NCBI GenBank assembly: GCA_029851415.1
Contig: CM056742.1
Location: forward strand, 52,926,954-52,990,953
Source: Eretmocerus hayati
Taxonomy: Eukaryota > Arthropoda > Insecta > Hymenoptera > Aphelinidae
Reading direction: 5' to 3'
DNA: 64,000 bases
Shown one piece after another: positions 1-64,000 of the stretch. The number at the start of each line of letters is the position of its first letter. The first letter of the stretch is position 1. A program made the translations under genes and the position numbers. The notes beneath the pieces are model-generated. The model was not told where the DNA came from. It made no database searches and was given only the letters and a program-made list of their open reading frames with translations.

Positions 1-239
1 TAATCCGACTCACGGTCGTATACACAGGTCCTTCAGCTCCCGTGGTGGGTGAAGGTCCACTATTGAAGCCGTAAAGTTTCGATGCGTCGCCACTACGCGT
101 CTCTACTTGTTCTCCGAGTCCGCACCAGGCGCGTGCGCGCGAGAGAGGGAATCGTCTGCTGCTCTTGGAAGCTGCGGCCGACAGCGGCGACAACTCGGAC
201 TGACTTTGATCGTTACCTTATCCTCGTGCGACATTATGA
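1..239. other. unassigned sequence
   Basis: No reading frame, RNA or repeat that I recognise. It is moderately GC-rich compared with the rest of the window. Confidence 0.4.
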
Positions 240-294
240 CGAGCCCCGGTTTGATTGATTAGCAAAAACATCTATCAATCAAAGCGGGGGCTCG
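240..294. repeat. 20-bp inverted repeat (hairpin)
   Basis: CGAGCCCCGGTTTGATTGAT at 240-259 is nearly perfectly complementary to 274-294, with a loop of about 14 bases. It lies 100 bp upstream of a tRNA-like SINE sequence and may be the end of a small hairpin element. No function is evident. Confidence 0.7.
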
Positions 295-390
295 TATGCT
301 AATCTTTGGGTATCGCTAAACGCACGATAAACTTGAGCCCCGACTGGGGCCAATAAGTTAAGTTGTAGTTTTGTGGTGCAGACGTACGTG

Positions 391-466
391 TAGCCGTGGT
401 CGAGTGGTCAGCGTACCCGGTCCCTTTTTGTACGCTTTTATCCGGGTCCAAATTCCGGTCGGGATG
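391..466 (+). repeat. tRNA-like SINE head
   Basis: The stretch has an A-box-like sequence (TGGTCGAGTGGTCAGCG, about 396-412) and a B-box-like sequence (GGGTCCAAATTCC, about 443-455) at tRNA-like spacing. These are internal RNA polymerase III promoter elements. The cloverleaf is poor, so a tRNA-derived SINE fragment is more likely than a working tRNA gene. 467-661 holds nothing recognisable. Confidence 0.5.
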
Positions 467-661
467 ATTTTCTTTTCTTCCCTTAATGCAGCTGACAAAT
501 GAGAGATCATCGAGCATCGGTACATTATTCTTTTCGGTTCTTTCAGAATACAAAATCTTTCATAAAATCTTGAAGTTTTCTTTTAATTAATAAATCCACG
601 TTAACAACTCATCTTCACGGAACTTCAGCCATTTTTTTTGACGACCCGTCGAAACATACCT

Positions 662-891
662 GGTGTACAATCATATATGATAGTACACCGAAATTGGGAG
701 GCCGCAATCATATTGAATCATACTTGATCATGAATACTTATTCGATTCTTTTATGATCCAGAAAAGTCCCCAGTCCTGTGCAGGATTGATCATACCAAGC
801 TTGAGGAATCATGATCCTACGACTATAGCATATCCAATATCGGTTCAAATGTATTTTGAGTTATACCCCGGTAAATAATGTCTCAATTTTG
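662..891 (+). repeat. left outer arm of foldback element
   Basis: Outer 230 bp of the left inverted arm. It ends where the Penelope-like sequence begins: the shared stretch AATGTCTCAATTT is followed by retroelement sequence here, but by further arm sequence in the right copy. Confidence 0.75.
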
Positions 892-2675
892 ACATCTAAG
901 GCCCTTTTTGTCTCACCAACGTAACTTGCTTGAAAATTTTTGCAATTGATCTTGTAAACTACGTTAGGATTTTCAAACTTCTTTAGTGGATCTTTGCCTA
1001 ATTTTATCACTTTTTCGAGACCTTGATTCATTTTTGGTACTGTTATTATGTTATGTTTTTTAAAAACATGAGTACATTTTTGGAAAAAACTAGGTCGATA
1101 TGGTATGCTCACTTTTTGTAAGGCTGAAATTGTACGTTTTCTCAAATCATTGTTACGAGGATTCTTGTTTTGGAGATTCTTCAACTTTTGAAATCTATTT
1201 TTTGAACATTTTTCAATAAATTCTATGGGATAATCATTTTTCAGCAGTAATTTCTTTACAAATTTGATGTTTTTATTGTGAAATTTAGAGTCAGATAACG
1301 TAATTGCACGGTCAACTAAATTGTATATGATATTTTCTTTCAACTGCGTCGGATGGTTGGACTGAAAATTTAAAATTCTATCTGAAGTTGTGGGCTTGTG
1401 ATACCAGTCAGTAGTGATCTTATTATTCTTCCGAATCAATTTTAGATCTAGGAAATTGATGCTGTTATTTCTCTCTAGTTCATGAGTGGATTTCAGACTA
1501 GAGTCATATTGATGAAAGACATTGAGTACAATATCAACTTGATTTTCTTTGATACATAAAACAGTGTCATCGACGTAACGAAAGTAAAATAATGGCACGC
1601 AGTCATACTGATTTTCTAAAGTTGCTAGACAATCTGTTTCGAGGTCTTCCATTACCATGTTTGCAAACAGAGGCGATATGGGGGAACCCATCGGACTACC
1701 TGAGACTTGTTGGAAGTACTGATCATTAAATTTACAAAAAGTGTTTTGAAACAATAATTTTACGCTATTACACACTTCATCGAATGGAATTTTACTTTTC
1801 AAGTGTATATCATTGTAACGTCGATCCAAACTGATGAGAACTAACCTGAGGAGAACATTAGTGAAAAGAGATATCACATCTAATGAAAGAAGGATATAGC
1901 CATCAGGTATATGTATGCCTTTCAATTTTCTCTTCAGTTCTGAACTGTTATTGATATGAGACTTCGAAAGTTTTAAACATTTTTTCAGCTCGTTGTAAAG
2001 AGTAACAGAGAGTGGGTAAGTTGGACTATTGACAGTGCTAATGATAGGTCTCAATGGATTGTCGATTTTGTGAATTTTTGGTAAGCCGTAGGCTCTGGCT
2101 ATAGATGTGTCGGTCAATGTAAGAGCATTGGGGTGGAATTTTCTGGACAAAAAGTTCTGTTCATTCCAGTTCTTAAGCACATTTGAACATTTTTTCTGGA
2201 CTCGCGCTAGCGGGTTGAAATTGACTTTCTTATATACTTTTTTATCAGAGAGTAACCCTTTCATTTTTGTAATATATTCTGATTTTTGCATGCACACCGT
2301 CACATTACCTTTATCTGCTCTAGTGGAAAAAATATCTTGGTTGGCATCGAGAAAGGATTTGGTCTCATTGAGCTTACTGATGAACTTTTTGTCTTTAGAA
2401 CTAATGTGAGTTTGTTTTTTCTTATGAAATCTGATAATATTGCAAACTTGTTTACGAATTGAATCTTTCTCTACATTACTGAGATCTCCTAATCTGAGAC
2501 AAGTCTCTATGTTTTTGACCGTGCTAACAATGTCTTTAGTTCCAAAAGTAGAATCTATACTAAACTTATGCCCAAGTGATACAATATCTATAACGTGATC
2601 AGGTATTTCGACTCCACTGATGTTTTTTATCCAATGTCTTTTGTTCGTAGTGAGATGAGTACTAGGTGGTAACAA
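861..2675 (-). pseudogene. Penelope-type reverse transcriptase, main part
   Basis: Encodes the RT core of a Penelope-like element, which copies element RNA into DNA. Visible motifs are RPIISTVNSPTYPLS (RT motif before the palm), SLDVISLFTNV, the SPMGSPISPLFANMVMEDLE block and the catalytic YVDD in RYVDDTVLC. Near the C-terminus the start of a GIY-YIG endonuclease is seen (NVVYKINC, SYVGETKRALD). The frame then leaves the element and stops inside the foldback arm, so most of the nuclease is missing. The N-terminal segment is in another frame (2750-3121). Family assignment is firm; the copy is dead. Confidence 0.85.
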
Positions 2676-2749
2676 TGCTCTGAATTTTCTCTTGTGTACA
2701 TGATTTGATTTTGACTGTACATGTGTAAATCTTTGTTGATTAAGCTCGC

Positions 2750-3121
2750 TTAAAATTGATCTAAGACATTTCGATCTATGTTGGATTCATATAGCGAAGA
2801 CTTGAACGTGTCGAGGTTTTGGTTTAGAAAACGAAGATGGAAATGGATATCTCTGATCTCATTATTCAAAAGCCGCTTCGAAACAGTTTGAGCGAGCGAC
2901 TTATTCAAGTGTTTACTCGACTCACTCTGAAATGTCACTTGATTGATGCGATGTTGTATACATACCAGATGTTTTGGCACAACATCACTACTTCTACATT
3001 TTAATAGAAATCGACGCCTCGAGACATCTTGAGCGATGTGAATATTGGTTTGGATGTACTTCTCCATCGTGAAAACGACTTGATGACCATAATTCTCCCG
3101 TATGTGTTGGAAGAAACCCAT
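2750..3121 (-). pseudogene. Penelope-like element N-terminal segment
   Basis: This 123-codon frame starts at an ATG (MGFFQHIRENYGHQVV) that matches the usual N-terminal region of animal Penelope-like proteins (basic, helix-rich, GHQVV followed by a Lys/Arg-rich stretch). It lies directly upstream of the RT frame in transcription order, but in a different frame, so one or more indels at about 2676-2750 separate the two. Together they would form a protein of roughly 730 residues without the nuclease. No activity is expected from this copy. Confidence 0.7.
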
Positions 3122-3165
3122 ATTGGTGATGTTGGTTGTAGTCTTTCCTTGATCTAAGACTTGGT

Positions 3166-3960
3166 GCAGAATGTTGATTGGAAACTTGGAATCGTCCTCG
3201 AAATTTTCAAAGATAAATATAGATGATCTTGGAATCGATCGACGCCCAATTCAGTAGTATCATTGCACCGAAAGAATTTAGGCCATGAATTTGAATGGAA
3301 AAATACGGTGATTTTAGATAGAGAACCTAACTTTCATAAAAGAACACTCTCAGAGATGATTTGTATAAATTCTGATAAGAACAATACATATCAACTTGAA
3401 AGATGACACTTGTCATTTGAATCAAGTTTATAGATCGTTCTTACAATAATTTATTGTTCTATCTTATACATATATATACTATCAGCTGTATTCGCTTGGT
3501 CTTTCTCACTCCTCATCCCTCCCTTCCCTCTATTACCACATGATACTTTCTCCTCTCCTCTCTATCTACATTTCCCATCATAACAAACAGTTTGCTCGCA
3601 ATACTTGAAAGATTGACGTAAAACTGGACTCACATTGCTGTGAGTTTCCACGTTTTTATATAAAAATAATTATGTGACCATGTTGTAAATTTCTAGGTAT
3701 GTGGATATTGTGATTTTATATTGTGAATCTCGAGCTTAGTGATCTTGTTACAAAAATTCTCCTATGTGTTTAATCTTATAATACAGCCTGAAGAGGTTCA
3801 CAAAATATGTGGACGAAACGTAGCAATACATGTGTAATTGCAATTATTTTGTGTATATTCATTTGCACAAACACTAGTCCTCCACGATCGATTCCAAGAT
3901 CATCTATATTTATCTTTGAAAATTTCGAGAACGATTCCAAGTTTCCAATCAACAATGGGG
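3166..3960. repeat. inverted repeat at the 5' end of the Penelope-like element
   Basis: About 75 bp at 3170-3245 recur in reverse complement at 3882-3955 (shared core TTCCAAGATCATCTATATTT). The spacer of about 640 bp has no gene. Partial inverted 5' copies are known for Penelope-like elements. Confidence 0.7.
3787..3825 (+). ncRNA. hammerhead-ribozyme-like core
   Basis: CTGAAGA, then a 6-bp stem (GTTCAC/GTGGAC) closed by a short loop, then GAAAC: the order of the conserved hammerhead core (CUGANGA, stem II, GAAA). Stems I and III are not convincing by eye. Penelope-like elements are known to carry minimal hammerheads, which supports the call. Confidence 0.45.
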
Positions 3961-4399
3961 GAAAATGTTTAACTCTTGGAAAATCCACCCTAGTCGGGTC
4001 TGATCTTAGCAACGAGTTATTTTTGAACTAATTTAGCAGTCTATTATAAAAAATATTGGTTTAAGTGACTCAATCGAGGTCCGTAATTTGAGTTACTCCC
4101 GAGAAATATTAATAAAATGCTTATTTGACAAATTCTTCTCCATTGCGTGGATGAATTTGAGGCTGAACTGAATCTCATTCTTGAAATATTCTAGATATTG
4201 AATAATTTGTATTGAACGGAGGATTGAACATTCTCAAGATAAATGGTGAGGTTGGCGGATTGACAGCTGACAAGTTTCACGCTTCATTTCGAAATGAAAT
4301 TAATTTATTCGAAAATAGCTGGTCGCACTCCTTTGGGATATTGTGGTCTTACAGTACAATGTTCTTCGATTGAGAATTCTCTGCGACAATCATTGAAAA

Positions 4400-4598
4400 A
4401 TTACCTGTTAGGAAACCTTGACCAAATTCTTCGAATTTATTGTGATATTATCATCAATTGTTCTTAAGTATTTACTTTCTACCCCTATTGTTCCTCATAT
4501 AGGTTAATACTCTCTTTTTGTATCTTTACACTTATGTAAATATTATGTTTTGTGACTATGCAAGTGAAAAAGTGTCACTCAATCAATCAATCAAAAAA
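4400..4598 (+). mobile_element. LINE 3'-end fragment in the left foldback arm
   Basis: This stretch is absent from the matching position of the right arm (about 7240-7260). It ends in a (TCAA)n-type tail (CACTCAATCAATCAATC), like the LINE tails at 14070-14098, 16379-16395 and 18112-18148. It is therefore a short 5'-truncated retroposon insertion. Confidence 0.6.
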
Positions 4599-5074
4599 TG
4601 AAGTGAAACCGAAATGAAATCAAATCCACTCACTAATGAGTAATTACACGAGAAAATAATAGACAAAAATGGGTCGGGTCTCAGGTTCCTTCATGCACCA
4701 ATTTTTTCGATTCTATCGGTCAAAATATGAACATCTGCCACCATAGAAAAAATTGAAAACATTTTTTTCGGACCCTGGCGAAGAAATCAAGATTCGGTTT
4801 TAAAATTTTCTTTGCAGAATTTTCGTAACTTTTTCCGATAAAGTCGTTATAATTCAGAAACGACTCTAAGTTTAAGAATGGGTCCAGTGCATCTGACAGG
4901 TGCGTGAAAAATCTATCGAAAACAACTCCGGAATTTCGGTTCCCATATCACCTCGGCTATATATGGGTGATTCCGTGAAAATCATCTCCGACTCTTTTTC
5001 TCAGAAAGCTATTCTTTTGGAATATTCAAAAGTACATTCTCCAATGTGAAAAGTTGTGCTCTTTTTGAAAAAAT

Positions 5075-5575
5075 ACTTCCATTCTGCATTTCTGGGTTCT
5101 GAGTTGTTCTTCGGGCGTTTTTTGGACTTCAATCTTAAAAAACCTTCACTTTCTGCGCACTCGCGAGATTCAGGGATTCCGAAACCAATTTTTTTGAAAA
5201 GCTGAGAAAATCTTCTTCAAAATGACCACCAGCAAAGTTCAATTTCATCAACTAGAACCGGAGTTGCAGCCTCCGAAAGATAAGGGTTGCATTGAGTGAG
5301 AATATGAAGGCATCTATGGAATCGAATAGTAGGGACCTTGCACCAAGCTGCTTCTTGTACTCGGTTTTAAAAGTGACTGAAACTTTGGTTTACATCAACG
5401 AAATTGAACTCGGCAAGTGGTCAATTTCAAGGCAATTTTCCCAGTTCTCCAAAATGATTGGTTTTGGGATCCCCAAATCTCGCGCATGCGCAGAAAAATG
5501 AAGTTTTTTATCATTGAAATTCAAAAAACGACCAAAAAACACCTTAGAACCCAGAAATGCAGAATAAAAGTATAT
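5075..5575. mobile_element. small nested foldback element
   Basis: Inverted arms 5085-5215 and 5430-5572 (ends ATTTCTGGGTTCT and AGAACCCAGAAAT) enclose a centre with further inverted segments. The right arm of the large foldback element lacks this stretch and reads straight across near 6770. It is a separate hairpin insertion of about 490 bp. No coding capacity is seen. Confidence 0.6.
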
Positions 5576-5655
5576 GAGTTGATTATTTGGTCTCATCGAT
5601 CTTGAAGGACGGTGGGGAACTAAATGAATTCCCAAAATTTCATGAAAGAAATTTT

Positions 5656-5705
5656 ATTGCTACGTTTCGTCCACTAGGTTTCGTGGACCTCATCAGGCTT
5701 CAGGG
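5656..5705 (-). ncRNA. hammerhead-ribozyme-like core in left arm
   Basis: On the minus strand: CTGATGAG, a perfect GTCCAC/GTGGAC stem, then GAAACGTAGC. It shares the GAAACGTAGCAAT segment with the core at 3787-3825. This is the best-preserved of the three hammerhead-like cores. Confidence 0.45.
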
Positions 5706-6160
5706 TTTTGTTTTGACATGTGAAGATAGAAAATATGAAATTTTTCACAAATGATGGATGTGTAAATATTAAAGATGCGCAACTTACGTTATTCTTTAGA
5801 TCGTCATGATATTTTTTGAACGATCTTGTAATAGAGCACAGACATACGTCTGGCTCCTGTCGATACAGGTAAATAGAATGAGTCATCGGTCTCATTGTAC
5901 ACTCATATTCATATTAGCACGATCGCAGCATACAGTAGGTGACATATATATGAAAAGTAGTGCATGTGGGAGAGAGATAGAGAGCGGGGGTCAACAAGCA
6001 TCGTCAGCCGTTGCCCTCAACGGGTTATATATTCGACTGAGATTTTGAATATCGTCTTTTTATTGATGCAGTTTTCATCGAATTTTATTGGATCATCTCA
6101 GAAATCAACCGTTTTTTTCCAATTTTTCTCTGTGTCTAGAATTTTGGTTTGATCCCAAAA

Positions 6161-7948
6161 GACACATAGAGAAATTCGAAAAAAGGTCGATTCCTGAGAT
6201 GATCCATATAAAATTCGATGAAAACTGCATCAACAAAAAAGATGATATTCAAAATCTCAGTCGAATATATAACCCGTTGAGGGCAACGGCTGACGAAGCT
6301 TGTTGACCCCCGCTCTCCTGCTCTCTCTCACATGCACTACTTTTCATATATATGTCACCTACTGTATGCTGCGATTGCGCTAATATGAATATGAGTGTAA
6401 AATGAGATTGATGACTCATTCTATTTACCTGTATCGACAGGAGCCAGACGTATGTCTGTGCTCTATTACAAGATCGTTCAAAAAATATCATGACGATCTA
6501 CAGAATAACGTAAGTTGCGTATCTTTAATATTTACACATCCATCATTTGTAAAAAATTTCATATTTTCTATCTTCATATGTCAAAACAGAAACCTGAAGC
6601 CTGATGAGGTCCACAAAACCTAGTGAACGGAACGTAGCAATAAAATTTCTTTCATGAAATTCAGGGGAATTTATTTGGTTCCCCAATGTCCTTCAAGATC
6701 GATAAGACCAAATAATCAATTCATATATTAAACATCAAGGATGAAAAATCTACAAAATTACTCATGGCAGAATAAAAATATTTTTTTCAAGAAGAACACA
6801 ACGTTTTGCATTGGGAAATGTACTCTCGGATATTCCAAGAAATAGCTTTTCGAGAAAAAGAGTCGAAGATGATTTTCACGAAATCACCCATAAATAATCG
6901 AGGTGACATTGAAACCGAAATTTCGAAATGGTTTTTGATAGATTTTTCACGCACCTGTCAGATGCACTGGACCCGTTCTTAAACTTAGAGTCGTTTCTGA
7001 ATTATAACGACATTATCGGAAAAAGTTACGAAAATTCTGCAAAGAAAATTTTAAAACCGAATCTTGATTTATGCGCCGGTGTCCGAACAAATATCTTCCA
7101 ATTTTTTTTTATGGTGGCAGACGTTCATATTGTGACCTATAGAATCGAAAAATTTGACTCATGAAGGAATCTGAGACCCGACCCATTTTTGTCTATCATT
7201 TTCTCGTGGAACTACTCATTAGTGAGTGGATTTGATTTCATTTTGGTTTCACTTCATTTTTTCAATGATTGTCGGAAAGAATTTTCAATCGAAGTAAGAA
7301 CATTGTACTGTAAGATTACACCTGTATCCCAAAGGAGTGCGACTAACCATTTTCGAATAAATTAATTTCATCTCAAAATGAAGCGTAAAACTTGTCAGCG
7401 GTCAATTCGCCAACCTCGCCATTAATCTTGAAAATGTTCAATTCTTAGTTGAATACAAATTATCTCATATCTCGGATATTCCAAGAATGAGATTTAGTTC
7501 AGCCTCAAATTCATCCACACGATAAAGTAGAATTTGTGAAATAAGCATTTTAGTAATATTTCTCGGGGGTAACTCAAATTCGGGACCTCGATTGAGTCAG
7601 TCAAACCAATATTTTTCACGACCGACTGCTAAATTAGCTCGGAAATGATTCGTAGCTAAGATCAAACCCGACTAAGGTAGATTCTTCAAAAGTACAATCT
7701 TTCCCCCCACTGTGAGTAGGAAATTGAGACATTATTTCGCGGGGTATAACTCAAAATACATTTGAACCGATATGGGATATGCTGTAGTCGTAGGATCATG
7801 ATTCTTCAAGCTTGGTATGATGAAGTTTGCACGGGACTGGGGATTTTTCTGGATCATAAAAGAACATCATGAGTATGTATGATCAAGTATGATTTAATAT
7901 GATAGCGGCCTCCCAATTTCGGTGTACTATCATATATGATTGTACACC
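6161..7948. repeat. right arm of the large foldback element
   Basis: Reverse-complement partner of 662-891 plus 3950-6141. It lacks the Penelope insertion, the LINE fragment and the small nested foldback seen in the left arm, and so approximates the pre-insertion state. Confidence 0.75.
6595..6640 (+). ncRNA. degenerate hammerhead-like core in right arm
   Basis: Inverted counterpart of the 5656-5705 copy. CTGATGAG is kept, but stem II has a mismatch (GTCCAC/GTGAAC) and GAAAC has become GGAAC, so cleavage activity is unlikely. Confidence 0.4.
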
Positions 7949-9675
7949 GAGACAGGTGTACTCCACTGCAATCCACTGCGGATGATGTATTGGTATGCAA
8001 GAGCTGACATCCGATCCAGTCCAATCCAATCCGATAAGTGGCTGTACTTGGTCTGAGCAGCTGAATCTTATTGGATGCTGATCTAATCCACTCTTCCTTT
8101 CCGACTCAATCCACTCCGCTTATGCTACAACAGTGAAGAAGAGCCGACTATCAAGATATTTCTATCCAATGCAATTCAGTATCGATCAACTGTATCAGAT
8201 ATGGGCTGCGCAATTCAAGCCAATGTCGTCCTGATTCACACTTTCTATCCGACTCAATCCACTCCGAATGGTACATTGGTATGCAAAAGGTGACACCTCG
8301 TGTAGTAATCTAATTCAACTAAATACAATCTAATACGGATCGACTGCATCGGATATAGGCTGCCCAATCCGATTCAATGCAAATTCAACCCACTTTTCCT
8401 ATTCGCCTCAATCCGAATCAATCAATTTTTAGTGCTACAACGGTAAACAAGAGCGGGCATTCAATCCAATACAGTCCAATCCAATTCAATATCAGTTGAC
8501 CGTGTTAGAGATTGGCTGCTCAATCCGGTCGAATGCTGATCTCATCCGCTGTTTCTATCCGGTTCAATCCCACTCAATCCAGTACGGATCATGTTTTGGT
8601 ACGCAAGATTGACATCTTATCCAATTCAATCCAATCTAATTTGGAGTGACTGTACCGGGTATGAGCAGACGAATCTTATTCATTGTTGATCCAATCCTTG
8701 TCTTACTATCCGACACAATCCGGATTGATCCGTTTCGAATGCTACAACAGTCAATAAGAGCCGGCGTTCAATATACTGCTGGTAAATGCATTCCAATATC
8801 GATCGACTTTATCAGATATGGGCTGCTCAATGCAAACCAACGCCATTCCGATCCGCTCTTCCTACCCGACTTAATCCACTCCAAATGGTACCAATCCAAT
8901 CCAATGCAAATTGGATTCACTCTCTATATCTGGCTCAATCCGAATCAACACCTTTTGAGTGCTACAATGGTGAACAAAAGCGGTCATTCAATCGAATTCG
9001 ATATCGATCCACCGTGTTAGAAATAGGCTGCTCAGTTCTATTGCATGCTGATCTTACCCGCTCTTTCTATCCGGTTGAATCCGGGTCAATCCATTGGGGA
9101 TGATGTATTGGTATGCAAAAACTGGCATCTTATCTAATCCATTCCAATCCAATACGGAGTGACTGTACTGGGCTCGAGCAGCTGAATCCTATCCAATGCT
9201 AGTCCAACCCGATCTTCCTATCTGATTTAATCCAAATCAATCTGCCCTGAATAATACAACAGTGAACAAGAGCCAACACTCAATCCGGTGCAGTTCAATC
9301 CCATCTAATATCGATTGACTGTATTAGATATGGACTGCTAAATCCAATCCAATGCCATTTTACTCCACTCTCCCTATCCGACTCAATCCCCTCCGGAAAG
9401 TAGATTAGTATGCGAGAGCAGGAACCTAATGTTATCCGATCCAACCCAATCCAATCTTATACGAATCGACTGTATTAGATATAGGCCGTCCAATCCAATA
9501 CAATGCAAATCCAGTCCGCTCTTCCTATCCGACTTAATCCGAAATAGTCCGCTTCGAATGCTGCAAATGTAAACAAGAGCGGATATTCGACCCAATGCAG
9601 TCTGACCCAATCCACTATCGATCGACTGTATTGAAGATTGTGAAGGCCCAATCCGATTGAATGCTGATCTAATCC
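7949..9675. repeat. degenerate ~300-bp satellite array
   Basis: Phrases such as ATTGGTATGCAA (7990, 8280, 9106), GCTACAACAGTGAACAAGAG (variants at about 8126, 8440, 8740, 8960, 9250, 9560) and many ATCCAATCCAAT runs recur at roughly 300-bp spacing, with one irregular gap. Units differ strongly, so the array is old. Reading frames inside are by-products of the repeat. The array resumes at 18197 after an insertion of about 8.5 kb. Confidence 0.7.
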
Positions 9676-9721
9676 GCTCTCTCTCTCTCTCCCTTTCTCT
9701 CTCTCTCTCTCTCTCTCTCTC
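9676..9721. repeat. (CT)n microsatellite
   Basis: Near-pure CT dinucleotide run. It starts in the satellite word CCGCTCT, which at the other side of the insertion pile is continued by TATTCGGTTCAATCC (18195 on). Confidence 0.9.
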
Positions 9722-11332
9722 GATGAGCCTCATCACACGTTTTCTCTATTGTCTCTTCACTATCTCGTCACTTTTCTGCCGCAAGTGGCCTACGGGCTTT
9801 TCTTTCACAGATTCTTGCACGCCAATCATTGCAAGCATTCGTTAGACTCATGAATCTTTATGAATCTACGCATCTTGCAAAAATGCCATCAACATTTCTA
9901 CGAGCACGTTTTGGGCTTTGAGGTGAGGTGCACATTCTCCAGATCTTGATCCACTGAATCCTTGCAATTCCAACGTCAGCACCTAGATGGCAGCCATTCT
10001 CCCAAGTTTCCTGCGTTATCAGCTCTAAAGCCTGATTCGCACGTGATCCGCCCCGAGCACTTTGACTAATTGTGCTGCCTGAATAACACCGGCTTGCGCC
10101 TGACAACATCATTGTCAGCTGATTTGACCCTGCATTTCGACTGTGTTTCTACAACGTTACTATGGGACCAGATGTATTCGCAGTGAGTTCTTCTCAAATT
10201 GATAAGGCGACTTCGTATAAATCGCTCGACTCCAGAAATAGTCCAGATAAATCTGCATATTCAGGTGATATGCCACCTTATTTCGAAATGTTTATCGCTC
10301 ATTTTGACGCTTGTCAAGAAAGACTTTTTCCAAAGTTAAGTAAACTTGAAGACAGGATAGAGAAGCGAATAATTGCAATCGAAAAAGATGTTCCTGATAT
10401 TCGCGATAAGCTTTCTCTGATATCTCATCAGTCAACATTAGTAGATTCAGCTGAAATGATTTTAACTGACATTCCTAGTAACTTAAATCTTTCGGAAAAG
10501 AAGATAGTGGATGAAATGCTTAACGCTATAGATATACCAGAATCTCAGAACTTCGTAGTGAATGTAAGAGAGTGGGAAGGTCCTCATTTTTGCAGTGTTA
10601 ATGCATCAGTTCCGAAAACTTCAAGTTCTTCAAGAACCAAGCATGCGATTTCTCAATCACTCGTAATACAACTGTCGTCAATTATAGTTAGGGACAAAAT
10701 TATTGTGAACTCTTCTAAATTGATGGAAAAATCTGTTGAAGATATCTTTGGACACGAAAACCACTAAAAATCTACTGTAGCCCTTTATGGCCAAAACAAG
10801 TCCATAATTTACTCAAAAAAGCTCACTTATTGAGAGTTAGATTGGAAATACCGAAGCCAGTGGTTAGGAACCTCGTTGTTTGTATGAAATCTTCGAAAAA
10901 TGGGCCTCTTAATCCCATTTTCTCAGAACTCGATCTTGTTGACTTCCAAACTCGACATGGAACTGTTTCATAGTTGTTAGATCTCGAACTTTTCTCAGCT
11001 CACTAAAATAACATTGAGAATGCGAAGCTCTAGTAGTTTCTTTTTCAGAAAATCTCTTCATAGTAATTCTTCAATTCAATTGATTACTTAGAATGCAATT
11101 ACATCATTCAACACCTGTAAATGAACTCTCTCCGAATATGTACTGAGATATATTAGTACATCCCCTGCCTAAAATGTCCCTCAGATTAGCACTACAAATT
11201 GGTAATTAGTCTCATTGATTATATTCTACTCAACTTTCACATCATATTGCAATATTATTATGTAATTTGAATTTTGCCATTTGTACCAGATAGGGTTATA
11301 CCCCAAGGTACCAAAAATGAAACCAATCTACA
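9722..11332 (+). mobile_element. ORF1-only non-LTR retroposon, copy A
   Basis: A 1.6-kb unit bounded by (CT)n on both sides. Its 5' part and its 3' part (TACCAGATAGGGTTATACCC, then AATCTACAAT) match copy B at 11702-13495. It carries one frame, an ORF1-like protein, and no reverse transcriptase. The 3' end (TTTTGCCA...CCAAGGTACCAA) resembles the short 3' hairpin ends of the neighbouring LINEs, so it may be moved by their enzymes. Confidence 0.65.
10162..10972 (+). pseudogene. LINE ORF1-like RNA-binding protein, copy A
   Basis: Reads from an ATG (MGPDVFAVSSSQ) through a coiled-coil-like segment (PKLSKLEDRIEKRIIAIEKD) into a domain reminiscent of LINE ORF1/baculovirus FP-like proteins (NFVVNVREWEGP, then SLVIQLSSIIVRDKI). 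The frame stops at about 10767 because one base is missing relative to copy B at about 10755-10775; downstream similarity continues to about 10970 in another frame. ORF1 proteins coat the element RNA. No ORF2 follows. Confidence 0.6.
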
Positions 11333-11335
11333 ATC

Positions 11336-11389
<54 letters not shown>
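11333..11389. repeat. (CT)n microsatellite
   Basis: CT run between retroposon copy A and the duplicated LINE segment at 11390. Confidence 0.9.
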
Positions 11390-11393
<4 letters not shown>

Positions 11394-11701
11394 AAAGTTC
11401 CCAATATGAGACTTGAATATGGTAGAAGATCTTTCCAGGTTCAATGTGCTCACTTGTGGAACTTTCTCCCTTCGGGCTTTCGGCAAATTCAAAAAATTTC
11501 ACTTTTTAAAGACGCTCTAAAAGAATTTTTCTTGTCGCAACCCTCCCGGAGGATTGACGTGGACCAGAAACAGTACTTCAATCTCTGATAGGCTTGGGCT
11601 CTTTTCAATTAGTCTTTTCCTAGTTTTAGTCGAGTTTTACGTGGCTTACCTGTCACATAACTCTTAAATCTGTGATAGTTTTCGGGCCCATGTCTGTCTT
11701 T
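11390..11701 (+). repeat. 312-bp LINE segment, duplicate 1
   Basis: Identical to 13545-13856 except for one base seen by eye (CTTTTCAATT against CTTTTCGATT). It encodes the last 60 or so residues of a LINE ORF2 (VQCAHLWNFLPSGFRQ) plus the start of its 3' UTR. The two copies flank retroposon copy B as an unusually long direct duplication. Confidence 0.85.
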
Positions 11702-13491
11702 CGCGGTAAGTGTCATCGCACGCCTTCACTGATCTCTCTTTGTTTTTCGACACTTGCCACTGCCTTAAAGTGCCCTCGGGCTTTGTTTTTACAGATCCTT
11801 GCACGCTAAAATTTGCAAGTATTCACGGGGTCCATAAATTTGTGTGGAACTGTGTGTACTGCAAAAATTCTACCCAATTCTTCTACGTGAAACTGGACTT
11901 TGAGGTTAGGCCACCTTGTGCTCATTTGGACGAATTTTGAAGTTCTAACCGCAGCTACTAGATGTCAGCTACTGCTACCAGATCCCTACATTATCAGTCT
12001 CAAAGCCTGATTCACACTTGAGTGACCCTGAGCTAAGCCTGATCTGACAAGTGCAGCCTGATTAAGCGAACACGCGCCAGGCAGCAGAGCCCTGTCCTCG
12101 AAAACAGCTGAGAAGTGTTCACATTCTGTCACTCGTCTGCTACATGAAGAATTCTGTGTCGTGTATAATGGCTCCTACTAGCTCGTCGCAAAATTCAGCC
12201 GATGAAACTGTGAATGTTGGAGCTTCAGGTGACATGCCTCAATATTTCAAATTATTCATTACTCATTTCAATGCATGTCAAAATCAAATTCTATCTAAAC
12301 TGAATGAAATTGAAGTCAGAATAGAAAAACGTTTTCGTGATATTGAGAGGGATATTAGTGAATTGAAGCAAGATATTTCTCAACTTTCTCACCAAGCAAC
12401 ATTAGTGGATCCTGCAGAGATGATTTTGTCCGACATTCCACATGATTTGAATTTAGATCAAACCGAAATAGTTGCTAAAGTACTCGATGCTATGGATCAA
12501 TCACAGCTTCAGAATTTTGTTGTAAATGTCAGAGAATGGAAAGGTCCCTGCTTTCGTAAAGAAAATTCTTCCGATTCAGGCCTCGTTTCTGGACCATCAA
12601 TAAAGAAAGGAGCGAAATCTCGATCAATCGTTATCCAACTATCGTCGACTATCATTCGCAATAAGCTCATTTCAAGTTCCTCGGAACTGAGACAGAAAAC
12701 TGCTGAAGATATTTTCGGCCATCGATCCAGTTCCAAAGTTTTTTGTAGTCCATTATGGCCGAAACAAATTCACAATTTACTAAAAAAAGCTCATGCAGTA
12801 AGTGTCCGTCTGAAATTTGAGAGACCAGTTGTGAGAAATCTGATTGTTTGTATGAGATCTTCGAAGAAAAGTTCCTTTGAACCAATCCTTTCAGAGACTG
12901 ATCTTGAACACTTTTACGCTCGGCACAAAGTTGATTGATCAAGGTTGATTCGTATCTCATAAGTCAATCAATATATTCCATGTTATGCCTCCCGACACTC
13001 TAGTACTTCCATTGTAAACGAGATGAATTCTTGTATGAACAAGCATTCATTTTCTGTGAATCAAGAATTCACTCGGCTCTTTAATTAGAATCAGCACAGG
13101 AGATATTACCTATGTTGTGATGTACTTTTCTCCAAAATTTCTCACATCATTATCAATCCATAGTACTTTGTCTTTGGGAGAATTTATTCTGAACCATGAT
13201 TCTTTGATGATATACGAACTCGTCTGCCTCAGTTTTATAACGCGATATCACTGTTAATACACTATTATTCTTTCATCTGATCTTTTCATGTATCAATGTT
13301 TACGTATTATCACATATCAAGATCAAAATTAGATACCAGAATTATTGTCTGCGCAAGATTTAATGATAATTGTACACATTTGAGAATATTATGCATACTT
13401 TCCTTTATTATTATATTATATTATGTCCATTGAAATCCGCTACTTGTACCAGATAGGGTGACACCCCAAGGTACCAATAAATAAACCAATC

Positions 13492-13495
<4 letters not shown>
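11702..13495 (+). mobile_element. ORF1-only non-LTR retroposon, copy B
   Basis: A 1.8-kb unit with the same 5' leader (matching words such as CGGGCTTT, ACAGATCCTTGCACGC) and 3' end as copy A, ending in AATCTACAAT followed by (CT)n. It contains one intact ORF1-like frame and no RT. It is flanked by the 312-bp direct duplication. Confidence 0.65.
12168..12938 (+). CDS. LINE ORF1-like RNA-binding protein, copy B (intact)
   Basis: About 256 residues from the ATG at 12168 (MAPTSSSQNSADE); an upstream in-frame ATG at 12144 is possible, but copy A starts at the 12168 equivalent. Order of parts: Ser-rich N-terminus, coiled coil (SKLNEIEVRIEKRFRDIERD), a linker with Asp-Ile-Pro (SDIPHDLNLDQTEIV), then an FP/ORF1-like nucleic-acid-binding domain (NFVVNVREWKGP, IVIQLSSTIIRNKLI, PLWPKQIHNLLKKAH). 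It probably binds element RNA as a chaperone. No neighbouring ORF2 belongs to it, so mobilisation would need an RT in trans. The family call rests on overall layout and motif resemblance. Confidence 0.6.
   Translation: MAPTSSSQNSADETVNVGASGDMPQYFKLFITHFNACQNQILSKLNEIEVRIEKRFRDIERDISELKQDISQLSHQATLVDPAEMILSDIPHDLNLDQTEIVAKVLDAMDQSQLQNFVVNVREWKGPCFRKENSSDSGLVSGPSIKKGAKSRSIVIQLSSTIIRNKLISSSSELRQKTAEDIFGHRSSSKVFCSPLWPKQIHNLLKKAHAVSVRLKFERPVVRNLIVCMRSSKKSSFEPILSETDLEHFYARHKVD

Positions 13496-13544
<49 letters not shown>
13496..13544. repeat. (CT)n microsatellite
   Basis: CT run that directly follows the 3' end of copy B and precedes the second 312-bp duplicate. Confidence 0.9.
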
Positions 13545-13548
<4 letters not shown>

Positions 13549-14098
13549 AAAGTTCCCAATATGAGACTTGAATATGGTAGAAGATCTTTCCAGGTTCAAT
13601 GTGCTCACTTGTGGAACTTTCTCCCTTCGGGCTTTCGGCAAATTCAAAAAATTTCACTTTTTAAAGACGCTCTAAAAGAATTTTTCTTGTCGCAACCCTC
13701 CCGGAGGATTGACGTGGACCAGAAACAGTACTTCAATCTCTGATAGGCTTGGGCTCTTTTCGATTAGTCTTTTCCTAGTTTTAGTCGAGTTTTACGTGGC
13801 TTACCTGTCACATAACTCTTAAATCTGTGATAGTTTTCGGGCCCATGTCTGTCTTTTTATATGTACTGATGTACCTCGATTAATTAATTACCTAATTTAT
13901 TTTGACTCGTGCGCATCTCTCGATGCCTTTTCAATGACTAGTCACTTTCTGTGATAAATGAAATTTCCTTGACCAAAATGACAAATTGTATAATACTTAT
14001 ATGTTGATTATGACCGTTATATGTATCTCATTTAATTGTATTTTTACTTTTGCCACCAGGCGAATAAAGGGAATCAATCAATCAATCAATCAATCAAT
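13545..14098 (+). mobile_element. 5'-truncated LINE with (TCAA)n tail
   Basis: It begins with the 312-bp segment shared with 11390-11701: the final ORF2 codons (MRLEYGRRSFQVQ to QKQYFNL, stop at 13743), then a 3' UTR ending GCCACCAGGCGAATAAAGG and a (TCAA)n tail, followed by CT repeats. Only the ORF2 C-terminus is left. Confidence 0.7.
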
Positions 14099-14107
14099 CT
14101 CTCTCTA
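14099..14107. repeat. short CT tract
   Basis: CT dinucleotides between the (TCAA)n tail and the next LINE fragment. Confidence 0.7.
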
Positions 14108-15429
14108 TCCTCACACTTAAGTGGGCGATCTCAAGCAATCATCGACCAGGACAATAATCAAACTGAGATTCTACCAAACGACTCGGGCTTTTCTTAAGGC
14201 TCAAATCCAGGTCCAATCATATTTTTTATATTCATCAACCCAGTACTATCAGTCCCACGTTACTGTAGAGCTATGCTATTTGCTGACGACTTACAGATAT
14301 ACATACAATGTAAACCGTGTGATCTCCCCGAGATTATCCGTAAGCTTAATGATGATAATTGTCGAGTATTTGATTGGTCGTTACTTAATGGGTTGAAACT
14401 GAATATCTCTAAAACGAAAGCAATTTTGTATGCATCTGTCCAACATCATATGAGGTTAGATCTGAGCTCTTCACCGCCCATCCTAGTCAACGGTATTACG
14501 CTCCATCTACAGCCTGTTGTAAAAAACCTAGGCGTAATATTCAGTCAAGATCTTTCTTGGAATGCGCATATCGCTAGCATTTGTTCCAAGGTGAATGGAG
14601 TCTTACATCTTCTCAGGCACCGTGGCCACTTTCTGTCCCCAGATGTTAAGCGGATGCTCATTACTGCCCTGGCCATTCCACATTTTGACTATGCCTGTCT
14701 TTTATACAATGATATGTCTGGTCACCTCGCTACCAAACTTCAAAGGTTGTGCAATATGTGTGTGAGATTTATTTACAATTTAAGAAGAGATGCACCATTG
14801 AAACCTTACTACCAAAGACTTAAATGGTTATCCCTGGCATCGCGTCGGAATTACTTTCTGTGTGTGCAGTTATACAGAATCTTCACAACATCACTGTCAG
14901 AATACATGAATGAGCTTTCAAAGCCACTCGACGAGGAAGTGCGACGTTCAGCTAGGTCACAATCAACGCGTTTATTTATTCCCACATCACGTACAAAAGC
15001 GTATGATGGAGCTTTCTCCCTACAAGCATTGAAGGATTGTAATTTGATACCGAATAGTATTCGTCTAATTAAGCCCATTGAAGCATTCAAAGTAGCTCTA
15101 CTGGAGCATTATCATGATAAAGAGGAACTCAATAACCATGAATAAGAAATTTATTTACGATCGCTCTTTACCAGGCTACGTGTATATCTCCATTTGCCTA
15201 TTAGAAATCTCGCTCTGCCAACTGATATGGATTGATATAAATTGAACTCAAATTGTATTGTAAATTGTACTGCACTTGTTGATTAATATGTATATCCTAC
15301 AAATCCACTTGTTTTATATTTTTCTATTCTTCTATTGATTATATTCATATTTTATACCCTGTATATAACATGTATATTTCTTTTTGCCATACGGTCTACC
15401 AAGACCTCGGCATAATAAAATTGTTATCA
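14108..15429 (+). mobile_element. 5'-truncated LINE fragment
   Basis: Contains the last part of an RT palm and the ORF2 C-terminal region, then a 3' UTR ending GCCATACGGTCTACCAAGAC and AATAAAATTG, bounded by (CT)n. It is the same family as the fragment at 16409-18148; its truncation point falls within RT. Confidence 0.75.
14121..15145 (+). pseudogene. LINE reverse transcriptase C-terminal part
   Basis: The catalytic RT box is seen as MLFADDLQIYIQC (about codon 1 of the frame from 14273), followed by the thumb region (LNISKTKAILY, NLGVIFSQDLSWNAHI) and the C-terminal Cys/aromatic-rich region typical of LINE ORF2 (HFDYACLLYNDM, LQRLCNMCVRFIYNLRRD). Sequence before 14273 belongs to the same protein in another frame (SRAFLKAQIQ corresponds to the SPQGS box), so at least one frameshift is present. 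It is truncated at the 5' end and cannot be functional. LINE clade was not assigned. Confidence 0.75.
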
Positions 15430-15430
15430 A

Positions 15431-15477
<47 letters not shown>
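15430..15477. repeat. (CT)n microsatellite
   Basis: CT run between two LINE fragments. Confidence 0.9.
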
Positions 15478-15478
<1 letters not shown>

Positions 15479-16395
15479 AAGAATCTCGGTATCTGGATGA
15501 CAGCCGACCTGTCCTGGAAGAAACACGTTTCTCATATCTGTCAAAAAGTTTTTGGAACTCTGCGTCAACTTCGTCCTCACCAGCATGCACTCTCCTTTTC
15601 CTTACGTAAATCCCTTATTCAAACTCTCATCCTCCCTTACTTCGATTATGCCTGCCTCGTTTACCACGACCTCACTGACGAGCAAAATACCAGACTCCAG
15701 CGTGCTCAAAATGCATGCACCCGTTTTGTATTTGGTAACATTCCTTGGCGCGAGCATGTAACTCCCTATCGTCTACGATTAGGATGGCTCTCGGTAAAGG
15801 CGCGTAGAGAATACTTCTTAGCCAGCTCTATGTTTCAAATTCTGAAGACCAATAAGCCTTTATATTTAGCCGAGAACATTATTGAGATTTGTAACACGAG
15901 TGTTCATAGATCGGCAAGACTCCAGACTGGCGATCTTCTCATTCCAAGTTGTCACACCTCTTCGCTACGAAACTCATTTTATGTTTCTGCTTCCTCTTAC
16001 TGGAATAAATTGCCTCGCACCGTCACTACCTTACCGAGAAGCACCACCTCGCTAATCGTCTTCAAAAGAGCCATTTTGCAACACCTCACAAGCTTGGAGT
16101 CGAGTTTGACCGATGTCAACAGTTGAAAATATTTTGTGTAGTCAGCGGATGGCACCAACATACTAATTGTATACTTCTGTTATCGTTGCGTGGAGATATA
16201 TATATATATGTGTGTGTGTACATACACGGTTTAATCATTTTCAGAGTTTTGTAATTTACTCTAATCATTTGTCATTAATTTACTAGTTCTAAGATTTTAT
16301 CCCTTATTATTATTATAACCATGAAATGTATTGAATTTTATGCCCCATGGGACCCATTGTCCCCGGGTGAATGAATACATCAATCAATCAATCAA
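15478..16395 (+). mobile_element. 5'-truncated LINE fragment, second family
   Basis: Starts inside ORF2 directly after (CT)n and ends with GCCCCATGGGACCCATTGTC and a (TCAA)n tail. Its protein differs clearly from the 14108 and 16409 copies, so it is a different LINE family with the same kind of end and the same flanking microsatellite. Confidence 0.7.
15480..16126 (+). pseudogene. LINE ORF2 C-terminal fragment
   Basis: About 215 residues, open from the truncation point to the natural stop at 16126. It carries the post-RT region (NLGIWMTADLSWKKHVSHIC, LPYFDYACLVYHDL, RLQRAQNACTRFVFGNIPW) and the closing FYVSASSYWNKLP block found at LINE ORF2 C-termini. No RT catalytic box is left. Confidence 0.75.
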
Positions 16396-16408
16396 TCTCT
16401 CTCTCTCT
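16396..16408. repeat. short CT tract
   Basis: CT dinucleotides after the (TCAA)n tail of the preceding LINE. Confidence 0.8.
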
Positions 16409-18110
16409 AGTTTATCATATCATGCGAATACCCGGATCTCTGGAAAAAATCTTTAGTCATTCCCCTGAGCAAGGTGCCATCTCCTTCCTCCCCTGCAGAA
16501 ACGCGACCAATAGCCAATATCTCTCATTTCGCGAAAGTCTTTGACACAATTGTCACTCAACAACTTGTAAATCACCTTGAAAGAAATAATGTGATTCCTC
16601 CCTATCAATCAGGATTTCGTTCTAATTTTAGCACACAAACTGCTTTATTGAAAGTTTCAGAGGACATAAGGTATGGCATTGAAAATGAGCTAGTCACTCT
16701 CCAAGTCCTGTTCGATTCCAAATCTGCGTTCGATAGCATCAAACATTCTATGTTGATGCAAACAATGAAGGAGATGAACTTTTCAGATGAAGCATTACGT
16801 TGGATCCATTTGTATCTAAGTGGTCGATCGAAGACAATTGTTGACCAAGATAATAATCTCACTGAATTCTCGCCAAACACATCCGGCTCTCCGCAAGGCT
16901 CAAATCCTGGTCCAACTATATTCCTCATATCTATCAATTCTGTATTGTTGGTCTTCAAATATTGCAAGGCTCTGCCTTTTGCAGATGATTTACAAATCTA
17001 TATCCAATGCCGAACCTCTGACATTCCTGAAACCATCCGCAAACTCAATGACGATATCAGCCGTATCGTCGCGTGGGCACTGACGGTATGGGATACGTCT
17101 GAATTTGCTAAAAACGCGAGCAATTTTGTACGTTTCTGTTCAGTATCACATGAGACTGGACCTAAAGCTGCTACCGCCTATACTCGCCGATGGTGTCACG
17201 GTCCCATTGCAATCCACTTTAAAAAACCTCGGCGTACATTTCTCCCAAGATCTGTATTGGAATTCTCATATCTCTTGTATCACATTGAAAGTCAATGGAG
17301 TATCGCATCTCCTCAGACGTCGCAGTCACTTCTTGTCACCCGATGTTAAGAAATTATTAGTAAACGCCTTAATTGTCCCGCACTTCGACTATGCATGTTT
17401 CGTTTACAATGATATGTCTGGCTATCTCGTTACCAAGCTCCAACGGCTCAGTAATATGTGCGTGAGATTCATATGCCATCTGCGGCGCGATGCGGAACTT
17501 AAGCTCTTTTACCAACGTCTGAACTGGCCATCACTATTGACACGGTGGGACTATTTTCTATGTGTACAGTTAAATAAGATCTTCACCACCTCTAAGCCGC
17601 AATATTTGCTGAATCTTTTTCGGTCAATTGATGAAGGCATTAGACGATCAGAAAGAACGGACTCCGATCGTTTTTCTGTACCCACAACGCGAACTGTGAC
17701 GTATGACGGAGCCTTCTCTAACCAGGCTATGGCAGAATGTAAAAAAGTCCCTAATAGTCTACTTCGTCTACTTCAGCCACTAGAATCATTCAAACCGACG
17801 CTGTATAATCATTATTGCGCAAAAGATGAGCTCCTTAGTCAACGGTAAAACTAGATGCCTTTTCATGCCCATGACTTACGATGCCTCGATATGCCCTTGG
17901 GTTGCGCTCTGATTTGCCTTTATAAGGATAAATTATTGTTAATTATTACTCATACTGTTCTTCACATGTTCCTATTTATTTATTTATTTGTTCCATATTC
18001 TTGTATGCTTTTCATTTTTTATTGTATTTTTATATTTATATATTGTATATGTTGTTGTGAAAATCTATTTGCCATACGGTCTACCAAGACCAAGGCATAA
18101 TAAACCTGTC

Positions 18111-18148
<38 letters not shown>
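16409..18148 (+). mobile_element. 5'-truncated LINE with RT domain and (TCAA)n tail
   Basis: The longest LINE fragment in the pile. It holds most of an RT domain and the ORF2 C-terminus, then a 3' UTR ending GCCATACGGTCTACCAAGAC and AATAAACC, then a long (TCAA)n tail and CT repeats. Confidence 0.8.
16429..17848 (+). pseudogene. LINE reverse transcriptase (ORF2), frameshifted
   Basis: RT motifs in order: RPIANISHFAKVFDTIV, IPPYQSGFRSNFSTQTALL, the altered palm LFDSKSAFDSIKHSML, SGSPQGSNPGPTIF, and the catalytic box LPFADDLQIYIQC. The reading continues in another frame from about 17100 (MLKTRAILYVSVQ, NLGVHFSQDLYWNSHI, PHFDYACFVYNDM) to the stop at 17848. One frameshift at about 17085-17105 breaks it, and the 5' endonuclease is missing. 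Same family as the fragment at 14121-15145. Confidence 0.8.

Positions 18149-18196
<48 letters not shown>
18149..18196. repeat. (CT)n microsatellite at the right edge of the retroposon pile
   Basis: CT run after the (TCAA)n tail. It joins satellite sequence resembling the words interrupted at 9676. Confidence 0.9.
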
Positions 18197-18198
<2 letters not shown>

Positions 18199-18720
18199 TC
18201 GGTTCAATCCGACTTAATCCATTGCGGATGATGTATTGATATGCAAGAGTTGACATCTTATCCAATCCAATCCCATGCGGAGTGGCTGTACTGGGAATGA
18301 GCAGCTAAATCCTATTTGAAACTGATTCAATCCGCTCTTTCTATCCGACTCAATCCGGATCAATCCATTTCAAATGCAACAACAGTGAACAGAAGACGAC
18401 ACTCAATCCGACTCAGTTCAATGCCATCCAATATCGATTGACTGCATTTAGATGTGGACTGCTCAATCCAATCCAATGCCGTTCTGATCCACTCTTCCTA
18501 TCCGATCCAATCCACTCCAAGTCGTAAATTGATAGGCATGATCCAACACCCCATAAAATCTCATCAAATTGAATACAATCTAATACGGATCAACTGCATT
18601 GGACATAAGCTGCCCAATTTGATTCAATGCCAATCCAATCCAGGCTCTCTGTCCTGCTCACTCCGAATCAAATTACTCTGAGCGCTACAATGGTAAACAA
18701 GAGCGGACATTTACGGATGA
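18197..18720. repeat. ~300-bp satellite, continued
   Basis: Same repeat as 7949-9675: TTGATATGCAAGAGTTGACA near 18236, ACAACAGTGAACAGAAGACG near 18379 and CGCTACAATGGTAAACAAGA near 18682. Confidence 0.7.
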
Positions 18721-20213
18721 CAATTGTAAATATGTACATAAATCATTGTATGCTGATTGACCTGGTTTTGTGAAAACTTGCTTGACGTGATTGAATCGTA
18801 CGTTATCACCGTAGTTCATAAAAATTGTGATAACTCAATAAATAATTTGTATACATTGTTCAATATGGTATCAACAAACAACCTAAGCCATCCTCTTGTT
18901 TTTCTGACATCGGTCGGATTGTGGTGCACAACTAATGCAGTATCCTCGCATTGGAATAAATAGAATTGTTCTCAAAGATAACCACTCATTTCCACATCAC
19001 TTTTCTAGGCCTTCTCTGATCTCGACACGGGGAAACAAAACATCTTGCTTGTCGCACGGACAATATCTTGGACATGGTACATTGAACTTGTTCATCGATT
19101 ATCTGCCAATCTACAAAAGATAATTTGCTGTTTTAATTTTCCGAGCTAGCTCATAAATCTCGTGTATCCGAAAAATTTCAAACCTTTCCTCAATTCGAAA
19201 ATCCACAGCTTGACTAATGGATAATAAGATGAGAGAAGATGTCATACTGACGAAAATGTACGACCCCTTCGTGATCAAATATTGGCCACCTCCTCAACAA
19301 TTCAAATCGACGCAAGAATCTCAACTTATAGAGCGACTTATTGAGGTTGTTTAGGGGTTATCGACTAAATTTTAGATGCAACAAGGGCCTTGTCATACTC
19401 ATTCATAAAAAAGCTTATTCATATTCATTCGCAAATGTTTATGTTTTCAACCATAATAGAATCGTAAATAATTTTTTATTGAGTATTTCGATGATATCAT
19501 GAAATTCGTTGTTATTTCTGTCAGTGAGTTTTTCCCAGAATCTCCAAAGCGCCATTAATACATGGAACCATCATTTTTGATTTTCTCCCTCACATCCACG
19601 TTTTCGTAGATTTGGAAAATGAGTGGGCTTAATTATGGGTTTTTCAGCGTAATCGGTTGATTGGTTGGCACAGAAATTTCATTGACTCCATCGGGACCTT
19701 AATTTTTCAGAAGAATGAACGTTCATCCCAAAAATTCAATTTTAATTATCCTGAAAATAAGTTCTGTGGATTTCCGTTCCAACCGAACGATTCAGATATT
19801 GCTAAATAAGAAAGAGTCCATGGGAGCTCTGAATACGCTTTTATGAACTGCACCAAGGAACGTTGTGTAATACTTGACATGACTTCCAGTAAACTGGATA
19901 TATTACTGAGAAAAATGCCTGAAAAAATTGCTCAATACACAGGTCAAGTATGATGCAAATATAGCTCATCCTCAACAGTACCCACAACGTCCCATTTGAG
20001 ACCTAAAAAGACTGATGAGTCACGCGACTTGACGAGTTCGCACATGCGAATGTGAAGCGCAGGGTGGAATACCTCCGACCAGTTGGGGATCTTCTAGGGG
20101 CGAGAAAAAGTGCTCGCTGGAGTGGAATAAAAGAGAATAAGAAACGTTGGTTAAGTTTTTCCAAGATTCACTCATAAGCTCCCAAAAAAACACTCAAAAT
20201 ACACGAAAATAGT

Positions 20214-20336
20214 ATATCTCCGTACTGAGCGCGGTAGCCCAGTTTGGGTACTAGGACAGTTTGTCTGTCGAGCGAAGCGAGACAGACATGTCCTCCAGTG
20301 CCCAAAATGGGCTTGCAAGCGAGGTGCGGATATATT
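20214..20336. repeat. imperfect ~55-bp inverted repeat
   Basis: 20217-20270 pairs imperfectly with 20281-20334 (TATCTCCG and CGGATATA at the ends; GACAGTTTGTCTGTC against GACAGACATGTCC near the loop GAGCGAAGCGAGA). The symmetric layout suggests a small hairpin element or a structured transcript. Confidence 0.55.
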
Positions 20337-20789
20337 TTTTCATTATGAGAACCCTAGAATCCAATTTAAACGCGGTATTTTTAGATTAGAGTGATGAAAA
20401 AAATTTTTCAATATCGATGTCTCTCCCGTATCTTCCCCCACAATTAATTGATGCGAATTGAGACGATCTGTCTCGGAACAGCATTCATCCGTCTGCTTAG
20501 CCGGACGAACACAAAATGTTCAATCACAAAGTTTCACCGAAATCGGTGCAGAATTGGGTGCGATATTCTGCGTGAATGGTTTTTAGTATTTTTCAAATGG
20601 TTGTAAATTTTCCTCGCGAAATAGCTCATTCAATTCAGCTTCGATCTCAATGAATCCGTTTTTGGACTATGTAGGAAAATTCCTCGCACGTGTAGCACTT
20701 CGTTCGATTTTGTTCGATTGGTTTTATTCACAACCAATCAATCTGACCGCAAAACGGCACGTCAATAGCTTTTTTGAAGATCGTGGCGC

Positions 20790-20793
20790 CATC
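20790..20793 (+). other. target site duplication CATC (left)
   Basis: CATC precedes the left LTR and recurs at 27433-27436 after the right LTR. Confidence 0.8.
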
Positions 20794-21634
20794 TGTGACG
20801 GCTGCTAGATTTGCCTAGTTAATTTAGCCGCACATGCTGGGCTGTGTGCAATGCCCAGCAAATTTGTATATAATAATTGTAACTGGAACTCTGCATCTGC
20901 TGCTACTACTGCATATCCATATAGATGTATATATTGCTGCTATTGCGCGCGAGAGAGATTGGGTATGGAGCGCGCCAAATGACAAAGCATGATTTTAAGA
21001 TAAATAATAATGATAGGATTTATTCAATAAATAAACATGGTGCATACGAGCACATCGAACGCGAGCACGAAGAGAGCAAAGGGTGAAGCCCCAAACAGAG
21101 AGAGAGCAATTCAAAGCTGTACTCACAAATTATATATTGGCTATCGGCCGCTCGCATGATAATAATTGTTCTAATCGGACGATGTCCAGGACGCAGGTAA
21201 CGGTCGCACGCAATGTCGATCTGGACTGCCGGATGATCATCCTCTCGAGCACGTCGCCAAGGTATCCGATCAGGAGCAGGTGCACACGCGGCGCGGGCAC
21301 GAGGAAATTGCGTAAAGCGCGGGATATTGCACCGATCGCGGCCACATGGTCTGCTCGGCAAGACGGGCGAACAGAGTCTGAATTTGGCGCAACGCGCGAT
21401 GCCGGTCAGCTGATTAGCATGGACACGAGGGGCGCGGTGCGGCGATTCTAAAGGTTCGATGATATGATGGTTCGCGACAAACACGTGATTCTACTGTCTC
21501 TCTCTCTCTTACACATGTAACTTACTGCTCTCTCCTCGGATGCTCTGCTACATTCTGTAAGAAAGTTATATGATTACATTGATTAGGAACAGGAGAGAGA
21601 GATGATGGTTGAGATTATCTACTCAACCGTCACA
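20794..21634 (-). repeat. 3' LTR of the 6.6-kb element
   Basis: 841 bp, TG...CA ends. A perfect 8-bp hairpin (TGCTGGGC/GCCCAGCA) lies at about 20835-20860. Reading frames within the LTR occur on both strands and look incidental. Confidence 0.85.
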
Positions 21635-21648
21635 CCCCTCCCCCAGAC
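21635..21648 (-). promoter_or_regulatory. polypurine tract
   Basis: On the minus strand CTGGGGGAGGGG lies directly upstream of the 3' LTR, as expected for the plus-strand DNA primer. 21649-22535 shows no gene. Confidence 0.75.
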
Positions 21649-22535
21649 GCTGTTCAGCCGGATGGCGTAGCAGCTCGAGAAATATTCTCTCTCTATCTGG
21701 GCCATGGATGGAATGGAATTGTCCGAAATCAACGTAGACTCATTTGAAAATTGAAATAGAGAAAAGGAAATTGTTAATTCTTTACAAAAAATGTGAAAGA
21801 TGAGATTGAAAAGAAATTTCCTAAGGGAAAGAAAGAATTAAATGAATGATTGTGATTCTGGTAAAGTCACTCGATTACTCTCTTGAACGGAAATTTAGAC
21901 TTATCGCTAACATCCATCCATTCAAACTTTAGATTATAAATGATAGTACTTATATCGTACGAATAAACTTTTCAAATTTTTCCAAAACAAAAAGAATAAT
22001 TGAACTATGATGATAATGAATTTGAATGACAAATTATCCAAAAAAAAAGATTATGAAGAAAATCAACAAATATCCTGATTGGCAAGAATTGTCGAATTTG
22101 TGCTTCACAAAAATTTGCACTGATTGTTTGATTGGATACAAAATAAATTATCAGATTTCGATTTTAATATTGAGAATTAAAATAATACTCAACTCGTACG
22201 TTTTCGTACTGATTATCGACGACTCATGTGAAAAAATTTCAAGGAATAAATAGATACGAATTACTGATCGGTCGTAGACCTGAAAATATCCTACTAAAAT
22301 AGCAATCCTTATGTACTAATATCATCCATCCACTCTTCTACGGATCGGCCGGAAACCTATCTGATTGATTTCATGAGCACATTGGTATGAAGTGATGGGG
22401 AAAGTAACATGGCTAGAAAATTTGACAGACAAAACAATGCAGAAAAAAATAATAATTATCCATCGATTGACCTAGCTAACGATCCTAATTCGATTGTAAT
22501 ACTAAATTTTTCTCATTCGAAAGAAAAAACTAAAT

Positions 22536-24743
22536 TTAACACTTCACTGAAAAAGTCTTGTCAGCAATAGTACTGATCGGTGCAAAGTCGAACGGACACA
22601 ACACACACCGAGTGAGACTCGCGCGCACACACCCGTCGCCGTCCATCGATGAATCTTCCGCAGGAATGATGTCGATCTCAGCTTCGGTTTGTGGTACACG
22701 GACGTCATCCTCTCGTACTGGTTGCTCCTGCACCTTGGTTCGATGAAATTTTCCTCCTCCAGGGCCAGACTCTCGTTCTAGATTGGTCAAATTGACATGT
22801 CTCGGTCGAAATGACCTCAAAAGTCCTCTTGGAATCATTTGCAATTGCTCACTTATGCTAGCGAAATGAATCCTTCTTGACTCTAACTCGGACGAACAGT
22901 TATTGTCCATCTGAAGAAAATTTTTAGAAATGCTTTCGTCGAACGACTCAGTCTGCGTGGAAAACATAATCCGGTGCAGTGAGACATTTCGAATACGAAC
23001 ATTTTGACTTGGTTCGGTCGAATGACTGTGACCGTCTCTCGTGTACATTTTGTGCGCAGAGAACGCGTAATTCATGCACGCATTTGTATTTGGCAATATA
23101 CCCACAGATGTTGAAAATAGATATTGATGCGCTGATGGGAATTTGGAGCATGATGGTCTCAGAGACTGATTCACTCCTTTCGCTATGGTCGTAATTGAAT
23201 CAAAAGTTTGATCAGAATGATCTCTCTGCATTAGGCAATCGTGAGCATTACTGTCCGTCTCGATCATTTTAGAAACGAGATAATTGTGTTCATCAAACGA
23301 ACGAGGAATATCAAGTCCGATGATGTGCTCATTTGCTTCTGCGAGATTGAATTCTGAAATGTGGACTACAGATGGACCCAAGTCATTAGAATGTTGACTT
23401 TCTGATCTAGCATTATCAGCCTTGTCATGAGATGTAAAAATTGCCTCCTTGATAGATGAATTCTGAGCAGCTGATTTGACGGATGAAGAGCTTGAAGGGC
23501 CCATCTCGCTCTCTGTCAGTGTGAATTTGCAAGACTCAGGAATTTTTTCAGGAGCATGTGCAAAATTTGCTACCAAAAATCGGTCGCAGGGAACGTTCTC
23601 GACACAAATTGAGAATTTATTGCACAAATTGACATTTGTCCATTGCAATTCAGCCCGCACGAGTGATTGTGCTGATTGGCCAGATGCCAAGCGATATAAT
23701 TGGCTTCGATGGTTTGCTAAATAGAAGTCTAATACATGACAGGATTGTGAATTAATTGGTCCATTCAAAGATGTTGATTTTCTGTTTTTATATTTGCTAT
23801 ATGTAGCAAACGGGGTTCGGACGATAATATTGTCCAAGGAATTATTCGGAAGTACTGCAACTGCGTGATTCTTCCGGCGAAATATGGAATTTTTGACTGA
23901 ATGGTGTGCATGATTAGGTGTGACTTGGCACTGTGATTGGGATTTTGAGAAATCGAAATGATGATTTGAGCGTATCCACCATGGCTCACGCCATTCATGC
24001 CCAAATTGGTCGACATAAACAAGTCCAACGACTGGCAATGAATTAAAAATTGCGTTTGATTGAGCAGTGTGAATTTCCGTCAATACAGACGAATAAGGTC
24101 TTTGCTCTGATGAATCATAATTTGATGAAAAGTTATGATGAGGTATTTGGATATTTCGACTCTCGTCCGAAAAAAAATTTGGACAATGCGAACCACCCCT
24201 CCCCCTGAGACGATAAGGCTCTGTAATGGGGGTCAAATTGAATTGCGTACTTGTTGCAGATTCGTGCATACACAATGAGCACGTACAACTATCCGCACAA
24301 TGTGGATGTGATCTTAATCTGTCGAAGTTATCTACAGGAACTTGATTCGAAGTTGAATTGGAAGTTGTAAGGGAACTTTGACTAAAATTGTCAGATTGAT
24401 GTAATCCATGGTCATCCTTCTGTTGATTGGTAGAGATGGTAATTTGCGCGCGCGCGGATGTCTCACTTTCTTGATTACGCGATAATCGACTCTTGAAGTC
24501 TATAACCCATTCATTGAGCATCGCATCTCGGTGATTTCTAAGCGCAGCGTCGCTATGGAAATTTTCATTTTCGACAAAATCATCGATTTCATAATTGCCT
24601 GCGAGGCGTCGCAATAAACGTGGCAATGTTACATTGTTGAGCTCAAGCTTCGTGAGCATAATTTGCCATCCATCGTCCAAAAGACTAGTAATATATTTCA
24701 GTAATGAGGGTAAATCCTCTGAATTTATGATATTTGGATTCAT
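22536..24743 (-). CDS. 735-residue protein of the 6.6-kb LTR element, possibly gag-like
   Basis: A single intact frame from ATG at 24743 to TAA at 22536. The N-terminal 110 residues are helix-rich (LPSLLKYITSLLDDGWQIML, LPRLLRRLAGNYEIDDFVEN), followed by a long Ser/Asn/Gln-rich, low-complexity middle. Features seen are a Cys cluster (CADSCTCSLCMH, about residue 155), an aromatic patch (YVDQFGHEWREPWWIRS, about residue 240) and an acidic C-terminus with a basic patch (FHRTKVQEQPVRED). I recognise no enzyme motif. Its position between primer site and polypurine tract and its uninterrupted state suggest a structural (gag-like) role, but no family match can be claimed. Confidence 0.55.
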   Translation of the reverse strand: MNPNIINSEDLPSLLKYITSLLDDGWQIMLTKLELNNVTLPRLLRRLAGNYEIDDFVENENFHSDAALRNHRDAMLNEWVIDFKSRLSRNQESETSARAQITISTNQQKDDHGLHQSDNFSQSSLTTSNSTSNQVPVDNFDRLRSHPHCADSCTCSLCMHESATSTQFNLTPITEPYRLRGRGGSHCPNFFSDESRNIQIPHHNFSSNYDSSEQRPYSSVLTEIHTAQSNAIFNSLPVVGLVYVDQFGHEWREPWWIRSNHHFDFSKSQSQCQVTPNHAHHSVKNSIFRRKNHAVAVLPNNSLDNIIVRTPFATYSKYKNRKSTSLNGPINSQSCHVLDFYLANHRSQLYRLASGQSAQSLVRAELQWTNVNLCNKFSICVENVPCDRFLVANFAHAPEKIPESCKFTLTESEMGPSSSSSVKSAAQNSSIKEAIFTSHDKADNARSESQHSNDLGPSVVHISEFNLAEANEHIIGLDIPRSFDEHNYLVSKMIETDSNAHDCLMQRDHSDQTFDSITTIAKGVNQSLRPSCSKFPSAHQYLFSTSVGILPNTNACMNYAFSAHKMYTRDGHSHSTEPSQNVRIRNVSLHRIMFSTQTESFDESISKNFLQMDNNCSSELESRRIHFASISEQLQMIPRGLLRSFRPRHVNLTNLERESGPGGGKFHRTKVQEQPVREDDVRVPQTEAEIDIIPAEDSSMDGDGCVRASLTRCVLCPFDFAPISTIADKTFSVKC

Positions 24744-26140
24744 AATGGCATAAAAAAAATTCTGAGAAAAAGTGAAAAAAAATTGTTTTAAAATTCTCTA
24801 TTGTTCACCTAACTATCGGAACATTAACCAGAAATATTCTATTTTGAGTCAACTGTATCTCGAACACAGAGATTGAGGACGGTGTCTTCAGTCTGCGAAC
24901 TAAGCATGACCAACCGAACCACACTAAATAATCGGCTTGTTCGTTTAGAAAGTCTCACAATTGCGAAAAAAAAATTTGATTTAATTCATCGCAGAAATTT
25001 TATAAAATTATTTCAAATATGAACTTATTTCCATGATTCGATTCTGGAGATTGAGGAATTTTCAAATTTTCGGAACGATTAGTCCAAATTGGATTGGAAA
25101 TTGGCAATATTTCAAATTTTCAGTTGACTATTGATTTCGTAAACATTGATTCTGTAACTCATGGAGTTACACTTGTACATCTCGATGGTACGATTTCGAT
25201 TTCAGGAACGGTCGATGACCTTATTTGAACGGCACGTGTATTGAGTATTCACTCGAATGCCATCCCATACACATACTAGCATACATTTCTCATACATACG
25301 GGGATTTTACGATTTTTCGGACGATAATATCTACGAAAGTCCATGATCTGACCACTTTGTTTATGCAAAAGTGGAAATAATTTGATTTTACACTCGATTT
25401 TTTCCACTGGAAACAAACTATGTTGAGCGAATATTATTGTTATTAATTTTAAATGAATTTTTTCTGATCCAAATGGCACGAAAATAAGCTAATTTGCATT
25501 AACACAACGCGTAATCTGAAAATTTCATAAGTAACTTTGGACGATCGTATATATATCACCCGGAGACTCTGTCGCACTTGATTCGCGAATTTTGGGAAAA
25601 TTTCATACACTCTTGATATCCGCTGACATCAAGTCATAACTATTTCCATACACTGCACGCTGTGCCATAACTATTATACGCACGATTGTGATGTTACTCT
25701 ACTCAATACATACGCGACACACTATACCTATATATACGCGTATGCTTATACTGATGCCACGCATTGGCTTGTGCCCTCACTGATTCACACATCAATTGCA
25801 CTACACATTGTTCATATTCATTACTGCATGAATACTACAGAAAAACTTTAAATGAGTATGAGAGGCTATATATCGGACGATTCGATTGTCCATCTCTCTC
25901 ACTCCTATGATATAATTTTTCGAACATGAAATCGTTCGAAACGCGAGCTAACGTCTGACCGCGACTTTGTTTACTTTCCGCCCCTTCGCACTGGGCTTAG
26001 ATTCCGATCGCGCGACACTCACACACATGTATCTGATTCGATCACGGACGACTCTAATATCCAACTCTCTCGGTGCAGCAGACTAATATATTTGAATTTC
26101 GATTTGAAAAGGAAAAATTTTTGATTTGCAGCCATAGGAG
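24744..26140 (-). other. long untranslated leader of the 6.6-kb element
   Basis: About 1.4 kb between the junction repeats and the ORF start, AT-rich, with no convincing frame. Confidence 0.5.
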
Positions 26141-26159
26141 GAATTGGATTAATTTTGGG

Positions 26160-26591
26160 ATTTTTTGATCGGGCGCCAATGTGACGCACCCGGTATAATT
26201 TCACAGAGATTTTCGTGAATTTCTCTCTGGGCACCGATGTGACGCGCACAATACAACAAAAATTCAATTTGCAACATATAAATTTAAATGCGCAGAGAAG
26301 ATAATGCTTAAATGATTTGATGATTTGATTTTTACAGTTCTTTTCGTCTGGCGCCAATGTGACGCGCACAAACTGATTTTAACTGAATTTGAATGGGCAG
26401 CAGGGAAATGATTTTGATTGTTCCAGGATTTTTGATCTGGGCGCCAATGTGGCGCACGTCATATAATTTTAATGATTTGAATTTTGAATTTTAATCAGGA
26501 CCTTTCGTCTGGGCGCCAATGTGGCGCACGTCATATAATTTTAATGATTTGAATTTTGAATTTCAATCAGGACCTTTCGTCTGGGCGCCAA
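26160..26591 (-). repeat. six-fold repeat of the LTR-end/primer-binding-site junction
   Basis: The string GGCGCCAATGTGACG or a close variant occurs at about 26167, 26229 (GGGCACCGATGTGACG), 26350, 26439, 26513 and 26581. On the minus strand each reads CGTCACATTGGCGCC, that is, the last bases of the LTR followed by the primer site. The last two full repeats (26430-26580) are near-identical 74-bp units with TTTTAATGATTTGAATTTTG; earlier ones are more diverged and spaced about 60-120 bp apart. Confidence 0.8.
26581..26590 (-). promoter_or_regulatory. primer binding site
   Basis: TGGCGCCCAG on the minus strand, one base after the 5' LTR end. TGG matches the universal tRNA CCA 3' end; the exact tRNA was not assigned. 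Confidence 0.7.
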
Positions 26592-27432
26592 TGTGACGGC
26601 TGCTAGATTTGCCTAGTTAATTTAGCCGCACATGCTGGGCTGTGTGCAATGCCCAGCAAATTTGTATATAATAATTGTAACTGGAACTCTGCATCTGCTG
26701 CTACTACTGCATATCCATATAGATGTATATATTGCTGCTATTGCGCGCGAGAGAGATTGGGTATGGAGCGCGCCAAATGACAAAGCATGATTTTAAGATA
26801 AATAATAATGATAGGATTTATTCAATAAATAAACATGGTGCATACGAGCACATCGAACGCGAGCACGAAGAGAGCAAAGGGTGAAGCCCCGAACAGAGAG
26901 AGAGCAATTCAAAGCTGTACTCACAAAGTATATATTGGCTATCGGCCGCTCGCATGATAATAATTGTTCTAATCGGACGATGTCCAGGACGCAGGTAACG
27001 GTCGCACGCAATGTCGATCTGGACTGCCGGATGATCATCCTGTCGAGCACGTCGCCAAGGTATCCGATCAGGATCAGGTGCACACGCGGCGCGGGCACGA
27101 GGAAATTGCGTAAAGCGCGGGATATTGCTCCGATCGCGGCCACATGGTCTGCTCGGCAAGACGGGCGAACAGAGTCTGAATTTGGCGCAACGCGCGATGC
27201 CGGTCAGCTGATTAGCATGGACACGAGGGGCGCGGTGCGGCGATTCTAAAGGTTCGATGATATGATGGTTCGCGACAAACGCGTGATTCTACTGTCTCTC
27301 TCTCTCTTACACATGTAACTTACTGCTCTCTCCTCGGATGCTCTGCTACATTCTGTAAGAAAGTTATATGATTACATTGATTAGGAACAGGAGAGAGAGA
27401 TGATGGTTGAGATTATCTACTCAACCGTCACA
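26592..27432 (-). repeat. 5' LTR of the 6.6-kb element
   Basis: 841 bp, about 99% identical by eye to 20794-21634. Ends TGTGACGG/CCGTCACA, followed by CATC at 27433-27436. Confidence 0.85.
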
Positions 27433-27436
27433 CATC

Positions 27437-27916
27437 TTGCGGTGGAATTGGCTCACTGTAAATAAAAAATCCAACAAACAACGAAGAAAGAAGAACGATT
27501 AATACCCACGTACGTATTATTTTTTTGCGAACTTTCTAAACGTTTCATCGAGGTTGGATGCAGAATTGAGTGGCTTTTTGTAGGAAAAACTTGAGCAATA
27601 CTCAAAATCATTTCCGCAAAAAAGCTCACTCAATTTTGCACCAATCTCGATGAAACTTTTTTACAAGAACCGAGACGAATGCCTCCATGAAGGCTATTTT
27701 ATGTGCGTCAGCCACTTTTATAACGGAATGATTGAACTTCGTCGATTTTGCAACAAATTCTGTTTCGAATCCTATGAAGGGTATTGATTCTCACAATGTT
27801 CTATACGACACTTGAGAGGATCAACAAAAATTGTTGTCGAACTTATACATTTAATGACCAAATTTCTCTTAGTATATCAAATAAGTATGAATATATTCAT
27901 TTATTTAATGAATAAT
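27437..27916. other. host flank between the two LTR elements
   Basis: AT-rich. Some words resemble the other flank near 20580-20700 in opposite sense (CACTCAATTTTGCACCAATC against ATTCAATTCAGCTTCGATC), suggesting an older inverted repeat. No gene seen. Confidence 0.4.
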
Positions 27917-30747
27917 TGTGACGTCCAGTTATATTTATTGCAAGCTCTAGAAAGGTATAATTTGCATCGGTGTATTGTGGCCAATGGTAATCTTATGGCC
28001 CATACCTTCCCAGTGCTAGCCCTAGTTTTGAGCCACTAACTGAATAGTATGCTCTCGGGATTTAGGGCATGAAGAGAAAGAAAAGGAAATTGTTCAATAA
28101 TGTGAGTGGGTGGATCCTTGTTGGCGATCGGTGGTTCACTCGTATTCGGTATGTCAAGAGCGTATCTGGTGGATGTGCCCTAATGCGCTCGTCTGGCTCG
28201 AGTCTTCCCTAGCTGCGCAGACTAGCTTGCGCGCGGGGCAAGTAGGAGAGACTGTGGCCTAACACGTTACTCTTATACTGCACTGCTCTCGCAATGCTGT
28301 GGGCCCAAAACTCTATATATGTATAGTATATATATATGTATATATTGGATAGTGGGGCTGGCTCTCCCATGGGACTGACCGTGTTTCAATCGATGTTCGG
28401 CTCGGTACTCGGTGTCTATTTCCTGAAGGGCGACTCTTGGGATTTGGAACTACTCTTCAAGACCTCTGCTACTCGCCAAATGCGTTCAAAAACCCTTAAA
28501 TATTCTGTAGGTACGTTGACAAACGTTATTTCGACAAAATGTACCTATGCGATAGGTGATTTTAGTCGCGAGCGAAATTCCTCATAACTCGATGACCATT
28601 GGGTAGAATCGACTCCAGTTTAGCTTGAAATACGCACAAAGGAGTAATCTAAATGGCAAATAGCCGTTGCTGGTCAATTTCGCAATAGTTGTTGAGTTTT
28701 AAACAAAACCTGTGTTAAGTCCAATACGGTAGCGATATGGGGCAAAATGGGTGTTAAATTTGAATATCTTCACTGCAAACACTTGGAATGAGTTTAAACT
28801 TGGCTATTTATCTACTGGTACCTCTGAAGTACCCTAAGAAACCTTTAATAGCCCTCTAAATGAGCTCACTTTGCAATGTAGTTGAAACGAAAGGGAAAAA
28901 TGCACTTTCCGTCGCTCGGGTCGGCTAGCGAAAAATGGATGATTTCACTTTGGCGGATCGAATATTATGTGAATTTACTTTGTAGAAGTTCCAAAAGGTA
29001 GGTAGACTACGTGTCTAAGTACCCCACTTTCTATTATGATGTTGAAATTGAAAATAAAATAGTTAAGGGTGGTTCACGCGCGAAAATTGCAATTACTCGG
29101 ACCAAAAATAGGGAGGTGCGCAAACGTCAATTTCTCGAGATCTAGGTATCAAAATGAAGATCACGATAGCTAGTTTTTGAGCTGGAACACTATTCAAATA
29201 GATTATGCACGCTGATCTATGAATTTAATCGATGTGAGCAAACAATGGGTGAAATTTGGGGTACCTCGAAAATACTCGGGTAGCGCGAGAATTCGACGAT
29301 AAAAGTGATATTTCCCTATCGTACTGGCCTGAAATGATTCTCTTTCAGCTTAATCCCCTTCTTTGAGACTCGACAAACCCTGGTGGAACGAAATCCACGA
29401 AAGAATTGACACGAGGTTTGAGTAACACTGAAAACTTAGGGTGAATTATGCACTCGCCGACCACAATTACACTCGGGAAAATTCCTACTACCCTCACTAT
29501 CTAAAAGGGGTAGAACTGTGGAGTTGCACGGATCGGGTATAGTGCAAATTTAAGATTGATACTTAAAATTACTCACTTGTGGTCATATAGTTGGCTGTGG
29601 AGGAATCCTGTACTGCTGACAGGCACTGGTAAATAATCCACCTTTCTTGGGTTTTCTGTTTATTTCCTTTTGGTTACACTGCACTCTGACAATTTGAAGT
29701 GCCTCTCTCTGATGATGCACAGTTCACTTCCAATATTATATTGATAGTAATTTCACTTGCACTTATTACTTGCTATTGTATCAAGAGCTCGTGAAAACTC
29801 GGAAAAATCGACTGTGTCGAAGTCACTCCAAAACTATACTGAGAAGAAAAGATTCGACATGGGCCCTCTGAAGACCCTCTTTATATATCAGGTGGGCTCG
29901 ATTATTGTCCTCGATACTCGCGTTCTATTTAAATTTTGTTTACTCAAAACGTCAATTCGACCGATCTGCGCACCTAAGAGCAAATGCACTTTTCCGGAGA
30001 AAGAGACCGAGCCATGCATATTTTTGGGCATACTTTCGTATGATCCGAGCACTAGGCAATTAATCATTCTCGTTCTCAAGTGTCATCTTTATGTACTTGA
30101 TGAGTTTGCCTATGCGCCGGGCTATCCGATGTTTATGCTTTATAATACGACGGAGTCTGTGGGCCCGCGCCATTGATTAATTATGCATGCGCACCTTTGT
30201 AAGGAAAGGGCCAGTGACCCGCAGCGCGCCACTCGGCTCTTTCATTCTTGTTTTGTACTGTTGCATCTTTTGCTCAATGTTGAAGTGTGCACCTATCAGC
30301 ATCGAGATGGATTGAGGAATGTAGAGCACACGGGAATTTTGACGAGACGTTGACATTTCAGGTCAAATTCCGTTGTGCAATGCATTCTGGACAAAATCGA
30401 TTATTTTAGCCTGACCTCGTTAGATTCTACTCACATTTCTGTGTTCATGATGATTTTACTTGATTTTACCAAAAATATAATTTTACGATGGATTTTGATG
30501 ATTTTCACCTTTCAAAAAGAAGTTATATTGATTTGACGGAGTTTCCACGAAATGCGATGTTTCCATCCATCATGCGATAAAAATGATGGATGAAAGTTAG
30601 CATTTTCACATGTCATCTTCCCGAGATTCACATCCTTTGATAATGTGCTCCGTGAAATTTACGTTACATTTTACCGTATAACTTTCTATCTATAGCTATC
30701 ATTTATTGTCTTTGAATATATATTTTAAAATTTTCACCGACATTACA
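27917..30747 (-). repeat. 3' LTR of the giant element (2831 bp)
   Basis: Same sequence as 47727-50559 with roughly 2% differences. The end near the internal region is ATTACA, followed by a purine tract on the minus strand. Open frames in it, including a 139-codon one on the plus strand at 29757-30176, are antisense to the element. Confidence 0.85.
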
Positions 30748-30757
30748 CCTCCCCTCT
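30748..30757 (-). promoter_or_regulatory. polypurine tract of the giant element
   Basis: AGAGGGGAGG on the minus strand directly next to the 3' LTR. Confidence 0.7.
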
Positions 30758-31488
30758 AAAACAAGACACTAGGGGTTCACCAAGAGCCCCTATGTCTTTC
30801 ACTAGGGATATCAAATTTTCTGAAATCTCATTGTAGGAATTGGGAGGTTTTAGCAATTGTATGAATCTCATAAATATCTCTTAAAATATTCTTCATTATG
30901 AGGTAGCTAAGGCTTCTATGTACTTTGCAAAAATATAGGTTACTGAATTCGAATTTTCTAATCATGATTGTGAAAAATATATCATATGTTTGACCTACCC
31001 CTATCTCAATATATATAAATACTAAATATCGTCTAATCAAATCAAATATTTTTGTTACCGACTCGGTCACGGCTATCTAACTATCATCATAAGATATATG
31101 TATCTTCACCTAACTTCGATAATTGGGTAACAGTATATGATCTATCTTAGTCTAAACCTAGCAGTGAACTGGCATCATCTACATCGGTAGTCTATGTTAC
31201 TTAACTAAAATCTTATCACTAATACACTTATAAGGTAAATTCCCATCAATCAATTCTCAAATTTTCTGTTTCTCTCATCTGTTTCTTTTCATAATTCTCC
31301 CAAGATTAAATTTCTCGTTCGATTAAATGAATTGAATTCCAATCAACCTAGTTTAGGATCAAATTTTCAACCAAACGTTCCGGAACAGGCTGAAAATGCA
31401 GTTAGTTACGCCATTCATAATAAAAAAAATGGGACATGATTGAAGATCCGAATGTTACTACCCGCAATTGGCTTACAGAATGATATTA
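30758..31488 (-). other. 3' untranslated region of the giant element
   Basis: About 730 bp of AT-rich sequence between the IAP stop and the polypurine tract, with no supported frame. Confidence 0.55.
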
Positions 31489-32199
31489 TTATTTTGCTTC
31501 CGGATTCCTTTTCGCTTTGAGGTCTATGGGGATAGAACATCTGAGGTAGTGCGTTATTCTCTTCCTGCATAGGCTGCATTCGGACAAAATTGCAGCGCAT
31601 CGAGCACATGCTATAAGATGTGAGCATGGTAGGAAAACCACTTCTGATTTGTAATCATAACAGATTTTACATGTGATTGAACTCGCGAGGTCTACATAAG
31701 TACCTTTGGGTTTCGGCGGAGGAGGTTCAAGTACCGTTGTTAGCTCTTGTTTCGCGTTTTCGATGAATTCCTGTCCCTTTTCTGCTTTCACGAACATACA
31801 TTTCGGGAACCACTTGGCGTGTTCGTGCCATGGGCTGTCAGTCATGTTCCATCGATGAATTGTCCCACCGCAATGAAAACAGGTGACTGCATCGCTTCTA
31901 TCGGTGTAGAAAAATCCAGCATTGGCCATGAACTCTTTCGGTTGACAGATATTCGTTGGCCAATTAGTGAATGTCCGTAGTCTATCCTCGTAGCTGAGCA
32001 TATCCCGGTGTATTGGGCGCGTTCTAACTAGCTCACTCTCCTCGATGTCCAGCAAAAGTCTGTTCATCCTCCGCATGTTAGCTTGCATGGTTGAGGGAAA
32101 TTCCATTCCTGTGTTAAAATATAGCTTCAATACTAGCACACACCGTGTGTCAAATGATAGATTGTGCGTTGCATCATTGTCTCTGATCGTTTTGTTCAT
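31489..32199 (-). CDS. iap: inhibitor-of-apoptosis protein with BIR and RING domains
   Basis: 236 residues from ATG at 32199 to TAA at 31489. A single BIR domain lies at about residues 70-138: GFFYTDRSDAVTCFHCGG, with zinc ligands in the spacing C-x2-C-x16-H-x6-C. A C3HC4 RING finger follows at about 180-217 (CKICYDYKSEVVFLPCSHLI, then CARC and CSLC). BIR domains bind caspases or IAP antagonists, and the RING is a ubiquitin-ligase module; viral and insect IAPs with these parts block cell death. It is the last gene of the giant element, starts 16 bp after the preceding stop, and has an acceptor-like CCCTGACCAG five bases before the ATG. The frame is intact. Capture from a host or a DNA virus is inferred. 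Confidence 0.88.
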   Translation of the reverse strand: MNKTIRDNDATHNLSFDTRCVLVLKLYFNTGMEFPSTMQANMRRMNRLLLDIEESELVRTRPIHRDMLSYEDRLRTFTNWPTNICQPKEFMANAGFFYTDRSDAVTCFHCGGTIHRWNMTDSPWHEHAKWFPKCMFVKAEKGQEFIENAKQELTTVLEPPPPKPKGTYVDLASSITCKICYDYKSEVVFLPCSHLIACARCAAILSECSLCRKRITHYLRCSIPIDLKAKRNPEAK

Positions 32200-32215
32200 A
32201 TGTCCTGGTCAGGGT

Positions 32216-32764
32216 TTATTGTCGGTCATATATCGGGTTCGATTGCTCCATTTCTTGACGGAATCTTTCTCGCGGGTTAATCGAAAGGTCTTCGGGGTCA
32301 GCTTGATCACCCGATTCGGAATCCGATCCCTTATCACTCTCTGATATAACTTCAATGTCCGAATCATCACCATTCATCTCTCTCGCTTGAAGGTGGGCAT
32401 TCGCCTCCCGTTGTTGTCTCACATTTATCAAGATAAGGTTTGAAAAATATTGATCTGAGCACATCCCACAACGGATCACAGGCCTTTCGACTAAAATTCT
32501 CGTTCCACAACGCTCACATTCGCAGTAAATCGAATTCCGGGGTACGATCATGTGTACCGTGTCGACTCGGCCCACCGGCTCGGCAATGCTGTAGTGGTCC
32601 CGCCTATAACATTGATCGCATTCCAGTATCCCTGTCCAGTAACTTACATAGTACTGTTCGATCCCTGGGTGTTTGGTGACGCAACTATAGCTCAAAAGGT
32701 CGTGATAGTTTTCTGGGTATTCTTCGGGACGCACGCCATCCCATCGTGGTGCTCTGACGGCCAT
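32216..32764 (-). CDS. Cys-rich protein with acidic tail, function unknown
   Basis: 182 residues if it starts at the ATG at 32764 (MAVRAPRWDGVRPEEYPENY); the context AACATGG is good, and an acceptor-like TCTAATTCACAG ends 9 bp upstream. The frame is also open back to the stop of the preceding glycoprotein gene. It has paired cysteines that could form zinc ribbons (CDQC, CECERC, CGMC) and a Ser/Asp/Glu-rich C-terminus (DDSDIEVISESDKGSDSESG). I do not recognise the family. Its place between the second envelope gene and the IAP suggests an accessory role. Confidence 0.55.
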   Translation of the reverse strand: MAVRAPRWDGVRPEEYPENYHDLLSYSCVTKHPGIEQYYVSYWTGILECDQCYRRDHYSIAEPVGRVDTVHMIVPRNSIYCECERCGTRILVERPVIRCGMCSDQYFSNLILINVRQQREANAHLQAREMNGDDSDIEVISESDKGSDSESGDQADPEDLSINPRERFRQEMEQSNPIYDRQ

Positions 32765-32812
32765 GTTCTTCAACTGTGAATTAGATGATTCGTCAGTTAT
32801 AATTTGTTCCAC

Positions 32813-34870
32813 TTAGCGAGTGAAGTGATACATAGATTCGGTTCTCCCAAGATACGGGTATAGGTGAGGTGGTTTCGGTCTCATTACGATCTCTACATTT
32901 TCGTAAGTAGGATCCTGTTCAGTTTCGTTCTTTCCGTTGGGTGGTGGTTTACGTTGATGTCCGCGATTATTTGAGTCGTATTCTTGTTTTGCTGGTTCAT
33001 CGTTGGGCATTTTAGCCTTTTTCGTTCTATCAATTTTTTCCTCCTTGTAGTCTCTTCCCAGATGTATCAGAAGTTGTGTTATTGAGTTCCAAATTGCTCC
33101 TAGGACATGAATAGACCATCCGTATATACTGTACAGAGCGTAACTGTGAATGATCGTGTCAACACAGAGTTTAACAATTCTCAGAAATATGAAAAGGCCC
33201 ATACATCCTGCGCTGATGGATCCGAACGTCATGAATCGCATCCACATTTTTTCCCACGTTGTTGCCGCTAGTTGTTCCAAAGCACTTGCATCTAGGAGTC
33301 CCATCCCGGAAAGACTTCCTCCCAAGGTTTCTAGTCCTGCCACTCCTAGAGCCACGGAATTCAGAACCGAACCTCTTTCTAATGGGAACATTATGCGGTC
33401 TCGTAGTCTGCTTACATCAGCAGGCGAATACAATCCGCTGGTTGCTAGTTGTGCTGGGCTCATGTACTCGAAGGTTGGCGCTGTTTGAGGTTTCAAAGTT
33501 TCCGGGTCCCTTCCATAGAATATTTTCGGTGAAAATTGTGCCCAAGTGTTGTTGATGTAGTACATTGTGGGCATAAGGTGATTGCAAGGTACTTTCGTTC
33601 CCGTCCGGATGAGAATTCTTGTTCTAGGTGATAAGAAGTATTCCTCCGGCCCACGCCGTACTGGCAATTGTTGATAACAGTCTTCGGTGGGTCGCAGTGT
33701 TACAACTGTCTTAAGGCACTTTACGAGGTGTACAACCTCTCCTGCTAGAACTGCCATGTACCCAGGTGAGTCCTTAAGGCGGTATGCGAACTCATCCGGA
33801 GCTTGTGTCGCTATTGACAATGCGTTGTTTAGTACTTTCGTTTCAAGTTCACATTTATGTCGCAACAAATTGTAATACAAATTTGATATTTGTTTCCGGA
33901 TGTGTTTTTCAACATACAACAATTTTGAATTTATATATGCAAACATATCTATATTTTCTACAGCAACTTCTTTTGTTTTGCGAAAAGGCGGATTGAGTTG
34001 GTTTTCCATAACAAACAGTCTGGGGTGTTCGGTCCTGATGAACCGATATCCGCATATTTGCTTTTCTCCAGAGGTTGATAAGGCAAAGGTTACATCCTGG
34101 GATCCTAAAATATAGGTTACTTTGTGTCTGCTATTCATTTCCACCGTCTTGTTCACGTACCCGTCATAGAGGCTTGTGTAGCGGTTGAGTTCACAGAAGT
34201 CTAATGGTTCTAGGCTCCAAAAAGCGTAGCCTTGTGTCTGGTCGAAGCATTTTTCATCAGTGAATTTGCAAGTTGCTCCTGTCACCATATGGATTCTGTT
34301 AGCTTCTATGTCAACCGTAGCGTTATACGCATTGATGACGATCTCTGCGTGTCCAGCTACGACAGCTTTATCCCAGCTACCGTATTTGTCGCTGTATTCC
34401 GCTTCTTGGCATTTCCCTACGATTGAGGCATCACCTGCCAGGGATATCGGCTTACTTATGAATTCATTGAAAGGTATAACTCCAAGTAACGTTTTGCCAA
34501 TTTGGATGCTCCTTGTGGCATGGAGCTGTTCACATTCTTCCTTGTTCAGTTCTTTGTAATAGGTTAATTCTCCATTTTTTATCCTAGAGGCCCATGAGAG
34601 CGTGCCACAATGCGTGACTAATCTGAATATTTTGATTGCACACGTTATTACGTTAACTGTGGAGAACTCGTTGAGTTGTAAAACGTTAACATGAACCGTA
34701 GAAATGTTCAACTTCGGTGGTTCTATTTCACATTCGTCAACCTTTACAAGTGATATAGTTGTTAAGTTTGTAAGTTCTTCTCCACAATCGTAACCGACAA
34801 GATGTGTCTGAGTCAGGCTTGTCCAACATCCAAACAGGAAAAGAAAAATCACCATGTTGCGATCCTCCAT
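32813..34870 (-). CDS. second envelope glycoprotein, chuvirid-type resemblance
   Basis: About 685 residues from the ATG at 34870 (MEDRNMVIFLF), chosen because it gives a clean signal peptide (MVIFLFLFGCWTSLTQTH) and lies one base after an acceptor-like TTTCATTCCCACATCTAG; an ATG at 34903 is in frame. The ectodomain is Cys-rich, has several N-glycosylation sites and begins LVGYDCGEELTNLTTISLVK, a layout I associate with chuvirid and retroelement class III-like glycoproteins. Near the C-terminus comes a small-residue stretch (LGVAGLETLGGSLSG), a membrane segment (GCMGLFIFLRIVKLCVDTII) and a tail with Pro/Tyr motifs. It is intact and unrelated to the F-type env upstream. The family call needs a profile search. 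Confidence 0.65.
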   Translation of the reverse strand: MEDRNMVIFLFLFGCWTSLTQTHLVGYDCGEELTNLTTISLVKVDECEIEPPKLNISTVHVNVLQLNEFSTVNVITCAIKIFRLVTHCGTLSWASRIKNGELTYYKELNKEECEQLHATRSIQIGKTLLGVIPFNEFISKPISLAGDASIVGKCQEAEYSDKYGSWDKAVVAGHAEIVINAYNATVDIEANRIHMVTGATCKFTDEKCFDQTQGYAFWSLEPLDFCELNRYTSLYDGYVNKTVEMNSRHKVTYILGSQDVTFALSTSGEKQICGYRFIRTEHPRLFVMENQLNPPFRKTKEVAVENIDMFAYINSKLLYVEKHIRKQISNLYYNLLRHKCELETKVLNNALSIATQAPDEFAYRLKDSPGYMAVLAGEVVHLVKCLKTVVTLRPTEDCYQQLPVRRGPEEYFLSPRTRILIRTGTKVPCNHLMPTMYYINNTWAQFSPKIFYGRDPETLKPQTAPTFEYMSPAQLATSGLYSPADVSRLRDRIMFPLERGSVLNSVALGVAGLETLGGSLSGMGLLDASALEQLAATTWEKMWMRFMTFGSISAGCMGLFIFLRIVKLCVDTIIHSYALYSIYGWSIHVLGAIWNSITQLLIHLGRDYKEEKIDRTKKAKMPNDEPAKQEYDSNNRGHQRKPPPNGKNETEQDPTYENVEIVMRPKPPHLYPYLGRTESMYHFTR

Positions 34871-34871
34871 T

Positions 34872-36923
34872 CTAGATGTGGGAATGAAATTTTGTTTGAG
34901 CATTCTGTTCTTGACGTAGTGAATTGTAATTATAATCGTTTACTTGTCTGGAAGATTGGCCATGAATGGGCATGGTATGCCGGCTGTCACGGTCGCTTCT
35001 AGGAATATGGAGGATTCTGGGTTCATCGTACCTCACTTCTGTTTCAAATGGAGCATCCATTCGTGATAAAGTGTCGAAATTTTCGTGAGTTGATCTTTTA
35101 GCAGGTTTACTGTACGAAGGCTCTTCGCTCAAAGTTGCTCTACGGTTATCGTAATAGAATTGGTAGAATATTTTGTCCGTGGGGACGTGAACTTCGGCTC
35201 TATTGAGATATTGAAGAGGTCCTGTTTGACAACTACCATTCCTCAGTAAATTTAGTCAAGCTTGTCTTATCCAATAAGCCGTTGTTATAATGCTCAAAAT
35301 TAAACCAGTTGCTATGAGAATGAAAACAAAGTTTGTTAAGATCAGGTTAAACAATTTTTGGTAGCTTTCGACATCTTCAACCTCATTTTTGATTTGATTT
35401 TCTATTTCCCAAAGACTCTCGAATGAATTATTGTGTATCTCTCGGTCACGAAGCTTTTTATGGATTCGAGATTGGATCTCTCTAGGTAATAGCTTTTTGA
35501 TATTTAGTGAAACATCCGGTATAATGATTTTATTGTTATTTTGAGGACCCACTCGAGCAACGAGACGGTATCTGTTAGAAACGGCTCTACAGTTGGGGCT
35601 AAGTTTTAGGAGTCCCGTCCCATTCAATATTATTTGAGATGTCCTGTTTCGACCCTTACACGATAGAATTAAGCCTTCGATATCTGGCATTGAATATATC
35701 CAGTCATATTCTGAGTCTATTTTGACAAACTGAGGGGTATTATTCGAACTAACTCAAACATCGCAATGATGGTATGCGTCTTCGTTTGGTGTTTTTAATG
35801 AAGTATGTTCACAAGAAGTATTCGTTCCTAGGGTGGATAAAGGTTGTTCCCAAATACAGCAGATGTATTTTGTGAGCTTTTTGCATTTGTCAAATTGTTT
35901 GCTATCCATACCGTACTCCGCACCATTTGCATTTATCCCTATAAATTCCTTGCGGGGTCTTACAAAGGTTGATAATTGTTTGTGATTCACGAATTGTATG
36001 GAAGTCATTGACTGTATGCGATAAAATTCAAAGTCAATGGGTGCTACTAACGGAATTTCTAGTTCAAGAATGTAATGTAATCCGACATTCCCTGCACAAA
36101 GTTTCATAAGATCCGTTAGGCGGTCTATCTGTGTTACATTCGCGGTGGTTGGGAATTCATATGGTCCGGACAGATGGTTGATCTGTTCTATTACATCAGT
36201 CATTTGATCATCGGAGATCAAGCTTGGATGAAGACGGTTATTTTTGACGGTGAATATAATGTCCAGGACTCTGTCGCAAATGCTATTAAACAGGGTTATC
36301 CCTTCTTCCATCCTGTAGAACAAGCTATCAACCGTCGTCGTGAAACTTCCACACTTCTCAATCTCTACGGAGTCATTCAATAAAATTCGGAAATTGTTAA
36401 ACAGTTCGGCTGTTTTATTGTGAAGTACCGTGACTCTATCTATTAGTTTTCCGAGATGCGAAATAACTATTAACGTTCGATTTTGTTCCAAACGCAGTGA
36501 ATTTTCCTCAATTTTGTACATGTGCCTTATTTTCTGCATGTAAAATTTTTTGATATCGATAGGCATTGATTCCATTATTCTAGTGAAACTGTCATACACA
36601 TTCTTCCTAAACACCCGATTTTGTTCCATTTTGTAAGTTATATCGGCAATTTTACTCTCTATCCGGGTGCACTGTTCGTGGTTTCCGGAACACTCTTCTT
36701 GGATCTTTTTGAAAATATCCAAATACATCCCATAACCTTGCTCTATAGGTTTCATATTGATGACAATGGTGAGTTTCCAATGGCTTTCGAAAAATCTCAA
36801 ATTTCGTAATTGCTCGTAATAAATTCCGGGGTTCCGATATATTTTAGTCAATTTGTAGCCATGGTCTGTGTGGTTTCCGACTGCACAACCGACGATGAGT
36901 AATAGGATATTCAAGAGCTTCAT
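34872..36923 (-). pseudogene. env: baculovirus-F/errantivirus-type envelope protein, two in-frame stops
   Basis: A frame of 684 codons from ATG at 36923 to TAG at 34872, interrupted only by TGA at 35754-35756 and at 35256-35258. It has a signal peptide (MKLLNILLLIVGCAVG), an N-terminal segment typical of F-like Env (IYRNPGIYYEQLRNLRFF), coiled-coil-like heptads, a Cys-rich C-terminal ectodomain, one membrane span at about residues 510-532 (NFVFILIATGLILSIITTAY) and a long cytoplasmic tail. I see no obvious furin site. Such proteins mediate membrane fusion for entry. An acceptor-like TTTCTCAACTTACAG ends 11 bp upstream of the ATG, as expected for a spliced env mRNA. Confidence 0.75.
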
Positions 36924-36965
36924 CCTTAATCTGTCTGTAAGTTGAGAAATTTTACTTTAAGTACT

Positions 36966-38387
36966 TCATTCGTTATCTCGAAGAAAATAAGCTATCCTTT
37001 CGATTACGGGGATGGGGAAAACATTCCGGAAAGTTTGAATGAGTTTCTTTTCGCAGGTCTCATGGAATTCTCGAAGTTTTAGTGAGCTTACTAGTTTACT
37101 CGCGAGAATTTTATAGAAATGGGGAAATTCAACCTTAATGTCTATGGCTCCTATTTTGCGTATGATTCTTTTATCTCTCATGATATTCGCGGCAAATTCT
37201 TCTGGTTTCTCGAAAATGTCTAGCAACGCGCGGTTTTGGCCAAACTTAAAGTCTCTCATTTTTTCTACTTCTTCGTGAAATTGAACAAACTGGAGAGTTG
37301 ATTCGCCCTCTGAAAATATTAAGTCTCTGTCAACGAGAGATACATGTCCTCCCGTCGTTCCTAAACGGACCCTTTCTCTGATTATCCAGTAACTCTCGGG
37401 GACAAGCACAGGACATAAATAGAAAAAGAGAATTATGTATCCCGGGTTAGGATAAAGTCTAGCACATCTTGCTAAGAGCGTTTTGATTTACAATTCCTGT
37501 CTGCGGTTGTATGCTATAAGTAAGGCTGATAAATTGTCATTACGAGTCTCGTCTACTCTTGCCCCCTTTCCTATCAAATATTTCGTGAAATGATGACTTT
37601 GATATTCTACGGCTCCCATGAGGGGAGTCTCTCCTTCAAGGTTCCTAGCGTTAACATTTGCTCCCTGTTCGATGAGGAAAAAGGGTAATTTCCTTTTGAA
37701 ACTCCTGATCGCAAGGTGCAATGGTGAGTCTCGCACTCTATCTAATGCATTGACCTGCAACTCTAGGTCTAGCAGTACACCAGCTACGGCAGGATCATTT
37801 TCTCGAGAGGAATAACATAGATAATGCAATGCATTCCGTTCCATGTAGTCTGTAGCCTCGGGGTCAGCCCCGTTTTCAAGTAATATTCGAATAATGTCGA
37901 TGTTTGCACTACTAGCTGCTTCTAAAAATGGCGTGGTGCCCCAGTCGTCAGAGGCGTTTACTTCAGCTCCTCTCTCAATTAAAGACTTAACCATGTCGTA
38001 ACAATCGCTCTTACATGCCACGTGCAACATGGTGCCTCCCGTTGCACCCTGTGCATTCACGTTTACCCCTTTGTTGAGCAACAATTCCATAATGTCTGTC
38101 ATTTCTTCATGCATTAGGCACCAGCAAAGGTATACAAAATTTTGCTCGCTTATGTCCCCGATTGTATCTACTAGTAGTTTACACATTGCTCGATCCCGAT
38201 TCCGAACAGCTAGTCCTGATAACGTTTTAAAATTCTTCCTGTTCAAGGCTGTCGGATCTTGTTGAAGAATATTTTTGAAGGTGTCTAATTTCGAATGCCG
38301 TACCGCCTTCCGAATTGAACAATCGCCATTACGACCGCGGTCAAGTTGAAGGATGCTATTCCAATTTTCGTTGCGGTTCCCTGCCAT
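36966..38387 (-). pseudogene. ankyrin-repeat protein 2 with PRANC/F-box-like tail, one in-frame stop
   Basis: 474 codons from ATG at 38387 (MAGNRNENWNS) to TGA at 36966, with one TAA at 37488-37490. Several ankyrin repeats are clear (GGTMLHVACKSDCYDMVKSL, GTTPFLEAASSANIDIIRIL, DSPLHLAIRSF, GETPLMGAVEYQ). The C-terminal 130 residues end in a helix with FPIPVIERIAYFL, similar in layout to the PRANC/F-box-like tail of poxviral and some parasitoid-wasp ankyrin proteins, which link targets to ubiquitin ligases. An acceptor-like ATGTCTCTTACAG lies 6 bp before the ATG. It is paralogous in layout to the gene at 38659-40176. Confidence 0.7.
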
Positions 38388-38658
38388 TCTGGTCTGTAAG
38401 AGACATATGATTGAAGATTCAGTCCAGGAATTTCGGAGAAATTTACGGGTTTCATACTAAATTGTGTCGATTCATGTAGGGAAGTGGTATTGTCATAACG
38501 TTGTCTGTACCCGAAGGATCCTAACTAAATTTCAATTTATTTGTTGACCTACGTCCGTACCGTCATATATCTACCCTGTGAATTTCGAGCTCTTATCCTA
38601 CAATTCGTATTTTCGTCCGCCCCTTCATGATGAGGGAGAACCATATCTTGGAATCGCG

Positions 38659-40176
38659 TCATAATTCTTCAAGAGGCTGCCACGGTGATTCTGCTCCCTC
38701 TGGCTCCATGGAACAAGCGCGGAAGTATATCATCTTCCTTTGTATTGGGTCCGGTAAAAATTTGGCCACATCCTTGATTTCGGCTTCGGCCCTCGCCCAT
38801 TTCTTTGCGAACGTAATTCTTCCTATGAAAAACGTAACATCTTCATTCCCGAGCCTCTGTTGGATCTCTTCCCAATCGCTTTTGACTATTTTCCAGTCCT
38901 TTATTATGTTCCTAGACAATATATTTCCTAGGCGAATCGCATCGTTCATCTTCTGCATTATGTCCTGTTCTCTTACTACCGCGATGAATCTATCCAGTTC
39001 TCTTTCAGTGAGGGAGATTGCGTGCCCGACCAATCCGGCTATAGTGGCCTGAATATGGTACCCGTATATGAAAGTCACGAAAGGGTTGTGTGTGTCAATT
39101 TCCAGGAAGTTAAAGGATGGGTCTATAAAGGGAGTGGCTCTTTCGACCAACGTGTAGAAAAGGAATGGCCACGATACCGTTTGGAACGCTATTTCGCCAA
39201 CTGTAACGCCATCCACTATAGCTTCTCTTGCCTTGTAACCCTTGTCGAGTAAGAATTGGAATACCGCTTCTGATGATCTCCGTACAGCATGGTGCATTCC
39301 CTTTTTCCAACATCGATCCAGATCGAGTCCACAGTTTATAAGAATTTGGATTGTCTTTACATCGTCAAATCGCACGGCAGACAGAAATGGAGTTTCCTGT
39401 GACAAGTTTTCGTCTTCGGAGCTTGCCCCATGATTCAACATCTACTTTAATAATGCTTCTCTATCCAGTTCACGCATTGTTGAAACGTAATGAATGGGAT
39501 AATGGCCAAGCTGACTCGGACGTCTCAAGTCACATTTGTAATCTATGAGAAGATCGACAATTTCGATACATATAGCTCTCAGAGCTTGAATGATCGGTGT
39601 TTGTAGGTGATCCCCTCCAGCTCCGTTTGGGTCGGCTCCTTCTTTCAATAGCAGTCGAACCATTTCGACGTCCAGGTGCTCAATTGCAGCTGTAAGTGGC
39701 GTCCGACCATTGTCATCTGCGATGTTTATATCGTATCCCTGCCGAATCATGTGTGTCACTGCGTATTGGGATCCTGACACTACGCCCGTGATCAGTGGTG
39801 GTTCCCCGCTATTCAAGTCGAGCACGTCATATCTATTCAAAAATCCTAGAATGTTGTCTCCATTCCATGACTGGTATTGATCCTTAGTCGCTTCCATAAC
39901 TAGCTCTATATAATCTGATCTTGACAAGGTCGTGCATAGTCGGGTGATGATCGCTATGTACTCCTCGTCCATATCATAACTGATATCCAATATGTTCTCG
40001 AATATGTCTTTGTGGTCGTAATGAACTGCCTCGACCATCAGCTGCAACCTTTTGGTTGGGTTCAGGTATACGGCATTTTCTACTCCGTTGATGTTCAAAC
40101 TTCCAGAAGTGATCATCTTACTGATCTCCGCATAATATATGTCCATGAGAGATAGGTTCATCCGGCTTATATCCAT
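38659..40176 (-). pseudogene. ankyrin-repeat protein 1 with PRANC/F-box-like tail, one in-frame stop
   Basis: 506 codons from ATG at 40176 (MDISRMNLSLMDIYY) to TGA at 38659, with one TAG at 39442-39444 inside an ankyrin repeat. Repeats include GRTPLTAAIEHLDVEMVRLL, LQTPIIQALRAICIEIVDLL and ETPFLSAVRFDDVKTIQILI. The C-terminus has a long helical region closing with FLPDPIQRKMIYF, which resembles an F-box/PRANC helix. The ATG follows an acceptor-like GTGTTATTTCAG directly. It lies about 330 bp downstream of pol. Ankyrin-PRANC proteins redirect ubiquitination in poxviruses; that role here is inferred. Confidence 0.7.
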
Positions 40177-40509
40177 CTGAAATAACACTTATGGATAACA
40201 CCCGAGAACCCAATCAGATCTTCGTGCATGCTCGATCACCACTTATCGAAGTTTCTGTCTCGCCCTCGGTTGGTGCGTCTACATCGTCAGTCTGTTAATG
40301 TGTCGGGTCATTGTCAGTAAGTATTGGTGTAAGTGTAGCGGCTCATGTAAAAACATATTTTCGGATCATATTTACCTTTGATTTCCTTGTACAATGGGAT
40401 TGGAAGTAGTGTGGTCTTGTTGCCTTGGTTTTGGGCAATGTTCCAAAAATTATCTCTACCCTCCCTTTTTTGTGGGGTTTACCTGAAAATATAATATCCT
40501 AATGATTAT
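40177..40509 (-). other. pol-ankyrin spacer with splice-acceptor-like sites
   Basis: No coding frame. Contains TATTATATTTTCAG (about 40485) and GTGTTATTTCAG (ending 40177), both usable-looking 3' splice sites on the minus strand. Confidence 0.45.
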
Positions 40510-43500
40510 CTAAGTATTTTCATCCTCGCTTATATATGAAATTCTCAATCTATTAACGTGAACTATTTTAGTTTTATTCCTATCTCTAACTAATTGTATT
40601 TTTGCGTTATCTTTCTTGATCATGTCTATAACTATATAGGGGCCTTCGTATTGGTCTCCAAATTTATGGATTTTCCCACCTTTAAGGAGCCACACTGAGT
40701 CTCCTATCTGAAAATTACGTGGATTTACCCGCTTATCAAAGTAGTATTTCATACGAAATTTGCTATCGATAAGTCTTTCTCTAGCTAATCCCTGAATTTC
40801 GTGTAATCTAGTGGTAAGATCGATCAAATAATTGTCATAAGTTGGCAATCTATCCTCCGGCTCTAAGGGGTCACTAGATGGGGTCCTAGCTAGCCTTCCA
40901 TGTACTAATTCGAAGGGGGTGTGGGCCAGAGATTCGTGAAAACTCGTATTGTATGAATACGATGCAAGATCCAACCAGCTATCCCACTCCTCGTCCTTAC
41001 TAATGAATGATTTCAAGTATTCTCCGAGCACATGGTGTGATCTCTCGATCGATCCGTTAGCCTATGGGTGAAGCGCCGTTGTCCGGTACTGCTGAATTCG
41101 AAACTTCTTCGCTACTCTCTTCATAAGGTTGCTGAGGAACTTCGTACCTTGGTCTGTGCGTACTGCAACTAGTGCTCCGAAAGTGCAGATGAACCTCTTT
41201 ATGAAGCCATCTGCTACTGACTTTGCTGTGGCATCAGGAAGAGCTATAGCCAATGAATATTTAGTCAGAAGACATTGGATCGTCAAGATATTGTCATGGC
41301 CGTTCGCTGTCCTCGGGAACGGTCCAACGATATCCATAGCGACTTTCTCGAACGCTGTCGTGGGTGTATCGGTAATCACCATCGGATTCTTGGTCTTAAC
41401 TCGAACTAGTTTCTTAAGCTGGCATGATAGACATCGTCTTATAAATTGTTGCACATCATGTTTCATATTTTCCCAGTTGAATTCGTGCCGAATGCGTTTA
41501 TAAGTTTTGTTGACACCTTTATGTCCCCCAGCTGCAGAGCAGTGGATTGTCTCGATGATTTTACTCCGTTCCTCTACCTTAGGATATTTGACAATGCCTT
41601 TGCAAATTATGATCTTTACATCAACTCCTTTCAAAATGTTTCTCAATTTAATCATGACATCGCTCCACAGGATATTTTCTACCCGAATGCTCTCTGCTAT
41701 ACTGATGGATCTGAGCTGTTCTTTCTCTATTACATTTTTGAAGTTCTTGAATCCCATGGTGATATTTGAATCAATAACCGTCAAACCTTCTTTGTCGGTT
41801 CCTCGAATCGGTACAATAAGATGTAGCTTGTTGCTGTGGCGTACCATAGTGATCTCGCCAACTTCCAGATGGGAAAATTTTGGCAGCTCTCCCCTATCTT
41901 TTAGATCCCTCGATCCGTTGTCGCAGGGTTCTCCGGCAGTACTGACAAAATACATGTAATTATCCTTCCTCATGAATAATTTTTCTCTACTCTCCACAAA
42001 TATTTTTCCAACTACTCTCTTCTCTCTTGGATGAGTATCCGTCCGTTCATGCGAATCGTCAACGGAGTTCTGTTCTGCTGGCAACTCTTGCATCTGGTTC
42101 GGTTCCATTTCCGGAGGGTCATGATCACCCGTATCCACTGTTCCAAAATTATCGTTATCGAATCCTGGACCTTCACCAGGTGTGTCTAGACTACTGATCG
42201 CTTGCTCTATGATTCCTGGATGTAAATCCTCTTCCGTTGAAGGCATATTCCCTGTTTCAGCCTCCCCTCTATGACTCGGCTTATCCCGTTTGGGGGCCTT
42301 GGGTCGTTTTTCGTTGTAATTTGGTCGCTCTAATTTTCCTGCTCGCGTTCGGGTTTCAATGGGAAAAATAGGGTTGGGGTCAGGCTCCACGGGGTTCCTA
42401 GAAAGCGCATCAGCGTTAACGTTGAGTTTTCCAGCTTTATATATGATTGAGTACTGGAACTCACTCATCTTAATCCTCCATCTTGTCACTCGAGAGTTGG
42501 AATCCTTGGTGTTTTGGAACCACACCAATGGTTTGTGGTCGGTCACTATTGTAAATTGTCTGCCGATCAGGTGATGTCTCCAATGGCGTACGCAATACAC
42601 CATCGCAAGAGCCTCGAGCTCATGAATTGGATATTTCATTTCAGCTGAGTTTAACAGGCGTGATGTGTACGCAATAGGCCTGTCATTATCTAATTCACCT
42701 TGGGACAATATACCTCCAATAGCCCAGAGGCTCGAGTCAGTGGTCACGTAGAAATGCTTAGAAAAATCAGGGTGAATCAACACAGGATGCTCACACAGCT
42801 TCTCTTTAAGTATTTCAAAAGCGGAATTTTCATCGTCACCCCATATGAAGGGTACATCTTGTTTGAGTAAATTACTCAGCGGTTTGGGAATCCTCGAGAA
42901 ACCCTGAATGAATCGTCTGTAGTATCCAGCTAGTCCAAGAAACTGGCGAATATTTTTGACATTCTTCGGGACGGGAAATTTCCGAACGCATTCGACCTTA
43001 CCGGGGTCAGGTCTGACTCCTTCCTTGCTAATCAAGTGTCCTAGATACGTCACCTCTTCTTTGAAGAATACACACTTATCTGGTTGGAGTTTGAGCTCAT
43101 GTTTCTCGCAACGGTCGAGAAATTTAGCACACTTCTCGTCGTGTTCGTTTTTGGTTTTCGCAAAGATACAAACATCGTCGATGTGGGCGTGAAGGATAGA
43201 TCCTTGTAAATCAATTAGTATGTTATCTATTGCTTTCTGAAAAGTGGAGAGGGCAGACACTAAGCCAAACGGTAGCCGTTTGAACTGGAATTTTCCATAC
43301 CTGGCTAAAAATGAGTTCTTCGCTTGATCTTCTTCGTGAACCTCTATCTGGCGAAATCCTGAAGCCAAGTCAAATACAGAGAAGTATCGTGCTCCATGCA
43401 GCTGATCCAGTATCTCCTGGATGTTGGGTATAGGGTAGGTAAACGCTATAGTCTTTTTATCAAGCTCCCTGAAGTCAATAACCATCCTGTATCTCTTATT

Positions 43501-45318
43501 TCCGTGGCTGTCATCCTTTTTTGGAACAATCCAGACGGGGTTGCTGTAATTAGATTCCGATGGAACTATCACGCCATTATCCAACAGCTCGTTCACTTGT
43601 CTATCCATCTCTTCTCTAAACGCAGGTGGTAATCTATACTGACGAGCTTGCACGGGTATGTCATCGACAGTTGGAATTCTATGTTTAATTATCGACGTGC
43701 ATGTAAGCTTCTCGCCAGGCAGATGGAAGCATTTAGCGTATCGTGTGATTAGAGACTCGACTCGACTCCGATCCTCAGGATCCAGATGTTCTAGTCTGAG
43801 CAGCTTCATGACTCTCTCGGGTCTCGGTATTTCGGTTTCAGTCACGTTGAAAATGAAATTCTTCGGGGGTAGGTCTCCACAAAATCTTAACTCGTAATCC
43901 CTGAATTTCTGCAAATTCCAAATATGGTTCAAGGGTCGTTTTGGCATCTGTGTCCTCACTGCGGATGGACTCCAGACCTTTGTACCCGCTCGATTATTCT
44001 CTGCCGCTTTGAGATGATTGGACGTCATGCCCATCTCCATTGAACTCTCCGTCTGCTCAGCATTACTAATTAATAAAGTTTCTCTCTCATCTGTACTAGC
44101 ACCTACTGGTTCGCTTCCCCCAATCTTTTTGTAATCGTGCACAACTTCAACTTGAATGTCTTCGAATAATAGTTCCCCTATGTTGTCCTCACATACTCCG
44201 CAAAGTCCTTCAAAACTAGTGATTTCTCCGTCCCTCTCCAATGCGAGTGGTTCATTGCATCCACTGGAAATATTAGCTACATAACACGTTTCCAATTCCT
44301 CACTACAGCTGACTCCATTTTCGATTTGTAAGTCTCCCTCATTCTGGCTGGGTTGCAACGAGGCAGATGATATATCAATATCTGATTCGTCCAAATCGCC
44401 TTGTGCCGTGTCTTCTAGTTCATCTCCAAAAATTTGCCTCCCAATATCCTCCAAGGTTTCTTCTTCCTCATAAAAATTATCAGCTTCAACAATCAAATCC
44501 GCAGGTAAGTCATCGCTGGCGGAAATCATGGCATTAATTTCGTCCAAAAGTTCATCATACTCCGAAAATCTTCTGGGATTATTGCTCTCGCGTTCTTCTA
44601 GGTCATTGTCAGGAATTCTCATCGGATTTGGTATATTTTCATCTGATGTTTGTCTCATGCTATCTAGACCACATCCCGTTTCACTGTTTTCTGAGGGAAA
44701 GTCTGTCCCTCTAGCCTGTGATTCAATGTCTTCGTCCTCACTCTGTGCGTCAGGCGTGTTATTTCCTAGGGTCATAACTTCATCTGAGTGATCAAATTCA
44801 GGTGGTTGGTCTTGAGCCATCGGGTCGAATTCAAAGAATATCACCCGGTCGTCTATTTCGATAGAATTCTCGGAGTAATTAATTTTCGCATTGGTCTGTC
44901 TGAAAAAGTCACTTCCTAATATACCGGCTTGCTTGATGGGGAAGCTATCATTCACAACACAGAATTCTACAGGATAATCACCAAAATCTAACTCATTTTT
45001 GCTCAATGTTTTTATGCTTTCCAACGTAATCCCTCTCAGATATGTGGGGTTCTCCGTGCAGACCACTGCTCGAGGAGAGAGGTAGCTCTCCTTAATCAAA
45101 TTTGGACCAGCTCCGGTATCCAACATGAATGTAAGCGGCCCGCTGGAATCGGTCATATTCAAGTTAATTGTGGGTGCTCGATTCCTCTGGCTCAGATGTA
45201 CAGTCCTGGTAATTACACGCTCGTTTCCAGGGGAGTTGAGGTACTCGGGCGAGGAGCTGAGGTAGTCTCCCTGCTCACGCCCGCCTGAGGGAGACCAGTA
45301 CCGTTTCCCGGATTGATT
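40510..45318 (-). pseudogene. pol: Ty3/gypsy-type Pol polyprotein, one in-frame stop
   Basis: Open in the -1 frame relative to gag from 45318, ending at TAG 40510. Residues counted from 45162: protease with LDTGAGPNLI (about 14-23); an acidic linker of about 350 residues; RT at about 500-690 (YRMVIDFREL, FSVFDLASGFRQIEV, LPFGLVSALSTFQ, catalytic HIDDVCIF in place of the usual YxDD); RNase H at about 805-920 (TTDSSLWAIGGIL, IHELEALAMVYC, VTDHKPLVWF); integrase zinc domain (HCSAAGGHKG, CLSCQ) and DDE core (MDIVGPF, RTDQGTKF, E after the stop). TAG at 41062-41064 falls between the second Asp and the Glu. The remaining integrase C-terminus has a GPY-like module (QYEGPYIVIDM). Confidence 0.88.
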
Positions 45319-47627
45319 CTACCGGTGCGAATATCATTCTGGAATTTCAGGCAGTCTCGTTTGTAGTGTCCTATTCTCCTGCAGTACTAACAAGTTATTG
45401 GGCTGTTTCCGGTCCTCTGACCATCATTGTTGGAAGAATGGTCCCGTAAGCGACTGACATTGTTATTATTGTTATTGGTGTAAGTATTCTGGTTTGCCCT
45501 GTTGTCTGTCTGGCTAAGATTCCTATAGCCTGGATAATTATTGTTGATTCCTCGGCTGCTTTCGTGGTTATTTCGTAAGTTGGTGAAAGGGGACCGTGAA
45601 GTATTGGAACTGCCATTTCTGAAGTCCTGATAGCCTCTGCTCGTTCCAGGGTTGCTGTCTCTGTACATTTGATAGTTGAGGTTCGGACGTAATCCGTAGC
45701 TATCACTTCTCGGAGGATCTTGTGTTTGCCTGAACGAATTTGAATTGTTACGGAATCCATAATTAGGGAACCTGGGTCCCGAATTCATGAAATTTCGGTC
45801 CAATCTTTCGGCACGACTATTGCATGTTTCGAGGAATAATTCAATACAGTTCATGAGGAAGTGTCCGGGCTTTTGACAAAATTGGCAAACGACTGCTGTA
45901 TCTTTATCTGGGTTCTCGACAAGATTCACTCTTCTAGTCTCTCGCGATAATTTGGGTCTTGCATCGTCCCTCTTGGAACCTTCATCAGCATCGCTACAAG
46001 CAAATTCTCGTTCAATTTCAAAGGCTGAGTTCTGGGCTTCCTCAAAATCAGATGGTGTTCCGATTCTCGCTCGAATTTCCCATCTCAATCCCCGGAGGAA
46101 GAATTTGAGACAGTCCGCACTAGGTTCTTCGGCAAATTGGGTGGCATCCTTGACTCGTTTTTCTCGAATTCCTGATTTCAGAATCTCTTTTTCGATCTCG
46201 CGTAATCGGTTGAGGTATATGATGACTGCTTCGTTGGGTTTCTGTTTTATTTTGGCTAGATCACCGCTCAGTTCGTGGTAGGTTTTGGGTGAGCCGAAAA
46301 CGTTCTCAAAAAATTCGCTAATTCCATCGACTGTCTTGAAAATGCGCCCATTGACACACCTCAAAGCATCACCATACAACTTGATGCGGATAAGCTTGGT
46401 GAGTTCATCTTCCAAATATGCTGGTAAAATTTCTCTAGCATCTCGGCAGCCATCCAAAAATTTATTCAATCCAATATTTTGTCCATTAAATCGGGGGATC
46501 AAATCAAGAGCGTCCTTGATTGATATGCCCCTCACTTCAGGTTTTCCGGATCTATTGAAAGTCATCTTGGCGAAGTCACTCGAGTCAGATAAATCAGAAT
46601 AGCTCAGCTCTGTTTTAAACTGGTACTTGGATGGTTCTGAGAAGTTTTCAACCTTTGGCTCGAATTTGAGGCTACCTAACCCTGCAGAGTAAAATTCCTA
46701 TGATTCGTCTTCGCTCTTGATCAGGCTTCCCAGGGGTTTGCCTGATTGGGTTCTGTTTCTGTTTCTCAAAAAGGACTCTGGAACAACTCCTTTGTGTTCC
46801 TCAGAAAATACGGGTTCAGATCGTACATTTCGAATCTTGTTTTTAGCAAACTCGAATAAATCGTAGTAATTGTAACCCTCGTTCCGGAGATTTGTTAGTT
46901 CTTTGATGTTCTCTTGGTCCTCAAAATACTCTGTGATTCTCTCTTGTTTGAGGTTTTCGTTCTCTAAAAGGTGAGATATTGTCTTCGCCAGCAATTGTGG
47001 TTGGTTTTGTTCGCCGATGGGGCTCAAACTTGGTTGTAGGACCGTCGGATCAGAAGATTTGACCTTATTCAACGGGGTACTTGTTAACCCAATGTCCTCG
47101 GCCCTTGCCGATTCTGTGTGCTTTATCTCAATCTGTTTATCTTCAGAACTCGCTTTATCACTCGGTCTAGGTGGAAAGTCGAATTTAGATGCTCTGATAA
47201 TATTTTGACGGACTGGATTAAGTTGGATTGGTTCAATTATGGTGGGTAGTTCTTCCGAAATACTCGGTGAGGCAGGGGTAGTACACTTCCTGTCCCTCCA
47301 GGTTCCAAAAATTAATTCCCCCGAATCACGTCGAATTGGCTTGCGAGGCTGCGGACAGTTGCGACCTATGAATTTTGCGTCCAGATGATGAGAGTCCAAA
47401 GTTTTATTGATCTCGTTCTCGATGCCTTCCAGCTCAGTTGCAATTTGTGCAATTCTCTGTGGGTGGCTGCCTATGCCAATAGCTTCTCTATATTCCTAGG
47501 ATTTGTTCAAAAACTGGTTCAAAAGCGTATCGTTCACATCAGTTGCTGCCAACTGAGTCAGTTTTTGAGAAATCGGGAGCTCGGAAGTAGTCTTCTTTGC
47601 ACTCTCCGAGTCAATCTGATCCAACAT
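45213..47627 (-). pseudogene. gag: Gag polyprotein with two CCHC knuckles, three in-frame stops
   Basis: One frame of 804 codons from ATG at 47627 (MLDQIDSESAKK) to TAA at 45213, interrupted by TAG at 47496-47498, 46698-46700 and 45387-45389 with no frame change. The middle (LIPRFNGQNIGLNKFLDGCR, then LPAYLEDELTKLIRIKLYGD) looks like a Ty3/gypsy capsid. The first zinc knuckle is CQFCQKPGHFLMNC. A second follows near 45390-45350, and the third TAG occupies its second position. A Gly/Asn/Arg-rich linker joins the knuckles. Gag forms the particle and packages RNA. Its end overlaps pol by about 100 bp at the frameshift signal. Confidence 0.82.
45265..45309 (-). promoter_or_regulatory. -1 ribosomal frameshift signal (gag-pol)
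   Basis: Slippery heptamer GGGAAAC at 45303-45309, in phase with gag as G GGA AAC. A 7-base spacer is followed by a perfect 8-bp stem (GTCTCCCT at 45288-45295, AGGGAGAC at 45265-45272). The loop contains GGGCG, which can pair with CGCCC just downstream (about 45246-45250), allowing an H-type pseudoknot. A -1 shift here moves from gag to the open pol frame. Confidence 0.75.
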
Positions 47628-47687
47628 TTTCAGACTCGACTGGTGAAATTCCAAATCTGAACATTTTCCCAAATCTTTTCTTCACTT

Positions 47688-47705
47688 TTCCCGGCCGATG
47701 CACCA
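47688..47705 (-). promoter_or_regulatory. primer binding site, tRNA-Gly type
   Basis: On the minus strand TGGTGCATCGGCCGGGAA is complementary to the 3' end (with CCA) expected for animal tRNA-Gly. It lies 21 bp from the 5' LTR end, farther than the usual 0-5 bp. Confidence 0.7.
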
Positions 47706-47726
47706 ATAAGAGTATACAACTTGACC

Positions 47727-50559
47727 TGTGACGTCCAGTTATATTTATTGTAAACTCTAGAAAGGTATAATTTGCATCGGTGTATTGTGGCCGATGGTAA
47801 TCTTATGGCCCATACCTCCCCAGTGCTAGCCCTAGTTTTGAGCCACTAACTGAATAGTATGCTCTCGGGATTTAGGGCATGAAGAGAAAGAAAAGGGAAT
47901 TGTTCAATAATATGAGTGGGTGGTTCCTTGTTGGCGATCGGTGGTTCACTCGTATTCGGTATGTCAAGAGCGTATCTGGTGGATGTGCCCTAATGCGCTC
48001 GTCTGGCTCGAGTCTTCCCTAGCTGCGCAGACTAGCTTGCGCGCGGGGCAAGTAGGAGAGACTGTGGCCTAACACGTCACTCTTATACTGCACTGCTCTC
48101 GCAATGCTGTGGGCCCAAAACTCTATATATGTATAGTATATATATATATGTATATATTGGATAGTGGGGCTGGCTCTCCTATGGGACTGACCGTGTTTCA
48201 ATGGATGTTCGGCTCGGTACTCGGTGTCTATTTCCTAAAGGGCGACTCTTGGGATTTGGAACTACTCTTCAAGACCTCTGCTATTCGCCAAATGCGTTCA
48301 AAAACCCTTAAATATTCTGTAGGTACGTTGACAAACGTTATTTCGACAAAATGTACCTATGCGATAGGTGATTTTAGTCGCGAGCGAAATTCGTCATAAC
48401 TCGATGACCATTGGGTAGAATCGACTCCAGTTTAGCTTGAAATACGCACAAAGGAGTAATCTAAATGGCAAATAGCCGTTGCTGGTCAATTTCGCAATAG
48501 TTGTTGAGTTTTAAACAAAACCTGTGTTAAGTCCAATAAGGTAGCGATATGGGGCAAAATGGGTGTTAAATTTGAATATCTTCACTGCAAACACTTGGAA
48601 TGAGTTTAAACTTGGCTATTTATCTACTGGTACCTCTGAAGTACTCTAAGGAACCTTTAATAGCCCTCTAAATGAGCTCACTTTGCAATGTAGTTGAAAC
48701 GAAAGGGAAAAATGCACTTTCCGTCGCTCGGGTCGGCTAGCGAAAAATGGATGATTTTACTTTGGCGGATCGAATATTATGTGAATTTACTTTGTAGGAG
48801 TTCCAAAAGGTAGGTAGACTACGAGTCTAAGTACCCCACACTCTATTATGATGTTAAAATTGAAAATAAAATAGTTAAGGGTGGTTCACGCGCGAAAATT
48901 GCAATTACTCGGACGAAAAATAGGGAGGTGCGCAAACGTCAATTTCTCGAGATCTAGGTATCAAAATGAAGCTCACAATAGTTAGTTCTTGAGCTGTAAC
49001 ACTATTCAAATAGATTATGCACGCTGATCCATGAATTTAATCGACGTGAGCAAACCATGGGTGAAATTTGGGGTACCTCGAAAATACTCGGGTAGCGCGA
49101 GAATTCGACGATAAAAGTGATATTTCCCTATTGTACTGGCCTGAAATGATTCTTTTTTAGCTTAATCCCCTTCTTTGAGACTCGAAAAACCCTGGTGAAA
49201 CGAAATCCACGAAAGAATTGACACGAGGTTTGAGTAACACTGAAAACTTGGGGTGAATTATGCACTCGCCGACCACAATTACACTCGGGAAAATTCCTAC
49301 TATCCTCACCATCTAAAAGGGGTAGAACTGTGGAGTTGCACGGATCGGGTATAGTGCAAATTTAGGATTGATACTTAAAATTACTCACTTGTGGTTATAT
49401 AGTTGGCTGTGGAGGAATCCTGTACTGCTGACAGGCACTGGTAGATAATCCACCTTTCTTTGGTTTTCTGTTTATTTCCTTTTGGTTACACTGCACTCTG
49501 ACAATTTGAAGTGCCTCTCTCTGATGATGCACAGTTCTTTTCCAATATTATATTGATAGTAATTTCACTTGCACTTATTACTTGCTTTTGTATCAAGAGC
49601 TCGTGAAAACTCGGAAAAATCGACTGTGTCGAAGTCACTCCAAAACTATACTGAGAAGAAAAGATTCGACATGGGCCCTCTGAAGGCCCTCTTTATATAT
49701 CAGGTGGGCTCGATGATTGTCCTCGATACTCGCGTTCTATTTAAATTTTGTTCACTCAAAACGTCAACTCGACCGATCTGCGCACATAAGAGCAAATGCA
49801 CTTTTCCGGAGAAAGAGACCGAGCCATGCATATTTTTGGGCATACTTTCGTATGATCCGAGCACTAGGCAATTAATCATTCTCGTTCTCAAGTGTCATCT
49901 TTATGTACTTGATGAGTTTGCCTATGCGCCGGGCTATCCGATGTTTATGCTTTATAATACGACGGAGTCTGTGGGCCCGCGCCATTGATTAATCATGCAT
50001 GCGCACCTGTGTAAGGAAAGGGCCAGCGACCCGCAGCGCGCCACTCGGCTCTTTCATTCTTGTTTTGTACTGTTGCATCTTTTGCTCAATGTTAAAGTGT
50101 GCACCTATCAGCATCGAGATGGATTGAGGAATGTAGAGCACACGGGAATTTTGACGAGACGTTGACATTTCAGGTCAAATTTCGTTGTGCAATGCATTCT
50201 GGACGAAATCGCTTATTTTAGCCTGACCTCGATAGATTCTACTCACATTTCTGTGTTCATCATGATTTTACTTGAATTTACCAAAAATATAATTTTACGA
50301 TGGATTTTGATGATTTTCACCTTTCAAAAAGAAGTTATATTGATTTGACGGAGTTTCCACGAAATGCGATGTTTCCATCCATCATCCGATTAAAAAAATG
50401 GATGAAAGTTAGCATTTTCACATGTCATCTTCCCAAGATTCACATCCTTCGATAATGTGCTCCGTGAAATTTACGTTACATTTTACCGTATAACTTTCTA
50501 TCTATAGCTATCATTTATTTTCTTTGAATATATATTTTAAAATTTTTACCGACATTACA
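47727..50559 (-). repeat. 5' LTR of the giant element (2833 bp)
   Basis: On the minus strand it starts TGTAATGTCGG and ends with AATAAA 17 bp before its CGTCACA terminus, a possible poly(A) signal. A TATATA-rich stretch at 48120-48165 could contribute a promoter. No supported coding frame. Confidence 0.85.
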
Positions 50560-51015
50560 GAATTTATCGTTTTTCCGAGCCACTTATAATCGTCGCGCTC
50601 AGACGGCGATCACAGTTTGACAAATGTCAAACTGCGACCTTCGAGGCTCCACTTCCATAGTGGCTGCATCACGAAGGGATTTTTAATTTTTTTTGGATTT
50701 TTTAATTTTTTTATTGAAAGATTGACCGAGAGATGGAAAAATTCTTCCTCGGGCGGGACTTGAACCCCGCAATCTCCGGTACTCCGGACCGGCGCCTTAA
50801 CCAATTAGACCACCGAGGCGATTGCGTATTCACTCGCTTGAGAAAGCCTTCTCGCATCTCTTGTGCCAATCTTTCGATATGGTCAATTAAGGAACCATGA
50901 CCATTAAAATATGTAAATTATACCGATAAGATACATCTCATCGATATTTTGACTCTATCGCTCGATTTGATGAAATACATTTAATGAATGGATCTATCGT
51001 TTTTTCGAGCCACCT
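50560..51015 (-). repeat. tRNA-like repeat, copy 1 (reverse)
   Basis: One ~430-bp unit with a tRNA-like core, a perfect palindrome (CAGTTTGACAAATGTCAAAC, near 50612) and AT-rich flanks. It is arranged head to head with copy 2 about a centre at 51010-51025. Confidence 0.65.
50747..50818 (-). ncRNA. tRNA-like sequence 1
   Basis: 72 nt. Acceptor arms CCTCGGT/CCCGAGG (6 of 7 pairs), A box TGGTCTAATTGG, B box GGTTCAAGTCC, and an anticodon-like arm CCGGT/ACCGG with loop CCGGAGT. The T loop is one base too long for a standard tRNA, so this is more likely a tRNA-derived repeat than a tRNA gene. Confidence 0.5.
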
Positions 51016-51575
51016 GAGCTCGACGATTATAAGTGGCTCGAAAAAACGATCAATTCATTCATTGAATGTATTTCATCAAATCGAGCGATAGAGTCAAAAT
51101 ATCGATGAGATCTACCTTGTCGGTATGATTTACATATTTGAATGATCATGGTTCCTAGATTGACCACATCGAAAGATTGGCACAAGAGATGCGAGAAGGC
51201 TTCCCCGAACGAGTGAATACGCAATCGCCTCGGTGGTCTAATTGGTTAAGGCGCCGGTCCGGAGTACCGGAGATTGCGAGGTTTAAGTCCCGCCCGAGGG
51301 ATAATTTTTTGATCTCTCGGTCAATCTTTCAATAAAAAAATTGAAAAATCCAAAAAATATAAAAAATCCCTTCGTGATACAGCCACTATGAGAGTGGAGC
51401 CTCGAAGGTCGCAGTTTGAGATTTGTCAAACTGTGATCACCGCCTGAGCGCGACGATTATGAGTGGCTCGAAAAAACGATAAATTCATCCATTAAATGTA
51501 TTTCATCAAATCGAGCGATAGAGTCAAAATATCGATGAGATCTATCTCATCGGTATAATTTACATACAAGCGATA
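51016..51575 (+). repeat. tRNA-like repeat, copy 2 with partial next unit
   Basis: Forward unit starting AGTGGCTCGAAAAAACGAT at about 51032. The same start recurs at about 51461, giving a unit of roughly 430 bp and the beginning of a second tandem unit. Confidence 0.65.
51229..51300 (+). ncRNA. tRNA-like sequence 2
   Basis: Same 72-nt core as copy 1. The B box is mutated (GGTTTAAGTCC), weakening a polymerase III promoter. Confidence 0.45.
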
Positions 51576-52352
51576 TTGCCTTGCTCGCTAACGCTCGCTC
51601 GGCATCACTTTATTTGGGAAACTCGATAGTTTTGCGATTTCTAAAGGTATTTTAAAATTTTTAGAAAGTTGTTAAGGTAGGTTTTTTCATAGGATTCTTC
51701 ACTACTAAGACTATTGATTAATAAAAAACTTCTGAAGCTTTTAAAAATTAACTTTCCCATACAGGTTCACGCACGCAAGCACAAAAAAACGCTCGAATGT
51801 TCGATATGACTGTCGTTTCTACATTTTCCAGAAGACTACTTTTGGAAAATGTAGAAACATACTTTTGAATTGATACTTACTATTAATTTCATCGAAGAAG
51901 TTTCTATATATTATAAGAAACCTTTCAACTATACGTGACTGATGAGGATCTGTAATAAAAAAACTTGAAAGAAAAATTTTTTCCGCTCTAGACTCAATTT
52001 CTAGACGCACACAGCTGATAAGGACTTCCATCTCAATACAAATACTTGTCTACATATGTGACATTCTCAATGTTCCGCTCTGAATTGTCGTAAAATTATC
52101 TCAAAAAAAGACCACAAAATGAAATTCTAACGGAATGAGGATAAAAGAAAATAAAGAAAATGATGAGATAACTCAAAGATAACGGAAAGATAACTAAAAG
52201 ATGAAAAGATAACCGAAAGATGACGTTGAGATGAAAAGATAATCAAAAGATAACTACCAGATAATCTTAGATGATAATATAGACGAAGATACAATAGATA
52301 TTCAGATACACGCGACATCGATCTTGAAAGTCGTTAGAGGGAGCTGATAAAA
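51576..52352. other. AT-rich spacer with AGATAA-type repeats
   Basis: No gene seen. A 9-bp-stem hairpin lies near 51820-51849. 52140-52290 is rich in AAAGATAAC/AGATGA words, similar to 54780-54955. Confidence 0.5.
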
Positions 52353-52775
52353 GTATATATAAAACTGGAGCGGCGAGTAGGGCCAGTCTGTCTCAACCCA
52401 TCGTGGAGTGAAGTCAATGCCGCTCCTGATGATCGAGGAGTCACTTCGGAAGCCAACCTCCAGGAGATACGGGATCAATCGAAGTCTATCTCAGGGGACT
52501 TCACAGGTGAGTAATTTCATCTAAACAATTGAATACACAAACATTTAAACATATAACTTCAATAATTATATAATGTTTCATTCAAGTTGTAGCATCCAAC
52601 AGTATGAAGCAATCTCAACTCCAGTCTCAACTCATCATCATTCGGAAATTCACGGAGCATCATAGGAGGCTGCAATGGTGAGTCTTTATTGATCACTCAA
52701 TCAATAATTAATTGCTCAATTAATATTAATCAATATGCATAAAATGTTCGATACACTCACTCATATGAATCCACA

Positions 52776-52776
52776 G

Positions 52777-52810
<34 letters not shown>

Positions 52811-52965
52811 ACACGAACTCACTCATACACGCACATACACAATTAATTTCAACATTCAATACCTATACACAACACCTCCCTCATAATTCTATTGACACAC
52901 ATACACACACACATCTACTCGCACACACACACACACACCCATATATATACATATACACACAAACG
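52776..52965. repeat. CA-rich microsatellite
   Basis: Interrupted (CA)n and (ACAC)n runs within the putative second intron of the 52353-53330 transcript. Confidence 0.85.
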
Positions 52966-53250
52966 TCTTCAATTGTTTTATAGTAGAAAAATAATATGCT
53001 TTCATGATTTTTCATTCTACAGCACCACCGAGGCCGAGAGAAAGTGTATCCCGCTAACCCATTGGACAATCTCAGTCAACAGGAGATTCTCCACAGGAAA
53101 TACGTAGTCCAGGTGATTCCAAATCATTGAAGATTATTTAATGTTCTGAATGATAATGTAAGATTCTTATACTATTTGTGGAAAATTATAAAAACTTCAT
53201 GAAATTTGTAAAGAAATGTATGTATATTGAATAATCCAATAAGATTCGAC

Positions 53251-53275
53251 AGAGACGGGACTTTTGCCCGTCTCT
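53251..53275 (+). other. GC-rich hairpin
   Basis: AGAGACGGG and CCCGTCTCT pair perfectly around a 7-base loop, near the 3' end of the putative transcript. It could be a structured 3' element. Confidence 0.5.
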
Positions 53276-53330
53276 CCTGTCTCGTCTCCATTCATTTCAT
53301 AGGTTTAGTTAGAATAAACTTTCGAATAAT

Positions 53331-54083
53331 TTTAAGTCACTTGAAAATGACTATAAAATGATTTTTGCTAAGGTTTGACAAAATTCAATTCATTTATATT
53401 CAAATTTCGACCATTTTAATTGATTGCAAAATTACACTTAATTTAGAATCAAGACCATGACAATTGGACAGAATTTTCAATAATGATAATCTTGCGTCAC
53501 AGTAGAACTTTTCCCAATAATCAATCGACTGGACATCCACATACGAAGAATCCAGTACTTGAGTATCGCCTGCGGTAGGGTGCCTCACAAAAGTGCTGAG
53601 GTAATGTCAAGGACTCGGTGTTCTTATTAGCTGACTGACGGATCCCATCAAAGAATTTCCCCCCAATTGAATCCCTTCATATCTGAGTCATTCTACACAG
53701 AACCCTTGAAGGTCCCCTGTTAGTAAATGACTCATCCATGGATTTGTACATTCTCTTGGAATCGTGAAATTCTGGGCTACGAACGCACATACTCTGACTG
53801 CATTATCCATCATGCAATAATTGAACAAAATAGAGAAAAGATTCTCCTGATAATAACTTTTAGAAGATTTTGCAATCAATTAAAATCGTCATCAGGGATC
53901 AAGGTTTTCCTTTTTTTCAATACTCTCACCAAAATAGAATAAGAGATAATGATAAACTTTTTAATAACTATTGTTGCAAAATAGATTTTACACTGGGGAA
54001 CACTCACAGTCTCTCATACAACACCATTGATGATTCAAAACAAACCAAAAATCACATCAATCATAATTAAAACACTTCAATTC
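53331..54083. other. AT-rich sequence, nothing recognised
   Basis: No supported gene, RNA or element. Confidence 0.4.
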
Positions 54084-54350
54084 ACACTGATGAGAACGTT
54101 GCGATGACTCGCCTAGGCCATGGCTCAAGAGTGATTAACTCCGCTGAGAGCGACCGAAGCGAAAAATCCAATACAAACTCATCAACACCACACTCATCAC
54201 ATATATAGGCTTTAATGCGATCAGCTAATCACACATAGCACTATTGAAACACCCACTTTACACTGATGATAACGTTGCGGTATCTCGCCTAGGCCATGGC
54301 TCAAGAGTTATCAACTCCGCTGAGAGCGACCGAAGCGAAAAATCCAAAAC
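54084..54350. repeat. 177-bp tandem duplication
   Basis: CACTGATGAGAACGTTGCG at 54084 and CACTGATGATAACGTTGCGG at 54261 begin two copies of a shared ~90-bp segment (TCGCCTAGGCCATGGCTCAA, then GAGAGCGACCGAAGCGAAAA). Confidence 0.65.
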
Positions 54351-54634
54351 TAATCCATCAACTTTTCACACACAACATGATAAGACACTCAAATCAATAT
54401 AACAAACAATCTAAAAATTTCCATAATGCAACAGAAGAAATTTATTCATTCAAATTCATTAATAAAATCTTTCTAAATAATTATCAAATCTTCTAAGGGG
54501 TACCCAATGCATAGTTGAAAAGATATTCAATAACCAACTTTTTTCATGGTAAATCACTCAAGTGTTTCAGAAAAAATCATGTAAATTAAACAACGATTGA
54601 GTAATACCATCTCTAAAAAATTACATAGTACATA

Positions 54635-54677
54635 AAAAATCAATCACTCCAATATTAAATTGGAGTGATTGATTTTT
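54635..54677. repeat. perfect 19-bp inverted repeat
   Basis: AAAAATCAATCACTCCAAT and its exact complement flank a 5-base centre. It would form a strong hairpin. Confidence 0.75.
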
Positions 54678-54779
54678 GTATTCAACAATTGTATTAAACA
54701 ATCGTATTAAACACCAAAGAAATGAAAATGTATCAAAAAATCACTCGAAAAAGGAAAAACAACCGAAAAAGCAGAGTAG

Positions 54780-54955
54780 AAATAATCAAAAAACGACTAA
54801 ATAACTTAAAAATAATGATAAGATAACCAAAAGATAAAAAGATAATCAAAAGATAACAATAAGATAAAAAGATAATCAAAAGATAACTTTAAGATGATCA
54901 TAGATGATCTTAGATGATCTCAGATGATCTTAGATGATCTTAGATAGTAAGTACT
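54780..54955. repeat. AGATAA / AGATGATCTT tandem repeats
   Basis: Runs of AAAAGATAATC units pass into four or more AGATGATCTT units. Related to 52140-52290. Confidence 0.7.
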
Positions 54956-55082
54956 TAGACACTCGCGACACATAAGGGCTATTGTCGCTCTCAAAATACC
55001 AACTCATATTTTTTTCCGTCAAGTTGGCAACCCTGCTTACGATTTTACGTTGGCAGCCCTGCTCGGGGGGATCCGGACGGAC

Positions 55083-55550
55083 GGGATTTCGCCCGCGGCT
55101 TAATTATTGTAATTTGAATGGTCATGGTTCCTTGATTGACCACATCGAAAGATTGGCACAAGAGATGAGAGAAGGCTTCCCCGAGCGAGTGAATACGCAA
55201 TCGCCTCGGTGGTGTAATTGGTTAAGGCGCCTGTCCGGAGTACCGGAGATTGCGAGGTTCAAGTCCCGCCCGAGGAAGAATTTTTCCATCTCTCGGTCAA
55301 TCTTTAAATAAAAAAATTAAAGAATCCAAAAAAAAAATAAAAAATCCCTTCATGATGCAACCACTATGAAAGTGGAGCCTCGAAGGTCGCAGTTTGACAT
55401 TTGTCAAACTGTGATCGCCGCTTGAGCGCGACGATTATAAGTGGCTCGAAAAAACGATAAATCCATTCATTAAATGTATTTCATCAAATCGAGCGATAGA
55501 GTCAAAATATCGATGAGATCTACCTTATCGGTATAATTTACATATAACTA
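55083..55550 (+). repeat. tRNA-like repeat, copy 3
   Basis: Same unit as 51032-51461, including the CAGTTTGACATTTGTCAAAC palindrome (about 55390) and the AGTGGCTCGAAAAAACGATA boundary (about 55439). Confidence 0.65.
55204..55275 (+). ncRNA. tRNA-like sequence 3
   Basis: 72-nt core with intact A-box-like (TGGTGTAATTGG) and B-box (GGTTCAAGTCC) sequences. The anticodon-like stem is disturbed (CCTGT against ACCGG). Confidence 0.45.
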
Positions 55551-56029
55551 TATTTATTCGATATTCTTGATATGCTCACCCTATGTACAGTTGAGTAAAT
55601 TTGTTCAAGCTGGATCAGAACATCACAAGGGAGATTCTGAAGGGAATATAGGTAATTTCCACTTGTCGGTACATTTTTACGCCCTCTCTTCCCCACCCCC
55701 TTCTGCGAGCTCTGGGACCCGGAAGAAGCCCACTCCAGGCCCAAAAATCTGACCACCGGCAAGAGTCGTCGTCCTTTTTGGTTCTCAAAATTTCGGCAAA
55801 GGTAGGCTCGAAAGCACCTCTGCTTTGAAAGAAAGATATTGGAGGGGGCTATCATAACAGGTACAGCAGTAATATTTCGGGATAAGGGTAAGTCCATGCG
55901 ATTCCAAGCAGAGAACGAAGAGCGTGTACCTTGACTGCTGCAGGGATGAAACCTAATGAAACTAAATTAATTAAATCAAGTGTGACATCAATGCTCACAT
56001 TGAGTCACTACACTTTTTAAAAGATTCTT

Positions 56030-56262
56030 ATACCGTGTAGAGAACTGTTGGTGTACAGTTCTTTTCTACACCGTGTAGAGTAGTTTGGTGTAGAGTACTT
56101 CTGATGTCGAGTTCGGGAAGCTGGTGTAGAGAACTTTTTGTGTAGAAAACTCACGGTGTAGAGTTCGGGGATCGTATGTAGAGTACTTTTTGTGTTGAGC
56201 CGATCGGTGTAGAGCTCTCGTCGTGCGCTGTGTCGAGTAATTTTTGTGTCGAAATCAGAGGG
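56030..56262. repeat. GTGTAGAG-type minisatellite
   Basis: Degenerate units of about 25-35 bp with GGTGTAGAGTACTTTT or GTGTCGAGTAATTTTTGTG. Between 55551 and 56030 nothing else is recognised. Confidence 0.65.
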
Positions 56263-56708
56263 AGCCGTCTAATTGTACGACTGGCGTCGGACAATCGGAA
56301 CGAGCATAGTGATGTGGTTGCAGATCTCGTTTTCAAGTTGCCGGCTCATACGCATGATGAAATCATGTCCGAGGTGATATTGGAAGTGATGCCGGAGGCC
56401 GAGCAAGAAGCCGACAATACTCAAGGTCAGTATCAACGATGAAATCTCTCCACCTCTACCTGGATTTGACCCCAAAGTTTGTCCACAAGATGTCCAGACC
56501 GATTATTTCATGCGTAATCAAATACTTCACAGGCGATGACCATCCATCTTTCTTCGACACTTGTAAATTAGCGTGGGCTAGAAGTGTGCCACGAAGATGT
56601 TTGGAAGATCCGAAGCTGGGCTCCGTATTGCGGGATATCCTGGTGAAAGCTCCACACGCCAAACAATCAAGTGCCACGCTGATGAAGAAAAGATCTAAGA
56701 GTATTTAA
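56263..56708 (+). other. unassigned reading frames
   Basis: Two overlapping forward frames (ending 56442 and 56708) might be parts of one gene: the first ends near a possible donor (CTCAAGGTCAGT), and the second (DDHPSFFDTCKLAWARSVPR) has a protein-like composition. No family was recognised, no acceptor pairs convincingly with the donor, and frames on the other strand are equally open. Confidence 0.25.
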
Positions 56709-58110
56709 CCAGTTATCCTCGCGGTATTCAACATATTTTTACCGTGTCATTTCCATGACAACGCACTTGAAAATTCGAGCCGAACATATTTATTCATCAT
56801 GTTCAATTTTGTGTGGTTAAAATTAATCTTTTTCGATGCGATATGACGAGATCTTCCGGATTTTGTGGCCAAATGCAATCGAGTCAATGGACAGCGCTTG
56901 ATACATCTGTCTCAGTTTAACTTTACAAGATTAATCTCAGTGCCAATATGAAATTATTCAAGTATAGTTTGTAGTTTGCATCGTGTCAGAGAATCCATAC
57001 AATCTCAATCACTTTCAGAGGGATAGATTTATCGAGCCCGACAGGTTGTATCTATAATTGAGTGAGCATTTTTCTATCTCATATTAGTAAGAAATTCAAT
57101 TTCAGTTCGCTAAAACTATAAGATATTAGACTATTTGTGTATGATTACGGTTTGTCTAGGCTGGAAAACGATTGGAATATCGATTCGAATTCGACAGAAT
57201 TGGTGTTGAAAATTAGTGTACTGATTGGAGGCCGAGGCATGGTCAACGTATGAGTAGATTTAGTGCTTGATGATCAGAAATTCATCGTTCTGGGGGGTTT
57301 ATGAATTTTTTCTATGTAAAGCTCACTTATTCCTTCCGTTGATAAAAATCACTCGAAATATTCTTTAGTTTCACTTATGCAAATTCGTATCGTTAATCAA
57401 TGATCAACATTAAAGTTCGGTTTCGACTTTTATGTCCAATAGCAGAAATAATTTTTATTGGAATTTACTGATATTTATAGACTATGTGTTCCACATCTGT
57501 GTTCAGAAACGACACGTTTCGGAAATGTAAATATATCCCTCGTCGAGGAAATTGTTATCTGATCTAGGAATGAGAATTACAAGTTCGAACGAGCCCCTAG
57601 ATTCCTTCATTTTTGTGCCTAGGTCAGATAATAATTCGTCTCAGGAGGCGTATATTTCGGTGTTCGGATCGCGTCGCTTCTGAATGCAAGTGCTAACGAG
57701 TATGTTGTCGAGATCCATCAATAGCGGTCGGTTCAAGATTAAACCCATTTTGAAGAGATTATGATGTATAACGTCCATAACATTATTTATACGTTACACT
57801 GATTCAAAGTTATCCGACACTGCGGTAGAATAATCATACAAGTATTATTGGACAGAAATCTTGTGACATCAAAGAGAGCCGAGAAAGATTACATTCAGTT
57901 TCTCTTAGCATGTTACCTCACTGTGCTACGAATTCGAAACCTATTTGGTCTATTCCCATGGATTTCGTTTATTATTCTCCTGAATAAATTCGTATCTCAT
58001 GAAATTGATGCGCTGCTGTTTCTCCTGTCGTGTATTGTAGTATCCCTATCTCCTAGATCACAATCCATCGACATTTATCACGAATTCGATATCTGAGGGC
58101 CGAATGTAGG
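56709..58110. other. AT-rich sequence, nothing recognised
   Basis: No supported gene. An 82-codon frame at 57848-58096 is hydrophobic but has no other support. Confidence 0.4.
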
Positions 58111-58117
58111 TCAATGG

Positions 58118-58490
58118 TCTGGGCTCGCCCCTGCACCGCGACTACCGGATCGCTCTAGCCGGAAGAGGCTTAGAAACGTTTCCCCCGAAACGTCTAGGAA
58201 ACCAACCAACCCCTGCACAGCGACTACCGGATCGCTTCCACCTGGCGTGACTGGGGAAACGTTTCCGTCGAAACCCCCAGGAAACCAACTCTGCATGCTA
58301 CTGGATGTAAAGAAATTCTTGCCCGAAGGTTTCCTCGGAAACGTTCCGGGAACATTCATTTCGGCACCAGAAACGCCGGACATTTAAACGTTGCAGAAAC
58401 CTATCTGCAACGTGTACGAAACCTTCTTATGAAAAGTTTCCAGGTTTCGGCGGAAACATTGCTGAAACGTTTCTGAAACGTGGTGGTGCT
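58118..58490. repeat. GAAACGTTTC-rich repeat region
   Basis: Two imperfect ~90-bp tandem units (CCCCTGCACCGCGACTACCG near 58130 and CCCCTGCACAGCGACTACCG near 58211) are followed by many GAAACGTT/AACGTTTC words up to 58485. Confidence 0.65.
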
Positions 58491-59889
58491 GCGTGGGGAA
58501 AACCTACCAAAACCCCATTTTACTCCATTTAACAGATTTGAAATGATTGATATAGAGCTTTCTAGAATTTTTGCTCCCTTCTATATCACGCGTGTATCAC
58601 GCACACAACTTCACGAAAGCCCAGCGAGCGAGCGCAATCGCCCGTCCGTGTGTCGTTCTTCTATACATTCCGTGAGACCAGTTTTGAGCCTCTTAGGGCG
58701 AGATTACATGCAGCGGAGGGAAGCGGAAAAATGAGAAGAGCGTAAAAATGCTGGCCAATCGGAGCACTTCTAACTTCCCGCTCCCTTCAACAGCGTAGTA
58801 CCCCGTTTACATGAGCATAGAAAGAGAGGGAAAAATACGGCGTGAAATATTTCATTACGGAAATTAATGAATTTTGCTTTGTGCGAGTAATTTTTTCATA
58901 TCCCACCATACATATTCATGGAAAACGAGTTTAATAATGATAGTCTGGGTTATCGCAAGTTATCGGAGAAAATTTGAGTTATTGCTTTTTGACGTTTCTC
59001 ATGTGAAACTATGACCCATGTGAACGGGGTTCAGGTCAAAAAGAGGGAGCGGAAAAAACAACGTGTCGTCTGCTGAACGCCACTGCTGTTCTCTCACCCA
59101 TTCTCGTCTTCTCGCATTCATTAAAAGTGAATGGGTGTATTTATTAGCAGCAAAATCAATATTGTAGTAAGTAATTACTTATGTAAAATTTCATATTCTC
59201 TCTGTCACTTCCCAATCCATTTCTGAGTTATGATTCTCTTTCATCCCCGTGAAATACCAAATTGAATTGACTTATTGGTGATGGAAAATATGATGATGGC
59301 TCTGATATTTTGCACTATATTCCTTTTGATCCCATCGCCAACCTTTTTTGTTTTAGAAGTCCACTAAATTGCTCAAGGAATCAGTATACCACTGTAATGA
59401 ATCAGAACTGTGGAACCAATATTTTGTTGAGTGCCTTTGTATGTGCTGAAGTATTTTTCCACCATTCCAAAAAGACCACGGATGAAGATGAAGCAACGGT
59501 AACACTAGCCATAAGGCAAGCATGGGACCTTTACAACAATACTCCCATGCTGTATCATCAGAAGGAAACTGCTAGATAGCGATTACACCGGCCCACAATT
59601 TGAAGAAAGTTACCTTCCCAAGAACGGGGACACATATATCGACGTGAAATCGTGCGCTGAGTCCGAAAGAGGCATCAGTTTTGATCGTACATCCCCAAAA
59701 TTTCCAGATATTCGATGAAAGAAATTTTCATTCAGACTCACTGGATTTTCGACCTTGGAATCGGGAAGAGGGGACAATTTTACGTCCAAATATGCATTTT
59801 GGGGAAATTTTCTTGATTGATCCCCGTAGAGCGCATATCGACTACCAGCTATCGCCATGACGTGAGTCGTGGGGACATTAGCTTTGATC
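58491..59889. other. unassigned sequence
   Basis: Short frames exist (for example 59310-59579, with HHSKKTTDEDEATVTLAIRQ) but none has recognisable similarity, splice context or a partner exon. Confidence 0.35.
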
Positions 59890-60717
59890 ACTACTAGAAG
59901 TGACACTCGTGGTCCAGTACTAGAGGTGACACTCGCGGTCCAGTACTAGAGGTGACACTCGTGGTCCAGTACTTGAAGTGACACTCATGGTCCAGTACTG
60001 GAGGTGACACTCGCGGTCCAGTACTAGAGGTGACACTCGCGGTCCAGTACTCCAGGTGACACTCGTAGACCAGTACTAGAGGTGACACTCGCGGTCCAGT
60101 ACTCGAGGTGACACTCGCGGTCCAGTACTAGGGGTGACACTCGTGGTCCAGAACTAGAGGTGACACTCGCGGTCCAGTACTAGAGGTGACACTCGTAGTC
60201 CAGTACTAGAGGTGACACTCGCGGTCCAGTACTAGAGGTGACACTCGTAGTCCAGTACTCGAGGTGACACTCGTGGTCCAGTACTGGAGGTGACACTCGC
60301 GGTCGCGCACTAGAGGTGACACTCGTGGTCCAGTACTCGAGGTGGCACTCGTGGTCTAGCACTGGAGGTGACACTCGCGGTCCAGTACTAAAGGAAACAC
60401 TGGCGGTCCAGTACTCGGGGTGACACTCACGGTCCAGTACTGAGGGTGACACTCGTGGTCCAGTACTAGAGGTGAATCTCGCGGTCCAGTACTAGAGATG
60501 ACACTCGTCGTCCAGTACTAGAGGTGACACTCGTGGTCCGGTACTCCAGGTGACACTCGCGGTCCAGCACTAGAGGTGACACTCGCGGTCCAGTACTAGA
60601 GATGACACTCGTAGTCCAGTACTAGAGGTGACACTCCTGGTCCAGTACTAGAGGTGACACTCGTAGTCCCGTACTCGAGGTGACTCTCGTGGTCCAGTAC
60701 TGGAGGTGACACTCACT
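59890..60717 (-). repeat. 26-bp minisatellite, reverse-oriented block
   Basis: About 32 units of GAGGTGACACTCGTGGTCCA followed by GTACTA, with frequent G/A and C/T changes. Long open frames here (for example 60180-60452) exist only because the unit lacks stop codons. Confidence 0.9.
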
Positions 60718-63700
60718 TCGAGTACTGGACCGCGAGTGTCACCTCTAGTACTGGACCGCGAGTGTCACCTCTAGTGCTGGACCACGAGTGTCACCTCTAG
60801 TACTGGACTACGAGTGTCACCTCGAGTAGTGGATCACGAGTGTCACCTCGAGTACCGAACCACGAGTGGTCACCTTGAGTACTGGACCACGAGTGTCACC
60901 TCTAGTACTGTTCCACGCGTGTCACCTCGAGTACTGGACCACAAGTGTTACCTCGAGTACCGGATCACGAGTGTCACCTCTAGTACTGCCCGCGAGTGTC
61001 GACTCTAGTCCTGGTACACGAGTGTCACCTCTAGTACTGGACTACGAGTGTCACCTCGAGTAGTGGATCACGAGTGTCACCTCGAGTACCGAACCACGAG
61101 TGGTCACCTCGAGTACCGGATCACGAGTGTCACCTCGAGTACTGGGCCACGAGTGTCACCTCTAGTACTGAACCGCTAGTGTCACCTCTAGTACTGGACT
61201 ACGAGTGTCACCTCTAGTACTGGACTGCGAGTGTCACCTTTAGTACTGGACCGTGAGTGACACATCGAGTACTGGACCGCGAGTGTCACCTCTAGTACTG
61301 GACCGCGAGTGTCACCTGGAGTACTGGACCGCGAGTGTCACCTCTAGTGCTGGACCGCGAGTGTCACCTGGAGTATTGGACCACGAGAGTCACCTCTAGT
61401 ACTGTTCCACGAGTGTCACCTCGAGTACTAGACCGCGAGTGTCACCTCTAGTACTGGACTACGAGTGTCACCTCGAGTAGCGGATCACGAGTGTAGCTTC
61501 GAGTACCGGATCACGAGTGTCACCTCGAGTACCGGATCACGAGTGTCACCTCTAGTACTGGACCACGAGTGTCACCTCTAGTACTGTTCCGCGAGTGTCA
61601 CCTCTAGTACTGGACCACGTGTGTCACCTTGAGTACTGGACCACGAGTGTCACCTCTAGTACTGTTCCACGCGTGTCACCTCGAGTACTAGACCGCGAGT
61701 GTCACCTCTAGTACTGGACCACAGGTGTCACCTCGAGTACTGGACCACAAGTGTTACCTCGAGTACCGGATCACGAGTGTCACCTCTAGTAATGCCCGCG
61801 AGTGTCACCTCTAGTCCTGGACCACGAGTGTCACCTCTAGTACTGGACTACGAGTGTCACCTCGAGTAGTGGATCACGAGTGTCACCTCGAGTACCGAAC
61901 CACGAGTGGTCACCTCGAGTACCGGATCACGAGTGTCACCTCGAGTACTGTGCCGCGAGTGTCACCTCTAGTACTGGACTACGAGTGTCACCTCTAGTAC
62001 TGGACTGCGAGTGTCACCTTTAGTACTGGACCGTGAGTGACACATCGAGTACTGGACCGCGGGGGTCACCTCTAGTACTGGACCGCGAGTGTCACCTGGA
62101 GTACTGGACCGCGAGTGTCACCTCTAGTGCTGGACCGCGAGTGTCACCTGGAGTATTGGACCACGAGAGTCACCTCTAGTACTGTTCCACGAGTGTCACC
62201 TCGAGTACTAGACCGCGAGTGTCACCTCTAGTACTGGACTACGAGTGTCACCTCGAGTAGCGGATCACGAGTGTAGCTTCGAGTACCGGATCACGAGTGT
62301 CACCTCGAGTACCGGATCACGAGTGTCACCTCTAGTACTGGACCACGAGTGTCACCTCTAGTACTGTTCCGCGAGTGTCACCTCTAGTACTGGACCACGT
62401 GTGTCACCTTGAGTACTGGACCACGAGTGTCACCTCTAGTACTGTTCCACGCGTGTCACCCCGAGTACTAGACCGCGAGTGTCACCTCTAGTACTGGACC
62501 ACAGGTGTCACCTCGAGTACTGGACCACAAGTGTTACCTCGAGTACCGGATCACGAGTGTCACCTCTAGTACTGCCCGCGAGTGTCACCTCTAGTCCTGG
62601 GCCACGAGTGTCACCTCTAGTACTGAACCGCTAGTGTCACCTCTAGTACTGGACTACGAGTGTCACCTCTAGTACTGGACTGCGAGTGTCACCTTTAGTA
62701 CTGGACCGTGAGTGAAACATCGAGTACTGGACCGCGAGTGTCACCTCTAGTACTGGACCGCGAGTGTCACCTGGAGTACTGGACCGCGAGTGTCACCTCT
62801 AGTGCTGGACCGCGAGTGTCACCTGGAGTATTGGACCACGAGAGTCACCTCTAGTACTGTTCCACGAGTGTCACCTCGAGTACTAGACCGCGAGTGTCAC
62901 CTCTAGTACTGGACTACGAGTGTCACCTCGAGTAGCGGATCACGAGTGTAGCTTCGAGTACCGGATCACGAGTGTCACCTCGAGTACCGGATCACGAGTG
63001 TCACCTCTAGTACTGGACCACGAGTGTCACCTCTAGTACTGTTCCGCGAGTGTCACCTCTAGTACTGGACCACGTGTGTCACCTTGAGTACTGGACCACG
63101 AGTGTCACCTCTAGTACTGTTCCACGCGTGTCACCTTGAGTACTAGACCGCGAGTGTCACCTCTAGTACTGGACCACAGGTGTCACCTCGAGTACTGGAC
63201 CACAAGTGTTACCTCGAGTACCGGATCACGAGTGTCACCTCTAGTACTGCCCGCGAGTGTCACCTCTAGTCCTGGACCACGAGTGTCACCTCTAGTACTG
63301 GACTACGAGTGTCACCTCGAGTAGTGGATCACGAGTGTCACATCGAGTACCGAACCACGAGTGGTCACCTCGAGTACCGGATCACGAGTGTCACCTCGAG
63401 TACTGGGCCGCGAGTGTCACCTCTAGTACTGAACTGCTAGTGTCACCTCTAGTACTGGACTACGAGTGTCACCTCTAGTACTGGACTGCGAGTGTCACCT
63501 TTAGTACTGGACCGTGAGTGACACATCGAGTACTGGACCGCGAGTGTCACCTCTAGTACTGGACCGCGAGTGTCACCTGGAGTACTGGACCGCGAGTGTC
63601 ACCTCTAGTGCTGGACCGCGAGTGTCACCTGGAGTATTGGACCACGAGAGTCACCTCTAGTACTGTTCCACGAGTGTCACCTCGAGTACTAGACCGCGAG

Positions 63701-64000
63701 TGTCACCTCTAGTACTGGACTACGAGTGTCACCTCGAGTAGCGGATCACGAGTGTAGCTTCGAGTACCGGATCACGAGTGTCACCTCGAGTACCGGATCA
63801 CGAGTGTCACCTCTAGTACTGGACCACGAGTGTCACCTCTAGTACTGTTCCGCGAGTGTCACCTCTAGTACTGGACCACGTGTGTCACCTTGAGTACTGG
63901 ACCACGAGTGTCACCTCTAGTACTGTTCCACGCGTGTCACCTCGAGTACTAGACCGCGAGTGTCACCTCTAGTACTGGACCACAGGTGTCACCACGAGTA
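60718..64000 (+). repeat. 26-bp minisatellite, forward-oriented block with higher-order repeats
   Basis: About 126 units of GTACTGGACCACGAGTGTCA followed by CCTCTA, running off the window end. A marker variant TAGTACTGGACCGTGAGTGA recurs at about 61241, 62021, 62696 and 63502, that is 780, 675 and 806 bp apart (30, 26 and 31 units), showing block duplication. Peptide repeats read from it are not genes. Confidence 0.9.

What the first reader, a model, noticed from the sequence alone, without database searches (positions are those of the whole stretch)
27917..50559. A 22.6-kb LTR retroelement carrying a virus-like gene set
The sequence shows LTRs, primer site, polypurine tract, gag and pol around six further reading frames on the same strand: two ankyrin proteins, two unrelated envelope proteins, a Cys-rich acidic protein and an IAP. 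Errantiviruses have gag, pol and env in about 7-9 kb; I know of none with this cargo. The combination of entry, anti-apoptosis and ankyrin/F-box-like functions is inferred to be a retroelement evolving toward a large-virus lifestyle.
Basis: partly seen in the sequence, partly recalled or inferred. Interest (0 to 1): 0.95.

Follow-up and report, generated by a model that had tools for sequence, protein, structure and literature searches.

The report
Giant wasp retrovirus with virus-like cargo
A parasitoid wasp genome carries a family of unusually large retrovirus-like elements that travel with two unrelated cell-entry genes, an anti-death gene and other accessory genes, and comparison of copies shows that this gene set is old and largely kept by selection rather than a one-off accident.

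Summary
Window 27917-50559 (minus strand) is a 22,643-bp Ty3/Gypsy-like element in the 692-Mb genome of the chalcid wasp Eretmocerus hayati: 2.83-kb LTRs (97.5% identical), primer site, polypurine tract, gag, pol, two ankyrin genes, a baculovirus-F-type envelope, a Monjiviricetes (chuvirus-type) envelope, a Cys-rich protein and a BIR-RING IAP. In this copy gag, pol, both ankyrin genes and the F envelope carry in-frame stops.

The cargo is not a nested one-off. In 15 of 15 loci examined, F envelope, second envelope and Cys-rich gene lie in the same order; IAP follows in 14 of 14 held far enough. Four subfamilies keep the set, with synonymous sites saturated between A, B and C/C2. Integrase, envelope, F, Cys and IAP trees agree, dN/dS is mostly low, and one copy has identical LTRs over 2,961 bp and a 4-bp target duplication. 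Seven short Gypsy families here have the second envelope directly after pol.

Planarian Burro elements already combine BIR, ankyrin and envelope domains, so the kind is not wholly new. Separate genes, two fusogen classes and deep conservation in an insect appear new in the searches made. Function is inferred.

The parts
47727..50559 (-). 5' LTR (2,833 bp)
   Evidence: 97.5% identical to 27917-30747; TG..CA
47688..47705 (-). primer-binding site, 18-mer, 21 nt inside the LTR edge; looks like the 3' end of tRNA-Gly (recalled, not tested)
   Evidence: same exact 18-mer in B2, C and C2 copies; exact in 4 of 7 stretches looked at, absent in exact form from one A copy whose LTR-gag junction was held
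45387..47495 (-). gag, interrupted in this copy (265- and 436-codon open stretches; CCHC knuckle in the second)
   Evidence: homologous frames follow the primer site in B2, C and C2 copies
40510..45318 (-). pol: protease (weak), RT, RNase H, integrase; one in-frame stop within integrase
   Evidence: Pfam, open frames
38659..40188 (-). ankyrin gene A, one in-frame stop
   Evidence: Pfam Ank_2 7.4e-22 for the first half; single frame of 504-507 aa in A and B copies
36966..38387 (-). ankyrin gene B, one in-frame stop (299 aa then 173 codons); ankyrin array plus C-terminal helical domain
   Evidence: Pfam Ank_2 1.6e-32; AlphaFold model of the homologue in L009, mean pLDDT 86
35256..36923 (-). envelope 1, baculovirus-F type, one in-frame stop
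   Evidence: Baculo_F 1.6e-17 and 0.0018 for the two pieces; Baculo_F 3e-30 and 4e-29 in a B and a C copy
32813..34903 (-). envelope 2, Monjiviricetes/chuvirus-type fusion glycoprotein, 696 aa, open
   Evidence: PF24664 1.1e-209 over residues 19-652
32216..32764 (-). Cys-rich acidic protein, 182 aa: invariant C49,C52,H57,H71,C83,C86,C99,C102 and DSDIE motif (SIM-like)
   Evidence: alignment of 6 sequences from four subfamilies; no Pfam family above its cut-off
31489..32199 (-). IAP: one BIR and a C-terminal RING, 236 aa, open
   Evidence: Pfam, PDB sequence matches to BIR domains
30748..30757 (-). polypurine tract AGAGGGGAGG next to the 3' LTR
27917..30747 (-). 3' LTR (2,831 bp)

Best explanation
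This is a defective copy of an LTR retrovirus-like lineage of the Ty3/Gypsy kind, 22-25 kb long, living in a parasitoid wasp genome. Shown: the lineage has gag-pol, then two to three ankyrin genes, a class-I-type (baculovirus F) envelope, a Monjiviricetes-type envelope, a Cys-rich protein, in the C and C2 copies one more CxxC..CxxC protein, and an IAP; these genes were together before subfamilies A, B and C/C2 split, and F, envelope 2, Cys and IAP have mostly evolved under purifying selection; some copies inserted very recently. Inferred: an LTR-driven genomic RNA of about 20 kb is packaged by Gag and reverse transcribed from a tRNA primer; envelope proteins made from spliced or internally started mRNAs let particles enter other cells (for example germ cells); IAP keeps the producing cell alive, the ankyrin proteins act as decoys or adaptors for host immune or ubiquitin pathways, and the Cys-rich protein, through its conserved SIM-like motif, engages SUMOylated host factors. 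The extra genes are a host-takeover module, comparable in content to those of large DNA viruses, on a retroviral replication engine.
For: Same order at 15 of 15 loci for F envelope, envelope 2 and Cys-rich gene, IAP in 14 of 14 held far enough, ankyrin B in 13 of 14, ankyrin A in 12 of 14. Genome-wide, 34 of 36 scored giant-type envelope-2 loci have the Cys-rich gene just downstream on the same strand (30 within 170 bp, the other 4 within 1.2 kb), 0 of 28 scored short-type ones. Integrase precedes the cargo in the same copy in 6 copies covering all four subfamilies (window, L009, L011, L041+L014, L042+L019, L043+L020). Trees of integrase piece, envelope 2, F, Cys and IAP all split A,B from C,C2; giants are one side of a branch against seven short families, 100/99 and 100/100. 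Synonymous sites are saturated in the A-B, A-C and B-C2 pairs tested while F, envelope 2, Cys and IAP keep 26-78% amino-acid identity; for C versus C2, dN/dS is 0.03 (envelope 2), 0.11 (F N piece), 0.08 (IAP) at dS 2.3-3.0. Recent movement: LTRs identical over 2,961 bp with TSD CTGT in a C copy; TSD TCAC in a C2 copy. Coding density of the cargo 94-95% in the three copies measured.
Against: No expression, particle or infection data. The window copy is broken in five genes and lacks a perfect TSD. One examined copy (L010) has no ankyrin gene and no integrase match in the 4 kb held upstream of F. Some near-identical pairs have dN/dS 0.6-1.0, as decaying copies would, and dS for the C-C2 pair is so high that the ratios are rough. 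The AlphaFold model of the Cys-rich protein is poor (pLDDT 42), so its zinc sites and SIM are read from sequence only. The ankyrin-B model matches ankyrin arrays of all kinds, so no target is implied. One IAP/X block has been swapped between elements, so not every gene is always inherited together.
Confidence: 0.8

Rival explanations
1. The cargo is a one-off nested insertion or a chimera of unrelated repeats between two LTRs.
For: The window copy lacks a perfect TSD, and LTR elements have traditionally been taken to be about 10 kb (PMC6431247, passages).
Against: Same order at 15 of 15 loci on four contigs (C1-C4) and in four subfamilies; two other copies with LTR pairs measure 25,013 and 25,139 bp and have perfect TSDs.
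Confidence: 0.02
2. The extra genes are passengers without benefit to the element: an ancient transduction kept by chance, with env genes decaying.
For: Five genes are broken in the window copy; some recent pairs have high dN/dS.
Against: Open frames in other copies and amino-acid conservation across saturated synonymous divergence in F, envelope 2, Cys and IAP; invariant Cys/His and DSDIE positions.
Confidence: 0.07
3. A domesticated viral gene cluster of the wasp (as in polydnavirus-bearing wasps), spread as host segmental duplications.
For: Parasitoid wasps are known to domesticate viruses, and IAP- and ankyrin-like genes are typical of such systems (recalled).
Against: Copies are dispersed, have LTRs and primer site and, in 2 of 3 examined, perfect 4-bp TSDs; many copies contain stops.
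Confidence: 0.05
4. A genome-resident Gypsy element that no longer leaves the animal; the envelopes only help soma-to-germline transfer within one animal, as for Drosophila errantiviruses, and the other genes counter host silencing rather than death or immunity.
For: Seven short Gypsy families in the same genome carry the same type of envelope, so the envelope belongs to ordinary resident elements; no relative of envelope 2 or of the Cys-rich protein was found in viral contigs.
Against: It does not by itself explain two unrelated fusogens plus an IAP. It is compatible with the main explanation in most other respects.
Confidence: 0.4

Closest known systems
Burro giant Gypsy-like elements of planarians (PMC6431247, passages)
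   Same: Internal region up to 25 kb, Gypsy-type pol, BIR and ankyrin motifs, an envelope region with hits to arthropod and fish mononegavirus fusion glycoproteins
   Different: Burro domains lie inside one ~4,900-aa polyprotein with env between gag and pol; here they are separate genes after pol, with two envelopes of different classes and a Cys-rich SIM-like protein. Sequence kinship was not tested.
Insect errantiviruses (Metaviridae)
   Same: Gypsy gag-pol, F-type envelope after pol, LTRs; 4-bp TSD (recalled as typical)
   Different: 22-25 kb against about 7-9 kb (size from the finding and recall), six to eight genes after pol instead of one, second class of envelope
LTR elements with captured Jingchuvirales glycoproteins (BEL/Pao 'Anakin'; PMC10084718, abstract, Results and Discussion)
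   Same: Monjiviricetes-type glycoprotein as envelope of an LTR element
   Different: That paper reports no clear capture by Gypsy; here Gypsy elements carry it directly after pol (seven short families) or after F (giants). A 2026 paper (PMC13172572, passages) already mentions type III fusion glycoproteins in mosquito gypsy elements.
Avipoxvirus ankyrin/PRANC proteins
   Same: Long ankyrin array plus C-terminal helical part; several of the best Foldseek matches in the viral library
   Different: TMq about 0.3-0.7 with rmsd of about 8 A or more for the listed avipox matches, no Pfam PRANC hit; similarity may be the ankyrin solenoid alone

Membership tests
Metaviridae (Ty3/Gypsy LTR retroelement) | LTR pair, PBS, PPT flanking gag-pol | tested here: met
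Metaviridae (Ty3/Gypsy LTR retroelement) | pol order PR-RT-RH-IN | tested here: met
   RT, RH, IN by Pfam; protease only weak (RVP E 0.053) plus a DTGA motif read in the translation
Metaviridae (Ty3/Gypsy LTR retroelement) | RT phylogeny within Gypsy against outside references | not tested
Errantivirus | F-type envelope downstream of pol | tested here: met
   Baculo_F 1.6e-17 here, 3e-30 and 4e-29 in two other copies
Errantivirus | 4-bp target-site duplication | tested here: inconclusive
   perfect in 2 of 3 copies examined; imperfect in the window copy
Errantivirus | compact gag-pol-env genome below 10 kb | tested here: not met
   22,643 bp; relatives 25,013 and 25,139 bp
Burro | BIR, ankyrin and env domains fused in a gag-pol polyprotein | tested here: not met
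   separate frames
Burro | sequence kinship of pol | not tested
   no Burro sequence was fetched
Viral IAP (BIR + RING E3) | BIR CX2CX16HX6C and C3HC4 RING | tested here: met
   Pfam BIR and RING; motifs read in the translation
Viral IAP (BIR + RING E3) | blocks apoptosis | not testable with these tools
   needs a cell assay
Poxvirus-like ANK-PRANC/F-box protein | PRANC or F-box domain at the C terminus | tested here: not met
   no Pfam hit with the limit at E 10, though HMMER's filters drop most matches above 0.1

The most novel reading that the evidence does not exclude
A distinct lineage of large, still transmissible animal retroviruses has assembled and kept a large-DNA-virus-style gene set (two unrelated fusogens for two cell types or hosts, an IAP, immune-adaptor ankyrins and a SUMO-directed zinc protein), perhaps passing between wasp soma, wasp germline and the parasitised whitefly.
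Probability: 0.25. Interest if true: 0.95.

Novelty: new variant of a known kind. Interest (0 to 1): 0.82.

Why it matters
Length limits of LTR elements have traditionally been put near 10 kb (PMC6431247, passages). A lineage that has carried six to eight genes after pol since before its subfamilies diverged to synonymous saturation, and still inserts 25-kb copies, shows that the limit can be broken for long periods and says which genes are worth carrying. Two fusogen classes in one element make the question 'what does a second envelope buy?' directly testable. It also gives Gypsy elements with a Jingchuvirales-type envelope in Hymenoptera, for which a 2023 survey found no clear evidence (PMC10084718).

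Tried and rejected
Nested insertion: rejected by 14 further loci. Host segmental duplication: rejected by LTRs, TSDs and dispersal. Empty site from the palindromic repeat at the right flank: the left flank shares only an 11-nt word with the expected continuation, left open. Fold of the Cys-rich protein: model too poor to use, so it was not sent to a fold search. Ankyrin-B fold searches return ankyrin arrays in general; a poxvirus-PRANC likeness of the C terminus is by eye and is not claimed. IAP homologue search gave 2 proteins among 76 candidates; no origin inferred. Viral contigs: no relative of the Cys-rich alignment (4 pattern matches, none confirmed) or of envelope 2. Host IAP comparison and the tRNA-Gly check could not be made because the genome search was busy.
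Full report
WHAT IS THERE. The window lies at C2:52926954-52990953 of a 692,130,109-base assembly. The 5 of 5 database proteins found with the Cys-rich gene are from Eretmocerus hayati, on contigs of the same lengths, and the published assembly is 692.1 Mb (PMC10482854, passages), so the host is this whitefly parasitoid. The finding's coordinates are exact: two direct repeats of 2.83 kb, 97.5% identical, enclose 17 kb. All element genes are on the minus strand. Order from the 5' LTR: primer site, gag, pol, ankyrin A, ankyrin B, F-type envelope, Monjiviricetes-type envelope, Cys-rich protein, IAP, polypurine tract, 3' LTR. LTR divergence (69 mismatches in 2,831 sites, K2P 0.025) suggests 2-4 million years at the two rates tried (rates recalled). 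This copy is defective: gag, pol, ankyrin A, ankyrin B and the F envelope are cut by in-frame stops; envelope 2, the Cys-rich gene and IAP are open. In other copies the corresponding gag, ankyrin and F frames are found open; pol was not held whole in any other copy.

NOT A ONE-OFF. A search of the genome with envelope 2 gave 66 matches, 64 of 398 candidates being scored. By identity they fall into A (90-100%), B (78-80%), C/C2 (56-71%) and short families (37-43%); two rows were dropped as fragments of loci already counted, leaving 36 giant-type and 28 short-type loci. I examined 15 giant loci: the window, L008 and L009-L021. F envelope, envelope 2 and Cys-rich gene stand in this order in 15 of 15; IAP follows in 14 of 14 where the held stretch is long enough (L008 is not); ankyrin B is present in 13 of 14 and ankyrin A in 12 of 14. 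L010 has no ankyrin and no integrase match in the 4 kb held upstream of F; L021 has no ankyrin A match; in C and C2 the match to ankyrin A is weak (20-23%) and may reflect ankyrin repeats only. The Cys-rich gene alone gives 76 matches at 64 places; 34 of these 64 lie just downstream of a scored giant-type envelope, 0 next to a scored short-type one, and 34 of 36 giant-type envelopes have it. The 30 Cys places without a scored envelope include fragments, weak matches and loci whose envelope may not have been scored. Integrase precedes the cargo in the same copy in six copies across all four subfamilies (window, L009, L011, L041+L014, L042+L019, L043+L020). Gag frames follow the primer site in B2, C and C2 copies.

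ELEMENT BOUNDARIES ELSEWHERE. Of the window and six further copies in which I looked for LTR pairs, three give full pairs (window; C, identical over 2,961 bp; C2, 3,098 and 3,075 bp, differing in tandem repeats inside the LTR), one gives 2,219 bp at 99.9% running off both fetched stretches (B2), two give 350-414 bp pieces (A copies) and one gives none (B1). Lengths are 22,643, 25,013 and 25,139 bp. The C and C2 copies have perfect 4-bp duplications, CTGT and TCAC; the window copy has TAAT/GAAT. The 18-mer primer site is exact in 4 of 7 stretches looked at and nowhere else in the 340,764 bases held; one A copy whose LTR-gag junction was held lacks the exact word. It lies 21-26 nt inside the LTR edge, further than usual (recalled), in the window, C and C2 copies. 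Its identity as tRNA-Gly is recalled and unchecked.

AGE AND SELECTION. In the A-B and A-C pairs synonymous sites are saturated, yet amino-acid identity is 78% and 67% for envelope 2, 53% and 31% for the F N piece (58% and 26% for the C piece), 54% and 38% for the Cys-rich protein, 52% and 49% for IAP. For C against C2, where dS is 2.3-3.0, dN/dS is 0.03 for envelope 2, 0.11 for the F N piece and 0.08 for IAP; these ratios are rough at such dS, and Cys and the F C piece are saturated for this pair too. Within subfamilies the ratio ranges from 0 to 1.0, the high values being pairs with few changes or decaying copies. Pairs for the ankyrin genes can mix paralogues in C/C2 and are not used. The trees of the C-terminal integrase piece (11 rows) and of envelope 2 (19 rows) both separate giants from seven short families (100/99 and 100/100) and both give ((A,B),(C,C2)), the A-B join in the integrase tree at 83/83; the program warned of long branches in the envelope tree. 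F, Cys and IAP trees (8 rows each, 8 of 14 copies used) give the same split; ankyrin B agrees for AB (91/94), with one C2 row that is a paralogue. So the cargo was on board before the giants diversified, and a copy with identical LTRs still carries it.

MOSAICISM. L015/L019 and L016/L017 are 99-100% identical up to the end of the Cys-rich gene and then fall to 50-75% through gene X and IAP. One block was therefore exchanged with a diverged relative, as template switching between co-packaged RNAs would do (inference). C and C2 copies hold gene X (132-192 aa, CxxC..CxxC, EFDL near the C terminus except in a truncated copy) between Cys and IAP; A and B copies lack it at that place.

WHAT THE CARGO MAY DO. 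IAP: one BIR and a C-terminal RING, zinc ligands present (Pfam), nearest solved relatives are BIR domains of NAIP and cIAP; a caspase- or IAP-antagonist-binding E3 ligase is the natural reading. Ankyrin B: confident model of the L009 homologue, pLDDT 86, ankyrin array plus C-terminal helical domain; best viral fold matches include avipox ankyrin proteins, some PRANC-annotated, but solved ankyrin arrays match as well and Pfam finds no PRANC or F-box. Cys-rich protein: invariant C/H pattern and invariant DSDIE followed by hydrophobic residues, a SIM-like motif (SIM assignment recalled). One speculative use would be interference with SUMO-dependent piRNA silencing. Envelopes: in the two copies measured both keep a C-terminal hydrophobic segment; F and Monjiviricetes glycoproteins belong to different fusogen classes (recalled). 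Cargo genes are packed at 94-95% coding with gaps of -62 to 469 nt in three copies, so splicing or internal starts are needed; none was shown.

SHORT RELATIVES. In 7 of 7 short-family loci (L022-L028) the matched part of envelope 2 starts 89-216 nt after the matched part of integrase; downstream of envelope only a few hundred bases were held, so cargo there is not excluded except that no Cys-rich match lies within 3 kb of the 28 scored short envelopes. This is the plain gag-pol-env plan. The giants plausibly arose from it by insertion of ankyrin and F genes between pol and env and of Cys, X and IAP after it; direction is inferred.

LITERATURE. Burro (PMC6431247, passages) is the nearest described thing and lowers the novelty. 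PMC10084718 (abstract, Results, Discussion) found Jingchuvirales glycoproteins near Gypsy fragments in Hymenoptera but no clear Gypsy capture. PMC13172572 (passages) mentions type III glycoproteins in mosquito gypsy elements and cites an unread 2025 work on metazoan envelope-carrying gypsy elements. PMC13116730 (passages) reports a recent Gypsy burst in E. hayati; the words ankyrin, envelope and inhibitor of apoptosis do not occur in its main text. PMC12440569 was seen as outline with abstract only. Search (0 papers; 20 of 512 listed; 25 of 121; 2; 20 of 22; 15 of 27) showed no listed title or abstract start that describes such an insect element; four further searches failed. The claim of novelty is limited to that.

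VERDICT. Real, coherent, old and recently mobile; a new variant of a known kind. Functions and transmissibility are inference.

Noticed in passing
window 59892-64000: 26-bp tandem satellite running to the window end, with the unit orientation flipping at about 60713.
   Followed up: no
window 20785-21635 and 26584-27433: 851-bp direct repeats, 99.1% identical, flank 5 kb with a 735-aa minus-strand frame (22536-24743) that matches no Pfam family at E up to 0.01; looks like a second, small LTR element beside the giant one.
   Followed up: partly
window 50560-51486 and 55112-55554: Long palindromic repeat (454-nt arms, 93%) abutting the 5' LTR, with a tRNA-Ser (GGA) call inside it, and another copy 4 kb away.
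   Followed up: partly
window 861-2675 (-) and 16474-17349 (+): Two further reverse-transcriptase fragments (RVT_1), the second amid diverged direct repeats at 8-18.7 kb.
   Followed up: no
L015, L016, L018-L021, about 8.7-9.3 kb in coding orientation: Extra gene X between Cys-rich gene and IAP in C and C2 copies: CxxC..CxxC and EFDL near the C terminus; 28-36% identical between types.
   Followed up: partly
L015/L019 versus L016/L017: Block swap of X and IAP in otherwise nearly identical copies.
   Followed up: yes
G000 C2:4603515, C3:25100313, C3:42888730, C4:11056834, C4:60190204, C3:106535508: Weak Cys-rich matches (24-26% over about 90 residues) at six places, maybe a further, more distant family carrying this gene.
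   Followed up: no
P0001, P0002, P0005: E. hayati gene models join the tail of envelope 2 to the Cys-rich frame; may reflect splicing or annotation error.
   Followed up: no
L010 (G000:C4:76894828-76904827): A-type copy without ankyrin or integrase matches in the 4 kb upstream of F; a deletion, insertion or shortened variant.
   Followed up: no
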